A stretch of DNA of 64,000 nt from Paludibacteraceae bacterium. GTDB taxonomy: Bacteria; Bacteroidota; Bacteroidia; Bacteroidales; Paludibacteraceae. The notes beneath the pieces are model-generated. The model was not told the origin of the DNA. It worked only from the letters and a program-made list of their open reading frames with translations, and searched no databases. Every line of letters starts with the position of its first letter. Positions within the stretch are counted from its first letter, which is position 1. Position numbers and translations under genes: made by a program. The DNA is taken from positions 1-64,000 of the forward strand of contig JAFSMP010000026.1 of the NCBI GenBank assembly GCA_017447875.1. Reading direction: 5' to 3'. Below are positions 1-64,000 of this stretch, in pieces.

Positions 1-63
1 GAACCTGGACGGGACGCGGCGCGTCCACCGTAGAAGCCTTTTTAGAACAACACGTGCACGCGC

Positions 64-150
64 TCAGAAGCGTGCATGTAGACAGTAGAAATAATATACG
101 ACATTTTCGCCGTATGGGGGGGTAAAATTGAACATTTGAATATTTGTCAT
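64..150 (-). CDS. Possible 28-residue aromatic-rich leader peptide
   Basis: A 28-codon ORF starts about 25 nt downstream of a good minus-strand promoter (-7 box at 175-182). It holds four Phe and four Tyr, including the run VVYYFYC, and its stop codon lies in a hairpin (arms 55-61 and 70-76). This arrangement resembles an attenuator leader for an aromatic amino-acid gene lying beyond the left edge of the window. No Shine-Dalgarno sequence is visible, the ORF contains a run of seven C, and the downstream gene is not in the window. It could equally be untranslated leader of an RNA or of another gene. Low confidence. Confidence 0.25.
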   Translation of the reverse strand: MTNIQMFNFTPPYGENVVYYFYCLHARF

Positions 151-174
151 TGTTTCATTTAACCTTTGCGTCTG

Positions 175-206
175 CAAAGGTACAGAAAAAATCTGATATA
201 TGCAAG
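175..206 (-). promoter_or_regulatory. Bacteroidota promoter reading left
   Basis: The minus strand shows -7 box TACCTTTG (175-182) and -33 CTTG (203-206) with a 20-nt spacer that begins CATATA. It reads towards the left edge and would transcribe the possible leader ORF and an unseen downstream gene. It is closely similar to the promoter at 461-492. Confidence 0.7.
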
Positions 207-252
207 AAAAAAATGAAAATTATGAGTTGACGTCGTAGAACTCTAATACTTT

Positions 253-370
253 TCGCGCTTACTCTATTACTTTTTTCGGCTTGCTCAGATACTTTTTCCG
301 TCTGCTCTGTTACTTTTTCATCGAGGTCTGACACTTTTTGAGTCGGGTCTGACACTTTTTCTGCGCGATA
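253..370 (-). repeat. Degenerate 21-bp tandem repeats coding KVS/KVT heptads
   Basis: About five imperfect copies of a 21-bp unit, containing TACTTTTTC or CACTTTTTG on the plus strand, encode KVSD, KVSD, KVTE and KVSE heptads on the minus strand. They lie inside the gene remnant at 155-442. Confidence 0.6.
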
Positions 371-460
371 GTCGCAGAGTTGTCGTCGCTCGTTGGCGAA
401 CTCACGCTGCACGCTGCTTATGAAAAGTTTGATTTCTGCCATATGCACCCATATCGTCTG

Positions 461-492
461 CAAAGGTACAACTTTTTTCGCACATATGCAAG
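461..492 (-). promoter_or_regulatory. Promoter of the ATPase remnant
   Basis: The minus strand has -7 TACCTTTG (461-468) and -33 CTTG (489-492) with a 20-nt spacer starting CATATGTGC. It directs transcription of the gene remnant at 155-442. Its core is nearly the same as that at 175-206, so one may be a copy of the other. Confidence 0.7.
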
Positions 493-509
493 AAAAATCG
501 ATGATTTTT

Positions 510-538
510 CGGTTTAAAGTATAAAGTATAAGGTTTAG
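510..538. repeat. Short tandem repeat (TTTAAAGTATAAAG type)
   Basis: Imperfect repeats of AAAGTATA lie between the remnant promoter and the dcuB terminator. They resemble the simple repeat cassettes found elsewhere in the window (see 29267-29293). Confidence 0.5.
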
Positions 539-540
539 AG

Positions 541-578
541 ACAAAAAGAGACGGGGCACGATGGACGTGCTCCGTCTC
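541..578 (-). terminator. Rho-independent terminator of the 16137-605 operon
   Basis: A 12-bp stem with one G-U pair (arms 548-559 and 567-578, GAGACGG...CCGTCTC) is followed on the minus strand by TTTTTG. It lies just downstream of the dicarboxylate carrier stop codon. Confidence 0.8.
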
Positions 579-604
579 TTGGGTAGAGTTAGCAGGGATG
601 CTAT

Positions 605-1936
605 TTATCCGAACAGCAGCCAGGCGATCAGGTAACCGATGCCGATGGAGACAAAGGTGGTGATGAAGCCGGCGAGTTGGAAGGAATGGTTAATGACATA
701 TTTGCCGATATGCGTGGTGCCTGTCCGGTCAAAACCGATCGCAGCCACTTCCGTAGGATAGTTGGGCAGGAAGAAATAGCCGTTCACTGCAGGGAAGAGC
801 GCCAGCAGGATATGCGGCGGCAGGCCGAGCGCCAAACCGACCGGATACAAGGTCTTCGCCGTTGCAGCCTGCGAGAAGAGCATGATGCTGAACAGGAACA
901 GAGGTATTGCGAAGAGGATCGGCCAGGACGTGAAGACACCGGCTACGGAACCCATGATGGCTTCATGGTTACCGAGGAAGAAAGTGCTTCCCATCCATGC
1001 CACGCCGAAGATCGACACCATGGCGTTCATACCGGACGCGAACACATTGCCTTTGACTGCATCGCGCACGTCGGCCTTGCCTACAAAGAGGATCAAGGCG
1101 GCGATGGACATCATGATGATCTCGATGATATAGTTCATATTCATCGGCTCACCATGGAAACTCGGTCGCATAGCGGGTATAGAGCCGAAGAGAACCACCA
1201 GCACCACGCCCAGCAGGAACGCTAATACCGCCCATTTGGCACGGGGGTTGGCTATTTTCTCATTTTCACATTTTCCTATTTCCTCATTTTCAATCAGTCC
1301 TTCACGGACACGGCGTTGGTATTCGGGATCTTGCTCGAGGGGTTTGCCGACGAAGTTCTGCACGAGTGCCGCCACAAAGATCGCGATGAGCGAAGCAGGG
1401 ACGGTGATGATCATGATCTCCCGGATACCGATCCCTGCCCCACCGAGCATGGTATGGGACAGGATGGCTGCCGTAGCGGCAGAGACGGGAGAGCCCGTGA
1501 TGCCTAAGGATGCGGCGATGGTCGAGACGCTGAGCGGTCGTTCCGGTCGCACTTTCGCCTTGTAGGCTATCTCCGAGATAATCGGCAGCAGCGCATAACA
1601 GGTATGCGCCGTGCCTGCCAAGAAGCAGAACAGCCAGGTCACGAAGGGAGCATAGAAGGTGATCCGACTCGGGTGACGGCGGAGGATTTTCGCTGCGACC
1701 TGCACCATGTAATCCAATCCGCCTGCGGCTTGCAGTGCCGCAGAGGCGGTGATGACCGACACGATGATGAGCATCACATCGACGGGTATCACTCCGGGTT
1801 CGAGCCCGAAGCAGAAGACGAGGATGAACACACCCACCATACCGTAGATACCCAGACCTACAGAGCCTACTTTCGCGCCGATGAAGATCATCGTCAGCAC
1901 GACGAGCAGTTGCAGAATAATAAGGAACGTAGCCAT
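605..1936 (-). CDS. dcuB: Anaerobic C4-dicarboxylate carrier, DcuA/DcuB family
   Basis: An inner-membrane carrier that exchanges fumarate, malate or aspartate for succinate during anaerobic fumarate respiration. The 443-residue product is the normal length, with about ten hydrophobic segments and the family-typical stretches GTAHTCYALLPIISEIAYKA and GITGSPVSAATAAI. I chose the ATG at 1936 (MATFLII) rather than further upstream, because it follows the stop of the preceding lipoprotein gene by one base and gives the usual N-terminus. Residues about 213-228 (LIENEEIGKCENEKIANP) are an unusual hydrophilic insertion encoded by a simple CATTTTC repeat in a cytoplasmic or periplasmic loop. It is the last gene of the operon, followed by a strong terminator. 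A class I fumarase lies elsewhere in the window (44169-45809), which fits fumarate metabolism. DcuA versus DcuB cannot be told. Confidence 0.92.
   Translation of the reverse strand: MATFLIILQLLVVLTMIFIGAKVGSVGLGIYGMVGVFILVFCFGLEPGVIPVDVMLIIVSVITASAALQAAGGLDYMVQVAAKILRRHPSRITFYAPFVTWLFCFLAGTAHTCYALLPIISEIAYKAKVRPERPLSVSTIAASLGITGSPVSAATAAILSHTMLGGAGIGIREIMIITVPASLIAIFVAALVQNFVGKPLEQDPEYQRRVREGLIENEEIGKCENEKIANPRAKWAVLAFLLGVVLVVLFGSIPAMRPSFHGEPMNMNYIIEIIMMSIAALILFVGKADVRDAVKGNVFASGMNAMVSIFGVAWMGSTFFLGNHEAIMGSVAGVFTSWPILFAIPLFLFSIMLFSQAATAKTLYPVGLALGLPPHILLALFPAVNGYFFLPNYPTEVAAIGFDRTGTTHIGKYVINHSFQLAGFITTFVSIGIGYLIAWLLFG
1251..1296. repeat. In-frame CATTTTC repeat cassette inside dcuB
   Basis: TTTTCTCATTTTCACATTTT and its continuation form imperfect heptamer repeats. 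They encode about 15 charged residues in a loop of the carrier. The same type of sequence occurs in trmN6 at 17332-17369. Confidence 0.7.
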
Positions 1937-1937
1937 G

Positions 1938-2429
1938 TTATTGCATTTCTTTCCACTCCGGTGTGTAGGGCTCGGTAATATAACCAAGTGGAGTATCGTT
2001 GCGGAAAGGGAAAGTGGAGGTAGCCTCGAAGATGCGCTTGAGTTCCGGAGAATAGAAACGCAGTTGGACGTTACCGCCGCCCTCCGCAGCGGGTGAGATA
2101 TAGAGCCAATAGAGGTCGTAGTCCGCTTTGTAGGTAGCGATACCGCAACAGTCGTTACCGATGAAGGCAGCGAGGGTACCTTTCGACTTGGTAAAGGAGA
2201 CTTTGACGATTGACGTCATGGATGCGGACATGTCATTATCGCTGGTGATGACCCAATTGGGATTCGGTGTGTCTCCCGGAGTAACATAGGGATCAACCGG
2301 TTCGCTTTCTTTGTCCTTCTTACAGCCCGCAAAGAAGACCGTTAGCACTGTTAGAAGTGCGACCGCTAACGCTGTTAGACCAACCTTTGGTCTGTTAGAA
2401 TTTTTTACCTGTAACATCATATTTCTCAT
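1938..2429 (-). CDS. Small putative lipoprotein
   Basis: A 163-residue product of unknown function. It has an N-terminal hydrophobic stretch ending in the lipobox FFAGC followed by KKDKESEPVDP, so export and lipidation are likely. The mature part contains WVITSDNDMSASMTSIVKVS, FIGNDCCGIA and YWLYISPAAEGGGNVQLRFY, features of an all-beta Ig-like or T9SS-associated domain; I do not recognise a named family. The first codons (MRNMM) are the same as those of the gene at 2602-3975, and both starts lie in a duplicated stretch that in another frame spells the C-terminal tail of the giant protein. The hydrophobic part of the signal peptide is written in TAACAG/GTTAGC repeats (2336-2400). M4 or M5 are alternative starts. 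Cotranscribed with dcuB, whose start is one base after this stop. Confidence 0.7.
   Translation of the reverse strand: MRNMMLQVKNSNRPKVGLTALAVALLTVLTVFFAGCKKDKESEPVDPYVTPGDTPNPNWVITSDNDMSASMTSIVKVSFTKSKGTLAAFIGNDCCGIATYKADYDLYWLYISPAAEGGGNVQLRFYSPELKRIFEATSTFPFRNDTPLGYITEPYTPEWKEMQ
2336..2400. repeat. TAACAG-type repeats coding a signal peptide
   Basis: On the minus strand the motifs TCTAACAGACC, GGTCTAACAG, GTTAGCGG and TCTAACAGTGCTAACGG follow each other. They encode the hydrophobic part of the lipoprotein signal sequence (VGLTALAVALLTVLTV). Confidence 0.5.
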
Positions 2430-2452
2430 TGTTTTGAATTATTTTACATGGA
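2395..2452 (-). repeat. Partial copy of the giant-gene 3' end and next gene start
   Basis: The minus strand here is close to 3941-3997: both contain CATGTA, then CAATGAGAAATATGATGTTAC, then an A-rich stop region. In one frame it reads KIIQNNEKYDVTGKKF followed by a stop, matching the C-terminal tail NNEKYDVTGKKL of the giant protein. Stops lie just upstream in that frame, so it is not translated as such and appears to be a leftover of a duplication. Confidence 0.7.
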
Positions 2453-2470
2453 TAGGGTTATCATTTATTT

Positions 2471-2605
2471 TCAGAACGTTCGTTCTGGCGCACGTGCGCC
2501 ACCTTGCGAGCCGCCGCCGCCTACCGGCATGCTACTCGCGCAAAGGGTTTGACCTGCGATAACAATTGTTTGCAGGGACATGGAAGGTTGTATATACTTT
2601 CTCAT
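2471..2605 (-). CDS. Small ORF, 44 residues, overlapping the preceding stop
   Basis: This ORF was found by reading the junction. Its ATG overlaps the TGA of the FISUMP-type gene (ATGA), and AGGAGG (2615-2620) lies nine bases upstream, unusual in a phylum that rarely uses Shine-Dalgarno sites. The product begins MRKYIQPSMSLQTIVIAG and continues with a Cys, a GGGGS stretch and a charged end APERTF. This layout (M-K/R-K-Y-I-x-P start, hydrophobic middle, Gly-rich part, short charged tail) resembles short uncharacterised Bacteroidota peptides of 40-70 residues. No function can be given. The AGGAGG also encodes Gly-Gly of the upstream protein, so it might be coincidental. Translational coupling to the upstream gene is likely if the ORF is real. 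Confidence 0.5.
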   Translation of the reverse strand: MRKYIQPSMSLQTIVIAGQTLCASSMPVGGGGSQGGARAPERTF

Positions 2606-3975
2606 AATTTCTGTCCTCCTATGCTATATGGTTCACCATTGATGAGCAAGACCACACGTCCTTCACGCAATAGTTTTGCACTCTTCGTTTTCATTTCTTC
2701 GTTCTCTAACCCTGTCATGACACCCGTTTTCTGTCGGATATGCAGCGAAGCGGGTATACCGCGATAGACAGGAGCCGGACTCGGTTGACCGGGATCAACC
2801 AGCCAATACGCCCGGAAGCCTTTCATGCTCGTGTCATCCGCGATAGGCCAGTAGAGCACATCGTCCGCTCCAAGGAAGAGGTTATAATGGTTCAGTTCCT
2901 CAATATGGGTCATCGGATAGAAACCACGGAAAGTCACCTTCGCATCGCCCGTCTGACCGGCATCGCTACCCGTTCCCCAAGCGATATTATCGAATCTCAG
3001 GAACGACAGGTCATCACTGGAGGTCCAACGGATCATGTACGGTACGCCTTTGGTTAACTGATCGCCTGTCAGAGGTGAGAGTTGCAGTTGCAGCTCCGTG
3101 CCGGCACCGGTCTCCACCACGTTTCCACCTTCGAAGGTGAAGATCTCCGCACCGGCCAAAGGCGAAGCGGCGATACTGTTCACGTCAAAAGGCAGACAGA
3201 TCGTATTGAAATAACCGTCCTTATAGAGCGTACGTTTCATGAGCGCAAAGTTCTCGTCATCCGCCGCAGCGAATTTCGTTGAGAAGGTCGAGGCATCATC
3301 GTTCTCGTCCAACACGGTTACCGTCTGCGCCAAGCGAACGCTGTAGTACATTGTCTTAGCTTTCGCCTGGCGGTCATGAATTACCGAATTCTGAAACTGA
3401 ATGGCAAAGCCCTGAGCCGTATTATCGCTATTTTCCGAACTGCTCCAATACGTACCGTCTAAACCCGGATCCGTGGCGGTTGTTCCGTCCTCCGAGTAAC
3501 CTGCGGCAGGCAAGAACACGGCTCCGGCAGCCGACATAGCCGTCCACTGGGCAGCATCGTAGATGTTGGTGTCCCAGCCTTCAGCAGCAGCGCCGGCCTT
3601 AAAGGCAGGTACACCTGCAGGTTGCGTCCAGTTATCCGGAATGATGATCAAGCCGTGTTCGCCGGCTACGGTACCTATTCCGTTGCGTTGGTCGGCAGCT
3701 GCGCGTCCTTCATCGCGTGTAACCAACAGGTAGGTCCATTCATCTTTGTCCAAGACATGCCATCCTGCTACGCTGATTGCTTGCGTTTCAGCGAATGTAA
3801 AGAAGGTCTTTGTACTTTGAGAATAGTTCTCGTCCGCCAGCGTTACATACACGCCGTCTCCGACGGAGAACACTCCTTTCGGGGCGGTTGCTCCTACTGT
3901 GCCTGCTGCCGAAAGCAGCAGGGCACAAAGAGCAAGGATTTTATAATTTCTTTCCAGTAACATCATATTTCTCAT
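2602..3975 (-). CDS. Secreted FISUMP-type protein with C-terminal tail motif
   Basis: A 457-residue exported protein. A signal peptide covers about residues 1-29 (ILALCALLLSAAGTVGA). Residues about 60-215 resemble the Fibrobacter succinogenes major paralogous (FISUMP) domain, with GWHVLDKDEWTYLL, an LIIIPDNW strand and the closing YWSSSENSD and YYSVRLAQ motifs. The rest looks like beta-rich surface-protein sequence (YFNTICLPFDVNSI). The last 25 residues (AKLLREGRVVLL then GEPYSIGGQKL) match a tail also present in the giant protein and in the CotH protein; it may be a secretion or anchoring signal. The start overlaps the end of the giant gene by 35 bases in another frame, and M4 or M5 are alternatives. 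Part of the operon starting at 16137. Confidence 0.8.
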   Translation of the reverse strand: MRNMMLLERNYKILALCALLLSAAGTVGATAPKGVFSVGDGVYVTLADENYSQSTKTFFTFAETQAISVAGWHVLDKDEWTYLLVTRDEGRAAADQRNGIGTVAGEHGLIIIPDNWTQPAGVPAFKAGAAAEGWDTNIYDAAQWTAMSAAGAVFLPAAGYSEDGTTATDPGLDGTYWSSSENSDNTAQGFAIQFQNSVIHDRQAKAKTMYYSVRLAQTVTVLDENDDASTFSTKFAAADDENFALMKRTLYKDGYFNTICLPFDVNSIAASPLAGAEIFTFEGGNVVETGAGTELQLQLSPLTGDQLTKGVPYMIRWTSSDDLSFLRFDNIAWGTGSDAGQTGDAKVTFRGFYPMTHIEELNHYNLFLGADDVLYWPIADDTSMKGFRAYWLVDPGQPSPAPVYRGIPASLHIRQKTGVMTGLENEEMKTKSAKLLREGRVVLLINGEPYSIGGQKL

Positions 3976-6900
3976 TGTTTCGGATAATTACTACATGGTT
4001 GTTCTCGATGATCTTATAAACACCGGTCTCATCGGCAGGACGAAGCATAATTGGTGCTTTCAGACTACCTGCATGGCTATCGGTCGAGTACATGATGGCG
4101 CCATTTTCGGGTACGTAGTTCTCGCCGTCCATCTCGAAGCGGAGCGTGCCAGTCTTATCGCTCTGGATGGTGAGGAAGTAATATGTTTCCTCATCAATCG
4201 TGAGCGGTGTAGCAACCGCAGCGAGTTCATCACCTACGTAAACCTTCAATACATCATTTACATCATTGAGCGACGCAGTCGCGCTCATTCCATCATTAAT
4301 CATTGCTATCACGGTCATGTTGGTTGCAGCCTTCGGGTTACTGAATACAGACGGATGACTGCTGTTATCCTGAGCGCGACGCGGAGCTTTGGAAGGAGAC
4401 TGACGATAGAACGGGATGGTGACAGTGCCCGGTGCCATGCGACGGAAGAGGTATCCTTCTCCCGGACGCAGGGCAGTAAGGTTACCTTCCCAGCGATTGT
4501 TAGCCGAGAAAGTAGCGAAGCGGTCATGTGCTTTGATGAGGTCACCCTGAGTAGCGTTGTCGTAATAGCCTGCCAATGCTTCGGTAAGCGGTGTTGTTTG
4601 GTCAAACAGACACGGCATCGGATTCCATTTGCCGTTACCGCTGACGGATATCTTCATCGAATCCTCAGGCAGTTTCTCACCCGCGATACGGATGGTATTA
4701 CCTGCTGCGCTAAGCACCATATAGGTTTGCGAGAAATGCAAGGTTTCAAGCGTACCCACAAAGTAGCCTGTTGCCGCATCATAGTCGCTGAACAGACAGG
4801 AGTTGGTGTTCTTGATCTTGTCATTAGCCACCCATGGGTCATTCGCCGTCATACAAGCCGCCATGGAACCGCCGGTCTTGGTCAGATCGAGATTCAGGGA
4901 TATCCAGTTCCAGCCCTTCTCGATAGCGATATGCTGCATTTCACTTCCGCTGGTCATGAGGATAATCGGTTTTCCGTCGTCGCAGCCATAGACATAGCCA
5001 TGCTCGAAGAGGATATTGCGACTTGCTGTGAGATCAAAGACTTTACCGGTCGAAGCCTGCCAGAGTTGGAAGCGTACCGGTTGACGGTTCATATCATCGT
5101 TACCATAAACAGTGATGAAGGCCTTGGATGTGTTGGTGATATCGTCAAAGGTGACATTTTCTTTACCGACACACTCATTGCGGTAGAGCGCATAGACGAT
5201 ATCATTCGGGTCGGTGTCATAGACCGATTGATCGAGCATGACTTGTGCGCAGACAGACATATTGAGCGGATACTTGCCTTTATCCACACCGTCGTACGGC
5301 GGTATCGCCTCTATATTGAATTCGATACGGAGCGGTTCGCTCAGTCCGTCTTCATCGGTCAGATAGATCACATCCGAATAAAGACCTACGGCTATATTGG
5401 CATCGAAGGTAAGCGTCAGTGTTATCTCGTCAGTCGGTTCAATAGCGCCGCTGGGTGCATCTACTGACAGCCAGTCTGGCATGGACTCGACGGTGTACTG
5501 ATGACGCTTTCCTGAGTAGTTGACAACGCGAATGGTACGTGTGACGGATTCGTCTTTACCATAGATAGCCTTGGCGGTAATCTCTTTTTTCGCCCATTTG
5601 ACAGCATTGCGATCGACGAAAGTGGTCCATGTCACAGGCGAAGCCATCGGGTTACCGTTGAGGTCCTCCACATCGCGGACGGTGATATAGATGGTCTGTT
5701 TGTTGATTTCGCGATCCAGCATATTGAGGTTGATCATCAACTCGTCGTTATTGAACGACCAGTCGAAGTTCATCTTCGTGAGCTGACCGATGTCTTGCAC
5801 AGGAGCAGAGAGAGTCCTGTCGCCTAAATCCGTCACGCTCGACGAGTCGGATACGCTGACGATGAGCGGTTGCACTTTCTCTACTACGTCGCCCTCAGAG
5901 GTCCTGAAGACGCGTTGGTCATTGATAGAGAAGACCTGTTCCAGAATACCGTTATCATTCTCCTTCATTTCTACGAAAGGCAAGTACGCCATCAAACCCA
6001 TCTCGTCTCCTCTCGGCGAGGTCGTGCCGTAGGTCTCCATGAGCGCCTGCGGAAGGGCTTGCTCAAAGATAATGAACTCATCGATATTTCCATCGAAACC
6101 ATTACCGCCGATGTACATCTCTCCGCTCACTTCGCCCATTCGCTCGGCAGAGAAGGAGAGTCTCTGTTTGTCATCGACATAGACCGCTACATTATTGAAG
6201 GTGCGGTTGATGGTCAGCGCGATATGATGCCACATGTTGTCGGCATATTCGCCGTCGATTTTCCATTCGTTCGCATAGTTCCTGAGCACAAGCGCACCAT
6301 TGTGAAGCGCGATTTCGGTCCCTTGGGTCTCCGACATGCGTCCGGCGGAGAAGATCGTACCGCTTTGGCTTGGGCTCTTGAACCAGAACATGAGTGTCTC
6401 ATCCTGTTTGTTGGAGCGCGAGAGCAATTCGTCAGCCAGTTTGACCTGTTGTTGGCCCTTCACGCGCAGGGAGATTCCTTGCTGATACTCCCAGTTGGTC
6501 TGATGGGCATAGAGGGTGGCTCCGTTGGCTTTATCGGTGAGCGTCTCGCCCTTGCCTTCGTCCATCGGATAGTAAGCTACCAGTTCGCGCTCGTATCCTG
6601 TGAGGCGTGTCATATAGGTCTGACTGATCTCATCGGGCGCCAGCGCCTTCGTCCACAGACGGACCTCCTTCATATTACCCGCAAAGCCCTTACCAATCGT
6701 TATCGGCGCACTGCCGGAATAGTCCATCGCCTTCGCAAAGGGCTTGATGAGGGTATCGGTCACTTCTTTCGTTCCCGCATAGAAACGCACTAATCCGTTC
6801 TCGCGGTCATAGACCACCGCTACGCGGGTGAACGCCAGCATCTTCTCCGGCAAGGTGTCGGAATAGATAGTACCGTCACCCAGTTGGGCAAACAAGCGGT

Positions 6901-9900
6901 TGTCGGCGCTCTTACCGAAACTGAACGGACGGCGACCCTTGGTGTCGTAGTTGAAGAAGGTGTAGGCAGCTTCCGGATCCTGCGGGCGAACCATCATGTC
7001 CACCGTGAACGATTTGTCCGAAATGGAACGTGCCACTTTCGATTCGGCGTAAGAATTCTCCGTGTCGGTAAAGTGCAGCGATATGCCTGTAGTGATACCG
7101 GTCTCGTTGGTATAGCCTACAATCTGGAAGTTGTTATCCTCATCGAGATAATTACCGGCTATCGGTTCGTTGAAGCGCAGCTTGAGGTTGTCGCCTACCC
7201 CCAGGATAGAGTTAGCCGGTTCGGCGTCGCCGAAGACGCGCGGTACACGGGTGTCCTTCGTACCCCGCATCACAGCCGAAGCACGAGTGATAAAGCCGCT
7301 GCCGTGACGGCAGAAAGCTACGGCACGCAGGTCGTACTGCTGCTCCATCGGGTCGCGTTCGCCGTAGAAACGGATGTTCTCGATACGGCCGCCGTTGATC
7401 ATTGCCTTGTTGCCCGAAGCCGCGTTATAGAGGCTGTCGTCGGCATAGTAGGAGCAGAGGTTGACCCAACCGTCGTCGCTGTGGGTTGCCAGCTTGTACT
7501 GGAACTCGATGTGATCGAAGTTCTTGTAGTTGACATCAAAGCCGTCGATCACTACCGGCAGATACCATCCGGTGGAGTCTTGCGGCGAGAGGGTGTTCAT
7601 GATCCAGTTGTCGTGCGGCGCCGTGATATTCACCGGACAAGCCACCGGCATAAAGTGTGCGGAGAAGGTGCATCGTGCCAACTCCGACATACTACATGTC
7701 GAGGTCAATGATAACGTGATATTCTCGAAATCGTATCCCTCACCGGCATAGACCTCTACGCGCTTGGTTATTATCGAACCACGTGTTAGAGCAAATTCGC
7801 GGGCTTCCTCCGTAAGGGGCAGACCGTCAATCAGGATTCTCGCGCCTTTGGGGTTAGTACCTCTTTGCACTTTGAGTTCAAACTTAAGCACGTTGTTGCC
7901 GTTACCGTAGTCCACTTCCCCCTCATTCGCCATGTGGATATTGAATACCGCGGGCTGATCGATCGGCACATTGCTGCGCTCATGGACGTCGATATCGAGT
8001 TTCGGATTCTCCAGTTTGAGCGAACCGGCAGAAAGGGGCACCTTAGGGGTATAGAATCGTGTCGAGTCCGGTCCTTCCCACGGGCATCGTGTAGCACCCG
8101 CGTTGAGGAAATAGACGTACGAGCCATAGAGGTGATCATTGTCTGCATCGGTAAAACCACGTGTACCGGAGGTGGCATCGTTATATACGCTATTCTTGTC
8201 CACCACGCGATAGACGGACACATTGAGGTGTTCGTACGAGAAATCATCGACCTTGAGCGTGAAGCCGGCAGCCTTGGTATGCCCTTTCGTCTTATATTCC
8301 GGACTCATGTTCCAATCGATGTTGACAATCGGCGTGAACTCGAAAGACCAGGATGCGGCAACCGTTTGTCCCTCTATCTTAACGGGATCGTTGCCTCTTG
8401 TAGCCTCTTGAGTAGTGGCAGCATCTATCAAATTTTTCCAGTTGATTTTTTCGCCTGCTTCATACAGAGTAGAATTCTTTGTCATGAAATCCCCCTTATT
8501 GAAATTCAATCCCGGATAGGTTAAGAAGTTATAAACCATGCTGCTGGAGTTGAAATTCTCAGTATGTGTTACAGTTGTTGCCCCGCCCACAGACCATGTA
8601 CCAACCTGTTCGCTATTGGTGCCTCGCAGCGCTTCAATCTTCTCGCGCTCGTTCTTCGCCAGCAGTTTGAACCAATCGACATACAGACGGTTGTAGGAAT
8701 CCACTTCATCGTCATATAGTTTGTCGTCCGGTTTGATCTGTACGTAATAGCCATTCAAGCCGAAGTGCTCGTCCTCGGGCGCGACTTTGCTCCAATAAGC
8801 GGGTTTGTGGGTAGAAGCCACAATAGCCGCCACGGTAGCACTATCTCCGGTCAAAAGGAGCGCGTCGCGCTGATGCGCTATCTGCGGCATCAGGTTGTTC
8901 TCGATATAACTCTGGGTATAGGCAAAGGTGGAGTTGATATAAGAGGTTGCGCCTAACTCGGTACCGATAACGAGGTAGTATTTCTGTCCGTTGGCATCGC
9001 GTCCTTCGGCGATGGTACGCATCGTACCGTTGGCAGTCTGAGCAGAGAGCGTGACATAAGTCAGCGAGTCGAGCGGCTGTACCGCATCCATCATACCAAA
9101 CAGCACATTCTGGGTCGCACCGATATAGACATCCGCATCGGAACCAACCGAGAACGGATCGCCGGCGGTAGTGATACGATCAGAAGTCGTGAAAGTATAG
9201 GTGGCATTATGTTTATACATATATGATCCGGTGAGAGGCAGACTCAGGGTATTACCTGTCTTAGCCTGGGTCGGCATACCGGTCCAGGCACCGCCTCCTA
9301 CGCCGGCGAAGGCACCCATATAGATATTGGTACCGGCACTATACTTGAGTGCAACATTCAATCCTAAGGTCAGTTTGAACTCCGTATTGCAGGTGTAGCT
9401 ATAGGATGTACCGGCATCGACATATGCGGAACTACCCGATCCGGGAGGATCGCGCAGGACATCGAGCAATACAATCTCGCCGTGGGTAGAAGCGGTAAAG
9501 TCTTTTCCTTTCAGTTTATCGCCGGTTACGTAAGCTCGTAAAGCCTGACTCTCGATATAGGCCCCCTGGTACTCCACCGAGAGATCCAGCACCCGCAGCG
9601 CGTCCTCTCCGGTCTTGACAAACGAGACGTAGTCCACAGGGAGGGTAATCAGCGCCTGACCCATCGTATCCAACTCATGGGTCTGGATCTCAGTATCCTT
9701 GGCGTCGTGGAGTCCGTTATAGACCTTGAGCGTACCACCTTGGAGGCGTACCTCCTCGTGACGGGCAGAGGAGGGATCGTTGTTGTAGTAATAGTCCTCA
9801 TGTGCGGTCACGCTGAACTGGTAGGTTTCCGAATTGAAGACCGGCGCTCCGAAGAGGTATTTGTAGGTTCCGTCCTCTTGTTTCTCTACCACCGGCACCT

Positions 9901-12900
9901 CGATCTTCTTGTTTTGGATATTCTGGCGACTGATCGCCTTCTCGCCATAATACGGCACCGGCATACCAAATTGCAGCTGGTTGCAGGAGACAGAGATAGG
10001 ACTATGATAGGTGATACAGTAGGTGGAGTTGTAATAAACTTCCTTGTCCTCGTAGGTATTAAGATAGTTTCTCAAGGGAGCTTCGGTCAGGTCCACCGTC
10101 TCACCGGTCTTGCCTTCGGCATAGAGGGTCGCGTAACCGCGCGCGGTCGCCTGCGTGATCTTATATTTAATAGGGAAGAGATCGACATAGAACTCACCGG
10201 TGTTGACATCCGGATAGATGATGATGCGTTTCTTGTAGTACTCCGTGCGGGTAATACCCACCGAATCCGATCCGTCCTGAGTAATCACATCGTGACGCAG
10301 GTTGACGAGGACGCTGTCGCGCAGGAGGTCGTCGTTATAGTGCACGATCTGGGAGATATTATCGCCCTCCAGTTCCAGAACCATCTTGAGGTCGTCACCG
10401 AGGTTGTTCTTACTCAGACCGAAGCCGAGCGGTTTGTCCGCCTGGATACGACCACCGGCGAGACGACCGATGATACGCACTTTGGTCTGGTCGTAGATAC
10501 GCACTCCGGACTGACGTTGATCCAGGCTGAGGAGACTATCCTCGCGCTGCGTCGTTTCGTTGAACATACGAATATAGCCGTCTCCGGCAAAGACGTGACC
10601 ATCTTTGTATGCCTGCAGGGTGAAGGGAGTACCCGACGGAACACGGAACTCGAAGTTACCGGCAGCATCGGTCTTATAATAGGCAGTACCGCTCTTGACG
10701 GGGATACCGTTCAGCAGGAACTGTACATCGCGCACCGGCACGGTACTGTTCTCAAAGAGTACGCGCCCCGACAAGGGTACAGAAGATATATTGGCAAAAT
10801 TGACACCCTCGCGTACGCAGTCGTTCAAACCGAGGGTAACCGAAGCCGTGGAAGACGAGGTGTTATTGTACTTGAACTGCGCCGACATACTGGTAGGCTG
10901 AATCGAATAAGCGTAACCCTCGCCGTAGATGAGGCTGTCGAGGAGGTAGTATCCGTTCTCGTCGGTAGTGACGGTCTGTACCGTCTTGCCCGTGCTGGTA
11001 CGAGAAGCGGTCACCGTGATACCCGGGCAGGCAGAACCGTCTTCGTAGCGAACGTATCCGCTGACCTTGCCGTACGGACTACGCGAACCGACCGTGACTG
11101 CTTCCTGGGATTTGATATTACCGTTACACTCGTAGGTCATCGTCAGTCGATAATTCCATTCGGGGGAGATGAACGGGTTAGCGGTACGGTCTTTGTACCA
11201 GTTATTCTCGTAGTTCTCCTCCAATACCGTCCAAGCCGTATCTTTGTCAGCAGGACGGGTCTCGATCTTGTACAAGCCTACATTGCCGTCCGTCGTTTCC
11301 CAGCGCAGCAGGACACCATCGGAGTACTCCTGTTTGGAGGCTGTGAAAGCATTGAGGTTCGCCGCCTCGGTGAAATAGACAACCGAATCTTTCTCGCGTG
11401 CCGGCAATACGGATTTGACGCCATAATTGATGCTGTCATTATGGACTATTACGCCCGTGGTATCTATATATACTTCGTACGCGTAATGTACACACGGGGA
11501 AGAAACCACATCGGTGTAACGTACACACGGCAGAATCTTATAATACGTAGTATCGTTCGGATGATACTTCACCTCGTCAATGGCAGCCTGTACCGAGTCG
11601 TGCGGAATCTCCAAAAGGATAGTATCGTTCAGTTCGGTCAGGATCTTACGAATCATGAATCGCTGTTTGGGATCCAGATAGTGGCGGCTATATCCCGGCG
11701 TGTCCTCCGTACGAACCTTGTTAAAATTCATGTTCTGGAGATACAGCGTGAGTGTCACCTTATGACTACTCTCGAAATCATTCGCCAGACGATAGGTTAG
11801 GTGTTTACCCGTGAAGGGCCAAGGGCTATATATGTGTTTTTCGGGGTCGAAAGTGGTGCTTGCCACAAAATCGTGACCTTCCCATCCCCATTGCGCAGAG
11901 GAAGCACGGTGAATACGGTAGTAAATCCGATAACTCTTCTCAACCGGGTTCCACCAAGACGCCTCTACCGTATCCAGATAAGTATAAGTCTGCTGGTCGG
12001 TAGTCTTATCCGTTGCCAGCGAGTCGTATGCCATAGGGACAAGACCAATCGTTACGGCATCCGAGAAATCCGCATTGTACGCACGCTGGATCTCAAACAT
12101 ATCGTTCTCCATCAGTTCCTTCTCGACTGGATGATAGATCTTCCACGTCAACTGCTTGTTGCGGTAATCGATATACCATTTACCGGAAGGTTCATGTTGC
12201 GTCTTGATAGCAGAAACCGCAAAATCATGAATCTTATGGTAAGCGGGAATATTAATCGTATTGGAGTTAAGTACCAGCTTTTGCGTATTGTCCTGTGACC
12301 GCTGGATCTCCATGGATATATAGAAACTGCGGAGGACATCGTCACTATTCACGAAGAGCATGTCAGCTCTCTCGGTACAAGGGATAGGATCTCCTGTACC
12401 ATTTAACCAATATCTGTACGGCTGCTGTACAGAAACGTAGGGGATCGCAATCTTACCGTATCCCGCTACTCCGTTTTCGTTTAAGACATACAAGAACGGA
12501 TTTTGCAATTGCGGTGCGGGATCGGGGGCACCTCCGGTGATTTTCGCCAATGTGCGTTCCTGGGTTCCTCGTGCCTGGTCGGACACCGATCCTCCCTCAC
12601 GACGATAAAGCACCGTGTTGCCCACAAAATACGTCTGGTCTGCGTAGGCAGCGGGTTCAATATAGTCGAACTCCAGATAGGTCAGCCAGTCCTCAGTACC
12701 CTGGCGTTTGAGATAGAACTCGTGCCATTGACCGTCCGCGGATACGTGTACAGGCTCACCATCGTAGGTATTGGTCACGATGATAGCATCCGACAACACC
12801 TTCAGCTTCACCCAACCTCGGTCGTTGGGGTTATCTCCTCCGTCTCCGCGAGGCTGGTTGTGCCCGTGGTTGTCCGCCTCGTAGATCAGGAAGGTCGAGT

Positions 12901-13177
12901 AGTCGCCTACCCCATCCAAGTGGGTCCAGCATCGGGAACCTTGCGTGACGTTGCCCTCATCCGCAATAGCCCAGAAATTTCGGCTCGATCCACAAGCGAA
13001 AATAAGAATTTTGTAATGCACTTTCCCGTTACCGACTGAGTAAGCCGAATACTGGGTTCCACCCCACTCTTCACGGAAATACCAATCTCCGTGGCTGGCG
13101 TTTGTTGCCAGAAGATCCACCGCCGGGATGCTTGCCAGCATCAGCACAGCTATGAAATAAAAAATTGCTTTTTTCAT
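3941..13177 (-). CDS. Giant secreted LamG-domain surface protein
   Basis: A 3078-residue exported protein. A signal peptide spans about 1-25. Two carboxypeptidase-regulatory-like beta-sandwich domains lie at about 702-760 (KVSGYVRYEDG, TDENGYYLLDSL) and 800-870 (SGRVLFENS, TDAAGNFEFRVPSG). Two LamG or concanavalin-like domains lie at about 2030-2200 and 2230-2390 (KSFTVDMMVRPQDP, MWHHIALTINRTFNNVAVYVD), separated by an ELVAYYPMDEGKGETLTDKA stretch. A BACON/Ig-like domain at about 2530-2630 has the motif MPDWLSVDAPSG. The C-terminal tail (KIIENNHVVIIRNNEKYDVT, GKKL) resembles those of two other exported proteins in the window. Such architecture suits glycan or host-surface binding outside the cell, probably exported by type IX secretion; this is inference. 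The gene lies between the nucleotidyltransferase-like lipoprotein and the FISUMP-type gene in one operon. Confidence 0.9.
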   Translation of the reverse strand: MKKAIFYFIAVLMLASIPAVDLLATNASHGDWYFREEWGGTQYSAYSVGNGKVHYKILIFACGSSRNFWAIADEGNVTQGSRCWTHLDGVGDYSTFLIYEADNHGHNQPRGDGGDNPNDRGWVKLKVLSDAIIVTNTYDGEPVHVSADGQWHEFYLKRQGTEDWLTYLEFDYIEPAAYADQTYFVGNTVLYRREGGSVSDQARGTQERTLAKITGGAPDPAPQLQNPFLYVLNENGVAGYGKIAIPYVSVQQPYRYWLNGTGDPIPCTERADMLFVNSDDVLRSFYISMEIQRSQDNTQKLVLNSNTINIPAYHKIHDFAVSAIKTQHEPSGKWYIDYRNKQLTWKIYHPVEKELMENDMFEIQRAYNADFSDAVTIGLVPMAYDSLATDKTTDQQTYTYLDTVEASWWNPVEKSYRIYYRIHRASSAQWGWEGHDFVASTTFDPEKHIYSPWPFTGKHLTYRLANDFESSHKVTLTLYLQNMNFNKVRTEDTPGYSRHYLDPKQRFMIRKILTELNDTILLEIPHDSVQAAIDEVKYHPNDTTYYKILPCVRYTDVVSSPCVHYAYEVYIDTTGVIVHNDSINYGVKSVLPAREKDSVVYFTEAANLNAFTASKQEYSDGVLLRWETTDGNVGLYKIETRPADKDTAWTVLEENYENNWYKDRTANPFISPEWNYRLTMTYECNGNIKSQEAVTVGSRSPYGKVSGYVRYEDGSACPGITVTASRTSTGKTVQTVTTDENGYYLLDSLIYGEGYAYSIQPTSMSAQFKYNNTSSSTASVTLGLNDCVREGVNFANISSVPLSGRVLFENSTVPVRDVQFLLNGIPVKSGTAYYKTDAAGNFEFRVPSGTPFTLQAYKDGHVFAGDGYIRMFNETTQREDSLLSLDQRQSGVRIYDQTKVRIIGRLAGGRIQADKPLGFGLSKNNLGDDLKMVLELEGDNISQIVHYNDDLLRDSVLVNLRHDVITQDGSDSVGITRTEYYKKRIIIYPDVNTGEFYVDLFPIKYKITQATARGYATLYAEGKTGETVDLTEAPLRNYLNTYEDKEVYYNSTYCITYHSPISVSCNQLQFGMPVPYYGEKAISRQNIQNKKIEVPVVEKQEDGTYKYLFGAPVFNSETYQFSVTAHEDYYYNNDPSSARHEEVRLQGGTLKVYNGLHDAKDTEIQTHELDTMGQALITLPVDYVSFVKTGEDALRVLDLSVEYQGAYIESQALRAYVTGDKLKGKDFTASTHGEIVLLDVLRDPPGSGSSAYVDAGTSYSYTCNTEFKLTLGLNVALKYSAGTNIYMGAFAGVGGGAWTGMPTQAKTGNTLSLPLTGSYMYKHNATYTFTTSDRITTAGDPFSVGSDADVYIGATQNVLFGMMDAVQPLDSLTYVTLSAQTANGTMRTIAEGRDANGQKYYLVIGTELGATSYINSTFAYTQSYIENNLMPQIAHQRDALLLTGDSATVAAIVASTHKPAYWSKVAPEDEHFGLNGYYVQIKPDDKLYDDEVDSYNRLYVDWFKLLAKNEREKIEALRGTNSEQVGTWSVGGATTVTHTENFNSSSMVYNFLTYPGLNFNKGDFMTKNSTLYEAGEKINWKNLIDAATTQEATRGNDPVKIEGQTVAASWSFEFTPIVNIDWNMSPEYKTKGHTKAAGFTLKVDDFSYEHLNVSVYRVVDKNSVYNDATSGTRGFTDADNDHLYGSYVYFLNAGATRCPWEGPDSTRFYTPKVPLSAGSLKLENPKLDIDVHERSNVPIDQPAVFNIHMANEGEVDYGNGNNVLKFELKVQRGTNPKGARILIDGLPLTEEAREFALTRGSIITKRVEVYAGEGYDFENITLSLTSTCSMSELARCTFSAHFMPVACPVNITAPHDNWIMNTLSPQDSTGWYLPVVIDGFDVNYKNFDHIEFQYKLATHSDDGWVNLCSYYADDSLYNAASGNKAMINGGRIENIRFYGERDPMEQQYDLRAVAFCRHGSGFITRASAVMRGTKDTRVPRVFGDAEPANSILGVGDNLKLRFNEPIAGNYLDEDNNFQIVGYTNETGITTGISLHFTDTENSYAESKVARSISDKSFTVDMMVRPQDPEAAYTFFNYDTKGRRPFSFGKSADNRLFAQLGDGTIYSDTLPEKMLAFTRVAVVYDRENGLVRFYAGTKEVTDTLIKPFAKAMDYSGSAPITIGKGFAGNMKEVRLWTKALAPDEISQTYMTRLTGYERELVAYYPMDEGKGETLTDKANGATLYAHQTNWEYQQGISLRVKGQQQVKLADELLSRSNKQDETLMFWFKSPSQSGTIFSAGRMSETQGTEIALHNGALVLRNYANEWKIDGEYADNMWHHIALTINRTFNNVAVYVDDKQRLSFSAERMGEVSGEMYIGGNGFDGNIDEFIIFEQALPQALMETYGTTSPRGDEMGLMAYLPFVEMKENDNGILEQVFSINDQRVFRTSEGDVVEKVQPLIVSVSDSSSVTDLGDRTLSAPVQDIGQLTKMNFDWSFNNDELMINLNMLDREINKQTIYITVRDVEDLNGNPMASPVTWTTFVDRNAVKWAKKEITAKAIYGKDESVTRTIRVVNYSGKRHQYTVESMPDWLSVDAPSGAIEPTDEITLTLTFDANIAVGLYSDVIYLTDEDGLSEPLRIEFNIEAIPPYDGVDKGKYPLNMSVCAQVMLDQSVYDTDPNDIVYALYRNECVGKENVTFDDITNTSKAFITVYGNDDMNRQPVRFQLWQASTGKVFDLTASRNILFEHGYVYGCDDGKPIILMTSGSEMQHIAIEKGWNWISLNLDLTKTGGSMAACMTANDPWVANDKIKNTNSCLFSDYDAATGYFVGTLETLHFSQTYMVLSAAGNTIRIAGEKLPEDSMKISVSGNGKWNPMPCLFDQTTPLTEALAGYYDNATQGDLIKAHDRFATFSANNRWEGNLTALRPGEGYLFRRMAPGTVTIPFYRQSPSKAPRRAQDNSSHPSVFSNPKAATNMTVIAMINDGMSATASLNDVNDVLKVYVGDELAAVATPLTIDEETYYFLTIQSDKTGTLRFEMDGENYVPENGAIMYSTDSHAGSLKAPIMLRPADETGVYKIIENNHVVIIRNNEKYDVTGKKL

Positions 13178-13225
13178 ACTATATTTATTTTGGATTGTGG
13201 TTACTATTCATGCTTTATTTCATCA

Positions 13226-14548
13226 TCAGTTCCAAACGGCTGTATATTTGCTCAACCGGCTGTCTGCTTTAGCCATGGCGTTGAGTAAGATAACCGCGTT
13301 GCCGAACTGCTCAGCGGCGCGTACTTGTGCCGCCTTGGCGCTATCGTTGATGACATCGTCCGAACTCATTTGGATCAGCAGATACCATAATTGGCACATA
13401 TCGGCTTTGTCCTCTTCGTCTATCTCATACCATTGGTCTTGTCCGGACTCTTGTTCCAGACGGGTCCATGTAGCGGTTACCTCATCCGCCGTGACCGTCT
13501 TTCCTGCAAGTGCAGTCTGCACAACGGGCGCAAAGAGAGCCGCCTCATTGACCACCACGGTATTGCATTTTTGTGCGTCCAGATAGGCATATACTTTGCC
13601 TGCATAGGCGTTATAGTCCTCCGTATCAAGCGTATCGGAGAGGGTTAGGAAATAACGGCCGAGGATGCCATATTTCTTGTACAAGCTATAGGTAAGCGTC
13701 ATATTACCATCATGGAATCCGCTGCTGACACTGTACGCTATACCGCTTGCTCCGAGGGCATCGCATTCGGACAGATGTTTGTAAATACCGGCCTCAGTGA
13801 CAGGTTCAATAGTGAAGTTAAACCGTGCTGCAAAACGCACCGCTCTGAGCAGGCTGGACGGGTTCTGCGGGTACACCAGATCCGGGTTAATAAAGGAGCG
13901 GATGATGCCTTCGCGTAAATCGTGCAAACCTCCGTGGTAGTCCAGCAGGTCGCCGGTGACATAGTCGTAATAGATGGCGTTGATAGTCAGATCCCGCGAG
14001 TAAGAGTCCTCCAGCAGGGACTTGCTGAAGATGCCTTCGTACTGCGACTCGGGAATACGGGGTTTGCCACGCAGGTACTCATAGATAGAGCGCATCGTGC
14101 CCATATCGGTACAATCGTCGCCATGCCATGCCTGCGCTACAATAAAGCCACTCGGTGCGGTAAAGATCGTGGTGTTCGGCACTATCTCTACCAGCTGATC
14201 GGGTGTAGCATCGGTCGTAAAATCCACATCGTTAGGCACTTTTCCCATAATCGCATCGCGTACAGAGCCGCCGTTCACATAGGCCGCGTAGCCGGCATTG
14301 ACCACGTAGTCCATGTCACCGGCCGCATCAGCCGGCATCGCAAAGGCTTTTTGGTCGAACAGATTAGCCGGAATACGTAACTCGGCATAGCCGACTTTCT
14401 CCACTTCAGGATAGTTGGCATCAATGAGCCGGTTTATCTCCGTAGAGAAAAACCCCTGCGGCTGCTCCGGTACGTTCTGCTGCTTCTTACAGGACACGCA
14501 GAATGTGACACAGAACAGTGCAATGATCCAATAAAAATTGCGTTTCAT
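13226..14548 (-). CDS. Lipoprotein with tRNA-nucleotidyltransferase (CCA/PolyA polymerase) fold
   Basis: A 440-residue protein with a lipoprotein signal (lipobox VSC, Cys20) followed by a class II nucleotidyltransferase head. Visible motifs: GGSVRD (93-98), the metal-binding D-x-D as NDVDFTTDA (DVD at 107-109), SRDLTINAI (184-192), DYHGGLHDLREGIIR (203-217) and LRAVRFAARF (234-243). The motif that selects CTP/ATP in CCA-adding enzymes, normally EDxxR just before LRAVRFA, reads QNPSS. Known family members are cytoplasmic and mature or polyadenylate RNA; this one carries an export signal and lost that motif, so its substrate is unknown and it may be a scaffold or act on an extracytoplasmic nucleotide. 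It lies 32 nt after a 5'-nucleotidase lipoprotein gene, which supports an envelope location. The C-terminal part (about 270-440) is unlike known CCA enzymes. Confidence 0.82.
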   Translation of the reverse strand: MKRNFYWIIALFCVTFCVSCKKQQNVPEQPQGFFSTEINRLIDANYPEVEKVGYAELRIPANLFDQKAFAMPADAAGDMDYVVNAGYAAYVNGGSVRDAIMGKVPNDVDFTTDATPDQLVEIVPNTTIFTAPSGFIVAQAWHGDDCTDMGTMRSIYEYLRGKPRIPESQYEGIFSKSLLEDSYSRDLTINAIYYDYVTGDLLDYHGGLHDLREGIIRSFINPDLVYPQNPSSLLRAVRFAARFNFTIEPVTEAGIYKHLSECDALGASGIAYSVSSGFHDGNMTLTYSLYKKYGILGRYFLTLSDTLDTEDYNAYAGKVYAYLDAQKCNTVVVNEAALFAPVVQTALAGKTVTADEVTATWTRLEQESGQDQWYEIDEEDKADMCQLWYLLIQMSSDDVINDSAKAAQVRAAEQFGNAVILLNAMAKADSRLSKYTAVWN

Positions 14549-14580
14549 TGTTTTTATGATTTATTGTTGTTTTGATATAA

Positions 14581-16137
14581 TTATTCAACGATGGTGATCA
14601 GCCCGGCGGGTTGGCGGTATGCATCGGGGATGACGCCATGGAGTGTATGCTCCATATAATCCGCCAAGACATCATAGCACATTTTCGTCGGTTCATTGAG
14701 CAAGGGGCAATCCTTGAGCGTGCCATAGAAACCGCCGGTAGCATAGTAATCCGAAGTACCGATTGTATAGATACCGTCTGCGGTTATGGGTACGAAAGTG
14801 CTGCTTTGCTCGTCATAGACCATGACATCGGAGACGGAGTGGTCCGAAGCGTGGAGCGTGAACTTCAGTCCCGACAGCTGCGGGAAATCACCATCCAACT
14901 GCGGATAAGAAGCCGTGCAGGCCTCGAGCATATTCTGTATCTGCAGACCTGTTGCCTCAATCAGACAAACGGCATTATCATAGGGCACGACGGAGATGGC
15001 ATCGGCATAGGTCACATCGCCGGCTTTGAGGCCGTTACGCACGCCACCGGCATTCGTCAGACCGATTTGAGCTTGTACATCGTGACGGAACGACTCGACT
15101 ACCAGATTTCCAAGCGATGTCTCTTGTTTGCGGATGAGCCATTGACCTGTCTCGTCCGTAATAGGCATGTCGAAATCGAGACGGGCTATCTTGTGCTCCG
15201 TGATGCCGTTAAGCAAGGTATGGATACTATCGGTCACGGCAGACACACGTGCGTTGGTGTAGATGATATCCTTGGTCGGAATAAGGGAGGTATGGAAATG
15301 ACCTGCCGTATCGATAAGCAGATGACCTACATTCGCAAACTGCGTACCGGTCTGAGTGACAGGTACATAGACACCGTCGAGGTTCTTGACCGAATCGCAA
15401 GGGATCACCGAATGGGTATGTCCGTCAAGTACGACATTGATACCGCGCGTAGCGGCTATCATCTCATGGGAGCCGCAGCCTTCATACGCCTTTTCCCCTA
15501 AATGCGACAGAGCGACCACATAGTCCGCTCCTTCGCGGCGGGCTTTATCCACCGACTGTTGCACAAGGCTGTACAAATCCTCCGCACGCAGGTCATAGAG
15601 TTGATTACCGTCCCTGTCATAGAACGAATACGATTCCGCTTTCATCGTCTCAGTGGTCAAAACACCGACGAAAGCAATCCGCTTGTTTCCGTATTGTTTG
15701 ATGATATACGGGGCGTACATCGGCGCCGCACTGCCGTATTCATACAGGTTGGCACACGCCACAGGCGAACCGATAATCGGCAACAGCTCCAGCTGACGCG
15801 GCATACCATAATCGAACTCATGGTTACCTAATGCCACCGCATCATAATGCATCTCGCTCATGATATCTACGATGTAACCACCACTCGAGATGGCTCCGGC
15901 AAGTGATCCTTGCAGGAAATCACCACTGCTGACCAAGCCCACATACGCTGTGTCGGCTGCTACAATCGCATCCGCCAAACCGCGCATCTTGGTATAACCG
16001 TCGATCGCGCAATGCACATCGTTCTCATAGAGGATGACAATGCTCTTCGGCGTGTTAACGACCGGTTCCTTGTTCCCGTTGTTCCGGCAAGCAACCAAAG
16101 CCAGAACCGGCAGCAGATAGATAAAAAGTTTTTTCAT
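14581..16137 (-). CDS. 5'-nucleotidase / 2',3'-cyclic phosphodiesterase lipoprotein
   Basis: A 518-residue UshA-like metallophosphoesterase that hydrolyses extracytoplasmic nucleotides to nucleosides and phosphate. The lipobox LVAC puts the lipidated Cys at 17. Metal-binding motifs of the calcineurin-like domain are intact: ENDVH (38-42), SGDFLQG (71-77), GNHEFDYG (104-111), SHLG (211-214) and GHTH (239-242). The C-terminal half holds the nucleotide-binding domain with TNAGGVRNGLKAGDVTYADA. I chose ATG 16137 because it directly precedes the signal sequence. It is the first gene of a minus-strand operon, with a promoter at 16174-16205. It may feed the purine nucleoside phosphorylase encoded at 29318-30031. 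Confidence 0.9.
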   Translation of the reverse strand: MKKLFIYLLPVLALVACRNNGNKEPVVNTPKSIVILYENDVHCAIDGYTKMRGLADAIVAADTAYVGLVSSGDFLQGSLAGAISSGGYIVDIMSEMHYDAVALGNHEFDYGMPRQLELLPIIGSPVACANLYEYGSAAPMYAPYIIKQYGNKRIAFVGVLTTETMKAESYSFYDRDGNQLYDLRAEDLYSLVQQSVDKARREGADYVVALSHLGEKAYEGCGSHEMIAATRGINVVLDGHTHSVIPCDSVKNLDGVYVPVTQTGTQFANVGHLLIDTAGHFHTSLIPTKDIIYTNARVSAVTDSIHTLLNGITEHKIARLDFDMPITDETGQWLIRKQETSLGNLVVESFRHDVQAQIGLTNAGGVRNGLKAGDVTYADAISVVPYDNAVCLIEATGLQIQNMLEACTASYPQLDGDFPQLSGLKFTLHASDHSVSDVMVYDEQSSTFVPITADGIYTIGTSDYYATGGFYGTLKDCPLLNEPTKMCYDVLADYMEHTLHGVIPDAYRQPAGLITIVE

Positions 16138-16173
16138 TCTATGATTTGTTAAGCGATACAATCTATGCGAGTG

Positions 16174-16205
16174 CAAAGATACATAAATAAAAGCACGTAC
16201 GCAAT
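16174..16205 (-). promoter_or_regulatory. Promoter of the nucleotidase-giant protein-dcuB operon
   Basis: The minus strand has -7 TATCTTTG (16174-16181) and -33 ATTG (16202-16205), spacer 20 nt. It is the only good promoter seen for the seven-gene group ending at the terminator at 541-578. Confidence 0.7.
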
Positions 16206-16219
16206 ACGCGAGTGATAAA

Positions 16220-16271
16220 ATTTACGAATTGTCATAAAAAATTTACGAATTGTTACATAAATTTATGAAGT
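16220..16271. promoter_or_regulatory. Phased direct repeats upstream of the nucleotidase promoter
   Basis: ATTTACGAATTGT occurs at 16220-16232 and 16241-16253, and a weaker copy ATTTATGAAGT at 16261-16271. Spacing is 21 and 20 bp, two helical turns, beginning 15 bp upstream of the -33 box. This suits an activator binding in tandem on one DNA face; the regulator is unknown. Confidence 0.5.
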
Positions 16272-16283
16272 AACCTATAGAGG

Positions 16284-16304
16284 GTGTCAATTTTTACACA
16301 TTTT
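16284..16304. promoter_or_regulatory. GTGTCAATTTTTACAC element, copy 1
   Basis: This near-palindrome followed by ATTTT is identical over 21 bp to 21450-21470. Both copies lie in divergent intergenic regions that serve exported-protein genes. Candidate operator. The rest of this 390-base gap, outside the promoters and repeats, shows no gene. Confidence 0.5.
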
Positions 16305-16467
16305 GAATGTCAAGCGAACCCACCGGCATACCTGCGGAAGGCAATCGTCTTACATTTTTGTGACTTTTCCAACATTTGACGCTGAAGAGAAACACGACGC
16401 AAAGCAAATGAAGAAAAAAAAGATTTCCTAAAAAAAAGATTCCCTCGATAACAAAAATGCAGATTTA

Positions 16468-16499
16468 TTTGCATATTTGACAAAAAAGCAGTACCTTTG
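16468..16499 (+). promoter_or_regulatory. Promoter of the ArsG-like gene
   Basis: -33 TTTG (16468-16471) and -7 TACCTTTG (16492-16499) with a 20-nt spacer beginning CATATTTGA. The leader contains TTGAGAAAAGGAAG (16508-16521), identical to that of the SulP gene. Confidence 0.8.
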
Positions 16500-16529
16500 T
16501 GGCCGATTTGAGAAAAGGAAGGACAGAGG

Positions 16530-17252
16530 ATGCAGATATTGACGGCATTATTATTGGGATTGTTGACGATCTTGGACCCGTGTACGCTGATGACGAGTAT
16601 CACGGCAATCGGGTATATCGATAAGGAGATCAATAACAAACGGCTCGTGCTGACGAACGGGTTGATGTTCGTGTCGGGTAAGTTAGCGACGTACGTGTTG
16701 CTGAGTGTGCCGTTTCTGATGGGTGCACAGACCGAAGGGATTCAGCACGTGTTAGGGCATTACGGTGAACCGATACTGGCAGGGTTTATGTTGGTGTGCG
16801 GTGCGGTGTTACTGTTTTCTGGGCACCATCATCATGAGCACGACCACGGAATCAGCAAATGGTTGAAAGAGACAGACAGCAAGGAGAGTTGGTTGTGGTC
16901 GTTTATCTTGGGTATTTTCTTTGCGATCGCGTTCTGTCCGCATAGGCTGGTGTATTTCCTGACAATGATCGATATCACGCTGACGCTGCCGAGCAGTTGG
17001 AACTGGTTGATGCCGGTTGTGTTCGGTTTGGGTACGGGTGTACCTATCATGCTGATTGCGTGGCTGGTAAGTTACAGTGCGGTGAGCATCGGTAACTTAA
17101 CAAGCAAGATGGCGACCTTCGAAAAATGGTTCCGACATATATGCGCAGCGCTGTTCCTGATACTCGGCGTGTATCTGACCGTTCATTGTATCATCGAGGC
17201 GCACGAACACGATCATTGTTGTCATCATGAGCACACCGAACTTTCGTTTTAA
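16530..17252 (+). CDS. ArsG/CcdA-like membrane protein with His-rich segments
   Basis: A 240-residue inner-membrane protein with six or seven hydrophobic segments. It resembles the cytochrome-c-biogenesis/DsbD transmembrane family, in particular the Bacteroidota proteins annotated as ArsG-type permeases: LLLGLLTILDPCTLMTSITA near the N-terminus corresponds to the family's SPCPLATN segment, and IAFCPHRLVY to the second conserved FCP motif. The single Cys of each motif (DPC, FCP) is kept. A cytoplasmic or periplasmic loop at about 98-106 carries HHHHEHDH and the C-terminus carries HEHDHCCHHEH, suggesting metal binding. Transport of a metal, an arsenical or reducing equivalents is possible; the substrate cannot be read from sequence. 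The 3' end overlaps trmN6 by 26 bases. Confidence 0.75.
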   Translation: MQILTALLLGLLTILDPCTLMTSITAIGYIDKEINNKRLVLTNGLMFVSGKLATYVLLSVPFLMGAQTEGIQHVLGHYGEPILAGFMLVCGAVLLFSGHHHHEHDHGISKWLKETDSKESWLWSFILGIFFAIAFCPHRLVYFLTMIDITLTLPSSWNWLMPVVFGLGTGVPIMLIAWLVSYSAVSIGNLTSKMATFEKWFRHICAALFLILGVYLTVHCIIEAHEHDHCCHHEHTELSF

Positions 17253-17925
17253 GCAGTTTACTATCTGGCACGACAAGTGCGCCATGAAAGTAGGTACCGA
17301 TGGTGTACTGTTAGGCGCATGGTGCCCAGTTGATTTTCACATTTCTTCATTTTCGCATTTTCACATTTTAGATGTCGGGACAGGAAGCGGGTTGATTGCG
17401 CGAATGCTGATGCAGCGATGTCCGGAGGCAGAGGTAGAGGGGATCGATATTGATGAGAAAGCGGTAGAGCAAGCTAAAGAGAATGGGGTAAAAGCATTCG
17501 TATCAAGCCTGCAAGACTGGCATGGATCGTACGATCTCATCGTGAGCAACCCACCCTATTTTCAGAACTCGCTGAAGAATCCCGACAAGGGACGGGAGAT
17601 GGCGCGGCATACGGATACGTTGAGTTACGAGGAGCTGGTGAAGCATAGCGCAAGACTATTGACCATGCATGGTCAATTGGCGGTGATTTTGCCGGCAGAG
17701 GCGGAGACGGAGATACGGGAGATCGCGGCACGTTATTCCTTATATTATACGCACATTACGCGCGTGTACTCGAAAGAGACGAAGCCGGCGAGGCGTGTTC
17801 TCTTATTATTCGAGATGTCGAGGTCTCGAGATCTCGAGATGACGACCGATACGCTTGTTTTAGAGGACGAAAAAGGCGGCCGTTCAGCCGCCTATTCGGA
17901 ATTGTGTAAGGAATTCTATTTATGA
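17227..17925 (+). CDS. trmN6: tRNA1(Val) A37 N6-methyltransferase
   Basis: A 232-residue SAM-dependent methyltransferase of the TrmN6/YfiC type, which methylates adenine 37 of tRNA-Val. The N-terminus FRFKQFTIWHDKCAMKVGTD is typical; the SAM motif is LDVGTGSGLIARM (about 49-61) and the catalytic motif is SNPPYF (about 101-106). Between W-C-P and the SAM motif lies an in-frame repeat-coded insertion FHISSFSHFH. Near the C-terminus, SRSRDLEM is written in CTCGAGAT repeats (17818-17842). The start is the first ATG in frame, overlapping the preceding gene, so translation is probably coupled. Confidence 0.88.
   Translation: MSTPNFRFKQFTIWHDKCAMKVGTDGVLLGAWCPVDFHISSFSHFHILDVGTGSGLIARMLMQRCPEAEVEGIDIDEKAVEQAKENGVKAFVSSLQDWHGSYDLIVSNPPYFQNSLKNPDKGREMARHTDTLSYEELVKHSARLLTMHGQLAVILPAEAETEIREIAARYSLYYTHITRVYSKETKPARRVLLLFEMSRSRDLEMTTDTLVLEDEKGGRSAAYSELCKEFYL
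17332..17369. repeat. In-frame CATTTTC repeat cassette inside trmN6
   Basis: ATTTTCACATTTCTTCATTT and its continuation are imperfect heptamer repeats coding FHISSFSHFH just before the SAM-binding motif. It is the same family as 1251-1296. Confidence 0.7.
17867..17893 (-). terminator. Terminator of rny, inside the 3' end of trmN6
   Basis: Arms AGGCGGC (17874-17880) and GCCGCCT (17887-17893) enclose a 6-nt loop. On the minus strand the hairpin is followed by TTTTTCG. It lies about 55 nt past the RNase Y stop and inside the trmN6 reading frame. Confidence 0.65.
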
Positions 17926-17950
17926 TCCGCCAAACTTGGCGGATTCTTTA
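17925..17950 (+). terminator. Terminator of trmN6
   Basis: Arms ATCCGCCAA and TTGGCGGAT (17925-17933, 17936-17944) directly follow the stop codon, then TTCTTTATTT on the plus strand. Confidence 0.65.
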
Positions 17951-19471
17951 TTTAGCCACATTCACCGCGCGGACCTCACGGATGACGGTCACTTTGACCT
18001 GTCCGGGATAGGTCATCTCATCCTGAATACGCTTTGCGAGATCGAAGGAGAGGAGTTCGGTATCCTTATCGGAGATCTTATCGGCTCCTACGATGACACG
18101 CAGTTCACGACCGGCCTGCAGGGCGTAGGTCTTCACGACACCCGGGAAGGACATCGCGAGGTTCTCGAGGTCATTGAGACGCTTCACATACGACTCTACG
18201 ATCTCACGGCGGGCACCCGGACGGGCACCGGAGATAGCATCGCAAGCCTGCACGATCGGTGCGATGAGGCTGGTCATCTCACACTCGTCATGGTGGGCTC
18301 CTACGGCATTACAGATATCGGGTTTCTCGCCGTATTTCTCACAGAGTTTCATACCGAGTTCTGCGTGCGGCAGTTCGACATCGTCTTCGGCTACTTTACC
18401 GAGGTCATGGAGCAGACCGGCACGCTTGGCTGCCTTGACGTTGAGTCCGAGTTCACCGGCCATCGCCGCACAGAGGTTAGCGGTCTCACGCGAGTGCTGG
18501 AGCAGGTTCTGACCGTACGAGGAACGATATTTCATCTTACCGACGAGACGCACGAGTTCGGGATGCAGACCATGGACACCGAGGTCGATGGTGGTTCGTT
18601 TACCCACTTCGATGATCTCATCTTCGACCTGTTTCTTCACTTTCGCTACCACCTCTTCGATACGGGCCGGGTGGATACGACCGTCTTGCACGAGTTGGTG
18701 CAAAGCGAGACGAGCTATCTCACGACGTACGGGATCGTAGGCAGAGAGGGTGATTGCTTCGGGCGTGTCATCGACGACGATCTCGACACCGGTTGCAGCC
18801 TCGAGAGCACGGATGTTACGTCCTTCACGACCGATGATACGACCCTTTACTTCGTCATTCTCGATATGGAAGACGGAAACGGTATTCTCGGCTGCGGTCT
18901 CGGAAGCGACACGCTGGATGGTCTGGATGATGATTTTCTTCGCCTCTTTGTTGGCTTCCAGACGGGCATTGTCCATGATCTCGTTGATGTAAGACATGGC
19001 TGCTGTCTTGGCTTCATCCTTGAGCGCCTCGACGAGTTGTTTCTTGGCTTCTTCGGCCGACATACCGGACAGTTGCTCGAGTTGTTTCTCAGCCTGCTGG
19101 TGCATCTTCTCGACCTCTTGTTGCTTGTAGTCGAGTGCCTGCTGGCGTTGCTCTACGGCTTGCGTCTTTTGATTCACTTCGTTGAGGGATCGCTGGATAT
19201 CGCCTTGACGCTGGTTGAGTTGTTGCTCGCGCTGGTTCAAACGTTGTTCATGTTGCTGAATCCGTTTGTCCTGCTCACGTACGCTATTGTCGTGCTCCAG
19301 TTTAAGGGCGATAAATTTCTCCTTGGCCTCAACAATCTTGTTCTTCTTGATCACCTCCGCTTCCTCTTCCGCTTTCTTGATGAGATTCGCGGCTGAGACG
19401 CGTGAGATGAGGTAGTAGATACCGGCTCCGAGAAGGAGTCCGCCTACTCCAGATAAAATTGCTGTAATCAT
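17948..19471 (-). CDS. rny: Ribonuclease Y
   Basis: A 507-residue membrane-anchored endoribonuclease that starts mRNA decay. It has one N-terminal transmembrane helix ([16 protein letters not shown]), a long Gln/Glu-rich coiled coil at about 30-165, a KH domain ([21 protein letters not shown], about 210-230) and an HD domain with [17 protein letters not shown] and the metal-binding HD in GLLHDLGKV. Length and order are normal. The gene follows zapA by 56 bases, a common Bacteroidota arrangement. The long open frame on the opposite strand across this gene is a product of codon bias. Confidence 0.97.
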
Positions 19472-19527
19472 TGATTTATCGTGTTATTAATTAGTTGATT
19501 CAATTCTTATCTCGTAAACTCGAACGA

Positions 19528-19818
19528 TTACTTCAGAACTTCTTTCAGTAGTTCGTTCATTTCCTTGATTTGTTTCTCGACGGGAACGAGGGATTTCTCG
19601 CGTGCGTCGGATTGGAGTGCGACCGCTACTTCAAGGGCGGTATACATCCATAATTGTTCTGCGGAGGCATTGGGCCGCAGTTTAAGGTAATATTGGTAGC
19701 GGCGGTTGAGTAAGTCTGCCGCTTTGCGATAGTTGGGTTCCTGATCGCGTGGTACATCGAGGCCTACGGTATGGGCATCGAGGTGGAGGTTGATATGTTG
19801 CTTATCTCCGAAGGGCAT
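19528..19818 (-). CDS. zapA: Cell division protein ZapA
   Basis: A 96-residue small protein that crosslinks FtsZ filaments. It starts with a beta-strand region (QHINLHLDAHTVGLDVPRDQ) followed by E-x-x-YRKAADLLNRRYQYY, the family signature, and a C-terminal helix for dimerisation. Its start overlaps the upstream coiled-coil gene by 17 bases; rny follows. Confidence 0.88.
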   Translation of the reverse strand: MPFGDKQHINLHLDAHTVGLDVPRDQEPNYRKAADLLNRRYQYYLKLRPNASAEQLWMYTALEVAVALQSDAREKSLVPVEKQIKEMNELLKEVLK

Positions 19819-20077
19819 TGATAGCTCTATCTACTTGTGCGATGAGCGCATTGATACGTTTGAGTGCTTCTTCGTTGGATTCTGCCGAAGTGAGCGCATT
19901 GGCGGTCGCTATACGGCGGTTTTTGAGCTGCAAATCCAGCAGTTCTGCATGGGTTCGAATCAGTTCTTGTCGTTGTCGGTCCCGTTCGTCTTTTAGACGC
20001 ACATTCTCCTCTTGAAGCGCGGTGTAGCGCTCCAAGAGGATATGTACATTGGTTGAAAGATCATCGAGTGCCTGCAT
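19802..20077 (-). CDS. Small coiled-coil protein, ZapB-like
   Basis: A 91-residue protein that is almost entirely predicted coiled coil (LLERYTALQEENVRLKDERD, then RQELIRTHAELLDLQLKNR). It overlaps zapA and is very probably translated with it. By size, structure and position it resembles ZapB, which links ZapA at the division site, but sequence alone does not prove this. Confidence 0.75.
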   Translation of the reverse strand: MQALDDLSTNVHILLERYTALQEENVRLKDERDRQRQELIRTHAELLDLQLKNRRIATANALTSAESNEEALKRINALIAQVDRAINALRR

Positions 20078-20078
20078 A

Positions 20079-21335
20079 TTAGAAGCTATAGCCTACGCCA
20101 AGACCGATAACGCTCTTGAACTGAACGCGCTCAGCTACCTCGCCGTGCTTATTCTCAACCAGCGTACCCGGATAGTACTTCAGGCTGGTCTGAAGGGTTA
20201 CTTGCAGACATTTGAGGAACTGATAGCTGAGCGCTACATCCCAGTCTACATCGAAGTTACCGAAATAGCGGTTATTGTTCGAATACTTGAAATAGCGTTC
20301 CGCTTCGGGACGTGCATCCCAATCCGCTTCAGTACGGATTGTACCGTCCTCATTCGGTGTATCCAGCCATGCTTTCTTCACATCAAAACCTTTATTTTGA
20401 TACGGAGAGAAGAGGGTGAGCGTGGTGCTCAGTTTGAAGTCCTGGTAGGTATAAGCGATCGAGCCCTTGAAACTAAGACCTAACTCAGCACGGAAATCGC
20501 GGAACTTCTGGGTACCGTCTTTGCGATAGGTATAGGTACCGATCGACTCTTGCAGGGTCTGACGAACATCTATACCACCATTGTCCATGTAAGCACCGTA
20601 GCTGTAGGCAGCCTTACCTGCTTCTGCTTGAGCGGCCGTCATAGTTCCATCTGCCACTGCTGCATCATAAGCTGCAAAAACATACTCTTCGGTATATTTC
20701 TTGTTCCAAGCATCGCTGATATATGCGGTCGTGATACGTCCTGCGATCGGAGAGAGATAAACCGAGAAGTCTGCACCGTTGACGCTGTACTTGTAGTCGA
20801 TACCGACGGAGATATCGGTGTAGGACGGAGCCAGCCATTTGGACATGATGCTGTTGTAGCCCTCTACATAGTTACGACCGAGAGCGTATTGGCTCTGGAA
20901 ACTACCGAGGAGGGTGAGGTACCAGTTTTTCTTAAACTCCCAACCGAATTTGGTAGCGAGTTTGATATTATCGCTGGACTTCTGGAACTTATCTTCTTTC
21001 TGGTCGATCCAGGTCATTCCGAAATCGGTATCGAAGTTCGTTTCCCACGCGATAGCATCTTTGTGGTAGAGTAAGTGCAGTTTGGCATAAGCGATACCGT
21101 TGACGTTATTCTTACCACCCGCAGCCCAGTTAACGAGACTGGTAGCCGCAGCATTCAGACCTACCGTACCGTCAAATTTCCAGGGATTCTCAGCAGCCTC
21201 AAGTTTCTGAAGATCTGCTCCTGCTTTAGCAGCTGCTTCTGCATTACCCGTCACCTTCGCTTTGTCCACACCTTGGGCATTCATTGTCAGCGCAGCCAAG
21301 AGGCAAAGCGCTACAGATAAAAATTTCTTTTGCAT
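20079..21335 (-). CDS. DUF3078 outer-membrane beta-barrel protein
   Basis: A 418-residue exported protein with a signal peptide ending NAQG (about residue 21) and the DUF3078 start of the mature part, with WKFDGTVGLNAAATSLVNWAAGG. Many alternating amphipathic strands and a terminal aromatic (GVGYSF) indicate an outer-membrane barrel. I use ATG 21335 (MQKKFLS); a longer reading would require a TTG start. The gene is first in the group with the ZapB-like gene (one base gap), zapA and rny. Function unknown. Confidence 0.88.
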   Translation of the reverse strand: MQKKFLSVALCLLAALTMNAQGVDKAKVTGNAEAAAKAGADLQKLEAAENPWKFDGTVGLNAAATSLVNWAAGGKNNVNGIAYAKLHLLYHKDAIAWETNFDTDFGMTWIDQKEDKFQKSSDNIKLATKFGWEFKKNWYLTLLGSFQSQYALGRNYVEGYNSIMSKWLAPSYTDISVGIDYKYSVNGADFSVYLSPIAGRITTAYISDAWNKKYTEEYVFAAYDAAVADGTMTAAQAEAGKAAYSYGAYMDNGGIDVRQTLQESIGTYTYRKDGTQKFRDFRAELGLSFKGSIAYTYQDFKLSTTLTLFSPYQNKGFDVKKAWLDTPNEDGTIRTEADWDARPEAERYFKYSNNNRYFGNFDVDWDVALSYQFLKCLQVTLQTSLKYYPGTLVENKHGEVAERVQFKSVIGLGVGYSF

Positions 21336-21382
21336 AGTATTCAAAATTGTTGTTTGTTACACATGTTTATCAAAAACGGGCA

Positions 21383-21414
21383 CAAAGTTACAAAAAATTT
21401 CTCATATATGCAAA
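21383..21414 (-). promoter_or_regulatory. Promoter of the DUF3078-zapB-zapA-rny group
   Basis: The minus strand has -33 TTTG (21411-21414) and -7 TAACTTTG (21383-21390), spacer 20 nt starting CATATATGAG. Confidence 0.8.
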
Positions 21415-21449
21415 TAAAGTAGGTACGCGCGCGTAATTTTTCGACAAAA

Positions 21450-21470
21450 GTGTCAATTTTTACACATTTT
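21450..21470. promoter_or_regulatory. GTGTCAATTTTTACAC element, copy 2
   Basis: Identical over 21 bp to 16284-16304. It lies between the DUF3078 gene and the T9SS surface-protein gene. Confidence 0.5.
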
Positions 21471-21483
21471 TTTTGAATATATG

Positions 21484-21515
21484 CACAATTATTTGTAAAA
21501 AAAGTAGTAATTTTG
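21484..21515 (+). promoter_or_regulatory. Weak promoter of the T9SS protein-mfd-yidC group
   Basis: The -7 box TAATTTTG (21508-21515) is good, but no TTTG stands 20 bases upstream. The stretch GCACAATTATTTG...AAAAAAAGT...TTTTGCA matches the rubrerythrin promoter (51640-51682) except that about eight bases of the CATATATG spacer are missing. Confidence 0.4.
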
Positions 21516-21577
21516 CACCCGATTTAAAATGCCTTAGTGCGGACTAATAAAAAAGGACATAAAAATAGAACAATAAT

Positions 21578-24500
21578 ATGAAAAACATTTTGAGAAAAAG
21601 TTTTCTTTTGTTAGTAGCCACTGTTTGCGCTGGTTGCCTTTGTGCCGGAGACGTTACGTTTACCATGTCAAGCATCTTTGACGGAAACAGTCTGACTTTT
21701 GAAGTGACCACTCCTACGGCAGCAACCGTCTCGTCCAACACATCCAAATCAAACGCCAAAGCTGGCAAACTTGGCTCTGACGGACATTATTTCGAAATCA
21801 TTCTTAAGAATGAGATCTTCACAGCCGCCAGCATCAATGGTTATATCAACACCACAAGCACGGATAAGAACTGGGCTTTCCAGTTCAGTACAGATGGAGG
21901 AACCAACTGGAGTACAGAAGTGACGCAGGCAAACGACGGAAACAAAACGGCTCACGATATTGCAGTAGGTGCCACAATACCTGCTAACGCAAACGGTTTC
22001 CGCGTTGTTCGTCGCGCAGGCACTTCCACTATGGTCAATTCAATCACACTGACATTAGGTTCTACAGGTCCTTCGACAGACGCCACGTTGAAATCAATCG
22101 TTTATGGTGGTGACCTTACGCCGGTTCCGGGCTTTAAGGCAGATCAATTGAGTTATGAGGTAGAACTGCCGGCTACGGAAATAGGAGCTCCTTCGGTACA
22201 AGCCACCGCGAACGACAGCAAAGCAAGCATTAATTATACGCAAGCTACAACTTTGCCCGGTACGGCTAAGATTGACGTGACGGCAGAGGACGGAACAACC
22301 AAACTGCAATATACCGTAACTTTCACGAAAGAGAGTGCCAATCCGAAGGTAGAAAGTGCGACTTGGGCCAATATCCGCGGTACGGCTACTATTGACCAAG
22401 TGAACTTGACAATCACGGGTCAGGTGTTGAACGGCAGCAGTCTGACGGTTGAACCGCAATTCACGGGTAAGTATCTGAATTCCTATACGCCGCTCGGTGC
22501 ACAGGATTTCAGTCAGGGTCCGATCAATTATACGTTCCAGGCATCAACGGGTGAGACCACCACGTATGCGGTAACGATCACCGAGTCTCCGGCTGTGTCT
22601 TCGGATGCGACGCTGAAAAGTTTGACTTATGGCGGTACAGCCGTGCCTAATTTCTCACCCTCCACCTATGTGTATAATATTGAGTTGACGGCCGGTATCA
22701 AGACTCCTCCGACTATTGCGGCGGTAGCGAATGATGCGAAAGCAACCATGGAGATCACGCAGGCACAGAGTGTTCCGGGTAGCGGAAAAGTAGTAGTGAC
22801 TGCAGAAGATGAGACGACGAGTCTGACGTACACCATCAACTATACGATACAAGTGCCGCCCAGCAGTTTGACGATTCACGTTCCTGAGATATACGAAGCG
22901 AAAGAGATAGCAGGGGGATACAATGGAACTCTGGCCGTGGTAGATGGACACGAATATGAGACATTTTACATCAACCGCGACAACAGCAGTAATTTGACTA
23001 TCGCCATTTCCAATGTAGACAAGATAGGTAGTATCTGCGATGAAACCGGCACATCCAACACGGCAAAAGCCAAAGACGGATGGTTCACTGTCAGTTGCAA
23101 CGGTACCGGAGGTGATACCAATGCAGGTGCCAAAGATGAGTTCCAGGCATCTATCCGCAGTGCAAAATTCAATAGCAGCAGTCATGTACTGGAAATGCAT
23201 ATTCAAGGCTACGATCAATTCTCGTTCTATGGTAATGACAACAACCAAGATGCATCAAAGAACAAGATGTTTGAGGTCTATATTGACGATGTCAAACAGA
23301 CTCGTACTCCACATGCCTATTCGATTAATCGTATAGACCTTACTACCTCCAGACACATCGTCCGGTTGACTGCCATAGGAGGAAGCGATAGTAAACTATG
23401 TTCTTTCTCGCTGCGTGTTGCCCAAGAACCGCGGACGAAATGGCTGAAGGGTAATGACAGCACGCAAAAAGTGAATGCTCACGGAATGATTGCACCGATT
23501 ACTTATGTAACCAAATACAACAATATCGCAGGTGCAGAAACCAAGTTAGAATGGCTTGGTACGGCGGTAGACGGTATTTCGTTGCAGAAGATTGAGGGCG
23601 AATTGACGGATACCCTGATGCTGACGGGTACAGCCAATGCACCTGCAGGCGAATACAAGTATGCAGTGGTGGCTTACTACAACGGTGTGGAGACCAGCCG
23701 TGCGACAGGTTCGTTCTTCGTCAAATACCAGATCAAGGCCACTACAGAAACGGATGTCGATGCAGAACAAGGCGATGAGATGGACGAGGTGAAATGTCGG
23801 TACTACGTATATGACGAAACGACCGATATCATCTTCAAATGGATCAATGATGTAGCTGCACCGGGTGTGACAACCAAAGCGAATAACGGAACCTTCACCA
23901 TCAGCGGTACGCCTACTACCATCGGAACTTATTCGTATCTTGTGACCGTGACCGGTGGTGACACCGTTAGCGGTATCATCAACGTCAAGAGTGCCGATTT
24001 GGGTGTTAACCCGATCTTGTACCTATACAAGAACACGTTTGCGTACAACAGCGATTATATCTATACATATCTCAAGCAGAGCGGTTATAACCTCAAAGAG
24101 AAAAAGGCGAAAGCCAACTTACGTCCTACGAGCCAGTATGCGAAGTATAAATGGATTCTGATCTCCGAAGACGTGGATGCCGACAACCCGGAGGTTTTCC
24201 AGTTGATGCGTGGTTCGCATATCCCGGTTCTGAACATGAAAGCCTTCTCCTATTCGCATACCATTGACTCGCTGCAAGATAAAGACGGTTATGCGAACCC
24301 GTGGGGTGAAGCGAACAACGGTAGTCTGAATGAGAACGGTAAGTCGATTACGGTATTACGTGAGGACCACCCGATCTTCCAAGCTATGCATAAGAAACAA
24401 GGCGATAAGATACAAGTGCTGGATTCGATTGACCGCCGAGGTCTGATGCCGATCAAAGTGACGAAACAGGGTTCGTTGTGCCTGGCAACCGCTTTGACGC

Positions 24501-25168
24501 GTGACCGCGAGGACTATTTCGGCGACGGAGCCCCCGAGACCTTCTTGCATGAGTATCCGACCGGTTTGAGTGGTAATGATGCCAAGTATATCTGCTTCCC
24601 GATCGCGATGAACAGCAGTATGTATCTGACAGCCGAAGGTAAGGATCTGCTGAACAAGGTGATCCAATACCTGACCAACGAAGAGGCGAGTGTGGCTCAT
24701 CCGGATTTGTATATCACGAAATTCAAGGTAGGAGAAGCCAAAGTGACGATCAATGAAGGTATCACGAATACTATCACCGTGGAGATCGATACGATCGAGC
24801 ATCCGGAGATGGCAGGTATCACGAAAGTTATTCCGGAGACAGAAGTGGCTGATCCGCACACGCATATTGTTCCGCCGTTCCCTGCGTTAGGAGACACGTT
24901 GGATCTGTCTATCGCACAATATCTGCCGGTTGACTATGTAGTGACGGATTATATCCACCGGAAGGTTTATGAAGTGACGGCTGTTTACCGCAAACCGTTG
25001 GGTATCGAAGAGGTAGAGGCCTACAGTGTGGGTCAATGGGTGAATGTATATGACATCTACGGTCGCAAGGTGGCTACAACGAATGAGGATATCTATACGA
25101 TGAGTCTGCCGCGCGGCATCTATATCATCGTGACGGAGAACGGACAAACACTTAAAATATCGAGATAA
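21578..25168 (+). CDS. Large T9SS-secreted cell-surface protein
   Basis: A 1196-residue exported protein. The signal peptide ends near residue 23 (VCAGCLCAG). Three cadherin-like beta-sandwich repeats lie at about 165-250, 255-335 and 341-425; two start with DATLKSIVYGG and DATLKSLTYGG. An Ig-like stretch is at about 752-795 (GTFTISGTPTTIGTYSY). A region at about 811-1040 with KWILISEDVDADNPEVF resembles glutamine-amidotransferase-like folds seen in secreted Bacteroidota enzymes, but no active site is recognised. The last 70 residues (WVNVYDIYGRKVAT, LPRGIYIIVTENGQTLKI) are a clear type A T9SS sorting domain. Its stop codon is followed in the same frame by mfd. Confidence 0.88.
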   Translation: MKNILRKSFLLLVATVCAGCLCAGDVTFTMSSIFDGNSLTFEVTTPTAATVSSNTSKSNAKAGKLGSDGHYFEIILKNEIFTAASINGYINTTSTDKNWAFQFSTDGGTNWSTEVTQANDGNKTAHDIAVGATIPANANGFRVVRRAGTSTMVNSITLTLGSTGPSTDATLKSIVYGGDLTPVPGFKADQLSYEVELPATEIGAPSVQATANDSKASINYTQATTLPGTAKIDVTAEDGTTKLQYTVTFTKESANPKVESATWANIRGTATIDQVNLTITGQVLNGSSLTVEPQFTGKYLNSYTPLGAQDFSQGPINYTFQASTGETTTYAVTITESPAVSSDATLKSLTYGGTAVPNFSPSTYVYNIELTAGIKTPPTIAAVANDAKATMEITQAQSVPGSGKVVVTAEDETTSLTYTINYTIQVPPSSLTIHVPEIYEAKEIAGGYNGTLAVVDGHEYETFYINRDNSSNLTIAISNVDKIGSICDETGTSNTAKAKDGWFTVSCNGTGGDTNAGAKDEFQASIRSAKFNSSSHVLEMHIQGYDQFSFYGNDNNQDASKNKMFEVYIDDVKQTRTPHAYSINRIDLTTSRHIVRLTAIGGSDSKLCSFSLRVAQEPRTKWLKGNDSTQKVNAHGMIAPITYVTKYNNIAGAETKLEWLGTAVDGISLQKIEGELTDTLMLTGTANAPAGEYKYAVVAYYNGVETSRATGSFFVKYQIKATTETDVDAEQGDEMDEVKCRYYVYDETTDIIFKWINDVAAPGVTTKANNGTFTISGTPTTIGTYSYLVTVTGGDTVSGIINVKSADLGVNPILYLYKNTFAYNSDYIYTYLKQSGYNLKEKKAKANLRPTSQYAKYKWILISEDVDADNPEVFQLMRGSHIPVLNMKAFSYSHTIDSLQDKDGYANPWGEANNGSLNENGKSITVLREDHPIFQAMHKKQGDKIQVLDSIDRRGLMPIKVTKQGSLCLATALTRDREDYFGDGAPETFLHEYPTGLSGNDAKYICFPIAMNSSMYLTAEGKDLLNKVIQYLTNEEASVAHPDLYITKFKVGEAKVTINEGITNTITVEIDTIEHPEMAGITKVIPETEVADPHTHIVPPFPALGDTLDLSIAQYLPVDYVVTDYIHRKVYEVTAVYRKPLGIEEVEAYSVGQWVNVYDIYGRKVATTNEDIYTMSLPRGIYIIVTENGQTLKISR

Positions 25169-25180
25169 GGATCTACGCAA

Positions 25181-28100
25181 ATAAGTGACTTAGAGATACT
25201 GTTCGGTCAACATCCGGAGATCAACCTGATCCACCGGGAGTTGGGCAAAGGGAAGGGCATGCACCTTCTCTTAGCCGGTTTGCACGCGAGCGCGCGTGCG
25301 CTTACGCTTACGCATATTAAGGAGAGGCTGTTCGTGGTAATGGACAATGCCGAAGCGGCGCAGTATCTGTACGGAGATTTACGATCGTTAGGAGCGGATG
25401 CTCTGTTCTTCACCAGCAGCAAGCGCAGACGCAGTATCGATGATGCGGCGGTGATACAACGCACGGAGACCTTGACGACCATGCCGCGTATCATCGTGAC
25501 CTACCCCGAGGCGATTGCAGAACCGGTTCCGGCGAAGGAGGAGTTGTCTGCTGTCAGTTTTCAGTTGTCAACAGGACAAGAGATCCAGCAGACCCAACTT
25601 GGTCAGCAACTTTCCGAACTCGGATTTGAGCGTGTGGATTTTGTGTTCCAGCCCGGTCAGTACGCCGTACGAGGCAGCATCGTGGATATCTACAGTTACA
25701 GTCACGACCTACCCTACCGTCTGGATTTCTTCGGCGATGAGATAGAGAGTATCCGGGAGTTTGATATCGAAGATCAGTTGTCGAAGAACCGAGTCGATTC
25801 TGCCGATATCGTCGGTTCTTCAGTCGAAAGTCAAAAGTCAAAAGTCGAAAGCTATATACCAGAGTATCTGAGTGAGGAGACGGTGTGGGTGAGCAATGAT
25901 TGGAGCGTGGTGCGGTTTAAGTTTGATGGTCTGAATAATCCGAGTATTCTGAATAATCTGAATAATCGAAGATCTATCGAGTTTGGGGAGAAGAGTACGT
26001 TTGCGACGCATAGTAAGATTGCATTCGACATCGTACCGCAGCCGCTCTTCCATAAGCAGTTCGATATTCTGACGGATGACTTGAAACGGCATATCGACGA
26101 GGGATATAAGATTTATATTTTAGCGGAACAGCAAAAGCAGTTGGACCGCTTGAAAGCAATCTTCGATGAGACCGTTGACACTGACAGACCGTTAACACTG
26201 ACAGACCGTTCCACTGACAGACCGGCTTCGCCTGTAAGATTCATCGGCATCAACAGTACGCTGCATGAGGGATTTGTGGATAAGGGGTTGAAGATTTGCT
26301 GCTATACGGACCATCAAATCTTTGAGCGATACCATCGTGTGACGATGAGCAGTGAGAATGCCCGAAGGGGTAAGGCGATTATTACCTTGCGGGAGATCAA
26401 CCAGTTGCAGATCGGCGACTACGTGGTACACAGCGATCACGGAATAGCGAAGTTCGGTGGTCTGGTGACGACACCGGTGAACGGCAAACCGCAGGAGATG
26501 ATCAAGTTGAACTACCGCGACGGAGCGAATGTGTTTGTGAGTATCCATAACTTACACCGCATCAGCAAATACAAGGGTCGTGAGGGTTCGGAACCGGCAA
26601 TTGCCCGTTTGGGATCGGGAGCATGGGAACGACTGAAAGAGCGCGCCAAGGAGAAGGTAAAGGACATCGCACGGGACTTGATACGACTCTATGCGACCCG
26701 CAAGCAACAGAAGGGCTTTGCTTATTCTCCGGACGGGTACATGCAGCATGAGTTGGAAGCATCGTTCCTGTACGAAGATACACCGGATCAGGCGAAGGCG
26801 ACCGCCGACATCAAACGCGACTTGGAGAGTCCGATGCCTATGGACCGATTGGTTTGCGGTGACGTAGGATTTGGTAAGACCGAAGTAGCGATGCGAGCTG
26901 CGTTTAAGGTGGCAACCGACGGTAAGCAGGTAGCGGTGCTCGTGCCGACAACCGTTTTGGCACTGCAACACTATAACACCTTCAAGGAGCGCATGAAGAA
27001 CCTGCCGGTGCGGATCGAATACCTGAGTCGTTTGAAGAGTGCGAAAGAGATCAAAGAACTGCTGGCGGACCTGGAGACGGGTAAGATCGATATCCTCATC
27101 GGTACGCATAAGTTGATCGGGAAGAGCGTGAAGTGGCATGACTTGGGACTGCTGATCATCGACGAGGAACAGAAGTTCGGTGTGGCAGCCAAAGAGAAGT
27201 TGAAGAGTCTGAGAACGAATATTGACGTACTGACGCTGACGGCTACGCCTATCCCGAGAACCTTGCAGTTCTCACTGTTGGGGGCACGGGACTTGAGTGT
27301 GATGACTACTCCGCCGCCGAACAGGTATCCGGTGCAGACAGAGCTGATCACGGTGGATGACGAGGATATCATCAAAGAGGCGATCGAACTGGAGTTGGAG
27401 CGCAACGGACAGGTGTTCATCGTCAATAACCGCATTGAGATGTTACCGCGTATCGAGCATAAGATACACCAACTATGTCCTGAAGCACGAATCGTGACCG
27501 CACACGGACAGATGCAAGCGGGTGAGATGGAAGAGAAGTTGGAAGCGTTCATCAATTATGACTACGACATCTTGCTGGCGACCACGATCATCGAGTCCGG
27601 AGTGGATATACCGAACGTGAATACGATATTAATCTTCAGTGCGAACAAATACGGTTTGGCGGACTTGCATCAGTTACGCGGTCGTGTAGGACGCAGTAAC
27701 CGGAAGGCATACTGTTACCTGATCGCACCGGAGAAAGAGTTACTGACCGAAGATGCAAGAAGGCGTCTGGAGGCATTGGGCACGTTTGCCGAGTTGGGTG
27801 CAGGCTTTAACCTGGCGATGCAGGACCTGGATATCCGCGGAGCGGGCAACATGTTAGGAAGCGAACAGAGTGGATTTATTGCCGACCTGGGTTACGAGAC
27901 CTATCAGCGGATCTTGAATGAGGCGGTGGAGGAACTGAAAGAGGAAATGAGTTTAGGGGACGCTTCGCTACAGGACGGCGCAGAGCGCCTACAGGACGCT
28001 AAAACTACAGGACATCTATGGTGTAATGATTCGCAGTTAGAGACGGATTTGCCGATCAGTTTTCCTACCGATTATATCGAGAACATATCCGAGCGAATCA

Positions 28101-28516
28101 CCTTGTACCGCGAGTTGGACAGCCTGCATAGCGAAGAGCAATTGGTGGACTACAAGAAACGCCTTATTGACCGCTTCGGTCCCCTACCCGAACCGGCGGA
28201 AGAACTGCTGAGTGTGGTGCGGTTAAGATGGCTCTGTTGTCGGATGGGCATTGAGAAGATATTGCTGAAAGGAGAGAGGATGACGATGTATCTGGTGCAG
28301 CACAAAGATGCGTACTGGCAGTCGGAGCAGTTCGGTAATATGATTCAGTATGCCGTGACGCGACCGGAACGATGCTCTCTGCACGAAGAGAAAGACAAGA
28401 AAGGCATCCCGACCGGCAGACGGTATGTGACGATCACGAATGTGAAAACAATAGCTGGTGCAATAACGTTGCTCTCGAAAATCGAGCGCAACGAGTTGAA
28501 AGTTGAAAGTTTATAG
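25181..28516 (+). CDS. mfd: Transcription-repair coupling factor Mfd
   Basis: The helicase-like translocase that removes stalled RNA polymerase and recruits UvrA. Order: UvrB-like N-terminal part, CarD-like RNA-polymerase-interaction domain (GDYVVHSDHGIAKFGGLV), RecG-like ATPase with GDVGFGKTEVAMRAAF, IIDEEQKFGV and LTATPIPRTLQ, then helicase domain 2 (GRVGRSNRKAYCYL) and a TRCF C-terminal domain. Homology begins at ISDLEILFGQHPEINLIHRE, upstream of the first canonical start codon (TTG 25241); the frame there has no ATG, GTG or TTG. An AAGGA nine bases before ATA 25181 suggests an AUA start, making 1111 residues. At least five in-frame repeat cassettes interrupt the protein at about residues 121-132, 214-224, 251-264, 331-353 and 926-945. 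Confidence 0.93.
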   Translation: MSDLEILFGQHPEINLIHRELGKGKGMHLLLAGLHASARALTLTHIKERLFVVMDNAEAAQYLYGDLRSLGADALFFTSSKRRRSIDDAAVIQRTETLTTMPRIIVTYPEAIAEPVPAKEELSAVSFQLSTGQEIQQTQLGQQLSELGFERVDFVFQPGQYAVRGSIVDIYSYSHDLPYRLDFFGDEIESIREFDIEDQLSKNRVDSADIVGSSVESQKSKVESYIPEYLSEETVWVSNDWSVVRFKFDGLNNPSILNNLNNRRSIEFGEKSTFATHSKIAFDIVPQPLFHKQFDILTDDLKRHIDEGYKIYILAEQQKQLDRLKAIFDETVDTDRPLTLTDRSTDRPASPVRFIGINSTLHEGFVDKGLKICCYTDHQIFERYHRVTMSSENARRGKAIITLREINQLQIGDYVVHSDHGIAKFGGLVTTPVNGKPQEMIKLNYRDGANVFVSIHNLHRISKYKGREGSEPAIARLGSGAWERLKERAKEKVKDIARDLIRLYATRKQQKGFAYSPDGYMQHELEASFLYEDTPDQAKATADIKRDLESPMPMDRLVCGDVGFGKTEVAMRAAFKVATDGKQVAVLVPTTVLALQHYNTFKERMKNLPVRIEYLSRLKSAKEIKELLADLETGKIDILIGTHKLIGKSVKWHDLGLLIIDEEQKFGVAAKEKLKSLRTNIDVLTLTATPIPRTLQFSLLGARDLSVMTTPPPNRYPVQTELITVDDEDIIKEAIELELERNGQVFIVNNRIEMLPRIEHKIHQLCPEARIVTAHGQMQAGEMEEKLEAFINYDYDILLATTIIESGVDIPNVNTILIFSANKYGLADLHQLRGRVGRSNRKAYCYLIAPEKELLTEDARRRLEALGTFAELGAGFNLAMQDLDIRGAGNMLGSEQSGFIADLGYETYQRILNEAVEELKEEMSLGDASLQDGAERLQDAKTTGHLWCNDSQLETDLPISFPTDYIENISERITLYRELDSLHSEEQLVDYKKRLIDRFGPLPEPAEELLSVVRLRWLCCRMGIEKILLKGERMTMYLVQHKDAYWQSEQFGNMIQYAVTRPERCSLHEEKDKKGIPTGRRYVTITNVKTIAGAITLLSKIERNELKVESL
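25543..25575. repeat. In-frame repeat cassette 1 in mfd
   Basis: GTTGTCTGCTGTCAGTTTTC followed by AGTTGTC, imperfect repeats coding ELSAVSFQLST. Confidence 0.5.
25821..25851. repeat. In-frame repeat cassette 2 in mfd
   Basis: GTCGAAAGTCAAAAGTC type tandem repeats coding VESQKSKVES. Confidence 0.65.
25931..25970. repeat. In-frame repeat cassette 3 in mfd
   Basis: CTGAATAATC repeated three times, with CGAGTATT, coding LNNPSILNNLNN. It is the same family as 60477-60518 and 62986-63028. Confidence 0.65.
26172..26238. repeat. In-frame TGACAGACCG cassette in mfd
   Basis: Three copies of CTGACAGACCG separated by 6-7 bases, then GGCTTCGCCTG. They code DTDRPLTLTDRSTDRPASP between conserved parts of the N-terminal region. 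The same elements occur in rlmN and mnmA. Confidence 0.8.
27957..28013. repeat. In-frame CTACAGGACG cassette in mfd
   Basis: Three copies of CTACAGGAC with variable spacers (CGCTTCG and GCAGAGCGC) coding DASLQDGAERLQDAKTTGH. It is related to the cassette at 63299-63365. Confidence 0.65.
28495..28512. repeat. GTTGAAAG repeat at the mfd-kdsB junction
   Basis: GTTGAAAGTTGAAAGTTT encodes the last residues of Mfd (ELKVESL). The same family occurs at 29267-29293 and 42197-42233. Confidence 0.6.
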
Positions 28517-28519
28517 AAT

Positions 28520-29269
28520 ATGAAATTTATTGGAATCATCCCCGCTCGGTACGCCTCGACGCGTTTTCCGGGCAAGCCATTAGCCGAGATATGCGGTAAG
28601 ACCGTTATCCGTCGTGTCTATGAGCAGGCGAGCAAAGCCTTGGACACGGTGGTTGTAGCGACTGACGACGAGCGTATCTACGATGCGGTAGAAGCGTTTG
28701 GCGGTAAGATAGTGATGACCCGTGCGGACCATAAATGCGGTACGGATCGTTGTCTGGAGGCCTATCAGGCGATCACCACGCCTTCGTGGCGCGAACAGAA
28801 CGATAAAGAGACGGTGGTTATTAATATACAAGGCGATGAGCCCTTCATCCAGCCCGAACAGATAGAGGCACTGATGAAGTGTTTTGACCAAGAAGATACG
28901 GATATCGCGACCCTCGTTCGGCCTTATACCGACAAGGACAGTAAAGAAGCACTGGAGAACGTCAATACACCTAAGGTTCAATGGGACAAGACGACCTGCG
29001 TAGCGCAGATGTTCAGCCGGAAGGTTATCGCTTGTGCGGACGGCAGTCATTACCGTCATATCGGCATCTATGCCTATCGTGCAGATGTGCTGGCTAAGAT
29101 CACGCAACTGCCGCAGAGTCCGCTGGAGATAGCCGAGCGTTTGGAGCAGTTACGCTGGTTAGAGAACGGATACCGTATTCGTGTAGGCGTCACCGATACG
29201 CAGACGATCGGTATTGACACTCCGGAGGATCTGGAGCACGCTATTGAATGGTACAAGTATAATGGTTGA
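28520..29269 (+). CDS. kdsB: CMP-KDO synthetase (3-deoxy-manno-octulosonate cytidylyltransferase)
   Basis: A 249-residue cytoplasmic enzyme that activates KDO with CTP for lipopolysaccharide core synthesis. It shows the nucleotide-binding start IIPARYASTRFPGKPLAEI, the conserved INIQGDEPFI and the C-terminal GIDTPEDLEHA. Length is normal. It starts 3 bases after mfd, and GTTGAAAGTTGAAAGTTT repeats form the end of mfd just upstream. It shares a lipid A/LPS theme with lpxK and msbA elsewhere in the window. Confidence 0.97.
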   Translation: MKFIGIIPARYASTRFPGKPLAEICGKTVIRRVYEQASKALDTVVVATDDERIYDAVEAFGGKIVMTRADHKCGTDRCLEAYQAITTPSWREQNDKETVVINIQGDEPFIQPEQIEALMKCFDQEDTDIATLVRPYTDKDSKEALENVNTPKVQWDKTTCVAQMFSRKVIACADGSHYRHIGIYAYRADVLAKITQLPQSPLEIAERLEQLRWLENGYRIRVGVTDTQTIGIDTPEDLEHAIEWYKYNG

Positions 29270-29293
29270 AAGTTTAAAGTTGAAAGATAATAT
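29267..29293. repeat. GTTGAAAGTTTAAAG repeat after kdsB
   Basis: GGTTGAAAGTTTAAAGTTGA plus AAGATA begins at the kdsB stop codon and fills most of the gap before deoD. Confidence 0.6.
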
Positions 29294-29317
29294 ATTAACC
29301 TCAAAAAAACACAAATT

Positions 29318-30031
29318 ATGGCAAAAGGAAATTGCCCGACTCCGCACAATGGTGCGCAGTACGGAGAAATTGCAAAGACAGTAATCATGGCGGGTGACCC
29401 GTTACGCGCCAAGTTGATGGCAGAGCGTTATTTGGAGAACCCGAAGTTAGTGAACCAGGTACGTAATATGTTCGCTTATACCGGTACGTACAAAGGTAAA
29501 GAAGTGACCGTCATGGGTCATGGTATGGGTATTCCGTCGATCGGAATCTACACCTATGAGTTGTATAATTTCTACGATGTAGAGACGATCATTCGCGTAG
29601 GATCGTGCGGTGCTCGTCAGCACTATGTACAACTCGGCGACATCGTGATCGCCTTAGGCAGTTGCACGGAGAGTAACTATGCTGATCAGTTCGATCTGCA
29701 AGGAAACTTCGCTCCGATCGCAGATTTCTATCTGGCACGTAAGGCCGTAGAAGCTTGTGAGAAATTCGGATACCGTCACCATATCGGTAATGTCTATTCG
29801 GCAGATGTCTTCTATTCCGAAGATCCGCGTAAGGCGAACTGGACGAAGATGGGCGTGTTGGCAGACGAGATGGAAGCTCCGGCATTGTATCTGAATGCAG
29901 CGCGTGCAGGCAAGAAAGCACTGGTGATCTGCACTGTCAGCGATCATATCCTGACCGGTGAAGCCACGACAGCTGAACAACGTCAGAACTCGTTCACCAA
30001 CATGATGGACGTAGCCTTTGATATTATTTGA
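29318..30031 (+). CDS. deoD: Purine-nucleoside phosphorylase
   Basis: A 237-residue trimeric/hexameric phosphorylase of the PNP-UDP family that splits purine nucleosides into base and (deoxy)ribose-1-phosphate. Motifs: GDPLRAK (phosphate site), VMGHGMGIPSIGIYTYEL, RVGSCGA and VSDHILTGE with the catalytic Asp. The usual nucleoside-contact motif MEAAALY reads MEAPALYLN here. It could use nucleosides released by the 5'-nucleotidase at 14581-16137. Its stop overlaps the next start by one base. Confidence 0.95.
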   Translation: MAKGNCPTPHNGAQYGEIAKTVIMAGDPLRAKLMAERYLENPKLVNQVRNMFAYTGTYKGKEVTVMGHGMGIPSIGIYTYELYNFYDVETIIRVGSCGARQHYVQLGDIVIALGSCTESNYADQFDLQGNFAPIADFYLARKAVEACEKFGYRHHIGNVYSADVFYSEDPRKANWTKMGVLADEMEAPALYLNAARAGKKALVICTVSDHILTGEATTAEQRQNSFTNMMDVAFDII

Positions 30032-30879
30032 TGAGAAAACGATTATTGATAGTTGTATTAGTCCTCCTGCCTCTGAGTCTGATGGCTCAGAAGCAGGGGA
30101 ACTATGTCATCACGTTTGATGACGAAACCTCTACCCCTTCCGAGCAACCGACCTACAAACCGCAACCTGCACCTCAACAGACTGTAGAAAGCGATAAAGA
30201 GGCAAGCGGGAAGAGGAGAGAGGATAGCGGAAAGAAGGAGAAGAAAAGTTCCGGTATCTTCACCGGATTCTCCGGAGGAATGATGATTCATGGAGGATAC
30301 CTGTTCTCGGACGACCCGCGTAAGGTATTCAGTAACTCGGGTTTGGGTAGCGAAGAATATGTGAACAGTCTGCCTAAACGGGGTTTCTGTTACGGTATAG
30401 GTGGTGCACTGCGTGTTCACCTGTTGGATCATATTCATGTAGGTACGGAAGGATTCGTGAGTACGATGCCGCTGATGGGAACGGGTTCAAAAGTACGTTC
30501 CGGATGGGGCGGTGCCTGCTGCGATGTGTATACGACATGGGGTAAGGTGCGGCCGCTCATCGGTATGACGATCGGAGGCGGTTCGATGAGTCGTCTGTAC
30601 GTACCCAAGCAAGCGGCGGTTGTGGTCAATACCGCAGCAGACAGCACGTTTTACAACGCTGCGTACTCCAAGACTCCGTTCTTCCTAATCGATCCCTATA
30701 TCGGTATCGAGATCGGACTGAAGAGTCACGATGCGGTACTGATCCGTATCGATTATTTGCTGCCTTTTGGTAAAAGCGGCAGTAAGTTGACGGACAACGT
30801 CAAATGGAGCAATTTTATGTCCCCTACGGGACCTCGCCTGTATGTAGGTGTGATGTTTGGAAAATTTAATAAAAAATAA
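30031..30879 (+). CDS. Outer-membrane protein of unknown function
   Basis: A 282-residue product with a signal peptide ending LMAQ (about residue 19), then a Pro/Gln/Lys-rich linker (about 30-75), then Gly- and aromatic-rich beta strands (FSGGMMIHGGYLFSDD, PTGPRLYVGVMFGKF) typical of a small outer-membrane barrel. I do not recognise a named family. It lies one base after deoD and 10 bases before yidC. Confidence 0.75.
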   Translation: MRKRLLIVVLVLLPLSLMAQKQGNYVITFDDETSTPSEQPTYKPQPAPQQTVESDKEASGKRREDSGKKEKKSSGIFTGFSGGMMIHGGYLFSDDPRKVFSNSGLGSEEYVNSLPKRGFCYGIGGALRVHLLDHIHVGTEGFVSTMPLMGTGSKVRSGWGGACCDVYTTWGKVRPLIGMTIGGGSMSRLYVPKQAAVVVNTAADSTFYNAAYSKTPFFLIDPYIGIEIGLKSHDAVLIRIDYLLPFGKSGSKLTDNVKWSNFMSPTGPRLYVGVMFGKFNKK

Positions 30880-30889
30880 GATAGAATAA

Positions 30890-32743
30890 ATGGATAAAAA
30901 CACTTGGATCGGCTTTTTACTGATAGCCGCAATTATTGTCGGATTCACGATGCTTAATCGTCCGTCGAAAGAGCAACTGGCGGAACGTCAACGGATTCAC
31001 GATTCTATTTCTCTGGCTCGTATGGCGCAAGCTGAGGCACAACGCCTGGCTGACTCGATCAGCGCACAGATGGAAACCCCTATTGAGATGCCCAAAGAAG
31101 AGGCCAAACCGGAAGAACAATGGGTGACGCTGGAGAACGAACATGTACGCTTGACGCTTTCTTCCTACGGAGGTGTGATCCAGCGTGCCGAACTGAAGGA
31201 GTATCATGCTTCGGGTGACAGCATCAACCCGCTGTGCCTGTTCCGCGCGGATGAGAGTTCGTTCGGTTTCACACTCGTCACGATCAATAACCGTATCCTC
31301 AACACCGCGAACCTGTATTTCACTCCGGTTGCCTGCGAGCAGCCGAACAAAGCCATCATGCGTCTGCCGGGTATGGCTGAAGACAGTTGGTTGGATTTCG
31401 TATATGAGTTGTCAGACGACTATATGGTGCATCTGGCACTCGAACCGCATAACATGCAGCAGGTGTTGGCGCAGAACGTGAACGCACTGGAACTGTACTG
31501 GACGCAGTCTATCCCGCAACAGGAACAGGGACGTAAGTTTGAAGAGCGTTATGCACAATTGCAATATATGCTCGTAGGCGGCGACATGGAGAAACTGAGC
31601 GAGAGCAAAGAGGACAGTCAGAAAGAGTCCACGCGCGTCAAATGGATCGGTTACAAAGACCAGTTCTTCTCCACCGTCCTCATCGCGGACGATGCCTTCA
31701 GTTCCTCGCAGTTCCATTCGAAACCGGAGAACCGCTACTCGCGATATATCAAGTCCTATGCGACCACTACGAGTGTGCCGTTTGACCTGACCGGCAAGAC
31801 TCCGACGGGTATGCGTTTCTATTTCGGTCCGAACCACTACCATACGCTCAAGGCGTACGATGAGGGAGCGAAGAAAGAGGACCGCCTGTACCTGAACAAA
31901 CTCGTTCCGCTGGGATGGAAGATCGTCAGTTGGATCAATACGGCATTGGTCATTCCGATGTTCGACCTGTTCACCAGTTGGGGATTGCATATCGGTATCG
32001 TGATCCTGCTGATGACTATTGTCATCAAGATCATCATCCTGCCGTTCGTGTTCGTATCGTATAAGTCAAGCGCGAAGATGCGCGCACTGCGTCCGCAGTT
32101 GGATGCTATCAATGAGAAATATCCGGCAGACAAGATGCAGGAGCGTCAACAGGCGACGATGCAGTTGTACCAGCAGGCAGGTGTCAACCCGATGAGCGGT
32201 TGCTTACCGATGCTGTTCCAGTTCCCGGTCTTGATGGCTATGTTCTGGTTCTTGCCTACCGCTATCGAGTTACGCGGCAAGTCGCTATTCTGGGCAGACG
32301 ACCTCTCAACGTATGATGCGGTCTTCCAATGGGGCTTTAACATCCCGCTGTTAGGAGATCACCTGTCGCTGTTCTGCTTGCTGATGATGATCTGTAACAT
32401 CGCGTACACCTATATCACGATGCAATCGCAGGCAACAGATCCGAATATGAAGTTCATGAAGTACATGACGTACGCGATGCCGCTCATGTTCCTCTTCATC
32501 TTTAATGACTACGCCGCCGGTTTGAGTTATTACTACCTCGTATCGCTGTTCATCACGATCGCTCAGACCATGATCTTCCGTTGGAGCCTGGACGATGAGA
32601 AGATGCTCAAAGAGATGGAGGAAAACAAAAAGAAAAAAGCCGGCAAACCTAAGTCCGGCTTCATGGAGCGTTTGGAGAAGATGCAACGCGAGCAACAACG
32701 CTTAGCTCGCGAGCAGGCTAAGGCGGCTCAGAAGAGACGCTAA
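30890..32743 (+). CDS. yidC: Membrane protein insertase YidC
   Basis: A 617-residue inner-membrane insertase. N-terminal helix (WIGFLLIAAIIVGFTMLN), a large periplasmic domain (about 60-350), then the conserved 60KD_IMP core with five helices (YKSSAKMRALRPQLDAINEK, QAGVNPMSGCLPMLFQFPVL) and a basic tail rich in Lys. Length is normal for the phylum. Its 3' end overlaps the convergent SGNH-like gene by 42 bases and holds that gene's terminator hairpin. Confidence 0.97.
   Translation: MDKNTWIGFLLIAAIIVGFTMLNRPSKEQLAERQRIHDSISLARMAQAEAQRLADSISAQMETPIEMPKEEAKPEEQWVTLENEHVRLTLSSYGGVIQRAELKEYHASGDSINPLCLFRADESSFGFTLVTINNRILNTANLYFTPVACEQPNKAIMRLPGMAEDSWLDFVYELSDDYMVHLALEPHNMQQVLAQNVNALELYWTQSIPQQEQGRKFEERYAQLQYMLVGGDMEKLSESKEDSQKESTRVKWIGYKDQFFSTVLIADDAFSSSQFHSKPENRYSRYIKSYATTTSVPFDLTGKTPTGMRFYFGPNHYHTLKAYDEGAKKEDRLYLNKLVPLGWKIVSWINTALVIPMFDLFTSWGLHIGIVILLMTIVIKIIILPFVFVSYKSSAKMRALRPQLDAINEKYPADKMQERQQATMQLYQQAGVNPMSGCLPMLFQFPVLMAMFWFLPTAIELRGKSLFWADDLSTYDAVFQWGFNIPLLGDHLSLFCLLMMICNIAYTYITMQSQATDPNMKFMKYMTYAMPLMFLFIFNDYAAGLSYYYLVSLFITIAQTMIFRWSLDDEKMLKEMEENKKKKAGKPKSGFMERLEKMQREQQRLAREQAKAAQKRR
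32622..32661 (-). terminator. Terminator of the SGNH-like gene embedded in yidC
   Basis: Arms AAGCCGG (32637-32643) and CCGGCTT (32655-32661). On the minus strand the stem is followed by TTTTCTTTTTG. These T residues are the Lys-rich tail of YidC on the other strand. Confidence 0.75.
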
Positions 32744-33199
32744 CTCATTATTCACCACCGCTTGTCCTTTAGCGGACAGCGTGACACCGTCTTGCTCGAG
32801 GAGTGACTCATAATGAGCACTCGCGAGCATCGGTGAGGTGATATCCACAATATGTACGCACTGAGTAGCCGCCAAGCGGAAAAGCAATAAGTTATACAAC
32901 TCATGGATATTGCGCAGGCGTTCCGTCGAACCGCCTAACCAATACAGGATGTTTTTACGTTCCTGCATACTCATGCCACGTGTGATATGCGCGAAATAGC
33001 GATCCGCATCGATGATCGGCAGACTGACTAACACCGGTTCGAGTCCGCGCGTACGCGCTTGCGCGATCTTATTTATATAAAGGGCTTTATAGGCAACCAA
33101 GTCCATCTGGGGTACATGATGACCACCTGGATTAAGGGAGATAGCTTTCCAATCAAATTGTAAACCGCTCTCGGGCTGAATAATAAAAGTCTTGTCCAT
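32702..33199 (-). CDS. Truncated SGNH/GDSL-hydrolase-like protein, probably inactive
   Basis: A 165-residue product matching the second half of Bacteroidota SGNH hydrolases of about 270 residues: VLVSLPIIDADRYFAHITRG, then MSMQERKNILYWLGG, then HELYNLLLFRLAA. The N-terminal block with the nucleophile Ser (GDS) is missing and the C-terminal DxxH block reads DGVTLS, with Asp kept but His lost. It should therefore lack hydrolase activity. It is still served by a good promoter, behind a 31-residue membrane peptide gene (gap 13 bases), and has its own terminator. Either a decaying gene or a pseudo-enzyme with a new role. Confidence 0.65.
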   Translation of the reverse strand: MDKTFIIQPESGLQFDWKAISLNPGGHHVPQMDLVAYKALYINKIAQARTRGLEPVLVSLPIIDADRYFAHITRGMSMQERKNILYWLGGSTERLRNIHELYNLLLFRLAATQCVHIVDITSPMLASAHYESLLEQDGVTLSAKGQAVVNNELASLLSRLSLLAS

Positions 33200-33212
33200 A
33201 ATATATAAATTA

Positions 33213-33308
33213 TTAAAGATTTATTACAAGATAAGCAATAATAGCCGGTAACTGAAGGCAATAGATTGCGACCAAGAGGTCAAATCCGATACGTTTAACA
33301 GTTTTCAT
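33213..33308 (-). CDS. 31-residue hydrophobic membrane peptide
   Basis: MKTVKRIGFDLLVAIYCLQL then PAIIAYLVINL: a basic N-terminus followed by one hydrophobic segment, so a single-helix membrane protein. The ATG is 28 nt downstream of a -7 box with proper spacing. It precedes the truncated SGNH gene and faces the LytTR regulator. No family recognised; a regulatory or signalling peptide is speculative. Confidence 0.55.
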   Translation of the reverse strand: MKTVKRIGFDLLVAIYCLQLPAIIAYLVINL

Positions 33309-33335
33309 AATTGTATTGTTTTTTAAAATCCGATG

Positions 33336-33366
33336 CAAAATTACTGCTAATTTACGAGGCGTGCAA
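33336..33366 (-). promoter_or_regulatory. Promoter of the small-peptide/SGNH pair
   Basis: The minus strand has -7 TAATTTTG (33336-33343) and -33 TTG (33364-33366), spacer 20 nt. The phased GTGAC repeats begin just upstream of it. Confidence 0.75.
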
Positions 33367-33372
33367 CTAATT

Positions 33373-33466
33373 GTGATGAGGGATAACGGAAAGTGACGAA
33401 AACAAGTCATTTGGTGACTAAAATACAAATATAGTGACGAAAAATCCAATAAACGAATTTCGTCAC
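33373..33466. promoter_or_regulatory. Phased GTGAC repeat array between divergent genes
   Basis: GTGATGAG (33373), GTGACGAAAA (33393), GTGACTAAAA (33414) and GTGACGAAAA (33434) recur at 20, 21 and 20 bp. An inverted copy TTTCGTCAC lies at 33458-33466. The array abuts the -33 box of the minus promoter and ends 20 bp before the LytTR gene. LytTR proteins bind direct repeats about two turns apart, so this is a plausible operator of the adjacent regulator. Confidence 0.6.
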
Positions 33467-33486
33467 ATCAAAGAAAGGGACAAAAT

Positions 33487-34278
33487 ATGCATAAAATTCC
33501 AGCTTCCATACTATCTGCGCCGACACTGCTGCTGCATGTGCTGGCAATGCCGGTATTTTACCTTGGATTCATATTGATTTATCGCAGTGCATGGATGTTA
33601 GCGTTCTTGGATGCCGGTCTGGGAGCGGTATTCAATGTGCTGATGCTGATGTGCATTCTGATCGGCGTGATGTGTGCTTCGCGTATTCCCATGACGCTGA
33701 CAAGGAATTCGCTGAATCTGAACTGGTGGTACTATGTGTTATGGTCTTTCGCGGAGATAGTGGTTTTCAGTTGTTTTGCGGCATTGTACATGGCTTTGGT
33801 GTACGGAGACTACGGTTATTTCCCGGCATTAGGGGAGTGTTTCCGTATCTCGTTTGCCACACTGAGTTATCCGTATCTGCTGATTGCGCTTTTCATTGCC
33901 TTGATCAAGCCCGATGAAGAGATGGCAAACGAAGAAGACTTGGTACGCTTTGCCGATAGCACAGGACGGCTCAAACTGGTCATTGCCAATGACGTGATCC
34001 TGTATGTGGAAGCGCAGGAGAACTATGTGTCCATCCATTATATGGAAGGTGAGAAGCAGAAAGAGTACTCTTTGCGTCAGTCCATGCGGGGCATAGAAGA
34101 GTTGATGGACAAGCACGGCATCATCCGTTGCCAACGCTCCTATTTTGTCAACCCGCGCCACGTCACAGTCTTGCGCCGCGACAAGGAAGGCTTGATCCAA
34201 GCGGAGTTAGACGTGACAAGCAGCAAGCCCGTACCGGTATCGCCGAAATACTACGAGCAGTTAAGCAGGTTGCTGTAA
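33487..34278 (+). CDS. Membrane-anchored LytTR transcription regulator
   Basis: A 263-residue protein with four hydrophobic segments in residues 1-140 and a C-terminal LytTR DNA-binding domain at about 160-263 (DVILYVEAQENYVSIHY, YFVNPRHVTVLRR). There is no receiver domain, so it belongs to the membrane-LytTR group rather than to two-component regulators. It is divergent from the small membrane peptide, with a phased repeat array between them, and probably controls that promoter and its own. The signal it senses is unknown. Its 3' end overlaps the convergent rlmN by 18 bases. Confidence 0.88.
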   Translation: MHKIPASILSAPTLLLHVLAMPVFYLGFILIYRSAWMLAFLDAGLGAVFNVLMLMCILIGVMCASRIPMTLTRNSLNLNWWYYVLWSFAEIVVFSCFAALYMALVYGDYGYFPALGECFRISFATLSYPYLLIALFIALIKPDEEMANEEDLVRFADSTGRLKLVIANDVILYVEAQENYVSIHYMEGEKQKEYSLRQSMRGIEELMDKHGIIRCQRSYFVNPRHVTVLRRDKEGLIQAELDVTSSKPVPVSPKYYEQLSRLL

Positions 34279-35409
34279 GGCATTGACGAGCATGCCGCAG
34301 GCGGCAAGGATGTCTTCTCCACGGGAACGGCGGATGGTGGTAGTAAGACCATTAGCGGTGAGGTAGTCACGGAGCCAAAGCATAGATTGTTCGTTGGAGG
34401 GTTTGAAAAGGTTTGAGGTTGTTTGAGGTTGTTTGAGATCGTTTGACGTTGGACGTTTGACGTCTTCCACTCCTTCATGAAAACGAATGAGGTTGATGCG
34501 GCAGTTGAGTCCTTTGAGCAGGCGGAGGAGTTCCTTGGCATGACGAGGCGTGTCGTTCTGTCCGGCCCAACAGATATACTCGAAACTGACGCGACGTTGG
34601 TGCGACCAATCGTACTGCTTGAGAAGGGCAACCACATCAGTGATGGACATAAGTTTTTCGGCAGGCATGATCTCTGCCCGTTCTGCAGGGAAGGGATTAT
34701 GCATAGAAACCGCCAGGTGACACTCACTCTCATCGAGAAATCGCTTCATAGCAGGGATACCTACCGTAGAGACGGTGATACGCTTGGGTGACCAAGCGCA
34801 AGCGTACGGAGCGGTCATGATCTCCAAGGCACGGAGGACATTGTCGAGATTATCCATCGGTTCGCCTTCTCCCATAAAGACAATATTTGTCAGACCGGCT
34901 TCGCCTGACAGACCGCTTTCGCTGACAGACCGTTTTACTGACAGACCGTCCTTCGGACTGACAGACATTCCAAAAAAGATCTGATTCAATATATCCGCTG
35001 CGGAGAGATGACCGTGAAAACCGAGGGTACCTGTCATGCAGAAACGACAGCCCATCTTACAGCCGGCTTGCGTGGAGACGCAAAGAGTCGCTCTGTCTTC
35101 TTCCGGAATATATACCGACTCCACGAATTGCTCACCAACCTCAAAGAGGTACTTCCGTGTACCATCGACACTGACGGCTTCGCGGACAGGGGCATGACGA
35201 CCGATGGTATAGTTGGCTTTGAGCGCCTCACGTCCTTTGAGAGAGATATTGGTCATCTGGTCAAAAGACGTGACGCGGCGCACATATAACCATTCGGCAA
35301 GCTGCTTGCCTGCGAACTTCTGCAAGCCGACCGCCAAAGCGACCTCTTGCAATTCCGAAAGCGTCTTGCCAAGCAAGACATTGGTCATTTGTAATGGGTC
35401 ATTTGTCAT
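34261..35409 (-). CDS. rlmN: 23S rRNA A2503 / tRNA A37 C2-methyltransferase RlmN
   Basis: A 382-residue radical-SAM methyltransferase. The cluster motif is CKMGCRFC (Cys 117, 121, 124), followed by NIVFMGEGEPMDNLDN; the C-terminal catalytic Cys is in GEDILAACGML. Start ATG 35409 overlaps the mscS stop (ATGA); ATG 35388 is an alternative, because the first codons lie in a TCATTTGTCATTGG repeat. Two repeat cassettes interrupt the protein in frame: residues about 149-174, just after the first conserved region, and about 315-337 near the C-terminus. It is the last gene of the ten-gene fumarase operon. Confidence 0.95.
   Translation of the reverse strand: MTNDPLQMTNVLLGKTLSELQEVALAVGLQKFAGKQLAEWLYVRRVTSFDQMTNISLKGREALKANYTIGRHAPVREAVSVDGTRKYLFEVGEQFVESVYIPEEDRATLCVSTQAGCKMGCRFCMTGTLGFHGHLSAADILNQIFFGMSVSPKDGLSVKRSVSESGLSGEAGLTNIVFMGEGEPMDNLDNVLRALEIMTAPYACAWSPKRITVSTVGIPAMKRFLDESECHLAVSMHNPFPAERAEIMPAEKLMSITDVVALLKQYDWSHQRRVSFEYICWAGQNDTPRHAKELLRLLKGLNCRINLIRFHEGVEDVKRPTSNDLKQPQTTSNLFKPSNEQSMLWLRDYLTANGLTTTIRRSRGEDILAACGMLVNALQQPA
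34399..34466. repeat. In-frame GTTTGAGGTT cassette in rlmN
   Basis: GTTTGAGGTT and variants (GTTTGAAAAG, GTTTGAGATC, GTTTGACGTT) repeat about six times. They code the low-complexity stretch VKRPTSNDLKQPQTTSNLFK. Confidence 0.7.
34888..34967. repeat. In-frame TGACAGACCG cassette in rlmN
   Basis: Five copies of TG(A/T)CAGAC spaced 16-20 bp, separated by GGCTTCGCC, CTTTCGC, TTTTAC and GTCCTTCGGAC. Two spacers can form mini-hairpins with a TTC or TTCG loop. It codes about 26 residues that ordinary RlmN proteins lack. Confidence 0.8.
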
Positions 35410-35413
35410 TGGT
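35379..35413. repeat. TCATTTG repeat at the mscS-rlmN junction
   Basis: TTGGTCATTTGTAATGGGTC followed by ATTTGTCATTGG spans the rlmN start and mscS stop. The ATG start codons of rlmN lie within it. Confidence 0.55.
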
Positions 35414-36407
35414 TCAGCATGGTTACATCGACATGCGGGTAAGCGAAGGTGAAGCCTTGCGGCGGCAGTTCGGTATAGAAACGCTCCTGCAAAGCGAAGA
35501 AGACATCCCAGTAGTCCGCACCGCGCACCCATGCGCGCACGACGAAAGTGATGTCGTTCTCATTAAGCGACTTGAGCGCCACAAAGGGTGCAGGGATAGC
35601 ATCCATGCGGTAGTTGACAGTAGAGAGTTGGTAAGCGCTGATATTCAATTCTTTGTACAAAGCCGGCATGTCCGTGTCGGCTTGCAGTACCCGGGCGTCA
35701 CTGTTGAGGATCGCCAGGATAGCCGCCTTGCATGCCACCGCATCGACCCCATAGGAGACACTGACTAACCACTCAATACGACGGAGCGGACGACCGTTGA
35801 AATTATTGATGACGCCGTTAGAGAGCGCACCGTTCGGCAGGATCACTACCCTATTGTCGGGCGTGAGGATCTTCGTGGCGGTGATATTGACCTCCACCAC
35901 CTTACCCGTCGTGCCCATCGCTTCTATCAGATCGCCTGCCTTGAAAGGTTTGAACGCCAGTAACATCAGTCCTCCTGCGAAGTTCTGCACCGTGCCGGAC
36001 AGCGCCATACCGATAGCCAAACCTCCTGCAGCCAACAGTGCAGCCAACGAAGTTGTATCGATACCCAAAGTGCTGACACTCAGTACGACTAACAGCGTGA
36101 TGACGGAGATATTGATGAATGAGATGATGAACGAGGCGATCGTCGGTTCCGTCTTGCGACGGGTGAAACGGTGGTTGAGCAACGTACGTATCCACTTGAG
36201 CAGGAGAATGCCCACAATGAAAATCGCCAAAGCCGCCAGCACTTTGAGACCGAAAGCGATCATCGAATCTTTCGCCAGTTCCCAGAAGCCATGCGGATCT
36301 TCTTTGGCATAAGCAACCATCTGTCGTGCACCTGCACGTATCGAATCCTGACGCTGCTGGATCTGCTCAGCCGTCAGGGTTTGTAATAAAATAGCAGCAA
36401 TAGTCAT
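35406..36407 (-). CDS. Small-conductance mechanosensitive channel, MscS family
   Basis: A 333-residue inner-membrane channel that releases solutes on osmotic downshock. Three hydrophobic segments; the pore helix is LLAAGGLAIGMALSGTVQNF, followed by the MscS beta domain (GDLIEAMGTTGKVVEVNITA, PNGALSNGVINNF). Located in the fumarase operon, 3 bases after DUF4293 and overlapping rlmN by 4 bases. Confidence 0.93.
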   Translation of the reverse strand: MTIAAILLQTLTAEQIQQRQDSIRAGARQMVAYAKEDPHGFWELAKDSMIAFGLKVLAALAIFIVGILLLKWIRTLLNHRFTRRKTEPTIASFIISFINISVITLLVVLSVSTLGIDTTSLAALLAAGGLAIGMALSGTVQNFAGGLMLLAFKPFKAGDLIEAMGTTGKVVEVNITATKILTPDNRVVILPNGALSNGVINNFNGRPLRRIEWLVSVSYGVDAVACKAAILAILNSDARVLQADTDMPALYKELNISAYQLSTVNYRMDAIPAPFVALKSLNENDITFVVRAWVRGADYWDVFFALQERFYTELPPQGFTFAYPHVDVTMLNQ

Positions 36408-36410
36408 CGT

Positions 36411-36896
36411 TTATCGAATTCTATCGGCAGCACGCACGAGTGCCTCGTCTTTGAGGATGCGGCGCGTAGCCATAAGGGTTAATACAAAACATACGAGAGG
36501 GATAGCAGCCCATACATCGAGCGACCAGACGATATCCTCCATATACGCCTTCATCAGCCATACATAGATATACGCCACGCCGTACCAACCCAGGCAAAGC
36601 ATTGCCAGGAAGATATTCAGCCGTGCTTGCAGGATCCGTTTGCGGTAGAGGAAGATATCTATCAGCGCCAGAAGCGGAATCAGTGCTGTGGCGAGCGTCA
36701 AGCCCCAAAGACCTTGCAACGCAATAGGCGGACAATCGGTCTCCGACAGTTCGGTCAAGCCGATAGGGCTTAATTCCCAGATACGCAGCACTTCCGCACT
36801 CTCCGGAGAAACGAAGGACAGTACCGACTGAAAACACAATGCGATACCTAAGGCGACGATCGCCAGTAAATACAAGGTTTGAACGCGTTGAATCAT
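36411..36896 (-). CDS. DUF4293 membrane protein
   Basis: A 161-residue protein with four transmembrane segments. The start [11 protein letters not shown] and the end [17 protein letters not shown] are the conserved family borders. Function unknown. Its start overlaps the stop of the acyltransferase gene by 4 bases. Confidence 0.9.
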
Positions 36897-37405
36897 AACA
36901 TGGCCTCCTCTAAACTGTTTACTTTATCTCCGTGCGCATTGACCCAGCCGATCTGACGGGCAGGGTTTCCGACCATGAGGGCATAGGGCGGTACATCTTT
37001 GGTGACAACCGAACCGGCTCCGATAAGACAGTACTCACCAAGCGTATGCCCGCAGACGATAGTCGCGTTCGCACCGACCGACGCACCGCGTTTGATGATG
37101 GTCTGGCGGTACTCATCTTTGCGAGAGACCGCTGCACGGGGGTTGATGACATTGGTGAAGACCATCGACGGACCGAGGAACACGTCATCTTCGCAACGCA
37201 CGCCGGTATAGACGGAGACATTGTTCTGGATCTTACAGTTACGCCCCAGCACCACGTCCGGCGAGATGACGACGTTCTGACCGATATTACAGTCTTCGCC
37301 GATGATGCAGTCTTTCATGATATGGCTGAAATGCCATATCTTGGTGCCTTTACCGATCTGGCACCCTTCGTCCACGTAGGACGACTCATGTACAAAATAT
37401 TCCAT
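36893..37405 (-). CDS. Left-handed beta-helix acyltransferase, WbpD/WlbB type
   Basis: A 170-residue hexapeptide-repeat N-acetyltransferase. It starts with [20 protein letters not shown] and has repeats [17 protein letters not shown] and [20 protein letters not shown]. The pattern [20 protein letters not shown] is typical of UDP-2-acetamido-3-amino-glucuronate N-acetyltransferases of O-antigen synthesis. No other O-antigen gene is adjacent, so the actual sugar is uncertain. Confidence 0.88.
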
Positions 37406-38328
37406 TATTTGATAATTAGTTGACTATTGGTTTTAGCGGCTAAAATGCCGTATCCGTTCGATATATTGGTATAGACAGACACGGGTTCTTCGATACTCAT
37501 GCCTGACCCGTCGCTGTTCTGATTCATATAGGCAAGCAAGGATGCATAATAGCGTGTATAGGTTGCACTGCGTGCTTCGATATCCAGCACGATAGAGTCC
37601 AGATGAAAAGTCAGTTTTTCGCTATCGGCAGGGCATTCGAAGAACAGATGTACACGCGTATCGGGTGTATAATCGGAGTAGAAAAAGAGCCGTTCGCCTT
37701 TGTCGGCATACGCCATATAACTCTGATAGAGCAGGAAAAAACTATTGAGTGAAGAGAAGATCTGGTCTTTGGACTGCACTCTCGTTTGGATCAATGGACG
37801 CGAGACGGTATCACGGGTCCATGTGGTATAGAGCGTACCGTTGATACCGATACGACCGTTTTTATACGCATATTCCGGCAGGCGCAGGGTCACGTGATAA
37901 CCACCGGTTGTATCACGAGTCACAGACTCGAAGGTCGGTTCGCATGCCGGAACGATATACTCGGCCGCTTCGATAGTAGGGAAGTCCGGATGGGAGACCG
38001 TAAGATGCAGGGTGTCGCCTGCCGGCAGAGGAGCAGAGAGCGTCAGATGATGCACAAAGTCGACTACGGAATCACGCACGATACGGCATGCACCGGAAGA
38101 GGTGGTGAGTTCGATAGACAGTTTCGCCAGAGAAGCCGGATCGGTCTTGGTGTTATCCAGGAAGAACCGTGAGCGGTTGATATAACAGGTGAGCGAGTCG
38201 CTGCCTGCCTGCGGAAGTGCCTCGAGCACCAACACCGGTTCGGACTCGTCACCGGTATAGCGTAACTCCTGCTCGCAGGAAACGAGGAGCAGGAAGAAGA
38301 ATAACACTATGTACAGATATCGCTTCAC
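37405..38328 (-). CDS. DUF4249 outer-membrane lipoprotein
   Basis: A 307-residue lipoprotein (LLLVSC, Cys18) of the DUF4249 family, with [17 protein letters not shown] and later all-beta sequence. It starts with GTG, 3 bases after the receptor gene. DUF4249 proteins are regularly encoded next to TonB-dependent receptors and may act as their surface partner; the substrate is unknown. Confidence 0.88.
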
Positions 38329-38331
38329 GGG

Positions 38332-40770
38332 TCAGAACTTAAACGTATAACTCAAACTGGGCAGTATCGGCAGCAGGCTGAACTGGTATAACTTGCCGTC
38401 TTTGGGGTACACCAAAAACGGATTCATATGGCAATAGACATTATAGATGGACACATTGAGCGCATGATCCCAATCCGCATGTTTCTTATCGGGCAGATGG
38501 CAGGTCGTACCTATATCCAGACGATGGTAGTCCGGCATCTTGAAGTTATTACGTTCCGTGACGTAACGCACTTCTTGCAAGTTCGGTTGCTGGGCATGGG
38601 ACATCTCACTGTAGAGCCAGGTGTCGTATTTCTGCAAGGCAAGCGTTCCGCGTGTACCGGTTCCATAGACAAAGGTAGCGGCCACCTCCCATTGTTTGTT
38701 GATATGATATTGCAGCGTGACACTCAGGTCGTGTTCGCGGTCGTACTTAGCGTGGTAGGGTTTACCACCATTGATCTCTTGTCCGGGTCGGTCAAACTGC
38801 CGCATGGTGCGACTCCAGGTGTACCCTATCCATCCCGTCACCGGTCCGACCGTGCGTTTGGCAAGGAACTGTACCCCGTAACTCCAGCCGTCACCGATGC
38901 AAACAAGGTTCTGCCAGTTCTTCGTGCTCATGTACGACGCCCCGTCTTTGTATTCGAGCAGGTTGAGCATGCGTTTGTAATAGCCTTCGACGGACAGTTC
39001 TACCTGGTTGCAGATGTTATAGGTGATACCCGCTGCTACTTGCATCGAACGCATTGGGGGGATCTTCGCCGTCACCGGTACCCAGAGGTCGGTAGGCAGA
39101 GACACCGAACTATTGGAGAGCATATGTACGTATTGCGACATATAGGCATAACTCATCTTGATCGCTACATCTTTATGCGGCAGGAAACGAAGCCCTACAC
39201 GAGGTTCGAACGAGTAATAGGTCTTGCCGCCCGTATGGAAGAGCGCCGCATGCAGTCCGGCATTGATGCGGAACCAGGAACAAGGCGTGTACGTGTCTTC
39301 GATATAGACTCCTGCCTCGTGCGTATAGACCGTTCCTCCGACAGAGATGGTGGTATCCAGTTGTGCCTGAATGGTATCGGTGTTGGCATTGATATAGTAA
39401 TGTCCCACTTGCGGATGGAAAGTATGCCATATATACCGCGCACCGAAATGCACCTCATGCTGCGTATTCGGTCGCCATTCATAATGGGTCTGCGCCATCA
39501 GATCCAGGATATACGAGTTATACCCCATCTCCAGACTCGTCTCACCCGCATTGGTGTATGAGTTCCACTCCTGCCCTGCGGACAACTTGTATTTATACCG
39601 CGTGCAACTGACCTGCGTCGTGCTATAGAGGCGTCCGTTAAAGCGATGTTCGTAATTGATGGCACCGACGATATTGCCCCAGTTGTACCGCATGCGGAAC
39701 GTAGTGGGGGTATTTGTATCTCCCGAATACTTATCCCAGATACGATTATAGACCACATCATCGCCCATATAGAACGATGCACTCAGTTTGTCGTTCGCCG
39801 AGAAGGTATGGGTCAGTTTGGCATTGATGTCATAGAAATAATAGCCACCCGTGGACAAAGAGTCTCCATTGGACTTAAGGGAAGAGAGCAGTGCCGTTGC
39901 CGGGATGGCGACTAAGTCATAGAGCGTGCGGCGTGCAGAGATGATGAAGGTGGTCTTGGCTTTGACGGTCTCTTTGTTGCGGAACCGTCTCCATTCGTCT
40001 TTATGCCAGTATATCGGTCCTTCCAGACTCAGTTTGGTAGCAATCAACCCAACCGTGAGGTTACCGTGAAAACCGTATGCGTCACCGTCTTTCTGCCGCA
40101 CATCAATGATCGACGACAGCCTTCCTCCGTACCGGGCCGGAAAATTGCCTTCGTAGAGCGTGACATTCTTCACCGCATCCGCATTGAAGATCGAGAAGAA
40201 ACCGAGCATATGGTTCACCGAATAAAGCGGTACACCGTCCAAGAGGATCAGGTTCTCATCGGGTCCGCCTCCCCGCACGTATAAGCCGGCTGCTCCTTCG
40301 GAACCGGACTGCACACCGGGTAGCAGTTGGATGGCTTTGAGCACATCCACTTCTCCTCCGATAGCCGGTATCCCTTTGATCTGCGACACCGGTACATCGA
40401 CCGCCGACATCTGCACGGAGTGCGTACCGGAGACCGAATGCGTTCCTTCCACTACCACTTCTTCCAGTTCAGTTACGGACTTCATCGGCAGTTCGACGAG
40501 GGTGTCTGCAGACAGCCTCAGCATAGGAGTCGTCGGTGCTTCGTACCCCACATAACCGGCTTGCAAGCAGACAGTGTCCGCAGGCAGAGTCAACGAATAG
40601 AAGCCATGCACATTCGTTACGGTACCTACGCCGGAACGAAGCTCCATGACGGTTGCTCCGATAAGTCGCTCGCCGGTCTGCGCATCAAGGACATAGCCGC
40701 TGACCGTAGGGGTCTTCGCCCAAGTCATCAACGGCAGTATGGATGCTATCAGACCCACGAGACATCTCAT
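38332..40770 (-). CDS. TonB-dependent receptor with CarboxypepD_reg-like domain
   Basis: An 812-residue outer-membrane transporter. After the signal peptide (to about residue 18) comes a carboxypeptidase-regulatory-like domain (VSGYVLDAQTGERLIGATVM), a plug with AGLYVRGGGPDENLILLDGV, and a beta barrel that ends with the aromatic strand SLSYTFKF. It forms a two-gene unit with DUF4249 inside a housekeeping operon. Substrate unknown. Confidence 0.93.
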   Translation of the reverse strand: MRCLVGLIASILPLMTWAKTPTVSGYVLDAQTGERLIGATVMELRSGVGTVTNVHGFYSLTLPADTVCLQAGYVGYEAPTTPMLRLSADTLVELPMKSVTELEEVVVEGTHSVSGTHSVQMSAVDVPVSQIKGIPAIGGEVDVLKAIQLLPGVQSGSEGAAGLYVRGGGPDENLILLDGVPLYSVNHMLGFFSIFNADAVKNVTLYEGNFPARYGGRLSSIIDVRQKDGDAYGFHGNLTVGLIATKLSLEGPIYWHKDEWRRFRNKETVKAKTTFIISARRTLYDLVAIPATALLSSLKSNGDSLSTGGYYFYDINAKLTHTFSANDKLSASFYMGDDVVYNRIWDKYSGDTNTPTTFRMRYNWGNIVGAINYEHRFNGRLYSTTQVSCTRYKYKLSAGQEWNSYTNAGETSLEMGYNSYILDLMAQTHYEWRPNTQHEVHFGARYIWHTFHPQVGHYYINANTDTIQAQLDTTISVGGTVYTHEAGVYIEDTYTPCSWFRINAGLHAALFHTGGKTYYSFEPRVGLRFLPHKDVAIKMSYAYMSQYVHMLSNSSVSLPTDLWVPVTAKIPPMRSMQVAAGITYNICNQVELSVEGYYKRMLNLLEYKDGASYMSTKNWQNLVCIGDGWSYGVQFLAKRTVGPVTGWIGYTWSRTMRQFDRPGQEINGGKPYHAKYDREHDLSVTLQYHINKQWEVAATFVYGTGTRGTLALQKYDTWLYSEMSHAQQPNLQEVRYVTERNNFKMPDYHRLDIGTTCHLPDKKHADWDHALNVSIYNVYCHMNPFLVYPKDGKLYQFSLLPILPSLSYTFKF

Positions 40771-40773
40771 AGT

Positions 40774-42198
40774 TTAGAAGAATAGACGGATGATATCATT
40801 TCCGTTCGCCAGTATCAGTAAGCCGATGAGGATCCACCATCCGAAGTTATTCGCTTTCTCCAGGAACTTATCGCTGGGTTTGCGACGGGTGATCATCTCC
40901 ACAAGGATGAAGAGGATATATCCGCCGTCCAGTGCCGGGATCGGCAGGAAGTTCATGAAGGCAAGGATGATATTAAGGATCGCGGTCATATTCCAGAACG
41001 CTGCCCAGCTCCATACAGCGGGGAACATGCTGCCTATCGCATAGAAACCACCGACGGATTGTGCTCCTTCTTTGGTGAAGACCAGACGGAACTGCTTCAC
41101 GTAACCCGCCAGATAGGACCATCCGTACCGGATTCCTGCCGGTATAGCCCGGAAGAAGGAATAGGAGGTATGCTCATAGGTGAACGGTATCTGCGCCTGC
41201 ACACCTAGCTTACACTCGTCGCCCAAGAAGACCTGAACGGTCATGGGTTCACCTTGACGGTAAAAGTCGATTGCCACCGAGTCACAAGGATGATGCTGCA
41301 GTTCTTGCGTCAATAAGGTATAACAGGGTGTCGCTACCCCTCCTACGGCCACGATGCTGTCGCCAGCCTGAAGGCCGGCATAGGAAGCGGCGTATCCGGG
41401 ATGAACCGTATCGATGACAGAGGGTATCCATTCGGTGATGAACACATAGCGTTGTTTCTTATAACTCCTGTCTTCCCGTGCCTTCTCTCGTTCCACACGA
41501 TCATACGCGTTCTGGAAAGCCAGGAACCGCGTACCAAGATCTTCGGACATCGTCAGTGCCACCGTATCGGTGCCACGCAGTACGACTACATCGCGTTTGC
41601 CTTCGATGATGATTGCTTGCATCACATCGCCCAGCACTTCGGGTTCCACGCCGTCAATAGAAAGGATCTTATCTTGCTGCTCAAATCCTTCGTCCAACAA
41701 GAACTGCGAGTAATAAAGACCGTCGGGCACATTACGCAAAGGCAGTTTATCCGTACCGTAATGCCACATCAGGGCGGAGAAGATCACCAGTGCTCCGATG
41801 AAGTTCATCAATATACCACCGATGATGATGAAGAAACGTTGCCAAGCCGGCTTGGAACGGTATTCCCATTCTTGGGGCTCGGAAGCCAGGTCTTCGGTCG
41901 AGTGCGTCTCATCCACCATTCCGGAGATGGCGCAGTACCCTCCTAAGGGTAACCAACCCAATCCCCACTCCGTCGATTCGGGATGCTTGTCCCACTCTTC
42001 GTCATCATTCGGAGCAAAGAACTTGACATGCCATTTGCCGTCAAACTTCTTCAGACGAACCAGACTGATCTTGGGGTTGAAGAGCATGTAGAATTTCTCC
42101 ACGCGTACGTTGAACAGACGCGCGAACATAAAATGTCCCAACTCGTGGATGAACACGATGAATAAAAACGCTAAAAGAAATTGTATTGCTTGAATCAT
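40774..42198 (-). CDS. rseP: Site-2 protease RseP
   Basis: A 474-residue intramembrane zinc metalloprotease. The HExxH motif is in FIVFIHELGHFMFARLFNVR, and the second metal-ligand motif is near the C-terminus (LPIPALDGGYILF). PDZ-like regions lie between (VHPGYAASYAGLQAGDSIVA). It follows dxr by 4 bases, the classic dxr-rseP arrangement. Confidence 0.95.
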   Translation of the reverse strand: MIQAIQFLLAFLFIVFIHELGHFMFARLFNVRVEKFYMLFNPKISLVRLKKFDGKWHVKFFAPNDDEEWDKHPESTEWGLGWLPLGGYCAISGMVDETHSTEDLASEPQEWEYRSKPAWQRFFIIIGGILMNFIGALVIFSALMWHYGTDKLPLRNVPDGLYYSQFLLDEGFEQQDKILSIDGVEPEVLGDVMQAIIIEGKRDVVVLRGTDTVALTMSEDLGTRFLAFQNAYDRVEREKAREDRSYKKQRYVFITEWIPSVIDTVHPGYAASYAGLQAGDSIVAVGGVATPCYTLLTQELQHHPCDSVAIDFYRQGEPMTVQVFLGDECKLGVQAQIPFTYEHTSYSFFRAIPAGIRYGWSYLAGYVKQFRLVFTKEGAQSVGGFYAIGSMFPAVWSWAAFWNMTAILNIILAFMNFLPIPALDGGYILFILVEMITRRKPSDKFLEKANNFGWWILIGLLILANGNDIIRLFF

Positions 42199-42233
42199 CT
42201 CTTTAAATTTTCAACTTTAAACATTCAACTGCG
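42197..42233. repeat. GTTGAATGTTTAAAG repeat at the dxr-rseP junction
   Basis: On the minus strand GTTGAATGTTTAAAGTTGAA plus AATTTAAAG encodes the last residues of Dxr (CLKLKI) and the short gap. Same family as 29267-29293. Confidence 0.55.
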
Positions 42234-43363
42234 ATTTGGCGAGCGGCCGAATCGCTCTCAACATAGTCTTCATAGGTAGGTTTGGCAATGAAGTCCGCTT
42301 TGTCCATCGTCTTGGCGATGATGTCGCTCATCTGCAGGAATCCACAACGTCCCTCACGGAAGGCGAGATTCACCACTTCGTTAGCCGCATTGAGCACACA
42401 AGGCATGTTTCCTCCGCGACGCATCGCTTCATAGGCGAGACCCAAGTTAGGAAAACGCGCCAGGTCGGGTTCTTCGAAAGTCAGATCCTTGAGCTTTAGT
42501 AGGTCGGCTCGGGGAAAATCACTCGCGAGACGTTCCGGGAACGAGAGCGCATACTGGATCGGCAACCGCATGTCGGGTGCTCCGAGTTGTGCCTTGATGG
42601 CACCATCGGTGAACTGTACAGCGGAGTGGACGATAGACTGCGGGTGAACGAGTACTTGAATCTTCTCCACCGGTACGCCGAAGAGCCATTTGGCTTCGAT
42701 CACCTCAAAACCCTTGTTCATCATAGAGGCGGAATCGATGGTGATCTTCGCTCCCATATCCCAGTTGGGATGCTTGAGGGCATCCGCCGCGGTGACCGTC
42801 TGCATCTGTTCGAGGCTGAACGTACGGAAGGGTCCACCGCTTGCCGTCAGTAAGATCTTCTCTATCTCACTGCGGTCTTCGCCTACGAGCGATTGGAAGA
42901 TCGCACTATGCTCGCTGTCCACCGGAAGGATCGGCGTATGGTACTGCTGCGCCAGTTCGCAGATGATTTCTCCGGCTACAACGAGCGTCTCTTTGTTTGC
43001 AAGGGCGATGGTCTTACCTGCTTTGATAGCTTCTATCGTCGGTCGAAGACCTGCATAGCCTACCATAGCTGCTATGACAATGTCGATAGACGGCATCATC
43101 ACCACTTCGGCAATCGCATCGGGTCCTGCCCATACTTTGCAGTGGAGGGCAGATAGCTTTGCTTTTAAAGGTTCATAGAGACTCTCATCGGCGATGCAGA
43201 CCACCTCCGGATGAAACTCCATAGCTTGCTCCACCAGTTTATCGACACTGCGGTTCGCACAGATAGCATAGACGCTGTATCGGTCCGGATAAGCCCGCAC
43301 CACATCCAGCGTCTGCGTTCCTATCGATCCCGTCGAACCTAATATACAAAGTTGCTTCACCAT
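42203..43363 (-). CDS. dxr: 1-deoxy-D-xylulose 5-phosphate reductoisomerase
   Basis: A 386-residue enzyme of the non-mevalonate isoprenoid pathway, making MEP with NADPH. It shows LGSTGSIGTQTLDVV (NADPH site), ALANKETLVVAGE, PVDSEHSAIFQSL and MNKGFEVIEAKWLF. Length is normal. It overlaps the preceding M23-like gene by 7 bases. Confidence 0.97.
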   Translation of the reverse strand: MVKQLCILGSTGSIGTQTLDVVRAYPDRYSVYAICANRSVDKLVEQAMEFHPEVVCIADESLYEPLKAKLSALHCKVWAGPDAIAEVVMMPSIDIVIAAMVGYAGLRPTIEAIKAGKTIALANKETLVVAGEIICELAQQYHTPILPVDSEHSAIFQSLVGEDRSEIEKILLTASGGPFRTFSLEQMQTVTAADALKHPNWDMGAKITIDSASMMNKGFEVIEAKWLFGVPVEKIQVLVHPQSIVHSAVQFTDGAIKAQLGAPDMRLPIQYALSFPERLASDFPRADLLKLKDLTFEEPDLARFPNLGLAYEAMRRGGNMPCVLNAANEVVNLAFREGRCGFLQMSDIIAKTMDKADFIAKPTYEDYVESDSAARQIAVECLKLKI

Positions 43364-44169
43364 ACGATTACTTCTGCAGGGTTAACGAACTGACCGGCCT
43401 CCCATAGTTCCAGTTCCAGATCTTTGCTGCCGTCCATCACAGCTATTGCTTCTCCCGCTTCGACCTGTGCGCCTTGCGCCTTGATGGGTTTGGCCACATG
43501 CCGGTACACACTCATGTACAGGGTATGCTGGATAGCGATGGTGAAGGTGTTATCCTCCATCCGTTCGACGAGCACGACATGTCCGCGAAGGACAGATAAG
43601 ACCTGTTCGTTCTTAGGCGTACGCACCGCGATGCTGTATAGATTCGCTTCGGGATTCGCTTCACGGATGATCGATCCGCGCACCGGTCGGAACAGTTGCG
43701 GTACAGAGCGGTTGGAGAGATTATCGAAGAGCATCAAGCGGTCCCGTTCTTTCTGTTCATACTGCGCTTTGAACGCTTCGGTTGCTTCATTACGTTGCTG
43801 CTCCAGGATCTGCGCCCGTTCCACCCGTTGCAGCGAGTCCAGACTCTGCACGCTATCCGTCTGGATGTCACCTGCCGTAAGCAGTTTGATCACATCGAGG
43901 TACTGACGTTGCATGGTCAGGTCGGCTTGTAACGAATCGACCCGTGCGGACTCCTGGATCAGTTGCTGACGCAAACTGGCACTGTATCCGGGCAGGATAT
44001 TTCGTACCGGCGTATAGACAATAAGGGCAGAGAGCAAGACAATGAGCAGGATGAACGAGACGGTCATGAAACCGATAGCACCCACCACACTCACACGAAA
44101 GTGAAACACCTCGCGCAGTGTCGTGTCATCCAGCATCGCCAAACGATATTTTCTTCGCTTATTTGCCAT
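43357..44169 (-). CDS. M23-type peptidase-like membrane protein, probably degenerate
   Basis: A 270-residue protein with one N-terminal transmembrane helix (GFMTVSFILLIVLLSALIVY), a coiled coil at about 80-150 and a C-terminal LytM/M23-like barrel (RPVRGSIIREA, NTFTIAIQHTLYMSVYRHVA, AVMDGSKDLELELWEAGQFV, NPAEVIVW). The zinc ligands HxxxD and HxH of active M23 peptidases are not kept (YSIAV, LELEL), so it may activate cell-wall amidases like EnvC/NlpD rather than cut. I chose ATG 44169 (MANKRRK), which overlaps the fumarase stop by one base. Confidence 0.8.
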   Translation of the reverse strand: MANKRRKYRLAMLDDTTLREVFHFRVSVVGAIGFMTVSFILLIVLLSALIVYTPVRNILPGYSASLRQQLIQESARVDSLQADLTMQRQYLDVIKLLTAGDIQTDSVQSLDSLQRVERAQILEQQRNEATEAFKAQYEQKERDRLMLFDNLSNRSVPQLFRPVRGSIIREANPEANLYSIAVRTPKNEQVLSVLRGHVVLVERMEDNTFTIAIQHTLYMSVYRHVAKPIKAQGAQVEAGEAIAVMDGSKDLELELWEAGQFVNPAEVIVW

Positions 44170-45809
44170 TAGAGGATGGTGCAACCGCTACACGGTTTTA
44201 ACTGTTTGAAGAAGTCATTACCCTTGTCATCTACGAGGATGAAAGCCGGGAAGTTCTCCACTTCGATCTTCCAGATAGCCTCCATACCGAGTTCGGGATA
44301 CTCCACACACTCGATGGACTTGATATTGTTCTGCGCCAGGATAGCAGCCGGACCTCCGATCGAACCGAGGTAGAATCCGCCGTGTTTCTGGCATGCATTG
44401 GTGACGTCGATGGAGCGGTTACCCTTCGCGAGCATGATCATCGAACCGCCGTGATCCTGGAACTCATCTACGTACGGATCCATACGACCGGCAGTCGTCG
44501 GCCCCATCGAACCGCAAGCCATACCGGCAGGAGTCTTCGCCGGACCGGCATAGTAGATCGGATGGTTCTTAAGGTATTCGGGCATCGGTTCACCTGCATC
44601 CAGACGCGCTTTGATCTTCGCGTGCGCGATGTCACGGCCTACGATGATTGTGCCGTTAAGACTCAGACGCGTACCGATGGGGTATTTGGTAAGGATAGCG
44701 CAAACATCTTTCATCGGTTGGTTAAGGTCGATACGTACTGCATCGCCTTCGCCGGCCTGACGCAGTTCGGCAGGAATGAGAGAAGCGGGGTTGTTATCGA
44801 GTTTCTCGATCCATATACCGTCTTTGTTGATCTTACACTTGATGTTACGGTCAGCCGAGCAAGAAACACCCAAACCGATCGGGCACGAAGCACCGTGACG
44901 CGGCAGACGAACGACACGCACGTCATGCGCCATGTATTTACCGCCGAACTGTGCACCGAGACCGATCTTGTACGCCTCTTGCAGCAACTGTTTCTCCAGT
45001 TCGATATCGCGGAATGCACGACCGGTCTCATCGCCGGTAGTGGGCAGACTGTCATAGTAATGCGTCGAAGCGAGTTTGACCGTCAGCAGGTTCTTCTCTG
45101 CACTTGTACCACCGATCACAATCGCGATATGATACGGCGGGCAGGCGGCTGTACCGAGAGATTTCATCTTCTCCACGAGGAACGGAATCAGCGTACCCGG
45201 ATTCTGGATACGGGCCTTGGTCTCTTGGTAGAGATAGGTCTTGTTGGCGGATCCACCACCCTTGGTGACGCACAGGAAACGGTACTCCGCTCCTTCGGTT
45301 GCCTCCAGGTCGATCTGTGCCGGCAGGTTACATTTGGTATTCACCTCATCGTACATGTTGAGCGGAGCGTTCTGGCTATAACGCAGGTTGCACTCGGTAT
45401 AGGTATTGAAGACACCCTTGCTCAGCGCCTCTTCATCACAGAAACCGGTCCATACTTCCTGTCCTTTCTCACCATGGATGATGGCGGTACCGGTATCCTG
45501 ACAGAGCGGTAACTGTCCTTTGCAAGCTACTTCGGCATTGCGCAGGAAAGTGAGGGCTACGTATTTGTCGTTAGCAGAAGCCTCGGGATCACGCAGGATC
45601 TTAGCCACCTGCTCATTGTGACTACGACGCAGCATGAAACTCACGTCATGGAAAGCCTGCTGCGCCATGAGGGTTAATGCCTCGGGAGCCACCTTCAGAA
45701 TCTCATGTCCTTCAAACTCACTGACCGACACATAGTCCTTGGTCAGCAGATAATACTCCGTCTCGTCCTTGCCGAGTTGGAACATCGGTGCATACTTAAA
45801 ATTTGCCAT
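44169..45809 (-). CDS. Fumarate hydratase, class I (iron-sulfur)
   Basis: A 546-residue [4Fe-4S] hydratase that interconverts fumarate and malate. Cluster Cys candidates: [25 protein letters not shown] and the late [15 protein letters not shown]. The C-terminal half is the beta domain. The end reads KPCSGCTIL. Length and order are normal. First gene of a ten-gene operon down to rlmN with gaps of at most 4 bases or small overlaps; promoter at 45849-45880. With the dicarboxylate carrier it fits a reductive TCA branch to succinate. Confidence 0.96.
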
Positions 45810-45848
45810 ATATTTGTGTAATTTTTATGTTTCACATAAAATGCGCTG

Positions 45849-45880
45849 CAAAATTACAAAAAAAATTGCATATATGCAAA
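45849..45880 (-). promoter_or_regulatory. Promoter of the fumarase-rlmN operon
   Basis: The minus strand has -33 TTTG (45877-45880) within the palindrome TTTGCATATATGCAA and -7 TAATTTTG (45849-45856), spacer 20 nt. Confidence 0.8.
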
Positions 45881-45891
45881 TAAATAAGAAA

Positions 45892-45922
45892 AAAAACAAA
45901 AAAAAGACACCCGAAAGTGTCT
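45892..45922 (-). terminator. Terminator of tRNA-Lys
   Basis: Arms AGACAC (45905-45910) and GTGTCT (45917-45922) with loop CCGAAA. On the minus strand the stem is followed by a run of T. Confidence 0.8.
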
Positions 45923-45923
45923 T

Positions 45924-45999
45924 TGGTGTCCCCCGAGAGGCTCGAACTCTCGACCCACTGATTAAGAGTCAGTTGCTCTACCAACTGAGCTAGGGAGAC
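45924..45999 (-). tRNA. tRNA-Lys (CTT)
   Basis: A 76-nt cloverleaf on the minus strand. Acceptor GTCTCCC pairs with GGGGGAC (one mismatch or wobble); D arm AGCTCAGTTGGTAGAGCA; anticodon stem ACTGA/TCAGT with loop CTCTTAA, anticodon CTT; T arm GAGAGTTCGAGCCTCTC. The CCA end is encoded. It has its own promoter and terminator. Confidence 0.95.
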
Positions 46000-46021
46000 G
46001 TCCTTTTTTCAAAAGCGGGTG

Positions 46022-46053
46022 CAAAGGTACTGCTTTTTTTTGACATGACCAAA
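46022..46053 (-). promoter_or_regulatory. Promoter of tRNA-Lys
   Basis: The minus strand has -33 TTTG (46050-46053) and -7 TACCTTTG (46022-46029), spacer 20 nt. The 39 bp at 46021-46059 are identical to 49747-49785 in front of rpmB. Confidence 0.85.
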
Positions 46054-46094
46054 TTTTTTTGCAAAAAAATGCATTTTTGGTATCATTTTTTTGA

Positions 46095-46811
46095 TTATAG
46101 GCTTTCTGCAAAGGCTTCTGCCTCTTCGATTTGGTCGATTTTTCCGACATCCACCATGCGATAGTCTTGCGGAATATATGCCTTTAATGGAGCCTGATGC
46201 ATTACCTGCAAATAGAAATCAATGAGGGAGAATTTTTCTTGGTTCATCTGCGGTAAGAGAGCAAGAACCTCGGGACGAAGAATCTGCATGCCGGAGAAGG
46301 CAAGATGCCGACCGTCGCGTCCTTTGAGTTCGCCGGTCTTGATATTGGTCCAGCCGCAGAGCCTGTCTGTTTCGTCGAAACAGAGATAACGCTGCGTTTG
46401 ACGGTCACTGACAACTAGTAAACTGGTCGGACTAGCATATCTATCAACCATCTCCCGTATATCGATGTTACTTAAGATATCGACGTTACAAGCGAGGATG
46501 GGCTCATTTTTAATTTTTAATTTTTCATTTAAAATTTTTTTGAGTCCTCCTCCGGTGTCGAGCAGTTGATCCCTCTCATCGGAGATCGTGATATTGCATC
46601 CCCAGCCGTTATTGGCACGGACGGTATCGATGATCATGTCGGGGAAATGGTGCACATTGACGATGATATCGGTGATACCGGCATCACGCAGTTTCTCCAC
46701 TTGCCATTGTAGGAGCGGTTTTCCAGCAAGAGGCACCAAGGCCTTAGGCATTGTGTCCGTAAGGGGTTTGAGACGCGTACCGAGACCTGCCGCAAAGATC
46801 ATTCCAACCAT
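46095..46811 (-). CDS. murU: Sugar-phosphate nucleotidyltransferase, MurU-like
   Basis: A 238-residue nucleotidyltransferase with the signature MIFAAGLGTRLKPLTDTMPK and the metal Asp in ACNVDIL. In the known recycling route MurU turns MurNAc-1-phosphate and UTP into UDP-MurNAc. It lies in the AmgK-RapZ-C-MurU order, which supports this role. Residues about 90-103 (ILNEKLKIKNEP) come from an A/T-rich in-frame repeat that replaces the usual sequence before the NVD motif. Start ATG 46811 overlaps the upstream gene by 13 bases; ATG 46802 (ATGA overlap) is the alternative. Confidence 0.85.
   Translation of the reverse strand: MVGMIFAAGLGTRLKPLTDTMPKALVPLAGKPLLQWQVEKLRDAGITDIIVNVHHFPDMIIDTVRANNGWGCNITISDERDQLLDTGGGLKKILNEKLKIKNEPILACNVDILSNIDIREMVDRYASPTSLLVVSDRQTQRYLCFDETDRLCGWTNIKTGELKGRDGRHLAFSGMQILRPEVLALLPQMNQEKFSLIDFYLQVMHQAPLKAYIPQDYRMVDVGKIDQIEEAEAFAESL
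46504..46542. repeat. In-frame TTTTTAATTTTTAA cassette in murU
   Basis: Tandem TTTTTAA or TTTTTCA units code LKKILNEKLKIKNEP on the minus strand. Related to 63226-63259. Confidence 0.65.
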
Positions 46812-47203
46812 CTGTCGATCCCCCTTTCCCGATGAATCAGATGAATACGAACGTTATATTTCTCCTTGAGATGCTTGGCCAGATGTTCGGCACAATAGAC
46901 CGATCGGTGCTGCCCACCGGTGCAACCGAAGGACACTTGGAGGTTGGTGAAATCCCGTTCGATATAGCGCTCTACATGATGGTCCACCAAGGCATAAACC
47001 GACTCCAGGAAGGTCAGTATCTCACCGTCATTTTCAAGGAAGTCAATGACCGGTTGGTCCAGACCCGTCATGGCCTTATACGCGTCGTATCTACCCGGAT
47101 TATGGGTGGAACGGCAGTCGAAGACGTACCCGCCTCCATTACCGGATTCATCAGCCGGAAGAGCGCGTTTAAACGAGAAGGAGTAGATCGTTACTGAGAG
47201 CAT
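46799..47203 (-). CDS. RapZ C-terminal domain protein
   Basis: A 134-residue protein equal to the C-terminal domain of RapZ, with GGYVFDCRSTHNPGRYDAY, LVDHHVERYIERDF and the anion-binding SFGCTGGQHRSVYCAEHLA. The N-terminal P-loop kinase domain of full RapZ is absent. In many Bacteroidota this domain is fused to the C-terminus of an AmgK-like kinase; here it starts in another frame 35 bases before the kinase stop, so either the genes are separate or a frameshift split them. It may sense an amino-sugar nucleotide; its role here is unknown. Confidence 0.85.
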   Translation of the reverse strand: MLSVTIYSFSFKRALPADESGNGGGYVFDCRSTHNPGRYDAYKAMTGLDQPVIDFLENDGEILTFLESVYALVDHHVERYIERDFTNLQVSFGCTGGQHRSVYCAEHLAKHLKEKYNVRIHLIHRERGIDRWLE

Positions 47204-48086
47204 ACAAATAAGGATAGTCGTCTTTTAAGGGTTGAAGTATATCATTCAAGTTGCGCAGGGCGAGAGGTATCGACTCGAGGAAATGCTGTTTGCGTTCGTA
47301 ATACCCTCTGTAACCGTACGCACCGAGCACCTGCAAAGTTCTAAATAATACGAAATGCGGTAATGCGGTCTTCCATTCCGTAGCCCGTAACCCGTAACCC
47401 GTAACCGCTAACTCATCCAGATACGCCTCGATGAGTTGCTCGCGGAGCGCAGGAGCAAAGTTGGCTTTGGCTTGCCAAAGGAAAGACGCTACATCATACT
47501 GCGTAGGACCACGACGACCGCCTTGGAAGTCGATGAAGTACGGTTGACCGTCTTTGATCATCACGTTACGGCTCTGGAAATCGCGGTAGAGGAAAGTGTT
47601 AGAGGTGAGACCGCATGCGCTGTGAGAAGTGAGATGTGAGACAAGAGCGTCAAACTCATCTTCGAGTTGGGGTTCGGAGAACTCGATCTTGGTGCCCTTC
47701 AAGAAGCAGTACTTGAAGTAATTGAGGTCCCAACGGATAGACCGTTCGTCCATCGCCGGTACCGGAAAACAGATCGACCAATCGAAGTTCTGTGCGCCTT
47801 TTACCTGCACGTGCGCGAGTGCGCGTATCGTGCGTTCTAATAAGGTATAATCGTCCAGATGATCAAATAAAATCGTGTCACCCAAGTCCTCCTGCGTATA
47901 ACTCATCTCATCCTCACTCACCCAATACAGTTCGGGCACAGGAAGACCCAGCGCATGAAAATGCCGCGCCATATAGATGAACGCACGGTTCTCATCGCGG
48001 TTGGTTCCTACGACGCGAATGATCGAGCGACCGTTCTCGTCCGTCTCCCGGGTATAGATTCTATTGGAGCCTTGTTGTTTTAGCAT
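47169..48086 (-). CDS. amgK: Aminoglycoside-phosphotransferase-like sugar kinase, AmgK type
   Basis: A 305-residue kinase of the APH fold. The catalytic loop is FLYRDFQSRNVMI and the metal-binding motif is YFIDFQGGRRGPTQYDVASF. Next to MurU and RapZ-C it is best read as the anomeric kinase for MurNAc/GlcNAc in peptidoglycan recycling. Two in-frame repeat stretches are present: about residues 148-160 (SHLTSHSACGLTS) and 225-236 (VTGYGLRATEW). The last codons overlap the next gene by 35 bases. It overlaps the preceding kinase gene by 7 bases. Confidence 0.85.
   Translation of the reverse strand: MLKQQGSNRIYTRETDENGRSIIRVVGTNRDENRAFIYMARHFHALGLPVPELYWVSEDEMSYTQEDLGDTILFDHLDDYTLLERTIRALAHVQVKGAQNFDWSICFPVPAMDERSIRWDLNYFKYCFLKGTKIEFSEPQLEDEFDALVSHLTSHSACGLTSNTFLYRDFQSRNVMIKDGQPYFIDFQGGRRGPTQYDVASFLWQAKANFAPALREQLIEAYLDELAVTGYGLRATEWKTALPHFVLFRTLQVLGAYGYRGYYERKQHFLESIPLALRNLNDILQPLKDDYPYLYALSNDLLLLV
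47379..47412. repeat. In-frame CCCGTAA cassette in the AmgK-like gene
   Basis: CCCGTAACCCGTAACCCGTA plus ACCGCTAAC, four tandem 7-bp units coding LAVTGYGLRAT. Confidence 0.7.
47606..47643. repeat. In-frame TGTGAGA cassette in the AmgK-like gene
   Basis: GTGAGACC, TGTGAGAAG, TGAGATG and TGAGAC units code VSHLTSHSACGLT. Confidence 0.55.
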
Positions 48087-49003
48087 CTGAATTGAAGGGC
48101 ATTATGGATACAAGTGACCTTGCACGGACCGATGATATTTTCGAGGATTCCGTCTGCCTCAAAGAGGATATGCTTACGGTAGGAGATGGCTATCTCGCGT
48201 CCGCAGATCGGCGTGACGAACGGCAGTTCGGTCAGTTGTCCGTTGTACAGTTTGGGCAGGGCTTTGAGGATCTGTCCGAAGGTCGGTTTGCGGATGAACA
48301 TCGTATGGAAGACGCCGTCTGTAGGATCCGCTTCGGGATTCTGCTTGATACCTCCGCCGGAGAACGGTCCGTTACCGATATTCATGGTGAAGAGCAGATC
48401 ATCTACAGCCTGTTGACCGTCCACCGTCAGCATCATATGTTGCGCCTTATGCTGGATGATTGCGCCGATGAGTCCGAACAGGTAATTGACATGGTGGGAA
48501 CCCAGATAGTACTTGAGCGTCTCAGCTTTCTTGCAGCATAGCGGATCGACGCCAAAACCGACGGAGTTGATGAAATAGCGGTGATGCTCGATATTGTTCC
48601 GCCAATAGGTGACACAACCGATGTCGATAGGATGACCGGTGCCTTCGAAGAACCGACGCAGAGACTCCTTGTGGTTCTTGGTAAGGTTCCAATACCTCCC
48701 CCAATCGTTACCCGTTCCACGCGGCATTAGACCGACCTGTATCTTCGCTTTCTGTTCCGGCGTCAGCGTAGAACGCATGATGCCGTTGACGGCTTCGGAG
48801 AGGGTGCCGTCTCCACCCAGGATCAGGATCTCATCATACCCGCGTTCGACCAACTCACGCGCCAGTTCGATCGCATGACCGGCATATTTGGTCACACGAT
48901 AGGCGAAGGGTTGATGCCGCTGCCGCAGCAGTTTCCATAAGTAGATACGCTGTGCGCGGAAGGCTTTCTTGCCGGATTTGGGGTTGATGATGATGCTTAA
49001 CAT
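48080..49003 (-). CDS. Diacylglycerol kinase-like lipid kinase
   Basis: A 307-residue member of the YegS/BmrU/DAGK family. The nucleotide-binding motif is ILGGDGTLSEAVNG and the following GLMPRGTGNDWGRYW is typical. It phosphorylates a lipid (diacylglycerol or a sphingoid base); the substrate cannot be told. I chose ATG 49003 (MLSIIINPKSGKK) because longer starts lie in the upstream terminator hairpin. Confidence 0.92.
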   Translation of the reverse strand: MLSIIINPKSGKKAFRAQRIYLWKLLRQRHQPFAYRVTKYAGHAIELARELVERGYDEILILGGDGTLSEAVNGIMRSTLTPEQKAKIQVGLMPRGTGNDWGRYWNLTKNHKESLRRFFEGTGHPIDIGCVTYWRNNIEHHRYFINSVGFGVDPLCCKKAETLKYYLGSHHVNYLFGLIGAIIQHKAQHMMLTVDGQQAVDDLLFTMNIGNGPFSGGGIKQNPEADPTDGVFHTMFIRKPTFGQILKALPKLYNGQLTELPFVTPICGREIAISYRKHILFEADGILENIIGPCKVTCIHNALQFRC

Positions 49004-49044
49004 AAAAACAATTAGCGCACCACAAAGCATGTAGTGCGCTAATT
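49004..49044 (-). terminator. Terminator of the L28-L33-DUF4295 operon
   Basis: Eleven-base arms AATTAGCGCAC (49010-49020) and GTGCGCTAATT (49034-49044) enclose a 13-nt loop. T runs follow on both strands. Read-through to the kinase genes is possible because the next start is at 49003. Confidence 0.8.
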
Positions 49045-49054
49045 TTTAGGTTTT

Positions 49055-49207
49055 TTACTTGAAGAACTCGTTCACTTTCTCGTTCAATACGATTTCCTCT
49101 TGGAAGACGTAAGCACCCGTTTTAGGCGACTTAACCATCTTGATGCACTTAGAGTGCGCGCGTCCGGAGTTACCGGTTTGAAGGGTTGCAACCGCTTTCT
49201 TTGCCAT
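49055..49207 (-). CDS. DUF4295 small basic protein
   Basis: A 50-residue protein, MAKKAVATLQTGNSGRAHSK then IKMVKSPKTGAYVFQEEIV. It is the DUF4295 family found after L28 and L33 in nearly all Bacteroidota; probably ribosome-associated, but no role is proven. Confidence 0.92.
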   Translation of the reverse strand: MAKKAVATLQTGNSGRAHSKCIKMVKSPKTGAYVFQEEIVLNEKVNEFFK

Positions 49208-49237
49208 AGTTCTAAGCCTTTCTAAAATTAGGGTTAA

Positions 49238-49426
49238 TTACTTAATCTCCTTGTGAAGGGTGTATTTCTTCAAATAGGGATTGTACTTCATGAGTTCCAA
49301 ACGATCGGGAGTGTTCTTACGGTTCTTGGTCGTGATGTAACGGCTCATTCCCGGAACTCCGCTGTTCTTCTGCTCGGTGCACTCAAGGATAACTTGAACG
49401 CGTGCCTCTTTTTGTTTCTTTGCCAT
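49238..49426 (-). CDS. rpmG: 50S ribosomal protein L33
   Basis: A 62-residue ribosomal protein with [30 protein letters not shown] and a basic end. The Zn-binding Cys pairs of some L33 are absent, as usual for this phylum. Second gene of the L28-L33-DUF4295 operon. Confidence 0.96.
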
Positions 49427-49443
49427 TGTTCAGCTCCTTTCGT

Positions 49444-49680
49444 TTAATAGAGATAGCCCTTCTCAGCCGCCTGTTTCAAGGCGTTGTCGAGGCCGATCTT
49501 GTTAATTGTTCTCAGACCGGCTGCACTCACGTTCAGCTCGATCCATACATCCTGTTCTACCCAGTAGAACTTGCGGCGGAAAAGGTTCACATCGAAGCTT
49601 CGCTTGGTGTGACGCTTCGAGTGCGAAACGTTGCATCCGCCCATGGCTTTCTTGCCTGTAATTTGACAAATCTTTGACAT
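49444..49680 (-). CDS. rpmB: 50S ribosomal protein L28
   Basis: A 78-residue ribosomal protein starting [34 protein letters not shown] is conserved. The start is the ATG after the promoter and an AT-rich leader. Confidence 0.96.
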
Positions 49681-49747
49681 TGTATTATATATTTTATATT
49701 TTTTTCCAAATTCGGGGATTCTTCGCACAATTACACGAAAAATCGCG

Positions 49748-49779
49748 CAAAGGTACTGCTTTTTTTTGACATGACCAAA
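49748..49779 (-). promoter_or_regulatory. Promoter of the rpmB operon
   Basis: The minus strand has -33 TTTG (49776-49779) and -7 TACCTTTG (49748-49755), spacer 20 nt. The 39 bp at 49747-49785 equal those of the tRNA-Lys promoter. Confidence 0.85.
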
Positions 49780-49816
49780 TTTTTTAAGAAAAAAATGCAA
49801 AATTTCTTCATTTTTA

Positions 49817-49848
49817 TTTGCGTATGTGCATTTTTTATTGTACCTTTG
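49817..49848 (+). promoter_or_regulatory. Promoter of the SulP gene
   Basis: -33 TTTG (49817-49820) and -7 TACCTTTG (49841-49848), spacer 20 nt starting CGTATGTGCA. The leader holds TTGAGAAAAGGAAG (49857-49870). Confidence 0.85.
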
Positions 49849-49877
49849 CACCGGAATTGAGAAAAGGAAGAGGTTTT

Positions 49878-51614
49878 ATGCAGTATTCGATTAAGGAGGT
49901 TTTTGCTCCGAAGTTATTTCAGACCTTGCGGGGGTATAGACAGGCGCAATTGGCGCAGGACGCGTTAGCGGGAATTATTGTGGGAATAGTCGCTATCCCG
50001 TTAGCGATTGCATTCGGTATCTCATCGGGTGTGGGTCCGACGGAGGGCTTGGTGACGGCGATCATCGCAGGTCTCCTCATTTCTCTGTTCGGCGGTAGTA
50101 AGGTGCAGATAGGCGGCCCGACGGGTGCGTTCATCGTGATCATCTACGGTATCATCCAGCAGTACGGGTTGGGCGGTCTGACGATCGCGACCGTGATGGC
50201 GGGTATCCTCTTGATCTTGATGGGTCTGACGCGGATGGGATCGGTGATTAAGTTCGTACCCTACCCTGTTATCGTAGGTTTCACAGCCGGTATCGCCGTA
50301 ACGATATTTAGCACGCAGATGAATGATTTCTTCGGTCTGGGGTTGAGCGATGTACCGGCGAATTTCGTGGATAAATGGATCTACTATGCGCAGCATTTCA
50401 GCATGAACGTGTGGGCGCTCGGTATCGGACTGTTCTCACTGCTGATCTGTATCTTCATGCCGAAGATCACGAAGCGTATTCCCGGATCGTTGGCGGCGAT
50501 TGTGTTTGCGACCTTAGGTGTATGGTTGCTCAAGCAATATGCGCCTGCGAGTTGGGGTATCGCGAGCGTGCAGACGATCGGTGATCTATATGCGTTGCCG
50601 CACGGCATCCCTGCTCCGCATCTGCCGACGATGGAGTTAGCGGAGGGCGAGACGTTCTTCACGATGGTGCAGAAACTGTTCCCGAGTGCATTCACTATTG
50701 CGATGCTCGGTGCGATAGAGTCGCTATTGAGCGCGATGGTAGCAGACGGTGTGATAGGCGACAAGCATAACTCGAATACGGAGTTGATTGCACAAGGCGT
50801 AGCGAACGTGGTGGTGCCGTTCTTCGGCGGTATCCCGGCGACGGGTGCTATCGCGCGAACGATGACGAACATCAATAACGGCGGTCGCACGCCTGTGGCA
50901 GGTGTGATCCATGCGGTGGTGCTGCTGTTGGTGCTGCTGTTCTTGGGTAAGATGGTAGGAATGATTCCTATGGCCTGTCTGGCAGCCGTGCTGATCATGG
51001 TGGCGTACTCGATGAGCGGCTGGAAGACGATAGCAGGTCTGGCTAGACACAGGACGCGTGATTTCTGGGTGCTGCTGGTGACATTCTTCCTGACGGTGAT
51101 CTTCGACCTGACGGTGGCTATCGAGGTGGGTCTGCTGTTAGCGATGGTGCTGTTCCTGATGCGTACGAACGAGCAGACGCATATCCGGACGTTGCATAAG
51201 GAAATTGACCCGAATGAGGACACGGATGTACAGTCGAACCTGGAGCATCTGGTTATTCCTGAGGGCGTAGAGGTGTACGAGATCGATGGTCCGTATTTCT
51301 TCGGTATCGCGAACCGGTTCGATGACGTGATGACGCATGTGAGCGGAGAGAAATACCCGATTCGTATCATCCGGATGCGTAAGGTGCCGTTCGTGGATTC
51401 GACGGCGATGCATAACCTGAGTATGCTGATTCAGCGGTCGCACATGGAGGGTATCACGATCATCTTGTCGGGTGTGAATGACCATGTACATAAGCAGCTG
51501 TTGACCGGAGGTATTGAGCAGCAGATGGATCCGCATAACATATGCGCAAATATACACTTTGCGCTAAGAAGAGCTCAGGATATTTTGGATAATAATTTAA
51601 CCAAAAAAGTTTAA
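49878..51614 (+). CDS. SulP-family anion transporter with STAS domain
   Basis: A 578-residue inner-membrane carrier for an anion (sulfate, bicarbonate or a dicarboxylate). About 11-14 membrane segments carry the signature DALAGIIVGIVAIPLAIAFG and FGGSKVQIGGPTGAFIVIIY. The STAS domain fills about residues 455-560 (PFVDSTAMHNLSMLI). Start ATG 49878 follows the promoter and the leader. Confidence 0.93.
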   Translation: MQYSIKEVFAPKLFQTLRGYRQAQLAQDALAGIIVGIVAIPLAIAFGISSGVGPTEGLVTAIIAGLLISLFGGSKVQIGGPTGAFIVIIYGIIQQYGLGGLTIATVMAGILLILMGLTRMGSVIKFVPYPVIVGFTAGIAVTIFSTQMNDFFGLGLSDVPANFVDKWIYYAQHFSMNVWALGIGLFSLLICIFMPKITKRIPGSLAAIVFATLGVWLLKQYAPASWGIASVQTIGDLYALPHGIPAPHLPTMELAEGETFFTMVQKLFPSAFTIAMLGAIESLLSAMVADGVIGDKHNSNTELIAQGVANVVVPFFGGIPATGAIARTMTNINNGGRTPVAGVIHAVVLLLVLLFLGKMVGMIPMACLAAVLIMVAYSMSGWKTIAGLARHRTRDFWVLLVTFFLTVIFDLTVAIEVGLLLAMVLFLMRTNEQTHIRTLHKEIDPNEDTDVQSNLEHLVIPEGVEVYEIDGPYFFGIANRFDDVMTHVSGEKYPIRIIRMRKVPFVDSTAMHNLSMLIQRSHMEGITIILSGVNDHVHKQLLTGGIEQQMDPHNICANIHFALRRAQDILDNNLTKKV

Positions 51615-51648
51615 AAAATGCCAAAAAATTCCAAAAATGGCACAATTA

Positions 51649-51680
51649 TTTGCATATATGCAAAAAAAGTTGTACCTTTG
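51649..51680 (+). promoter_or_regulatory. Promoter of rubrerythrin
   Basis: -33 TTTG (51649-51652) is the start of the perfect palindrome TTTGCATATATGCAAA; -7 TACCTTTG at 51673-51680; spacer 20 nt. Confidence 0.85.
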
Positions 51681-51721
51681 CAGCGTAAAACATCTTTTTA
51701 TTAACCAAATATCACAACACT

Positions 51722-52270
51722 ATGGCAAAGAAATTTATCTGCCCGATCTGCGGTTACGTACATGAGGGCACTGAAGCACCGGAGCGTTGCCCGCAATGCA
51801 AACAAATCGTTGAATGGAAAGTAGCATCCGACGACAAACTCAATTTCGTGTGCGAACATGTACTGGGCGTAGCTAAGGACGTGAAAGACCCGATCATCGC
51901 GGAAGGTCTTCGTGCGCACTTCATGGGTGAGTGCACCGAGGTAGGCCAATATCTGGCTATGGCTCGTCAAGCTGACCGTGAGGGTTATCCGGAGATAGCA
52001 GCTGCTTTCCGTCAGTATGCATACGAAGAGGCAGATCACGCTTCGCGTTTTGCTGAACTGCTCGGTGAGATCGTATGGGACACCAAGACCAACCTGGAGA
52101 AACGTATGATGGCAGAAGCAGGTGCATGCGAAGACAAGTTCAAGATCGCTAAGCAGGCAAAAGCGCTTGACCTTGACCCGATTCATGACACCGTGCATGA
52201 GATGGCACGCGACGAGGCTCGTCACGGCAAAGGCTTCGAAGGCTTGTACAAGCGTTACTTTGGAAAATAA
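51722..52270 (+). CDS. Rubredoxin-fused (reverse) rubrerythrin, peroxide-reducing
   Basis: A 182-residue cytoplasmic peroxidase that protects anaerobes from hydrogen peroxide. The N-terminal rubredoxin domain has [10 protein letters not shown] and CPQCK; the ferritin-like di-iron domain has Glu-rich helices with [31 protein letters not shown] and MARDEARHG. The rubredoxin-first order is that of reverse rubrerythrins. It ends one base before the convergent mnmA. Confidence 0.94.
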
Positions 52271-53365
52271 CTAAATGATGATTCCACCGCCGACCACGAG
52301 GTCGTCGCAATAGATGACGACCGACTGACCGGGAGTGACACCCCAGACGGGGGACGCAAATTCCAAGCGTCCCTCGTCTATCTTTTTGACGGGAACGGCT
52401 TGACTGCGATAGCGCACTTTGGCAGTAAGACCGGCTTCGCCTGATAGACCGTTACACTGACAGACCGTTTCACTGATAGACCGTTTCACTGTCAGACGGA
52501 AATGCAACTCCGTGGTGAAGAGGTCGTCGTTGGAACCGAGGGTGATGCGGTTGGTGGCGGCATCGATATGGGTGACATACGCCGGATGACCGAGGGCGAT
52601 ACCGAGACCCTTGCGTTGACCGATGGTGTAGTTGACGAAGCCTTCGTGATGACCAAGCACCTTGCCTTCCGCATCGACATACTCCCCTGCGCGCACGCGT
52701 TCCTCATAATCAGGCACGTTCGCGCGTAAGAAAGAACGGTAGTCATCGTTGGGAATGAAGCATATCTCCTGACTCTCGCGTTTCTGTGCAAGGGACTCAT
52801 ACCCGTGTTGGCGAGCGATGTCCCGCACCTGGTCTTTGGTCAGGTCTCCCAACGGGAAGATCGTACGACGTAACTGCTCTTCGGTCAGCATCCAGAGGAA
52901 ATAGGTCTGGTCCTTTTTGGTGTCGGCAGCGGTGCGCAGATACACATGTCCGTCCCGCTCGGCGATACGCGCATAATGACCGGTTGCGATATAGTCGCAT
53001 CCTAACTCATCTGCCACACGCATCAGTTCGCCCCATTTGATATGACTGTTGCATAGCACGCAGGGATTGGGCGTACGACCGGACATGTATTCATCGATGA
53101 AATTCTGAATGACGCATTGCTTGAAGGTGTCGCGGAAATCGACGATATGATGCTCGAAGCCCATCCGCTCCGCATTATGCTTCGCTTCCATGATGGACTC
53201 GATAGAGCAACAGCCTTTCTCTTTGGCAATACACGACTCCTTGATACTGTCGAACGTGCGGAACGTGACACCGACCACTTCGTAGCCTTGCTCCAAAAGC
53301 AGCATCGCACTCACCGTAGAGTCAATGCCGCCCGACATTCCCAAAAGAACCTTACCATTTACCAT
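52271..53365 (-). CDS. mnmA: tRNA-specific 2-thiouridylase MnmA
   Basis: A 364-residue enzyme that adds sulfur to U34 of Lys, Glu and Gln tRNAs. The PP-loop is MSGGIDSTVSAMLL; catalytic Cys residues are in RTPNPCVLCN and SQEICFIPND. A repeat cassette inserts RSISETVCQCNGLSGEAGLT between LHFRLTVK and KVRYRSQ in the C-terminal barrel. The first residues (MVNGK) come from the ACCATTTACC repeat that also ends the cotH gene. Last gene of the tamL operon. Confidence 0.95.
   Translation of the reverse strand: MVNGKVLLGMSGGIDSTVSAMLLLEQGYEVVGVTFRTFDSIKESCIAKEKGCCSIESIMEAKHNAERMGFEHHIVDFRDTFKQCVIQNFIDEYMSGRTPNPCVLCNSHIKWGELMRVADELGCDYIATGHYARIAERDGHVYLRTAADTKKDQTYFLWMLTEEQLRRTIFPLGDLTKDQVRDIARQHGYESLAQKRESQEICFIPNDDYRSFLRANVPDYEERVRAGEYVDAEGKVLGHHEGFVNYTIGQRKGLGIALGHPAYVTHIDAATNRITLGSNDDLFTTELHFRLTVKRSISETVCQCNGLSGEAGLTAKVRYRSQAVPVKKIDEGRLEFASPVWGVTPGQSVVIYCDDLVVGGGIII
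52421..52497. repeat. In-frame TGACAGACCG cassette in mnmA
   Basis: GACCGGCTTCGCCTGATAGA then three 16-bp units TGACAGACCGTTTCAC with small changes. It codes about 22 extra residues. Confidence 0.8.
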
Positions 53366-53387
53366 TTACCATGTACCATTTACCAAT
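53347..53387. repeat. ACCATTTACC repeat at the cotH-mnmA junction
   Basis: Four tandem ACCATTTACC-like units. They supply the last residues and stop of the CotH protein (VNGTW) and the ATG and first residues of MnmA (MVNGK). Confidence 0.7.
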
Positions 53388-55132
53388 CTTACCCCTCGTA
53401 CATCGTACACCTGTCCTTCGTACATCAGATAGATATGTCCGTCCTTGATAATCTTCTGAACACTGACGGCTGAAGGCTGACAACTTTCTAATCCGTTCGT
53501 CGCCGGTTTTATTCCTTCTCCCCATTGCGTGTACAACCAGTTGACACGTGCGTTGAAGCGGCTGAGGAAATCATTGCGTTTGGCGGTCAGGTTGCTGTTG
53601 TTGCAGTAGTTCTGCGTGCCATCCCATACCTGCGCATCGCGTTGTGCCGCTTGGTTAATCAGCGCGGTGAAGGTGCTAATCTGCGTGCGGATGGCATCCG
53701 GTTGGGTATGGTAGAACGTCCACCAAACTTCTTGTAACTTGGCTTGGAAAGCAGGCCAGATGGCGAGTTTGCCTATCCAATATTGCGGCCAGGTCGGGCT
53801 GTCGTATATCCAGGTATCCCAACCGCGGTTATAGGCATTACCGAAGTCCCATACCGGACCGAAATACCATTTCTCGTTGACTCCGTTGCGATCCCGTTCT
53901 TTGTACAGATAGCAACTGCCGTGATAACTCTCGCAGTCCTCCAGCAACTCCTGCACCAGGTAGTATTTGACCGCTTCATCCAGATCCAAGCGACTCCATA
54001 GATCCGCTTCGTTGGTGCCCCAGATGGCATTGTTCAGACCATTGAGTTGCCCTTCGATATACGTCCGTTGGGCATTCGACAGGATCTCCGGACTCTTCAT
54101 CGTGATCCATACCTGCTGACCGTTGCCTTCGTATACCGTCACATTACCTTCTTCGTAGTAGTTGTCTATCTCCACGAGCCATCCACCGCTCACCGAATCG
54201 ACGGCATTATCGTCCTGCTCGGTGACATCCACGCGGTTGCTGCCCACACGAATCTGCTCGGTCAGAAAATACAAGCCTTGGTACTTGCCGTTCAGCACCA
54301 ACTCAACCGGCACACATTGCGGAGTCCATTTTAGTCCGATCGCTTCGCTCAGCTTGTACCCCATGTAATTCTTCAGGTATCCCATACAGTCGTCTGCGGC
54401 TGCCATCAGACACCAGTGTTTGTTCTTCGGCATGCCTAACACTTGCTGCTTGCTGTCGAACTTGATGCGGTAGGGTTTCTTGTCAAATCCGGTCCAGGTC
54501 CAGTTACCGCGACCCTTGAACTGTCCGGTCACAGGCAGCGTATCGCACCCCAAGGCCGCATAACCCGTATTCAGCGGATCGATATATAGACTGCCGGGCA
54601 CATAGACCTCTTTGCTCGTGATAGCCACGCCATTCGTTGTATTCAGGTAGACGACAGGCAGCGTACCGCTTATCGTCACCGATTCCGGGTTGCCGGTCTG
54701 CGTACCTTCCCATGAAGCCAGGGACATCCATGAACCCTGTGCCCAGTTATCGCCGTTGACGGGAACGAAGATATCGCCTGCCTGCATCTGTGCTTCCGAC
54801 GTGGCGGTGCGGTTGATGCTCAAGGTATGACTCACATATTCCTTGAAATCGCTGAACCGCTGGGTATAGGTTCCGGACTCGATAGACCCGCCGACAAACG
54901 TAAAGCGGTAGATATCGGTCTCCGTCTGGGCAATGGTGACCGACCATTTCTGACCGTCATGGGTCATGTCCAGCACCTTTGTTAGCGCCACATCGTCCCG
55001 TCCGTACACAAACTTCACCGTGCTGTATCCGGTCTTGCTGTTGTCAAAATACAACGTACCCTGCGGAATCGTCATCGCCCACATTCCGGCACATCCCATA
55101 CAAAGCAGTGCCATCAAGAGAAATTTTTTCAT
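53366..55132 (-). CDS. Secreted CotH-type kinase-fold protein
   Basis: A 588-residue exported protein with a signal peptide ending MWAM (about residue 20). Residues about 60-125 form a beta domain; about 180-500 match the CotH kinase fold (GQFKGRGNWTWTGFDKKPYR, YFLTEQIRVGSNRVDV, YLVQELLEDCESYHGSCYL, FGPVWDFGNAYNRGW). CotH proteins are atypical secreted or spore-coat kinases; here the target is unknown. The C-terminus (VQKIIKDGHIYLMYEGQVYD, VRGVRL) matches the tail of the giant and FISUMP proteins. ATG 55132 is chosen for the signal peptide. Confidence 0.88.
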   Translation of the reverse strand: MKKFLLMALLCMGCAGMWAMTIPQGTLYFDNSKTGYSTVKFVYGRDDVALTKVLDMTHDGQKWSVTIAQTETDIYRFTFVGGSIESGTYTQRFSDFKEYVSHTLSINRTATSEAQMQAGDIFVPVNGDNWAQGSWMSLASWEGTQTGNPESVTISGTLPVVYLNTTNGVAITSKEVYVPGSLYIDPLNTGYAALGCDTLPVTGQFKGRGNWTWTGFDKKPYRIKFDSKQQVLGMPKNKHWCLMAAADDCMGYLKNYMGYKLSEAIGLKWTPQCVPVELVLNGKYQGLYFLTEQIRVGSNRVDVTEQDDNAVDSVSGGWLVEIDNYYEEGNVTVYEGNGQQVWITMKSPEILSNAQRTYIEGQLNGLNNAIWGTNEADLWSRLDLDEAVKYYLVQELLEDCESYHGSCYLYKERDRNGVNEKWYFGPVWDFGNAYNRGWDTWIYDSPTWPQYWIGKLAIWPAFQAKLQEVWWTFYHTQPDAIRTQISTFTALINQAAQRDAQVWDGTQNYCNNSNLTAKRNDFLSRFNARVNWLYTQWGEGIKPATNGLESCQPSAVSVQKIIKDGHIYLMYEGQVYDVRGVRLVNGTW

Positions 55133-55155
55133 ATGTAATCTATGTTTTTTCACCC

Positions 55156-57021
55156 TTATTGTTGCATATCGACGAGTTTGGTGTAGTAGCCGCCGAGGGC
55201 GTAGAGGTCATCGTGGGTGCCGCGTTCGACGATGCGTCCTTCGTGCATGACGCAGATGAGGTCGGCATGCTTGATGGTCGAGAGGCGGTGTGCCACGACG
55301 AGGGTGGTTCGTTCTTTCATCAGGTGCTCGAGGGCTTCCTGCACGAGTTTCTCGGACTCGGTGTCGAGTGCGGAGGTGGCCTCATCGAGGATGAGGATCG
55401 GCGGGTTCTTGAGGATCGCCCGAGCGATGGAGAGTCGTTGGCGTTGACCGCCGGAGAGACGAGAACCGCGGTCTCCGATGACGGTGTCATATCCTTCGGG
55501 CATCTCGGAGATGAAGACATGTGCATTCGCGATGCGTGCAGCCTGCTCGACGGCCTGCGGCCAGGTGAGACCGTTGGGTGCAGGTTGGGTGGTATCGACA
55601 CCGAAAGTGATGTTATTATAGACGGTATCGTTGAAGAGGATGGGTTCCTGGCAGACGATACCCATGAGTGCCCGCAGGTCATGGGTGGTAAAGCGCCGTA
55701 TGTCGGTGCCATCGAGGGTGATGGTTCCGCTATCGGGATCATAGAACCGCGGTACGAGATCGGTCATAGTGGTCTTACCGCTTCCCGACTGCCCGACGAG
55801 TGCGACGGTCTTACCTTTCGGTACGACAAGGTCGATGTCGGTCAGCACCTCGCGATCCGCCTGGTAAGAGAACGAGACATGGTTGAAGGCAATGCCTTGT
55901 TGGAAGTTAGCAAGTGTGAGGGTTTGAGGATTCGCAGGCTCGAGGATGTTCGACTCGGTATTGAGGACGGTGTCGATACGCTCGAGGGACGCCATACCTC
56001 GACGGATGCCGTATGCGGCTTTGCTGAGGTCCTTGGCCGGGTTGATGATCGAATAGAAGATGACGAGATAGTAGATGAAGGTTGCTGCATCGATCGTCGC
56101 ATGATCGGAGAGAATGAGCAGTCCGCCGAACCAAAGGATGATGGCGATGAGGACGGTACCGAGAAACTCCGAGAGCGGATGCGCAAGGTAATAACGCCGG
56201 TTGATCCGGTTGAAGGTAGCCCGGGTGGCATTGATGAGGGTTAGGAAACGGGTGCGCAGTTTGTCTTGGGCATTGAAGCCTTTGACGACGCGCAGGCCAA
56301 GCAGCGTCTCATCGATGGACGAGAGGATCTCTGCGTTCTGTTCCTGTCCACGGGTAGAGGCTTTCTTGAGCGAACGCCCGATACGACCGATGAAGAACAC
56401 CGCAACGGGCATGAGCAGGAGTACGAAGAGGGTCAGTTGCCACGAGATGACGAGCAGCGTGACGAGATAGACGAGGATCATGATAGGATCCTTGAAGAGG
56501 ATGTCGAGTGCCGACATGATCGATGCTTCCACTTCGCCTACATCGTTCGTCATACGGGAGATGACATCGCCACGACGTGCTTCGGTGAAATACCCCATGG
56601 GGAGGGATAGCACTTTATCGTAGAGCTGTTGGCGCAGGTCACGTAACACACCGGTCCGGATCGGCACCATGTAGTAGTTCGCCAGCCAAGCCGTGAGGCA
56701 CTTGAGTCCGGTCATGAAGACGAGGAAGAGTCCCAAGAGGAGCAGCACGTATCCGGGTCCATGCAGCGCTATCTGGTCATTGAGCACGCAGTACATATTG
56801 GTGCGCAGCGCCGCGATGGTCTCCTGCAACCCGCTGACGGTCGTCATATCCACCCGCACCGCTTCCGAAGTACTGACACCGAAGAGGATACGCAGAACCG
56901 GGATGATCGCCGCGAAAGAGAACAACGACAGGATTGTTGAGAAGAGGTTAAACAGGATGTTGAGTGCCATCTGGGTTCTATATGGCGGCACAAATCGGCG
57001 GATGAGTTGAAGAAAATGCAT
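55156..57021 (-). CDS. msbA: ABC exporter, MsbA-like lipid A flippase
   Basis: A 621-residue half-transporter: six membrane helices (about 1-330) then an ATPase with Walker A GQSGSGKTT, signature LSGGQRQRLSIARAI and Walker B ILILDEATSALDTES. Located directly after lpxK, so export of lipid A-core is the likely role, though general multidrug transport cannot be excluded. Confidence 0.88.
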   Translation of the reverse strand: MHFLQLIRRFVPPYRTQMALNILFNLFSTILSLFSFAAIIPVLRILFGVSTSEAVRVDMTTVSGLQETIAALRTNMYCVLNDQIALHGPGYVLLLLGLFLVFMTGLKCLTAWLANYYMVPIRTGVLRDLRQQLYDKVLSLPMGYFTEARRGDVISRMTNDVGEVEASIMSALDILFKDPIMILVYLVTLLVISWQLTLFVLLLMPVAVFFIGRIGRSLKKASTRGQEQNAEILSSIDETLLGLRVVKGFNAQDKLRTRFLTLINATRATFNRINRRYYLAHPLSEFLGTVLIAIILWFGGLLILSDHATIDAATFIYYLVIFYSIINPAKDLSKAAYGIRRGMASLERIDTVLNTESNILEPANPQTLTLANFQQGIAFNHVSFSYQADREVLTDIDLVVPKGKTVALVGQSGSGKTTMTDLVPRFYDPDSGTITLDGTDIRRFTTHDLRALMGIVCQEPILFNDTVYNNITFGVDTTQPAPNGLTWPQAVEQAARIANAHVFISEMPEGYDTVIGDRGSRLSGGQRQRLSIARAILKNPPILILDEATSALDTESEKLVQEALEHLMKERTTLVVAHRLSTIKHADLICVMHEGRIVERGTHDDLYALGGYYTKLVDMQQ

Positions 57022-57028
57022 ATAATGG

Positions 57029-57060
57029 TGATTGGTTATTGGTGATTGGTGATTGCTAAT
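57029..57060. repeat. ATTGGTGATTGG repeat at the lpxK-msbA junction
   Basis: TGATTGGTTATTGGTGATTG then GTGATTGC fills the 14-base gap and the end of lpxK. It codes its last residues (AITNHQ). Confidence 0.6.
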
Positions 57061-58070
57061 TTTCTGGTGTTCTCTGATACATAATTCAGTATAAACCGGT
57101 CAAAATCCTCGTGGGGCGTGCAGAAACGCATGCGGATGGGGAGGGTGATGAGGGGTTTGGATTGCTGCGCCAGTTGTTGCTCCAGGTCGGTTTGCTGCAG
57201 GCGCTGCATATCTTTGACGGTAGTGAGCACAAAATCAAAATGCTTAGCCTGCTGCACGATCTGCTCTATCTCTTGCGGCGTAAAGGTATGATGATCGGGG
57301 AAGGAGATCATCTGCGCATGCGTGTAGTGCGACTGGATATGAGTCAAGAGATACTGGGGTTGCGCGATACCGCATACGACGAGCGGTGTACCTTCCTGCT
57401 CTATCGGTGCATACTCGATGCCGGCAAAATGCAGATGCTGGTAAGTAGGCAGATGGAGCCGGTTATCCACCACGCGCATGTCGATCGGCCGGATGGTATC
57501 CGGACACTTGGTAACCACTATCGCATCCGCTTTGAGTGCTCGTGACGGCAGATCCCGCAGTCGCCCCCAAGGTAACATATGATCGTCTATATAGAGGTTA
57601 TCATAGGCGGTGAGCAGGACGGTATAGCCGCAACGGATCGCACGATGCTGCATCGCGTCATCGAGTACGACCACATCGAGATCCTTGACCTGCCGCTGCA
57701 ATTGACGAACCCCTCGTACGCGGTTCTCGCACACGGCGACAGGCACGTCCGGGAAAGCCCGATGTACCTGCATGGGTTCATCTCCGATGGTCTGCACCGA
57801 AGCATGAGCGTCCGCCATGACGAAACCGTGCGTCTTGCGTTTGTAGCCACGTGAGAGCACCGCAGGACGATAACCATGCGCCAAGAGCAGCCGCAGGAGG
57901 TACTCCACCATCGGCGTCTTACCCGTTCCACCCACTGCGAGGTTACCCACACAGATCGTCGGTACGTCCAGGGTGTGCGTGACCAGCAGATGCTTGTCGA
58001 ACAGGAAATGGCGGATACGTACGATAAGGGCGTAGAGCCAACTCAATGGGATGAAGAGCGCGTTGCGCAT
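57036..58070 (-). CDS. lpxK: Tetraacyldisaccharide 4'-kinase LpxK
   Basis: A 344-residue inner-membrane-bound kinase that adds the 4'-phosphate to the lipid A precursor. The P-loop region is VGNLAVGGTGKTPMVEYLL; the N-terminus has a hydrophobic anchor (FIPLSWLYALIVRIRHFLF). DDAMQHRAIRC is conserved. It lies between sppA and msbA. Confidence 0.95.
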   Translation of the reverse strand: MRNALFIPLSWLYALIVRIRHFLFDKHLLVTHTLDVPTICVGNLAVGGTGKTPMVEYLLRLLLAHGYRPAVLSRGYKRKTHGFVMADAHASVQTIGDEPMQVHRAFPDVPVAVCENRVRGVRQLQRQVKDLDVVVLDDAMQHRAIRCGYTVLLTAYDNLYIDDHMLPWGRLRDLPSRALKADAIVVTKCPDTIRPIDMRVVDNRLHLPTYQHLHFAGIEYAPIEQEGTPLVVCGIAQPQYLLTHIQSHYTHAQMISFPDHHTFTPQEIEQIVQQAKHFDFVLTTVKDMQRLQQTDLEQQLAQQSKPLITLPIRMRFCTPHEDFDRFILNYVSENTRKLAITNHQ

Positions 58071-58096
58071 TGGTAATTGGTGATTGGTTATTGGAT
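58068..58096. repeat. ATTGGTGATTGG repeat at the sppA-lpxK junction
   Basis: CATTGGTAATTGGTGATTGG then TTATTGGATC links the end of sppA to the start codon of lpxK. Same family as 57029-57060. Confidence 0.6.
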
Positions 58097-59860
58097 CTTA
58101 ACTTCGGGCATGAGGGCCATGATACGGGGTTTGGAAGCGAACGAACGGATCTTCATGATGAGGCGCTCTTCTTCCGTGGTCTTATCCAATGATTTGATCA
58201 ATTCCTCGATCGGATCTTTCTTCTCGGGATAGTAGGTGAGTTTATAGGAATCCACACCTGCCATCTCCACCGCCTTGGCGATGGCGTCATCGATATTTCC
58301 GAGTTCATCGACGATACCGATCTCCTTACCTTTGTCACCGAGCCATACACGTCCTTCACCGATGGATTGGATGTACGATTGCTCGACATGACGTCCTTCG
58401 GCGCAGCGGCTGGTGAACAGATCATATCCGCGCTCCACCATCGTCTGCATCAGGTCACGCTCGGAGGCATCCATACCATGATAGATCATATTGGTCTCCA
58501 AAGAAGCATGTTTATTGGTATTGACCCCATCGATATCCAGACCTATCTTATTACGCAGTTTAGCCACCGAAGGAATGGTACCGAAGATACCGATCGAACC
58601 GGTGATGGTCGTCGGTTCCGCGAAGATATAATCGGCTCCGCAGGAGATGTAATAACCTCCGGATGCGGCATAGTCACCCATGGAAACGACTACCGGGATG
58701 CTGTCGGCCTTGATATTCTGAACCGCATGCCATATCTGCTCGGATGCATCTGCCGAACCACCCGGGCTGTTGACGCGGAGCACGAGTGCCTTGACGGCTT
58801 TATCCTTGCGGATCTTCTTAAGGGTCTTGACGACCTCCGTACCTACGATGCCGTCTCCGTCTTCATCGGTGATGGTACCTTGCAGGTAAAGCACTGCTAT
58901 CTTGTCCTTGGCCTTGGACTCAATGCGTTTCACTTTCGCCATCTTGGCGGTGGTGAGCATATGATAATCCTTGGTGCCGGTATAGACACGCAGGAGCGAA
59001 TCCATGTCCTGGGTATAGATGATGGTGTCCACGAGACCGGCTTGGAGGTTCGCCTGCGCTGATTGCAACGCCATATAGCGATCCGCCAAGGCGTCGAGTT
59101 GATCGACAGGAAGTTGACGGGAAGCAGCCACAGCCTGCTTGTACTCAGCCCAAATGCCATCGAGGTACTGCTTGGTCTGCAGACGGTCGGCATCGGACAT
59201 GGAGGTACGGAAGTAGGGTTCTACGGCAGACTTGAAAGTGCCTACCTTGATGATCTGCATCTCCACGCCGATCTTCTCCATCAGACGGGTGAAGTACATC
59301 TTCTGCGCTGAAAGACCTTTCCAATCCACGGAACCCGTCGGGTCCAAACAAATACGATCTGCCACCGATGCGAGGTAATAATTGGTCTGCCCGTATCGCT
59401 TAGCAGAAGCGATGATCCACTTACCGCTCTGCTTGAAGTCGAGGAGTGCATCCCGGATAGCTTTGGCACTCGCAGGAGCCATCGACAGTTGTGCGCCGTC
59501 CAGCCAGATTCCCAGCACCTTATCGTCATTCTTCGCCAGGCGGATGTTACTTAGAATCTCATCGAGGCCGACGAGGTCCTGCTGCGAATAGGAGTTATAG
59601 GGCATGGAGCGCATGATCTCAGCGAAAGGATTAGCCTCCTGTGCCTGTTCAACGAGTGCGCCTTTGAGTTCCAAACGATAGACGGTTTTATCCTTCAGTT
59701 CCACTTTATCCGAAGAGAACGCATCGCCCATGATCCAGCCGATGATAGCACTGCAGATGAAATAGACTGCAAAGAAGATGAGGCAGCCACCGAGGCAACC
59801 TACTCTGCGACGCGGACGAGCCTGTCCGTCTTGCACATTGGTTCTAGTAATAAAAAGCAT
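58088..59860 (-). CDS. sppA: Signal peptide peptidase SppA, 67K type
   Basis: A 590-residue inner-membrane protease with one N-terminal helix and tandem S49 domains. The catalytic Ser is in GDYAASGGYYISCGADYIFA, the general-base Lys in ASAKRYGQTNYYLA. It degrades cleaved signal peptides in the membrane. It starts 4 bases after rnhB. Confidence 0.95.
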   Translation of the reverse strand: MLFITRTNVQDGQARPRRRVGCLGGCLIFFAVYFICSAIIGWIMGDAFSSDKVELKDKTVYRLELKGALVEQAQEANPFAEIMRSMPYNSYSQQDLVGLDEILSNIRLAKNDDKVLGIWLDGAQLSMAPASAKAIRDALLDFKQSGKWIIASAKRYGQTNYYLASVADRICLDPTGSVDWKGLSAQKMYFTRLMEKIGVEMQIIKVGTFKSAVEPYFRTSMSDADRLQTKQYLDGIWAEYKQAVAASRQLPVDQLDALADRYMALQSAQANLQAGLVDTIIYTQDMDSLLRVYTGTKDYHMLTTAKMAKVKRIESKAKDKIAVLYLQGTITDEDGDGIVGTEVVKTLKKIRKDKAVKALVLRVNSPGGSADASEQIWHAVQNIKADSIPVVVSMGDYAASGGYYISCGADYIFAEPTTITGSIGIFGTIPSVAKLRNKIGLDIDGVNTNKHASLETNMIYHGMDASERDLMQTMVERGYDLFTSRCAEGRHVEQSYIQSIGEGRVWLGDKGKEIGIVDELGNIDDAIAKAVEMAGVDSYKLTYYPEKKDPIEELIKSLDKTTEEERLIMKIRSFASKPRIMALMPEVKIQ

Positions 59861-59864
59861 ATCT

Positions 59865-60476
59865 TTATAGTTTTAAATTAAACGTCATCCTATGATAGGG
59901 TGTCGGGCCGTACTGCTTGAGCGCCGCATAATGTTCGGCTGTCGGATAACCTTTGTTGGTGTCCCAACCGTACTGCGGGTACTCGTCATGCAGTCGCAGC
60001 ATGTAATCATCCCGGTAGGTCTTCGCCAGCACACTCGCTGCCGCAATCGACATGTAGGTTGCATCGCCATGCACCACGGTGTGCGCCGGTATCTCTAACA
60101 GTGCTCCTTCCGGCACGTAGGGTTTCCATTTATTGCCGTCCACAAGGATATGTTGCGGTCGGACGCTCAGTTGGTCCAATGCCCGCTGCATGCCTATGAT
60201 GGAGCATTGCAGGATGTTCCGTTGGTCTATCTCCTGTGCCGTCACCTCGGCCACTGCCCAACTGACGGCTTCGCGCTCGATGACCGGCCGTAAGGCGTAA
60301 CGCTGTTTGTCGGTCAGTTGCTTGGAGTCATTGAGCCATGCGAACTCAGGCACCCGCCCTACCCGCTCCGGATCCAGTATCACGGCTGCGCAGAACACCG
60401 ATCCTGCTAACGGTCCTCGTCCCGCCTCATCGCAACCGGCTTCTAAGAGGCCTGATATCATGTATGGTTTTAACAT
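59865..60476 (-). CDS. rnhB: Ribonuclease HII
   Basis: A 203-residue RNase HII that removes ribonucleotides from DNA. It begins MLKPYMISGLLEAGCDEAGR with the catalytic DEAGRGPLAG; further acidic residues are in LVDGNKW and GDATYMSIAAASVLAKTYRD. Start ATG 60476 gives the usual N-terminus. Confidence 0.96.
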   Translation of the reverse strand: MLKPYMISGLLEAGCDEAGRGPLAGSVFCAAVILDPERVGRVPEFAWLNDSKQLTDKQRYALRPVIEREAVSWAVAEVTAQEIDQRNILQCSIIGMQRALDQLSVRPQHILVDGNKWKPYVPEGALLEIPAHTVVHGDATYMSIAAASVLAKTYRDDYMLRLHDEYPQYGWDTNKGYPTAEHYAALKQYGPTPYHRMTFNLKL

Positions 60477-60518
60477 TCTGAGTACTCGGATTATTCGGAT
60501 TATTCGGATTACTCAGAA
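60477..60518. repeat. GGATTATTC repeats at the tamL-rnhB junction
   Basis: TCTGAGTACTCGGATTATTC followed by GGATTATTCGGATTACTCAG: four tandem 9-bp units in the gap between tamL and rnhB. The ends pair (CTGAGTA and TACTCAG), so a hairpin is also possible. Same family as 62986-63028. Confidence 0.75.
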
Positions 60519-62675
60519 CGGGTATCCTATTGCGAAATGGAAGGTCATATCGTCTTTCCATCCCAAGCCGTTCGAGGCGGTGCGCCATTGTTTGCCTTCG
60601 AGGGTGCGCCCCGGGTCAAACAGTTTGACACCGAAGTCCACACGGAAGATGAGGATATTGAGGTCAAAACGGATACCGGCTCCGTAACTCCATGCGATCT
60701 GTTTGTAGAACTCATCGAACTTAAACACTCCGCCGGGTTGGGTGAGATAATTATCGATGGTCCATATGTTGCCCGCATCAGTGAAGGCTGCCAGTTCGAG
60801 GAACTTAAGCACTTTAAACCGATACTCGAGGTTCGCATCGAGATGGATATCTCCGGCCTGCAGGTCATACACTATGGATGCTCCGTTACCCTTGAAGGTA
60901 CCCGGACCGAGCGTACGGGCCTGCCATCCGCGGTTACCGTTCGCACCACCACCGAAGTAACGTTTCTGGAACGGTACACTGGTGGAGTTGAGGTACGGCA
61001 CGATGACACCTGCCCCGATATGCGTCACGATCTGGTGCTTGGGGTTAATGACGCCATGGTAAGCGAAGTTAAAATCCGCCTTGGCGTACTGCGCAAACGG
61101 GATCTTCCATAGCAGATACGAGCCCTGCTCGTTCTTCGAGAACCCGCACCATTTGCTGAGCAGGTAGAGGAAGTTACCGGCGGTCTCGAACTTCATTGCC
61201 AGTTGCACATACGAGCGCTCCGGATGACGGGGATTGTAGTTGGAATAGGAACAGGTATAACTCCAATCGACGATGAACTGGTCTTCATAACTGGACTTGA
61301 GTACCGATGACTTCTCCAGAAAATCCGTTCGGAACCTCTCGGATATCCACGGCAGGTAGATATAGTTGATATCGACGAGGTTGAACTGGTGAGTCCACCG
61401 ACTGCCGGGTTTGCGAGGGATGAGATAGCCCAAGGTAGCATTCGCCATGGTTCGGGTGTACTCATCGGGTCGCTGCTGGTAGTTATAACCGATACTGACC
61501 TTCACGTTCGACGCAAAGAGCAGTCCGGCTTCAGCCTTTCCTTCTATCGCCCTACTGCCGTTCGCCCTCCATTCATACGAGGCACGAGCACCGACGGTGA
61601 GCAGTTCGGCTCCGCGGAAGATATTCTTATTGCTGTAGTTGAGTCCCGCCGCTATACCCCAATTGCCGGCACTGTAGGTTCCTTCCAATTCCGCCGAGAT
61701 CGAGTTGAGTCGACCGCGCGAAAGGGCGATCGTACAATCGAGCAGCGAGTCACCCGCAGGAGTGAACGCGATATCCACATATTTCACAGGCGGGAGGGCG
61801 TTCATGCGCGCGTACGTACGCTCGACACGCCATTCCGCATAGCGGTCTCCGTCCCGCAGACGACTCGCATGACGCAAAGCATTACGACGCAAGAAATTAT
61901 GATCCTGCGTATAATTCACATTTCGGATAAAATACTGGGTATGCAGCCGCGCCAGTTGTGCCGAGTCCATCTCCTCGACAAAGGGTGCCAAGTGAATACG
62001 GACATCCACCTCGTGGCTGTTGAGAGAACTGTCGGCAGTGAACTCCAGCATCGACTTCTCGAAATAGAAATACCCCCTGTTACGAACGGCCGAAGCGATA
62101 CGCGTACGCTCTTCATCGAGGGTCTCGGTGGAGAACTGATCGCCTTCTTTGATCTTACACCGCACGCGGTCTTGCGCCACAGCGCGTAGCTCATCCACCG
62201 GTATATCCACTTCGTAGTTACGTATCGTGTAGGGCTGGTGAGCGGTCACGAGGTAGGTCAGACGCACTTTGCGTTTCTTATACACCTTCTGCGTATCCAC
62301 CTCGGCATGGAAATAACCCATGTTATTCATCTGCTGCTTGAGCTGCAACATACTGATCTTGGTCAACTCCTCGTCATACACCACCGGTGCCTCACCCATC
62401 TTATGCGCATTACGCGCCAGACGCTTGTTCGACTTGGTGGTTGTGTCCCGCGGGGCCGTGTTGTAGATGTCCAGTTGCAGTTTCCAGAAACCCATGATCT
62501 CCGTGTTCTGCTTCTGCCTCAGATAAGCGCGCAAGGTATTCGTGGACACTTTCTTATCATCCACACACTTGACGTTCGCCTTGTCCAACAGATACTCACC
62601 TTGCGGCACGAATTTCGTCGTGTTGCAGGAACAGAATAGGACTGCCAAAAGCCATATGTACGCCTTATTGCGCAT
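60513..62675 (-). CDS. tamL: BamA/TamA-family outer-membrane lipoprotein TamL
   Basis: A 720-residue Omp85-family protein with lipobox LFCSC near residue 17, so it is lipidated as TamL of Bacteroidota is. POTRA-like domains cover about 25-320, then a 16-strand barrel with the surface-antigen motif YFGGGANGNRGWQARTLGPG (VRGF/Y-like) and the end FHFAIGYPF. It would form the outer-membrane part of the TamB-TamL system for envelope assembly; TamB is not in the window. First gene of the operon down to mnmA. Confidence 0.93.
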   Translation of the reverse strand: MRNKAYIWLLAVLFCSCNTTKFVPQGEYLLDKANVKCVDDKKVSTNTLRAYLRQKQNTEIMGFWKLQLDIYNTAPRDTTTKSNKRLARNAHKMGEAPVVYDEELTKISMLQLKQQMNNMGYFHAEVDTQKVYKKRKVRLTYLVTAHQPYTIRNYEVDIPVDELRAVAQDRVRCKIKEGDQFSTETLDEERTRIASAVRNRGYFYFEKSMLEFTADSSLNSHEVDVRIHLAPFVEEMDSAQLARLHTQYFIRNVNYTQDHNFLRRNALRHASRLRDGDRYAEWRVERTYARMNALPPVKYVDIAFTPAGDSLLDCTIALSRGRLNSISAELEGTYSAGNWGIAAGLNYSNKNIFRGAELLTVGARASYEWRANGSRAIEGKAEAGLLFASNVKVSIGYNYQQRPDEYTRTMANATLGYLIPRKPGSRWTHQFNLVDINYIYLPWISERFRTDFLEKSSVLKSSYEDQFIVDWSYTCSYSNYNPRHPERSYVQLAMKFETAGNFLYLLSKWCGFSKNEQGSYLLWKIPFAQYAKADFNFAYHGVINPKHQIVTHIGAGVIVPYLNSTSVPFQKRYFGGGANGNRGWQARTLGPGTFKGNGASIVYDLQAGDIHLDANLEYRFKVLKFLELAAFTDAGNIWTIDNYLTQPGGVFKFDEFYKQIAWSYGAGIRFDLNILIFRVDFGVKLFDPGRTLEGKQWRTASNGLGWKDDMTFHFAIGYPF

Positions 62676-62685
62676 AATTATCGTG

Positions 62686-62717
62686 CAAAATTACAACTTT
62701 TTTTGCATATATGCAAA
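62686..62717 (-). promoter_or_regulatory. Promoter of the tamL operon (shares its -33 palindrome)
   Basis: The minus strand has -7 TAATTTTG (62686-62693) and -33 TTTG (62714-62717), spacer 20 nt. The -33 box is one half of the palindrome TTTGCATATATGCAAA at 62702-62717. Confidence 0.85.
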
Positions 62718-62733
62718 TTTTTTCGTAACTTTG
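62702..62733 (+). promoter_or_regulatory. Promoter of the SpoU gene (shares its -33 palindrome)
   Basis: -33 TTTG (62702-62705) and -7 TAACTTTG (62726-62733), spacer 20 nt. It uses the other half of the same palindrome as the tamL promoter. Confidence 0.85.
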
Positions 62734-62753
62734 TGCCCGATTTCGGTATTATT

Positions 62754-63539
62754 ATGGAAAAAATCACGAAAGCACAGGTCAAACTTGTAAAAAGTTTGCA
62801 GCAAAAAAAGTTCCGTGACGAACTCGGACTTTTTGTTGCTGAAGGCGAGAAATGCGTAGAAGAGTTACGCAAATCGTTTGAGCTGGTTCATCTCTATCGC
62901 GAAGGCGAGAATGCCTCCCGTACGGAGATCGAGCAGATGAGCGGTTTACGGACTCCGCAAGGCGTCATCGGCGTCTTCAAGAAATCCGAGTATTCCGAGT
63001 ACTCCGATTATTCCGAATACTCCGGTCTTATCCTTGCGTTGGATGGGATTCAGGATCCGGGAAATTTGGGCACTATTATCCGCACCTGTGATTGGTTCGG
63101 AGTTCACGATATCGTCTGCTCGTTGGACACGGCAGACTGCTATAATCCCAAGGTGGTGCAAGCAACGATGGGAGCACTTGCGAGAGTACGCGTTCACTAT
63201 GTGGACCTGCCGAAATGGCTCAAGGAATTAAAAATTCAAAAATCAAAATTAAAAATTTTCGGGACACTATTAGACGGCCGCGATATGTATGACGTCTTAC
63301 AGTCCGAAGGACGGTCTTGCAGCGACAGCGGTCTTACAGGCGAAGCCGGTCTTACAGCGAAGCGATCTATTGTTGTCATGGGTAACGAGGGCAACGGTAT
63401 TTCGCAAGCCGTTCGCTCTCTTGTCACCCACCCGATTCGGATACCTTCTTATCCAAAAAACGCTGAGACTTCGGAAAGCCTCAACGTTTCTATTGCAACC
63501 GCGATCGTTCTCGCGGAATTTAGAAGACTAGGAAACTAG
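62754..63539 (+). CDS. SpoU/TrmH-family RNA 2'-O-methyltransferase
   Basis: A 261-residue knotted (SPOUT) methyltransferase for rRNA or tRNA ribose. An N-terminal substrate-binding domain ([20 protein letters not shown]) precedes the SpoU core with [44 protein letters not shown] and [14 protein letters not shown]. Three in-frame repeat cassettes interrupt it: about residues 78-92 ([14 protein letters not shown]), 158-169 ([12 protein letters not shown]) and 183-204 ([20 protein letters not shown]). Its stop overlaps the convergent thrS stop. The exact RNA target is not known. Confidence 0.9.
62986..63028. repeat. In-frame GATTATTCCGA cassette in the SpoU gene
   Basis: Five 9-bp units of the form GAGTATTCC or GATTATTCC code [14 protein letters not shown]. 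Same family as 60477-60518. Confidence 0.75.
63226..63259. repeat. In-frame AAAATTCAAAAATC cassette in the SpoU gene
   Basis: A-rich 7-9 bp repeats code [11 protein letters not shown]. Related to 46504-46542. Confidence 0.65.
63299..63365. repeat. In-frame GGTCTTACAG cassette in the SpoU gene
   Basis: CGGTCTTGCAG, CGGTCTTACAG and CGGTCTTACAG with spacers CGACAG, GCGAAGC and CGAAGC. GTCCGAAGGAC and AGGCGAAGCC resemble, on the opposite strand, the spacers of the TGACAGACCG family. Confidence 0.7.
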
Positions 63540-64000
63540 TACGCTGCCATCTGTGCTTTGACGTTGTCGTTGATGAAATCAGCGAACTGCCGGATGGTCA
63601 TCGAACCGTCTCCTTCGGGAGCAGGTTGACCACTTGCTTCGCCACCTTGACGACGCACGCTGACCTTACCCTCTTCCGCTTCTTTCTCACCGACGATGAG
63701 CATGTACGGGATACGCTTGAGTTCGTTATCGCGGATCTTACGACCGAGTTTCTCGTTACGGTCATCTACGATGACACGTACGTCCTGTGCTTCAAGCATC
63801 TCTTTCACTTTCCATGCATAGTCGTTGGATTTCTCGGAGATCGGCAGCACGACCGCCTGATCCGGCGTGAGCCACAACGGGAACTTGCCGGCCGTATGCT
63901 CGATGAGCACCGCTACAAAACGCTCCATGGAGCCGAACGGCGCACGGTGGATCATGACGGGACGATGTTTCTGGTTATCCTCACCCGTGTACTCGAGTTC
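63536..64000 (-). CDS. thrS: Threonyl-tRNA synthetase, C-terminal part (cut by window edge)
   Basis: The last 154 residues of ThrRS are visible, entering from the right edge in frame. [20 protein letters not shown] is the end of the catalytic core (motif 3 region, [10 protein letters not shown]) and the remainder is the anticodon-binding domain ([35 protein letters not shown]). The usual end KVSVRRQGG is present. Confidence 0.95.

Follow-up and report, generated by a model that had tools for sequence, protein, structure and literature searches.

The window, a stretch of 64,000 nucleotides from a Paludibacteraceae bacterium (contig JAFSMP010000026.1, positions 1 to 64,000), carries short repeat arrays both inside protein-coding genes and at gene junctions. 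A sequence-only reading had described them as in-frame cassettes interrupting housekeeping proteins. On analysis the arrays proved to be real and above chance, and those in proteins lie mostly in length-variable segments, with several sites corrected. The reading frame is kept, as had been claimed, by the arrays in the Mfd, RlmN, MnmA, SpoU methyltransferase, MurU-like, AmgK-like, TrmN-like and DcuA/DcuB-family ORFs. The range first given for them, 25543..63365, leaves outside the TrmN-like gene (17227-17925) and the DcuA/DcuB-family gene (605-1987). Mfd, said to be interrupted five times, has four internal cassettes (25822, 25930, 26169 and about 27959) and one C-terminal cassette (28494); the Mfd array at 25542-25570 has an indel flag of 0.00, is ungapped against the solved relative and, because its segment is length-conserved, is not an insertion. 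The array at 35379-35413, formerly placed in RlmN, is upstream of the RlmN homology. The arrays are given here by position.

1252-1301, minus strand: 8/24-bp array inside the DcuA/DcuB-family gene
17333-17369, plus strand: 8-bp array in the TrmN-like gene; indel flag 0.46; relatives differ in sequence at this loop
17810-17840, plus strand: array of 8-bp palindromes (TCGAGATC), also in the TrmN-like gene
25542-25570, plus strand: heptamer-like array in Mfd, in a length-conserved segment and not an insertion
25822-25851, plus strand: heptamer array (AGTCAAA) in Mfd loop 2; other families at the same place in relatives
25930-25967, plus strand: 9-bp array (TCTGAATAA/TCCGAGTAT) in Mfd loop 3
26169-26239, minus strand: four GGTCT-core mini-hairpins strung together in Mfd loop 4
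27959-28013, plus strand: hairpin string with CTACAGGAC core in Mfd loop 5
28494-28511, plus strand: heptamer array (AGTTGAA) that lengthens the Mfd C terminus
29265-29286, plus strand: 3'-terminal heptamer array (GTTGAAA) of the CTP-transferase gene
34411-34463, minus strand: 10-bp (GTTTGAGGTT) and 7-bp array in a C-terminal segment of RlmN
34891-34966, minus strand: string in RlmN of four unlike mini-hairpins with identical GGTCTGTCA cores
35379-35413, minus strand: heptamer array (CATTGGT) at the MscS/RlmN junction
46506-46539, minus strand: heptamer array in the MurU-like gene
47378-47406, minus strand: heptamer array (CCGTAAC) in the AmgK-like gene
52428-52497, minus strand: four GGTCT-core mini-hairpins strung together in MnmA; other filler here in relatives
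53352-53385, minus strand: heptamer array (TTACCAT) spanning the MnmA start and the upstream junction
57026-57055, no strand: heptamer array (TGGTGAT) at the LpxK/ABC transporter junction
58069-58094, no strand: heptamer array (ATTGGTA) at a gene junction
60475-60511, no strand: 9-bp array (ATTCGGATT) at the RNase HII/Omp85 junction
62985-63024, plus strand: array of 9-bp odd palindromes (TCCGAGTAC) within the SpoU methyltransferase; relatives differ in sequence here
63226-63257, plus strand: heptamer array (AATTAAA) in the SpoU methyltransferase; indel flag 0.36, weak as an insertion
63294-63368, plus strand: mini-hairpin string with GGTCT cores in the SpoU methyltransferase

At a TRF score of at least 36, 49.1 arrays per 100 kb were found in 344 kb of this genome, as against 2.0 in Markov shuffles; the control loci from other Bacteroidia (52 of 80, 901 kb) gave 27.8, and their shuffles 8.1. 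Period 7 and its multiples are dominant. Period-7 arrays reach 15.1 per 100 kb in the sampled 344 kb and 1.7 in the 52 control loci, bearing out the earlier expectation of enrichment in the genome. A few control loci (L079, L109, L112 and L116) have a similar density of period-7/14/21 arrays. Local replication slippage, by which arrays would arise in situ through looping-out of 7-20 nt, be retained where protein loops are permissive and mutate, is consistent with arrays that are tandem and dominated by period 7 and its multiples. It is less easily reconciled with the control loci, most of which show no period-7 excess.

The location of coding arrays within proteins was assessed on ortholog alignments for the 18 interior arrays with a score of at least 40 and at least three orthologs each, orthologs below 75% of the length of the window's protein being left out. 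In thirteen of the 18, indel segments took in half or more of the residues; the set includes 35379, which we place at a gene junction, and 12 of 17 remain when it is left out. The mean indel fraction was 0.62 at the arrays and 0.14 at random positions in the same genes, with a maximum of 0.37 in 2000 draws. Three arrays (32447, 56044 and 58612) lie wholly within length-conserved segments, and two further ones (17333 and 63226) have an indel fraction under one half. On these alignments, siting in permissive loops, as earlier suggested, would apply to most of the arrays and not to these exceptions. When aligned with distant solved relatives, namely those of RlmN, MnmA, a TrmH-family protein and Mfd, the main cassettes, 25542 excepted, fall at gaps or in stretches left unaligned, in keeping with the earlier view of them as insertions. 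The family-profile score of RlmN is 286.5 against a cut-off of 290 and that of MnmA is above its own cut-off; cassettes may lower family scores in annotation.

There were 67 arrays of period 7, 14 or 21: 31 in called genes, 22 intergenic and 14 across gene ends. Their density was 10.4 per 100 kb in coding and 77.7 in noncoding DNA (about 7.5-fold), where genes were called with a simple caller of our own and the noncoding tally takes in arrays crossing gene ends. Since noncoding density is that much higher, purifying selection is enough to explain the kept frame, and there is no need to suppose, as had been proposed, an insertion mechanism restricted to in-frame events. Noncoding enrichment, like a conserved core with a variable spacer, would also suit repeats that serve as DNA-level sites for protein binding or chromosome organisation and that the loops are merely able to carry. 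However, a single locus (Mfd loops) has unlike core families in different species, and no motif common to all families was seen by eye; we consider such a role very improbable. Protein-level selection for hypervariable loops, as a defence against phage or inhibitors for instance, is hardly credible to us: Mfd loops are indeed unlike between most of 16 close species, but the host genes encode mostly intracellular housekeeping enzymes and the same repeat kinds are denser between genes.

The Mfd gene was compared between genomes that are largely metagenome-assembled. Across the 16 close species, this one included, its five loops hold many unrelated families; most species differ, and the same loop is often filled by a different repeat family in relatives. 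Tandem loops (P<=0.01) made up 34 of 75 in these species and 5 of 62 in 14 more distant congeners, loops shorter than 30 nt being left out (137 of 150 kept). Inspection of the Mfd loops by eye revealed no clean empty site or target duplication; a reading by empty sites is fruitless here because relatives carry other filler. Over 120 species pairs, the five longest identical stretches (80, 61, 60, 53 and 53 nt) are all in cassette loops, and in 112 of the pairs the longest identical stretch is outside them, the loops being taken with 12 codons on each side (about 20% of columns).

Sequences also recur at unrelated places. The elements E1 and E2, of about 75-80 bp, are non-tandem. E1 occupies Mfd loop 2 in both G035 and G006; G026 has it in loop 4, in a different reading frame, and L055 near the Mfd 5' end. 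E2 was found in Mfd loops 4 and 5 of a single genome, L069. With L048/G006 and L049/G026 each taken as probably the same genome, the tally is 4 genomes for E1 and 4 for E2 (5 copies). An exact pattern search for E2 returned the two known copies only, and a less strict DNA search picked up scattered halves in 12 of 41 genomes, among them G038, which is from another genus. Among heptamer units, of which 35 different ones were listed, TAACTGA not being among them, 24 coincident pairs between loci were observed against 3.5 expected. Units are common to other genomes, with 8 of 10 in G003 and 7 of 12 in G034, counts that may include orthologous arrays; sharing is weak or absent for G002, G026 and G027.

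The arrays of 16-24-bp period consist of a GGTCT core alternating with mini-hairpins that vary and yet remain palindromic. With core-to-core spacers restricted to 5-16 nt, 49 such units were found, against none in the 901 kb of controls; they were absent from three of eight genus samples. In spacers collected core to core without bias, the second and penultimate bases are complementary in 94%, as compared with 38% when shuffled. GNA or GNNA loops occur in 38 of the 49 spacers. Stems are mostly of 2-5 bp, and the hairpins run head to tail in one orientation within a string. The commonest (GTGAAAC, GGCGAAGCC and GCGAAGC) each have a GAA loop, and long-stem hairpins (GTCCGAAGGAC and GGCGAAGCC) recur across different arrays. 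The GGTCT unit was found in 22 of 37 genus genomes and in none of 24 from other genera, and the reversed pattern in none.

Within a string, adjacent hairpins were identical in 3 of 34 pairs, against 3.9 at random, whereas within genomes the tails of adjacent units were more alike than random (15 against 7.8, P=0.002), which means that there is some dependence between the units of an array. A fixed unit with linked tail and hairpin was rejected, the hairpin class being unlinked to the tail on either side (P=0.27 for both). Tails that are alike beside hairpins that are unlike yet palindromic could arise by in-place expansion with concerted hairpin mutation, in which hairpins diversify fast because template switching within a hairpin copies one arm onto the other, so that palindromes are kept and cores stay fixed. 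We judge this unlikely, given that the long-stem hairpins recur in different arrays and that the complete unit is scattered across 22 genomes. Simple slippage would also explain the alike tails, and it may still extend heptamer arrays, a part of the sequence-only reading that we retain. It is not the whole source, because families recur at unrelated loci and across species, neighbouring hairpins are no closer than random draws and non-tandem elements are common to different Mfd places. MutS scored above its cut-off in 24 of the 25 genus genomes examined, and the remaining genome is 54% complete; the presence of MutS speaks against slippage and excludes loss of mismatch repair as the cause. Slippage as sole source is therefore disfavoured, and we rate it as quite unlikely.

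Taken together, we consider it probable, though by no means assured, that the cassettes are copies of small dispersed repeats, similar to Rickettsia palindromic elements (RPE) and REPs, which pass a selection filter and are refilled across species, with the strings drawn from a genome-wide hairpin vocabulary. Many small families, largely palindromic or oligomeric, would spread within and between genomes of a Paludibacteraceae gut genus. The repeats would land widely, and selection would purge frame breaks, in-frame stops and insertions into folded parts. Survivors in genes would thus be found mainly in permissive segments, and tolerant segments would be refilled by other families as species diverge. 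A hairpin string unit would combine the shared core (GGTCT and tail) with a mini-hairpin from the genome-wide vocabulary, and hairpin arrays would not be built simply by in-place duplication of one unit. Recurrence at unrelated loci, species turnover, palindromicity and the contrast between coding and noncoding DNA are observed and support this reading. Movement would proceed via single-stranded hairpin DNA, and at least some families may be moved by a RAYT-like HUH protein or by an enzyme of similar kind.

A RAYT-like protein was detected in 26 of 37 genus genomes and in 3 of 24 others. One of these (L137:496-1611) reads DHIH, WE and YVKDNP, with the HUH motif and the Tyr motif YxxxNP that the available text of PMC6006769 lists for RAYTs. 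It scores 39.8 bits against a cut-off of 80 for NCBIfam REP_Tyr_transpos, and 23.7 against 23 for Pfam Y1_Tnp; when the genus was searched with the canonical Y1_Tnp model, most matches were weak. By eye, some RAYT-like copies are flanked by hairpins that have one core in common. A RAYT gene adjoining GGTCT strings was sought and rejected, as GGTCT units were present in none of 30 RAYT-like loci when all stems were scanned in flanks of about 1.5 kb. In this genome the nearest GGTCT strings come some 2.1 and 2.8 kb after one RAYT-like gene, on the far side of another ORF. The GGTCT unit was present in 19 of 26 genomes with a RAYT-like gene and in 3 of 11 without (Fisher P=0.025, relatedness ignored), a loose association. 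The RAYT-like HUH protein is a candidate mover of at least some families.

A further reading goes beyond the one we favour in taking the mobile unit to be a single extraordinarily stable mini-hairpin. Units with interchangeable hairpins would be joined serially at a regenerated GGTCT, or at another core in other species, into strings of unlike hairpins, through single-stranded DNA and an HUH or other enzyme, in either orientation and in genic as well as intergenic DNA. Heptamer arrays would come from the same machine but lack hairpins. TCTNNNN heptamers directly adjoin hairpins, which suggests such an origin for the heptamer arrays; as a whole we regard this reading as possible but doubtful. 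In the available text of PMC10527192, d(GCGAAGC) is an extraordinarily stable DNA mini-hairpin. The commonest hairpins here share its GAA loop, with GCGAAGC itself among them, although that text treats d(GCGAAGC) as a biophysical motif and here hairpins are parts of genomic repeats. Among the literature matches listed, no title presents it as a mobile genomic unit. The matches listed for this family or phylum, and those listed more broadly, hold no account of such repeats beyond PMC3733652 and the RPE papers.

RPE are in-frame palindromic repeats in unrelated genes and comprise several families, as far as the available text of PMC10969869 and PMC3733652 goes. The likeness to them that had been noted holds in behaviour, that is, in-frame insertion within protein-coding genes, and several families are present here as well. 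The contrast then drawn, that units here are tandem, is not sharp, since many are palindromic. Other differences are that an RPE is a single palindrome of about 100-150 bp (about 150 bp in that text), whereas units here are 7-24 bp, strings about 30-80 bp and E1/E2 about 75-80 bp; that families here differ between species at the same loop; and that the host is of Bacteroidales. The GTAG/CGTC REPs are described, in the part of PMC3733652 available, as small dispersed palindromes with a fixed tag that also occur inside repair and RNA-modification genes, with one intragenic example found at nearly the same position in two species. Dispersed small palindromes and a RAYT-like HUH protein are likewise present here. 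Unlike those REPs, which have a GTAG or CGTC tag beside a 20-40 bp palindrome, the GGTCT family has its GGTCT core and spacers of 7-14 nt; mini-hairpins are strung head to tail in one orientation; and, whereas REPs lie beside their own RAYT gene, other hairpins and not GGTCT units flank some RAYT-like genes.

Heptamer repeats of the cyanobacterial type are named STRR. The arrays here resemble them in having degenerate, dispersed 7-bp tandem units, and differ in having 35 different units and in lying also in the interiors of housekeeping genes. In the available text of PMC4679880 and PMC4692102, heptamer repeats of Cyanobacteria, Beggiatoaceae, some Bacteroidetes and Xanthomonas (TAACTGA, GGGAATC) are genome-dispersed 7-bp tandem units, mostly intergenic or at gene ends, with one unit described per system.

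If the favoured reading is true, the loops of essential bacterial enzymes are being reshaped by small selfish repeats, fast enough for the change to show between neighbouring species, and the 37 genomes of one genus would allow insertion, survival and loss to be compared loop by loop. The cassettes would then be natural insertion scans for Mfd, RlmN, MnmA and similar enzymes. Should the hairpin strings have been assembled as proposed, they would represent a new way of building tandem DNA out of unlike units.

The source genome comprises 2.25 Mb in 70 contigs and is 77% complete, the 64-kb window opening a contig of 132 kb. Its nearest named relatives, as judged from Mfd, come from metagenomes and bear the label Paludibacteraceae or uncultured Bacteroidales; rumen or hindgut samples are the source of many. 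We searched this genome together with 36 of the same genus (37 in all; G handles denote genomes, L handles fetched loci) and 24 from other genera of the order. Arrays were detected using Tandem Repeats Finder (score of at least 36), with first-order Markov shuffles as background. The tandem arrays are real: 344 kb of the source genome contained 49.1 arrays per 100 kb as against 2.0 in shuffles, and stretches of six relatives contained 46-77. Other Bacteroidia (52 loci, 901 kb) showed 27.8 per 100 kb, and their own shuffles 8.1. For period 7 the densities per 100 kb were 15.1 in the source genome, 6.7-25 in the six relatives and 1.7 in other Bacteroidia. Among named loci with 64-82% identical Mfd, arrays of period 7, 14 or 21 reached 4.3 per 10 kb in L047 and 6.4 in L055, and were absent in L046, L059, L060 and L063; the more distant loci L079, L109, L112 and L116 were also rich in them (2.4, 2.7, 1.8 and 2.1 per 10 kb). 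Since heptamer-type arrays were also observed inside mfd of the more distant L116, L079 and L058, the habit may have more than one origin. In G034, units of 21 bp, each made of three heptamers, form a long array (L152:19770-20000) that runs up to the contig end.

The sequence-only reading had placed in-frame cassettes in Mfd, RlmN, MnmA, a SpoU methyltransferase and other proteins, and its families for the named genes were confirmed by family assignment. The main RlmN, MnmA, SpoU and Mfd cassettes correspond to gaps or unaligned stretches relative to solved relatives; the array at 25542, which it had also taken for an insertion, is not one, as alignments with orthologs and a solved relative show. 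Ortholog alignments were made for 30 window genes. The 18 interior coding arrays scoring at least 40 had a mean of 62% of their residues in indel segments. Positions drawn at random from the same genes had 14%, and none of 2000 draws exceeded 37%. Thirteen of the 18 reached one half, a junction array at 35379 among them, and three lay entirely within length-conserved segments. The window also holds a 3078-aa open frame on the minus strand (window:3941-13177) and, at window:46095-48086, an adjacent MurU-like gene, RapZ C-terminal-domain ORF and AmgK-like gene.

Simple gene calls classed 86.5% of the sequence as coding, the noncoding part including arrays across gene ends. On this split, array densities per 100 kb in coding and noncoding DNA were 10.4 and 77.7 for periods 7/14/21, 9.4 and 71.3 for periods 8-13, and 6.4 and 47.5 for longer periods. 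All three frames were open in 22/37 coding arrays in sense and 10/37 in antisense, and in 27/92 strands of intergenic arrays. The mean number of open frames was 2.30, 1.38 and about 1.5 respectively, with 2.20 and 2.12 for random coding DNA; one sense frame is open by the definition of gene calling, and these counts are supporting only. Given the lower coding density, with the open-frame pattern in support, the kept reading frame is best explained by selection.

The content of the loops was observed to differ between relatives. One SpoU loop has a 13-residue sequence in the source genome where G002 has SVSPKDGLSGVAGLGSVSPKDG and G015 has HTICDFKFEIC, and loop sequences of MnmA, RlmN and the TrmN-like protein differ likewise. 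We compared five Mfd loops across 30 genus members, the source genome included. With conserved stretches of that gene as the reference, 34/75 loops were tandem at P≤0.01 in the 16 closest members, and 5/62 in the remaining 14. Depending on the genus member, DNA of the fifth loop shows hairpins of CTACAGGAC or of AATGATG, a string of TTTAACAG hairpins, one of several heptamer-like families or the longer element E2.

The same units recur between arrays and genomes. Heptamer units of 52 arrays gave 24 coincident pairs, as against 3.5 after letter shuffling (maximum 9 of 500) and 3.8 for random noncoding 7-mers (maximum 14). Relatives shared heptamer units with the source genome in 8/10 cases (G003), 7/12 (G034) and 6/15 (G015); sharing was weak or nil in G002 (3/13), G027 (1/4) and G026 (0/5). 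Across these six, shuffling predicts 0.2-1.8. Element E1 occupies loop 2 of Mfd in G035 and G006; in G026 it sits in loop 4 and is read in another frame, and in L055 it lies close to the 5' end of the match to Mfd. E2 occupies loops 4 and 5 of L069, a single genome, and loop 5 in three others; its halves are dispersed as hairpins resembling REPs, G007 giving 13 matches and G022 giving 11, and a single genome from another genus has weak ones too. Over 120 Mfd species pairs the longest identical stretch falls elsewhere than the cassette loops in 112, but the top five stretches (80, 61, 60, 53 and 53 nt) all lie in these loops, in genes of 72-79% identity. Such long identity in diverged genes suggests that some cassettes newly arrived or were exchanged.

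Other arrays are hairpin strings, in which (G)TCT is followed by a tail, usually of four bases ending in A, a mini-hairpin G...C, and GGTCT. Unit matches numbered 79 in 344 kb of the source genome (9.8 in shuffles) and 48 in 400 kb of relatives (9 in shuffles), with no excess in 901 kb of controls (19 versus 19). One exact unit class occurs in 22/37 genus genomes and 0/24 others, and the reversed pattern had no match among these 37 and 24 genomes. An unbiased spacer set, comprising all 5-16 nt stretches from GGTCTNNCA to the next GGTCT with no palindrome required, yielded 49 units in 1.17 Mb from eight genus genomes, three of which had none; no core-to-core units were present in the 901 kb of controls. 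Spacer bases 2 and last-but-one were complementary in 94%, compared to 38% when shuffled (maximum 61% of 2000), the pairs being C-G (23), T-A (16) and G-C (7). A third pair in 14 longer spacers (86% versus 54%, maximum 93%) is suggestive only. GNA or GNNA loops were present in 38/49 spacers; hairpins of the type GCGAAGC are known as extraordinarily stable DNA mini-hairpins (PMC10527192).

If such strings arose by duplication of one unit, neighbouring hairpins should match. Adjacent hairpins were identical in 3/34 pairs (3.9 for random draws from the same genome), and adjacent tails in 15 of those 34 (7.8 at random, P=0.002); with a stricter core, 0/17 hairpins and 8 tails were identical, against 2.4 and 7.8. 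Neighbours being unlike in hairpin and alike in tail, the hairpins act as exchangeable parts on a core partly common within one array. Simple slippage cannot yield this combination. Three other processes can each do so: units joined in series at a GGTCT that is regenerated, exchange from array to array, and concerted hairpin mutation.

On its motifs and family matches, a RAYT-like protein is a candidate mover:

L137:496-1611 (contig 63 of the source genome): RAYT-like protein, 371 aa, motifs DHIH, WE and YVKDNP

It scored 39.8 bits against REP-associated tyrosine transposases (cut-off 80) and 23.7 against Y1_Tnp (cut-off 23). This HUH family, of about 330-460 aa, is multicopy in many genus members, with further copies here on contigs 24 and 6. 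Relatives were found in 26/37 genus genomes (two weakly; up to seven matches each including fragments) and 3/24 others. Some copies have flanking hairpins with changing stems. By eye, about 5 of 30 loci (L164, L165, L177, L185, L186) carry same-core hairpins on both sides, some with changed stems. In L164 (G003), five tandem 77-bp units with TTCGCTCAATGATGAGCGAA lie upstream of the gene and one further hairpin at its 3' end; GTCCGTAATGGTCGCGAGATGGTCGCG stands a short way downstream in both L163 and L164. Mfd cassettes of G002, G033 and G034 share the 14-mer TTCGCTCAATGATG with L164, and the longer GCTTCGCTCAATGATG is present at 13 places in 6/37 genus genomes and in 0/24 others. GGTCT units were present at 0/30 RAYT-like loci (27 of the genus), the nearest such strings in the source genome lying beyond the contig 63 gene and another ORF, at distances of about 2.1 and 2.8 kb from the gene. 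Association of gene and unit was weak: 19/26 genomes with the gene carry the unit versus 3/11 without (P=0.025, relatedness ignored).

Among the matches listed, our literature searches returned no earlier account of such cassettes for the family Paludibacteraceae. Heptamer arrays, mostly intergenic or at gene ends, are described from Cyanobacteria, Beggiatoaceae, some Bacteroidetes and Xanthomonas (PMC4679880, PMC4692102), and coding genes with internal palindromes from nematomorph mitochondria (PMC6649704). Similar in behaviour to the present cassettes are the palindromes sitting in frame in Rickettsia genes (PMC10969869) and intragenic REPs. Many of the latter lie in genes for repair and some in genes for RNA modification, and in one instance two species carry one at approximately the same position (PMC3733652). 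Unlike these, the cassettes described here build strings from a much smaller unit, belong to many families, and use the same loops repeatedly across a genus.
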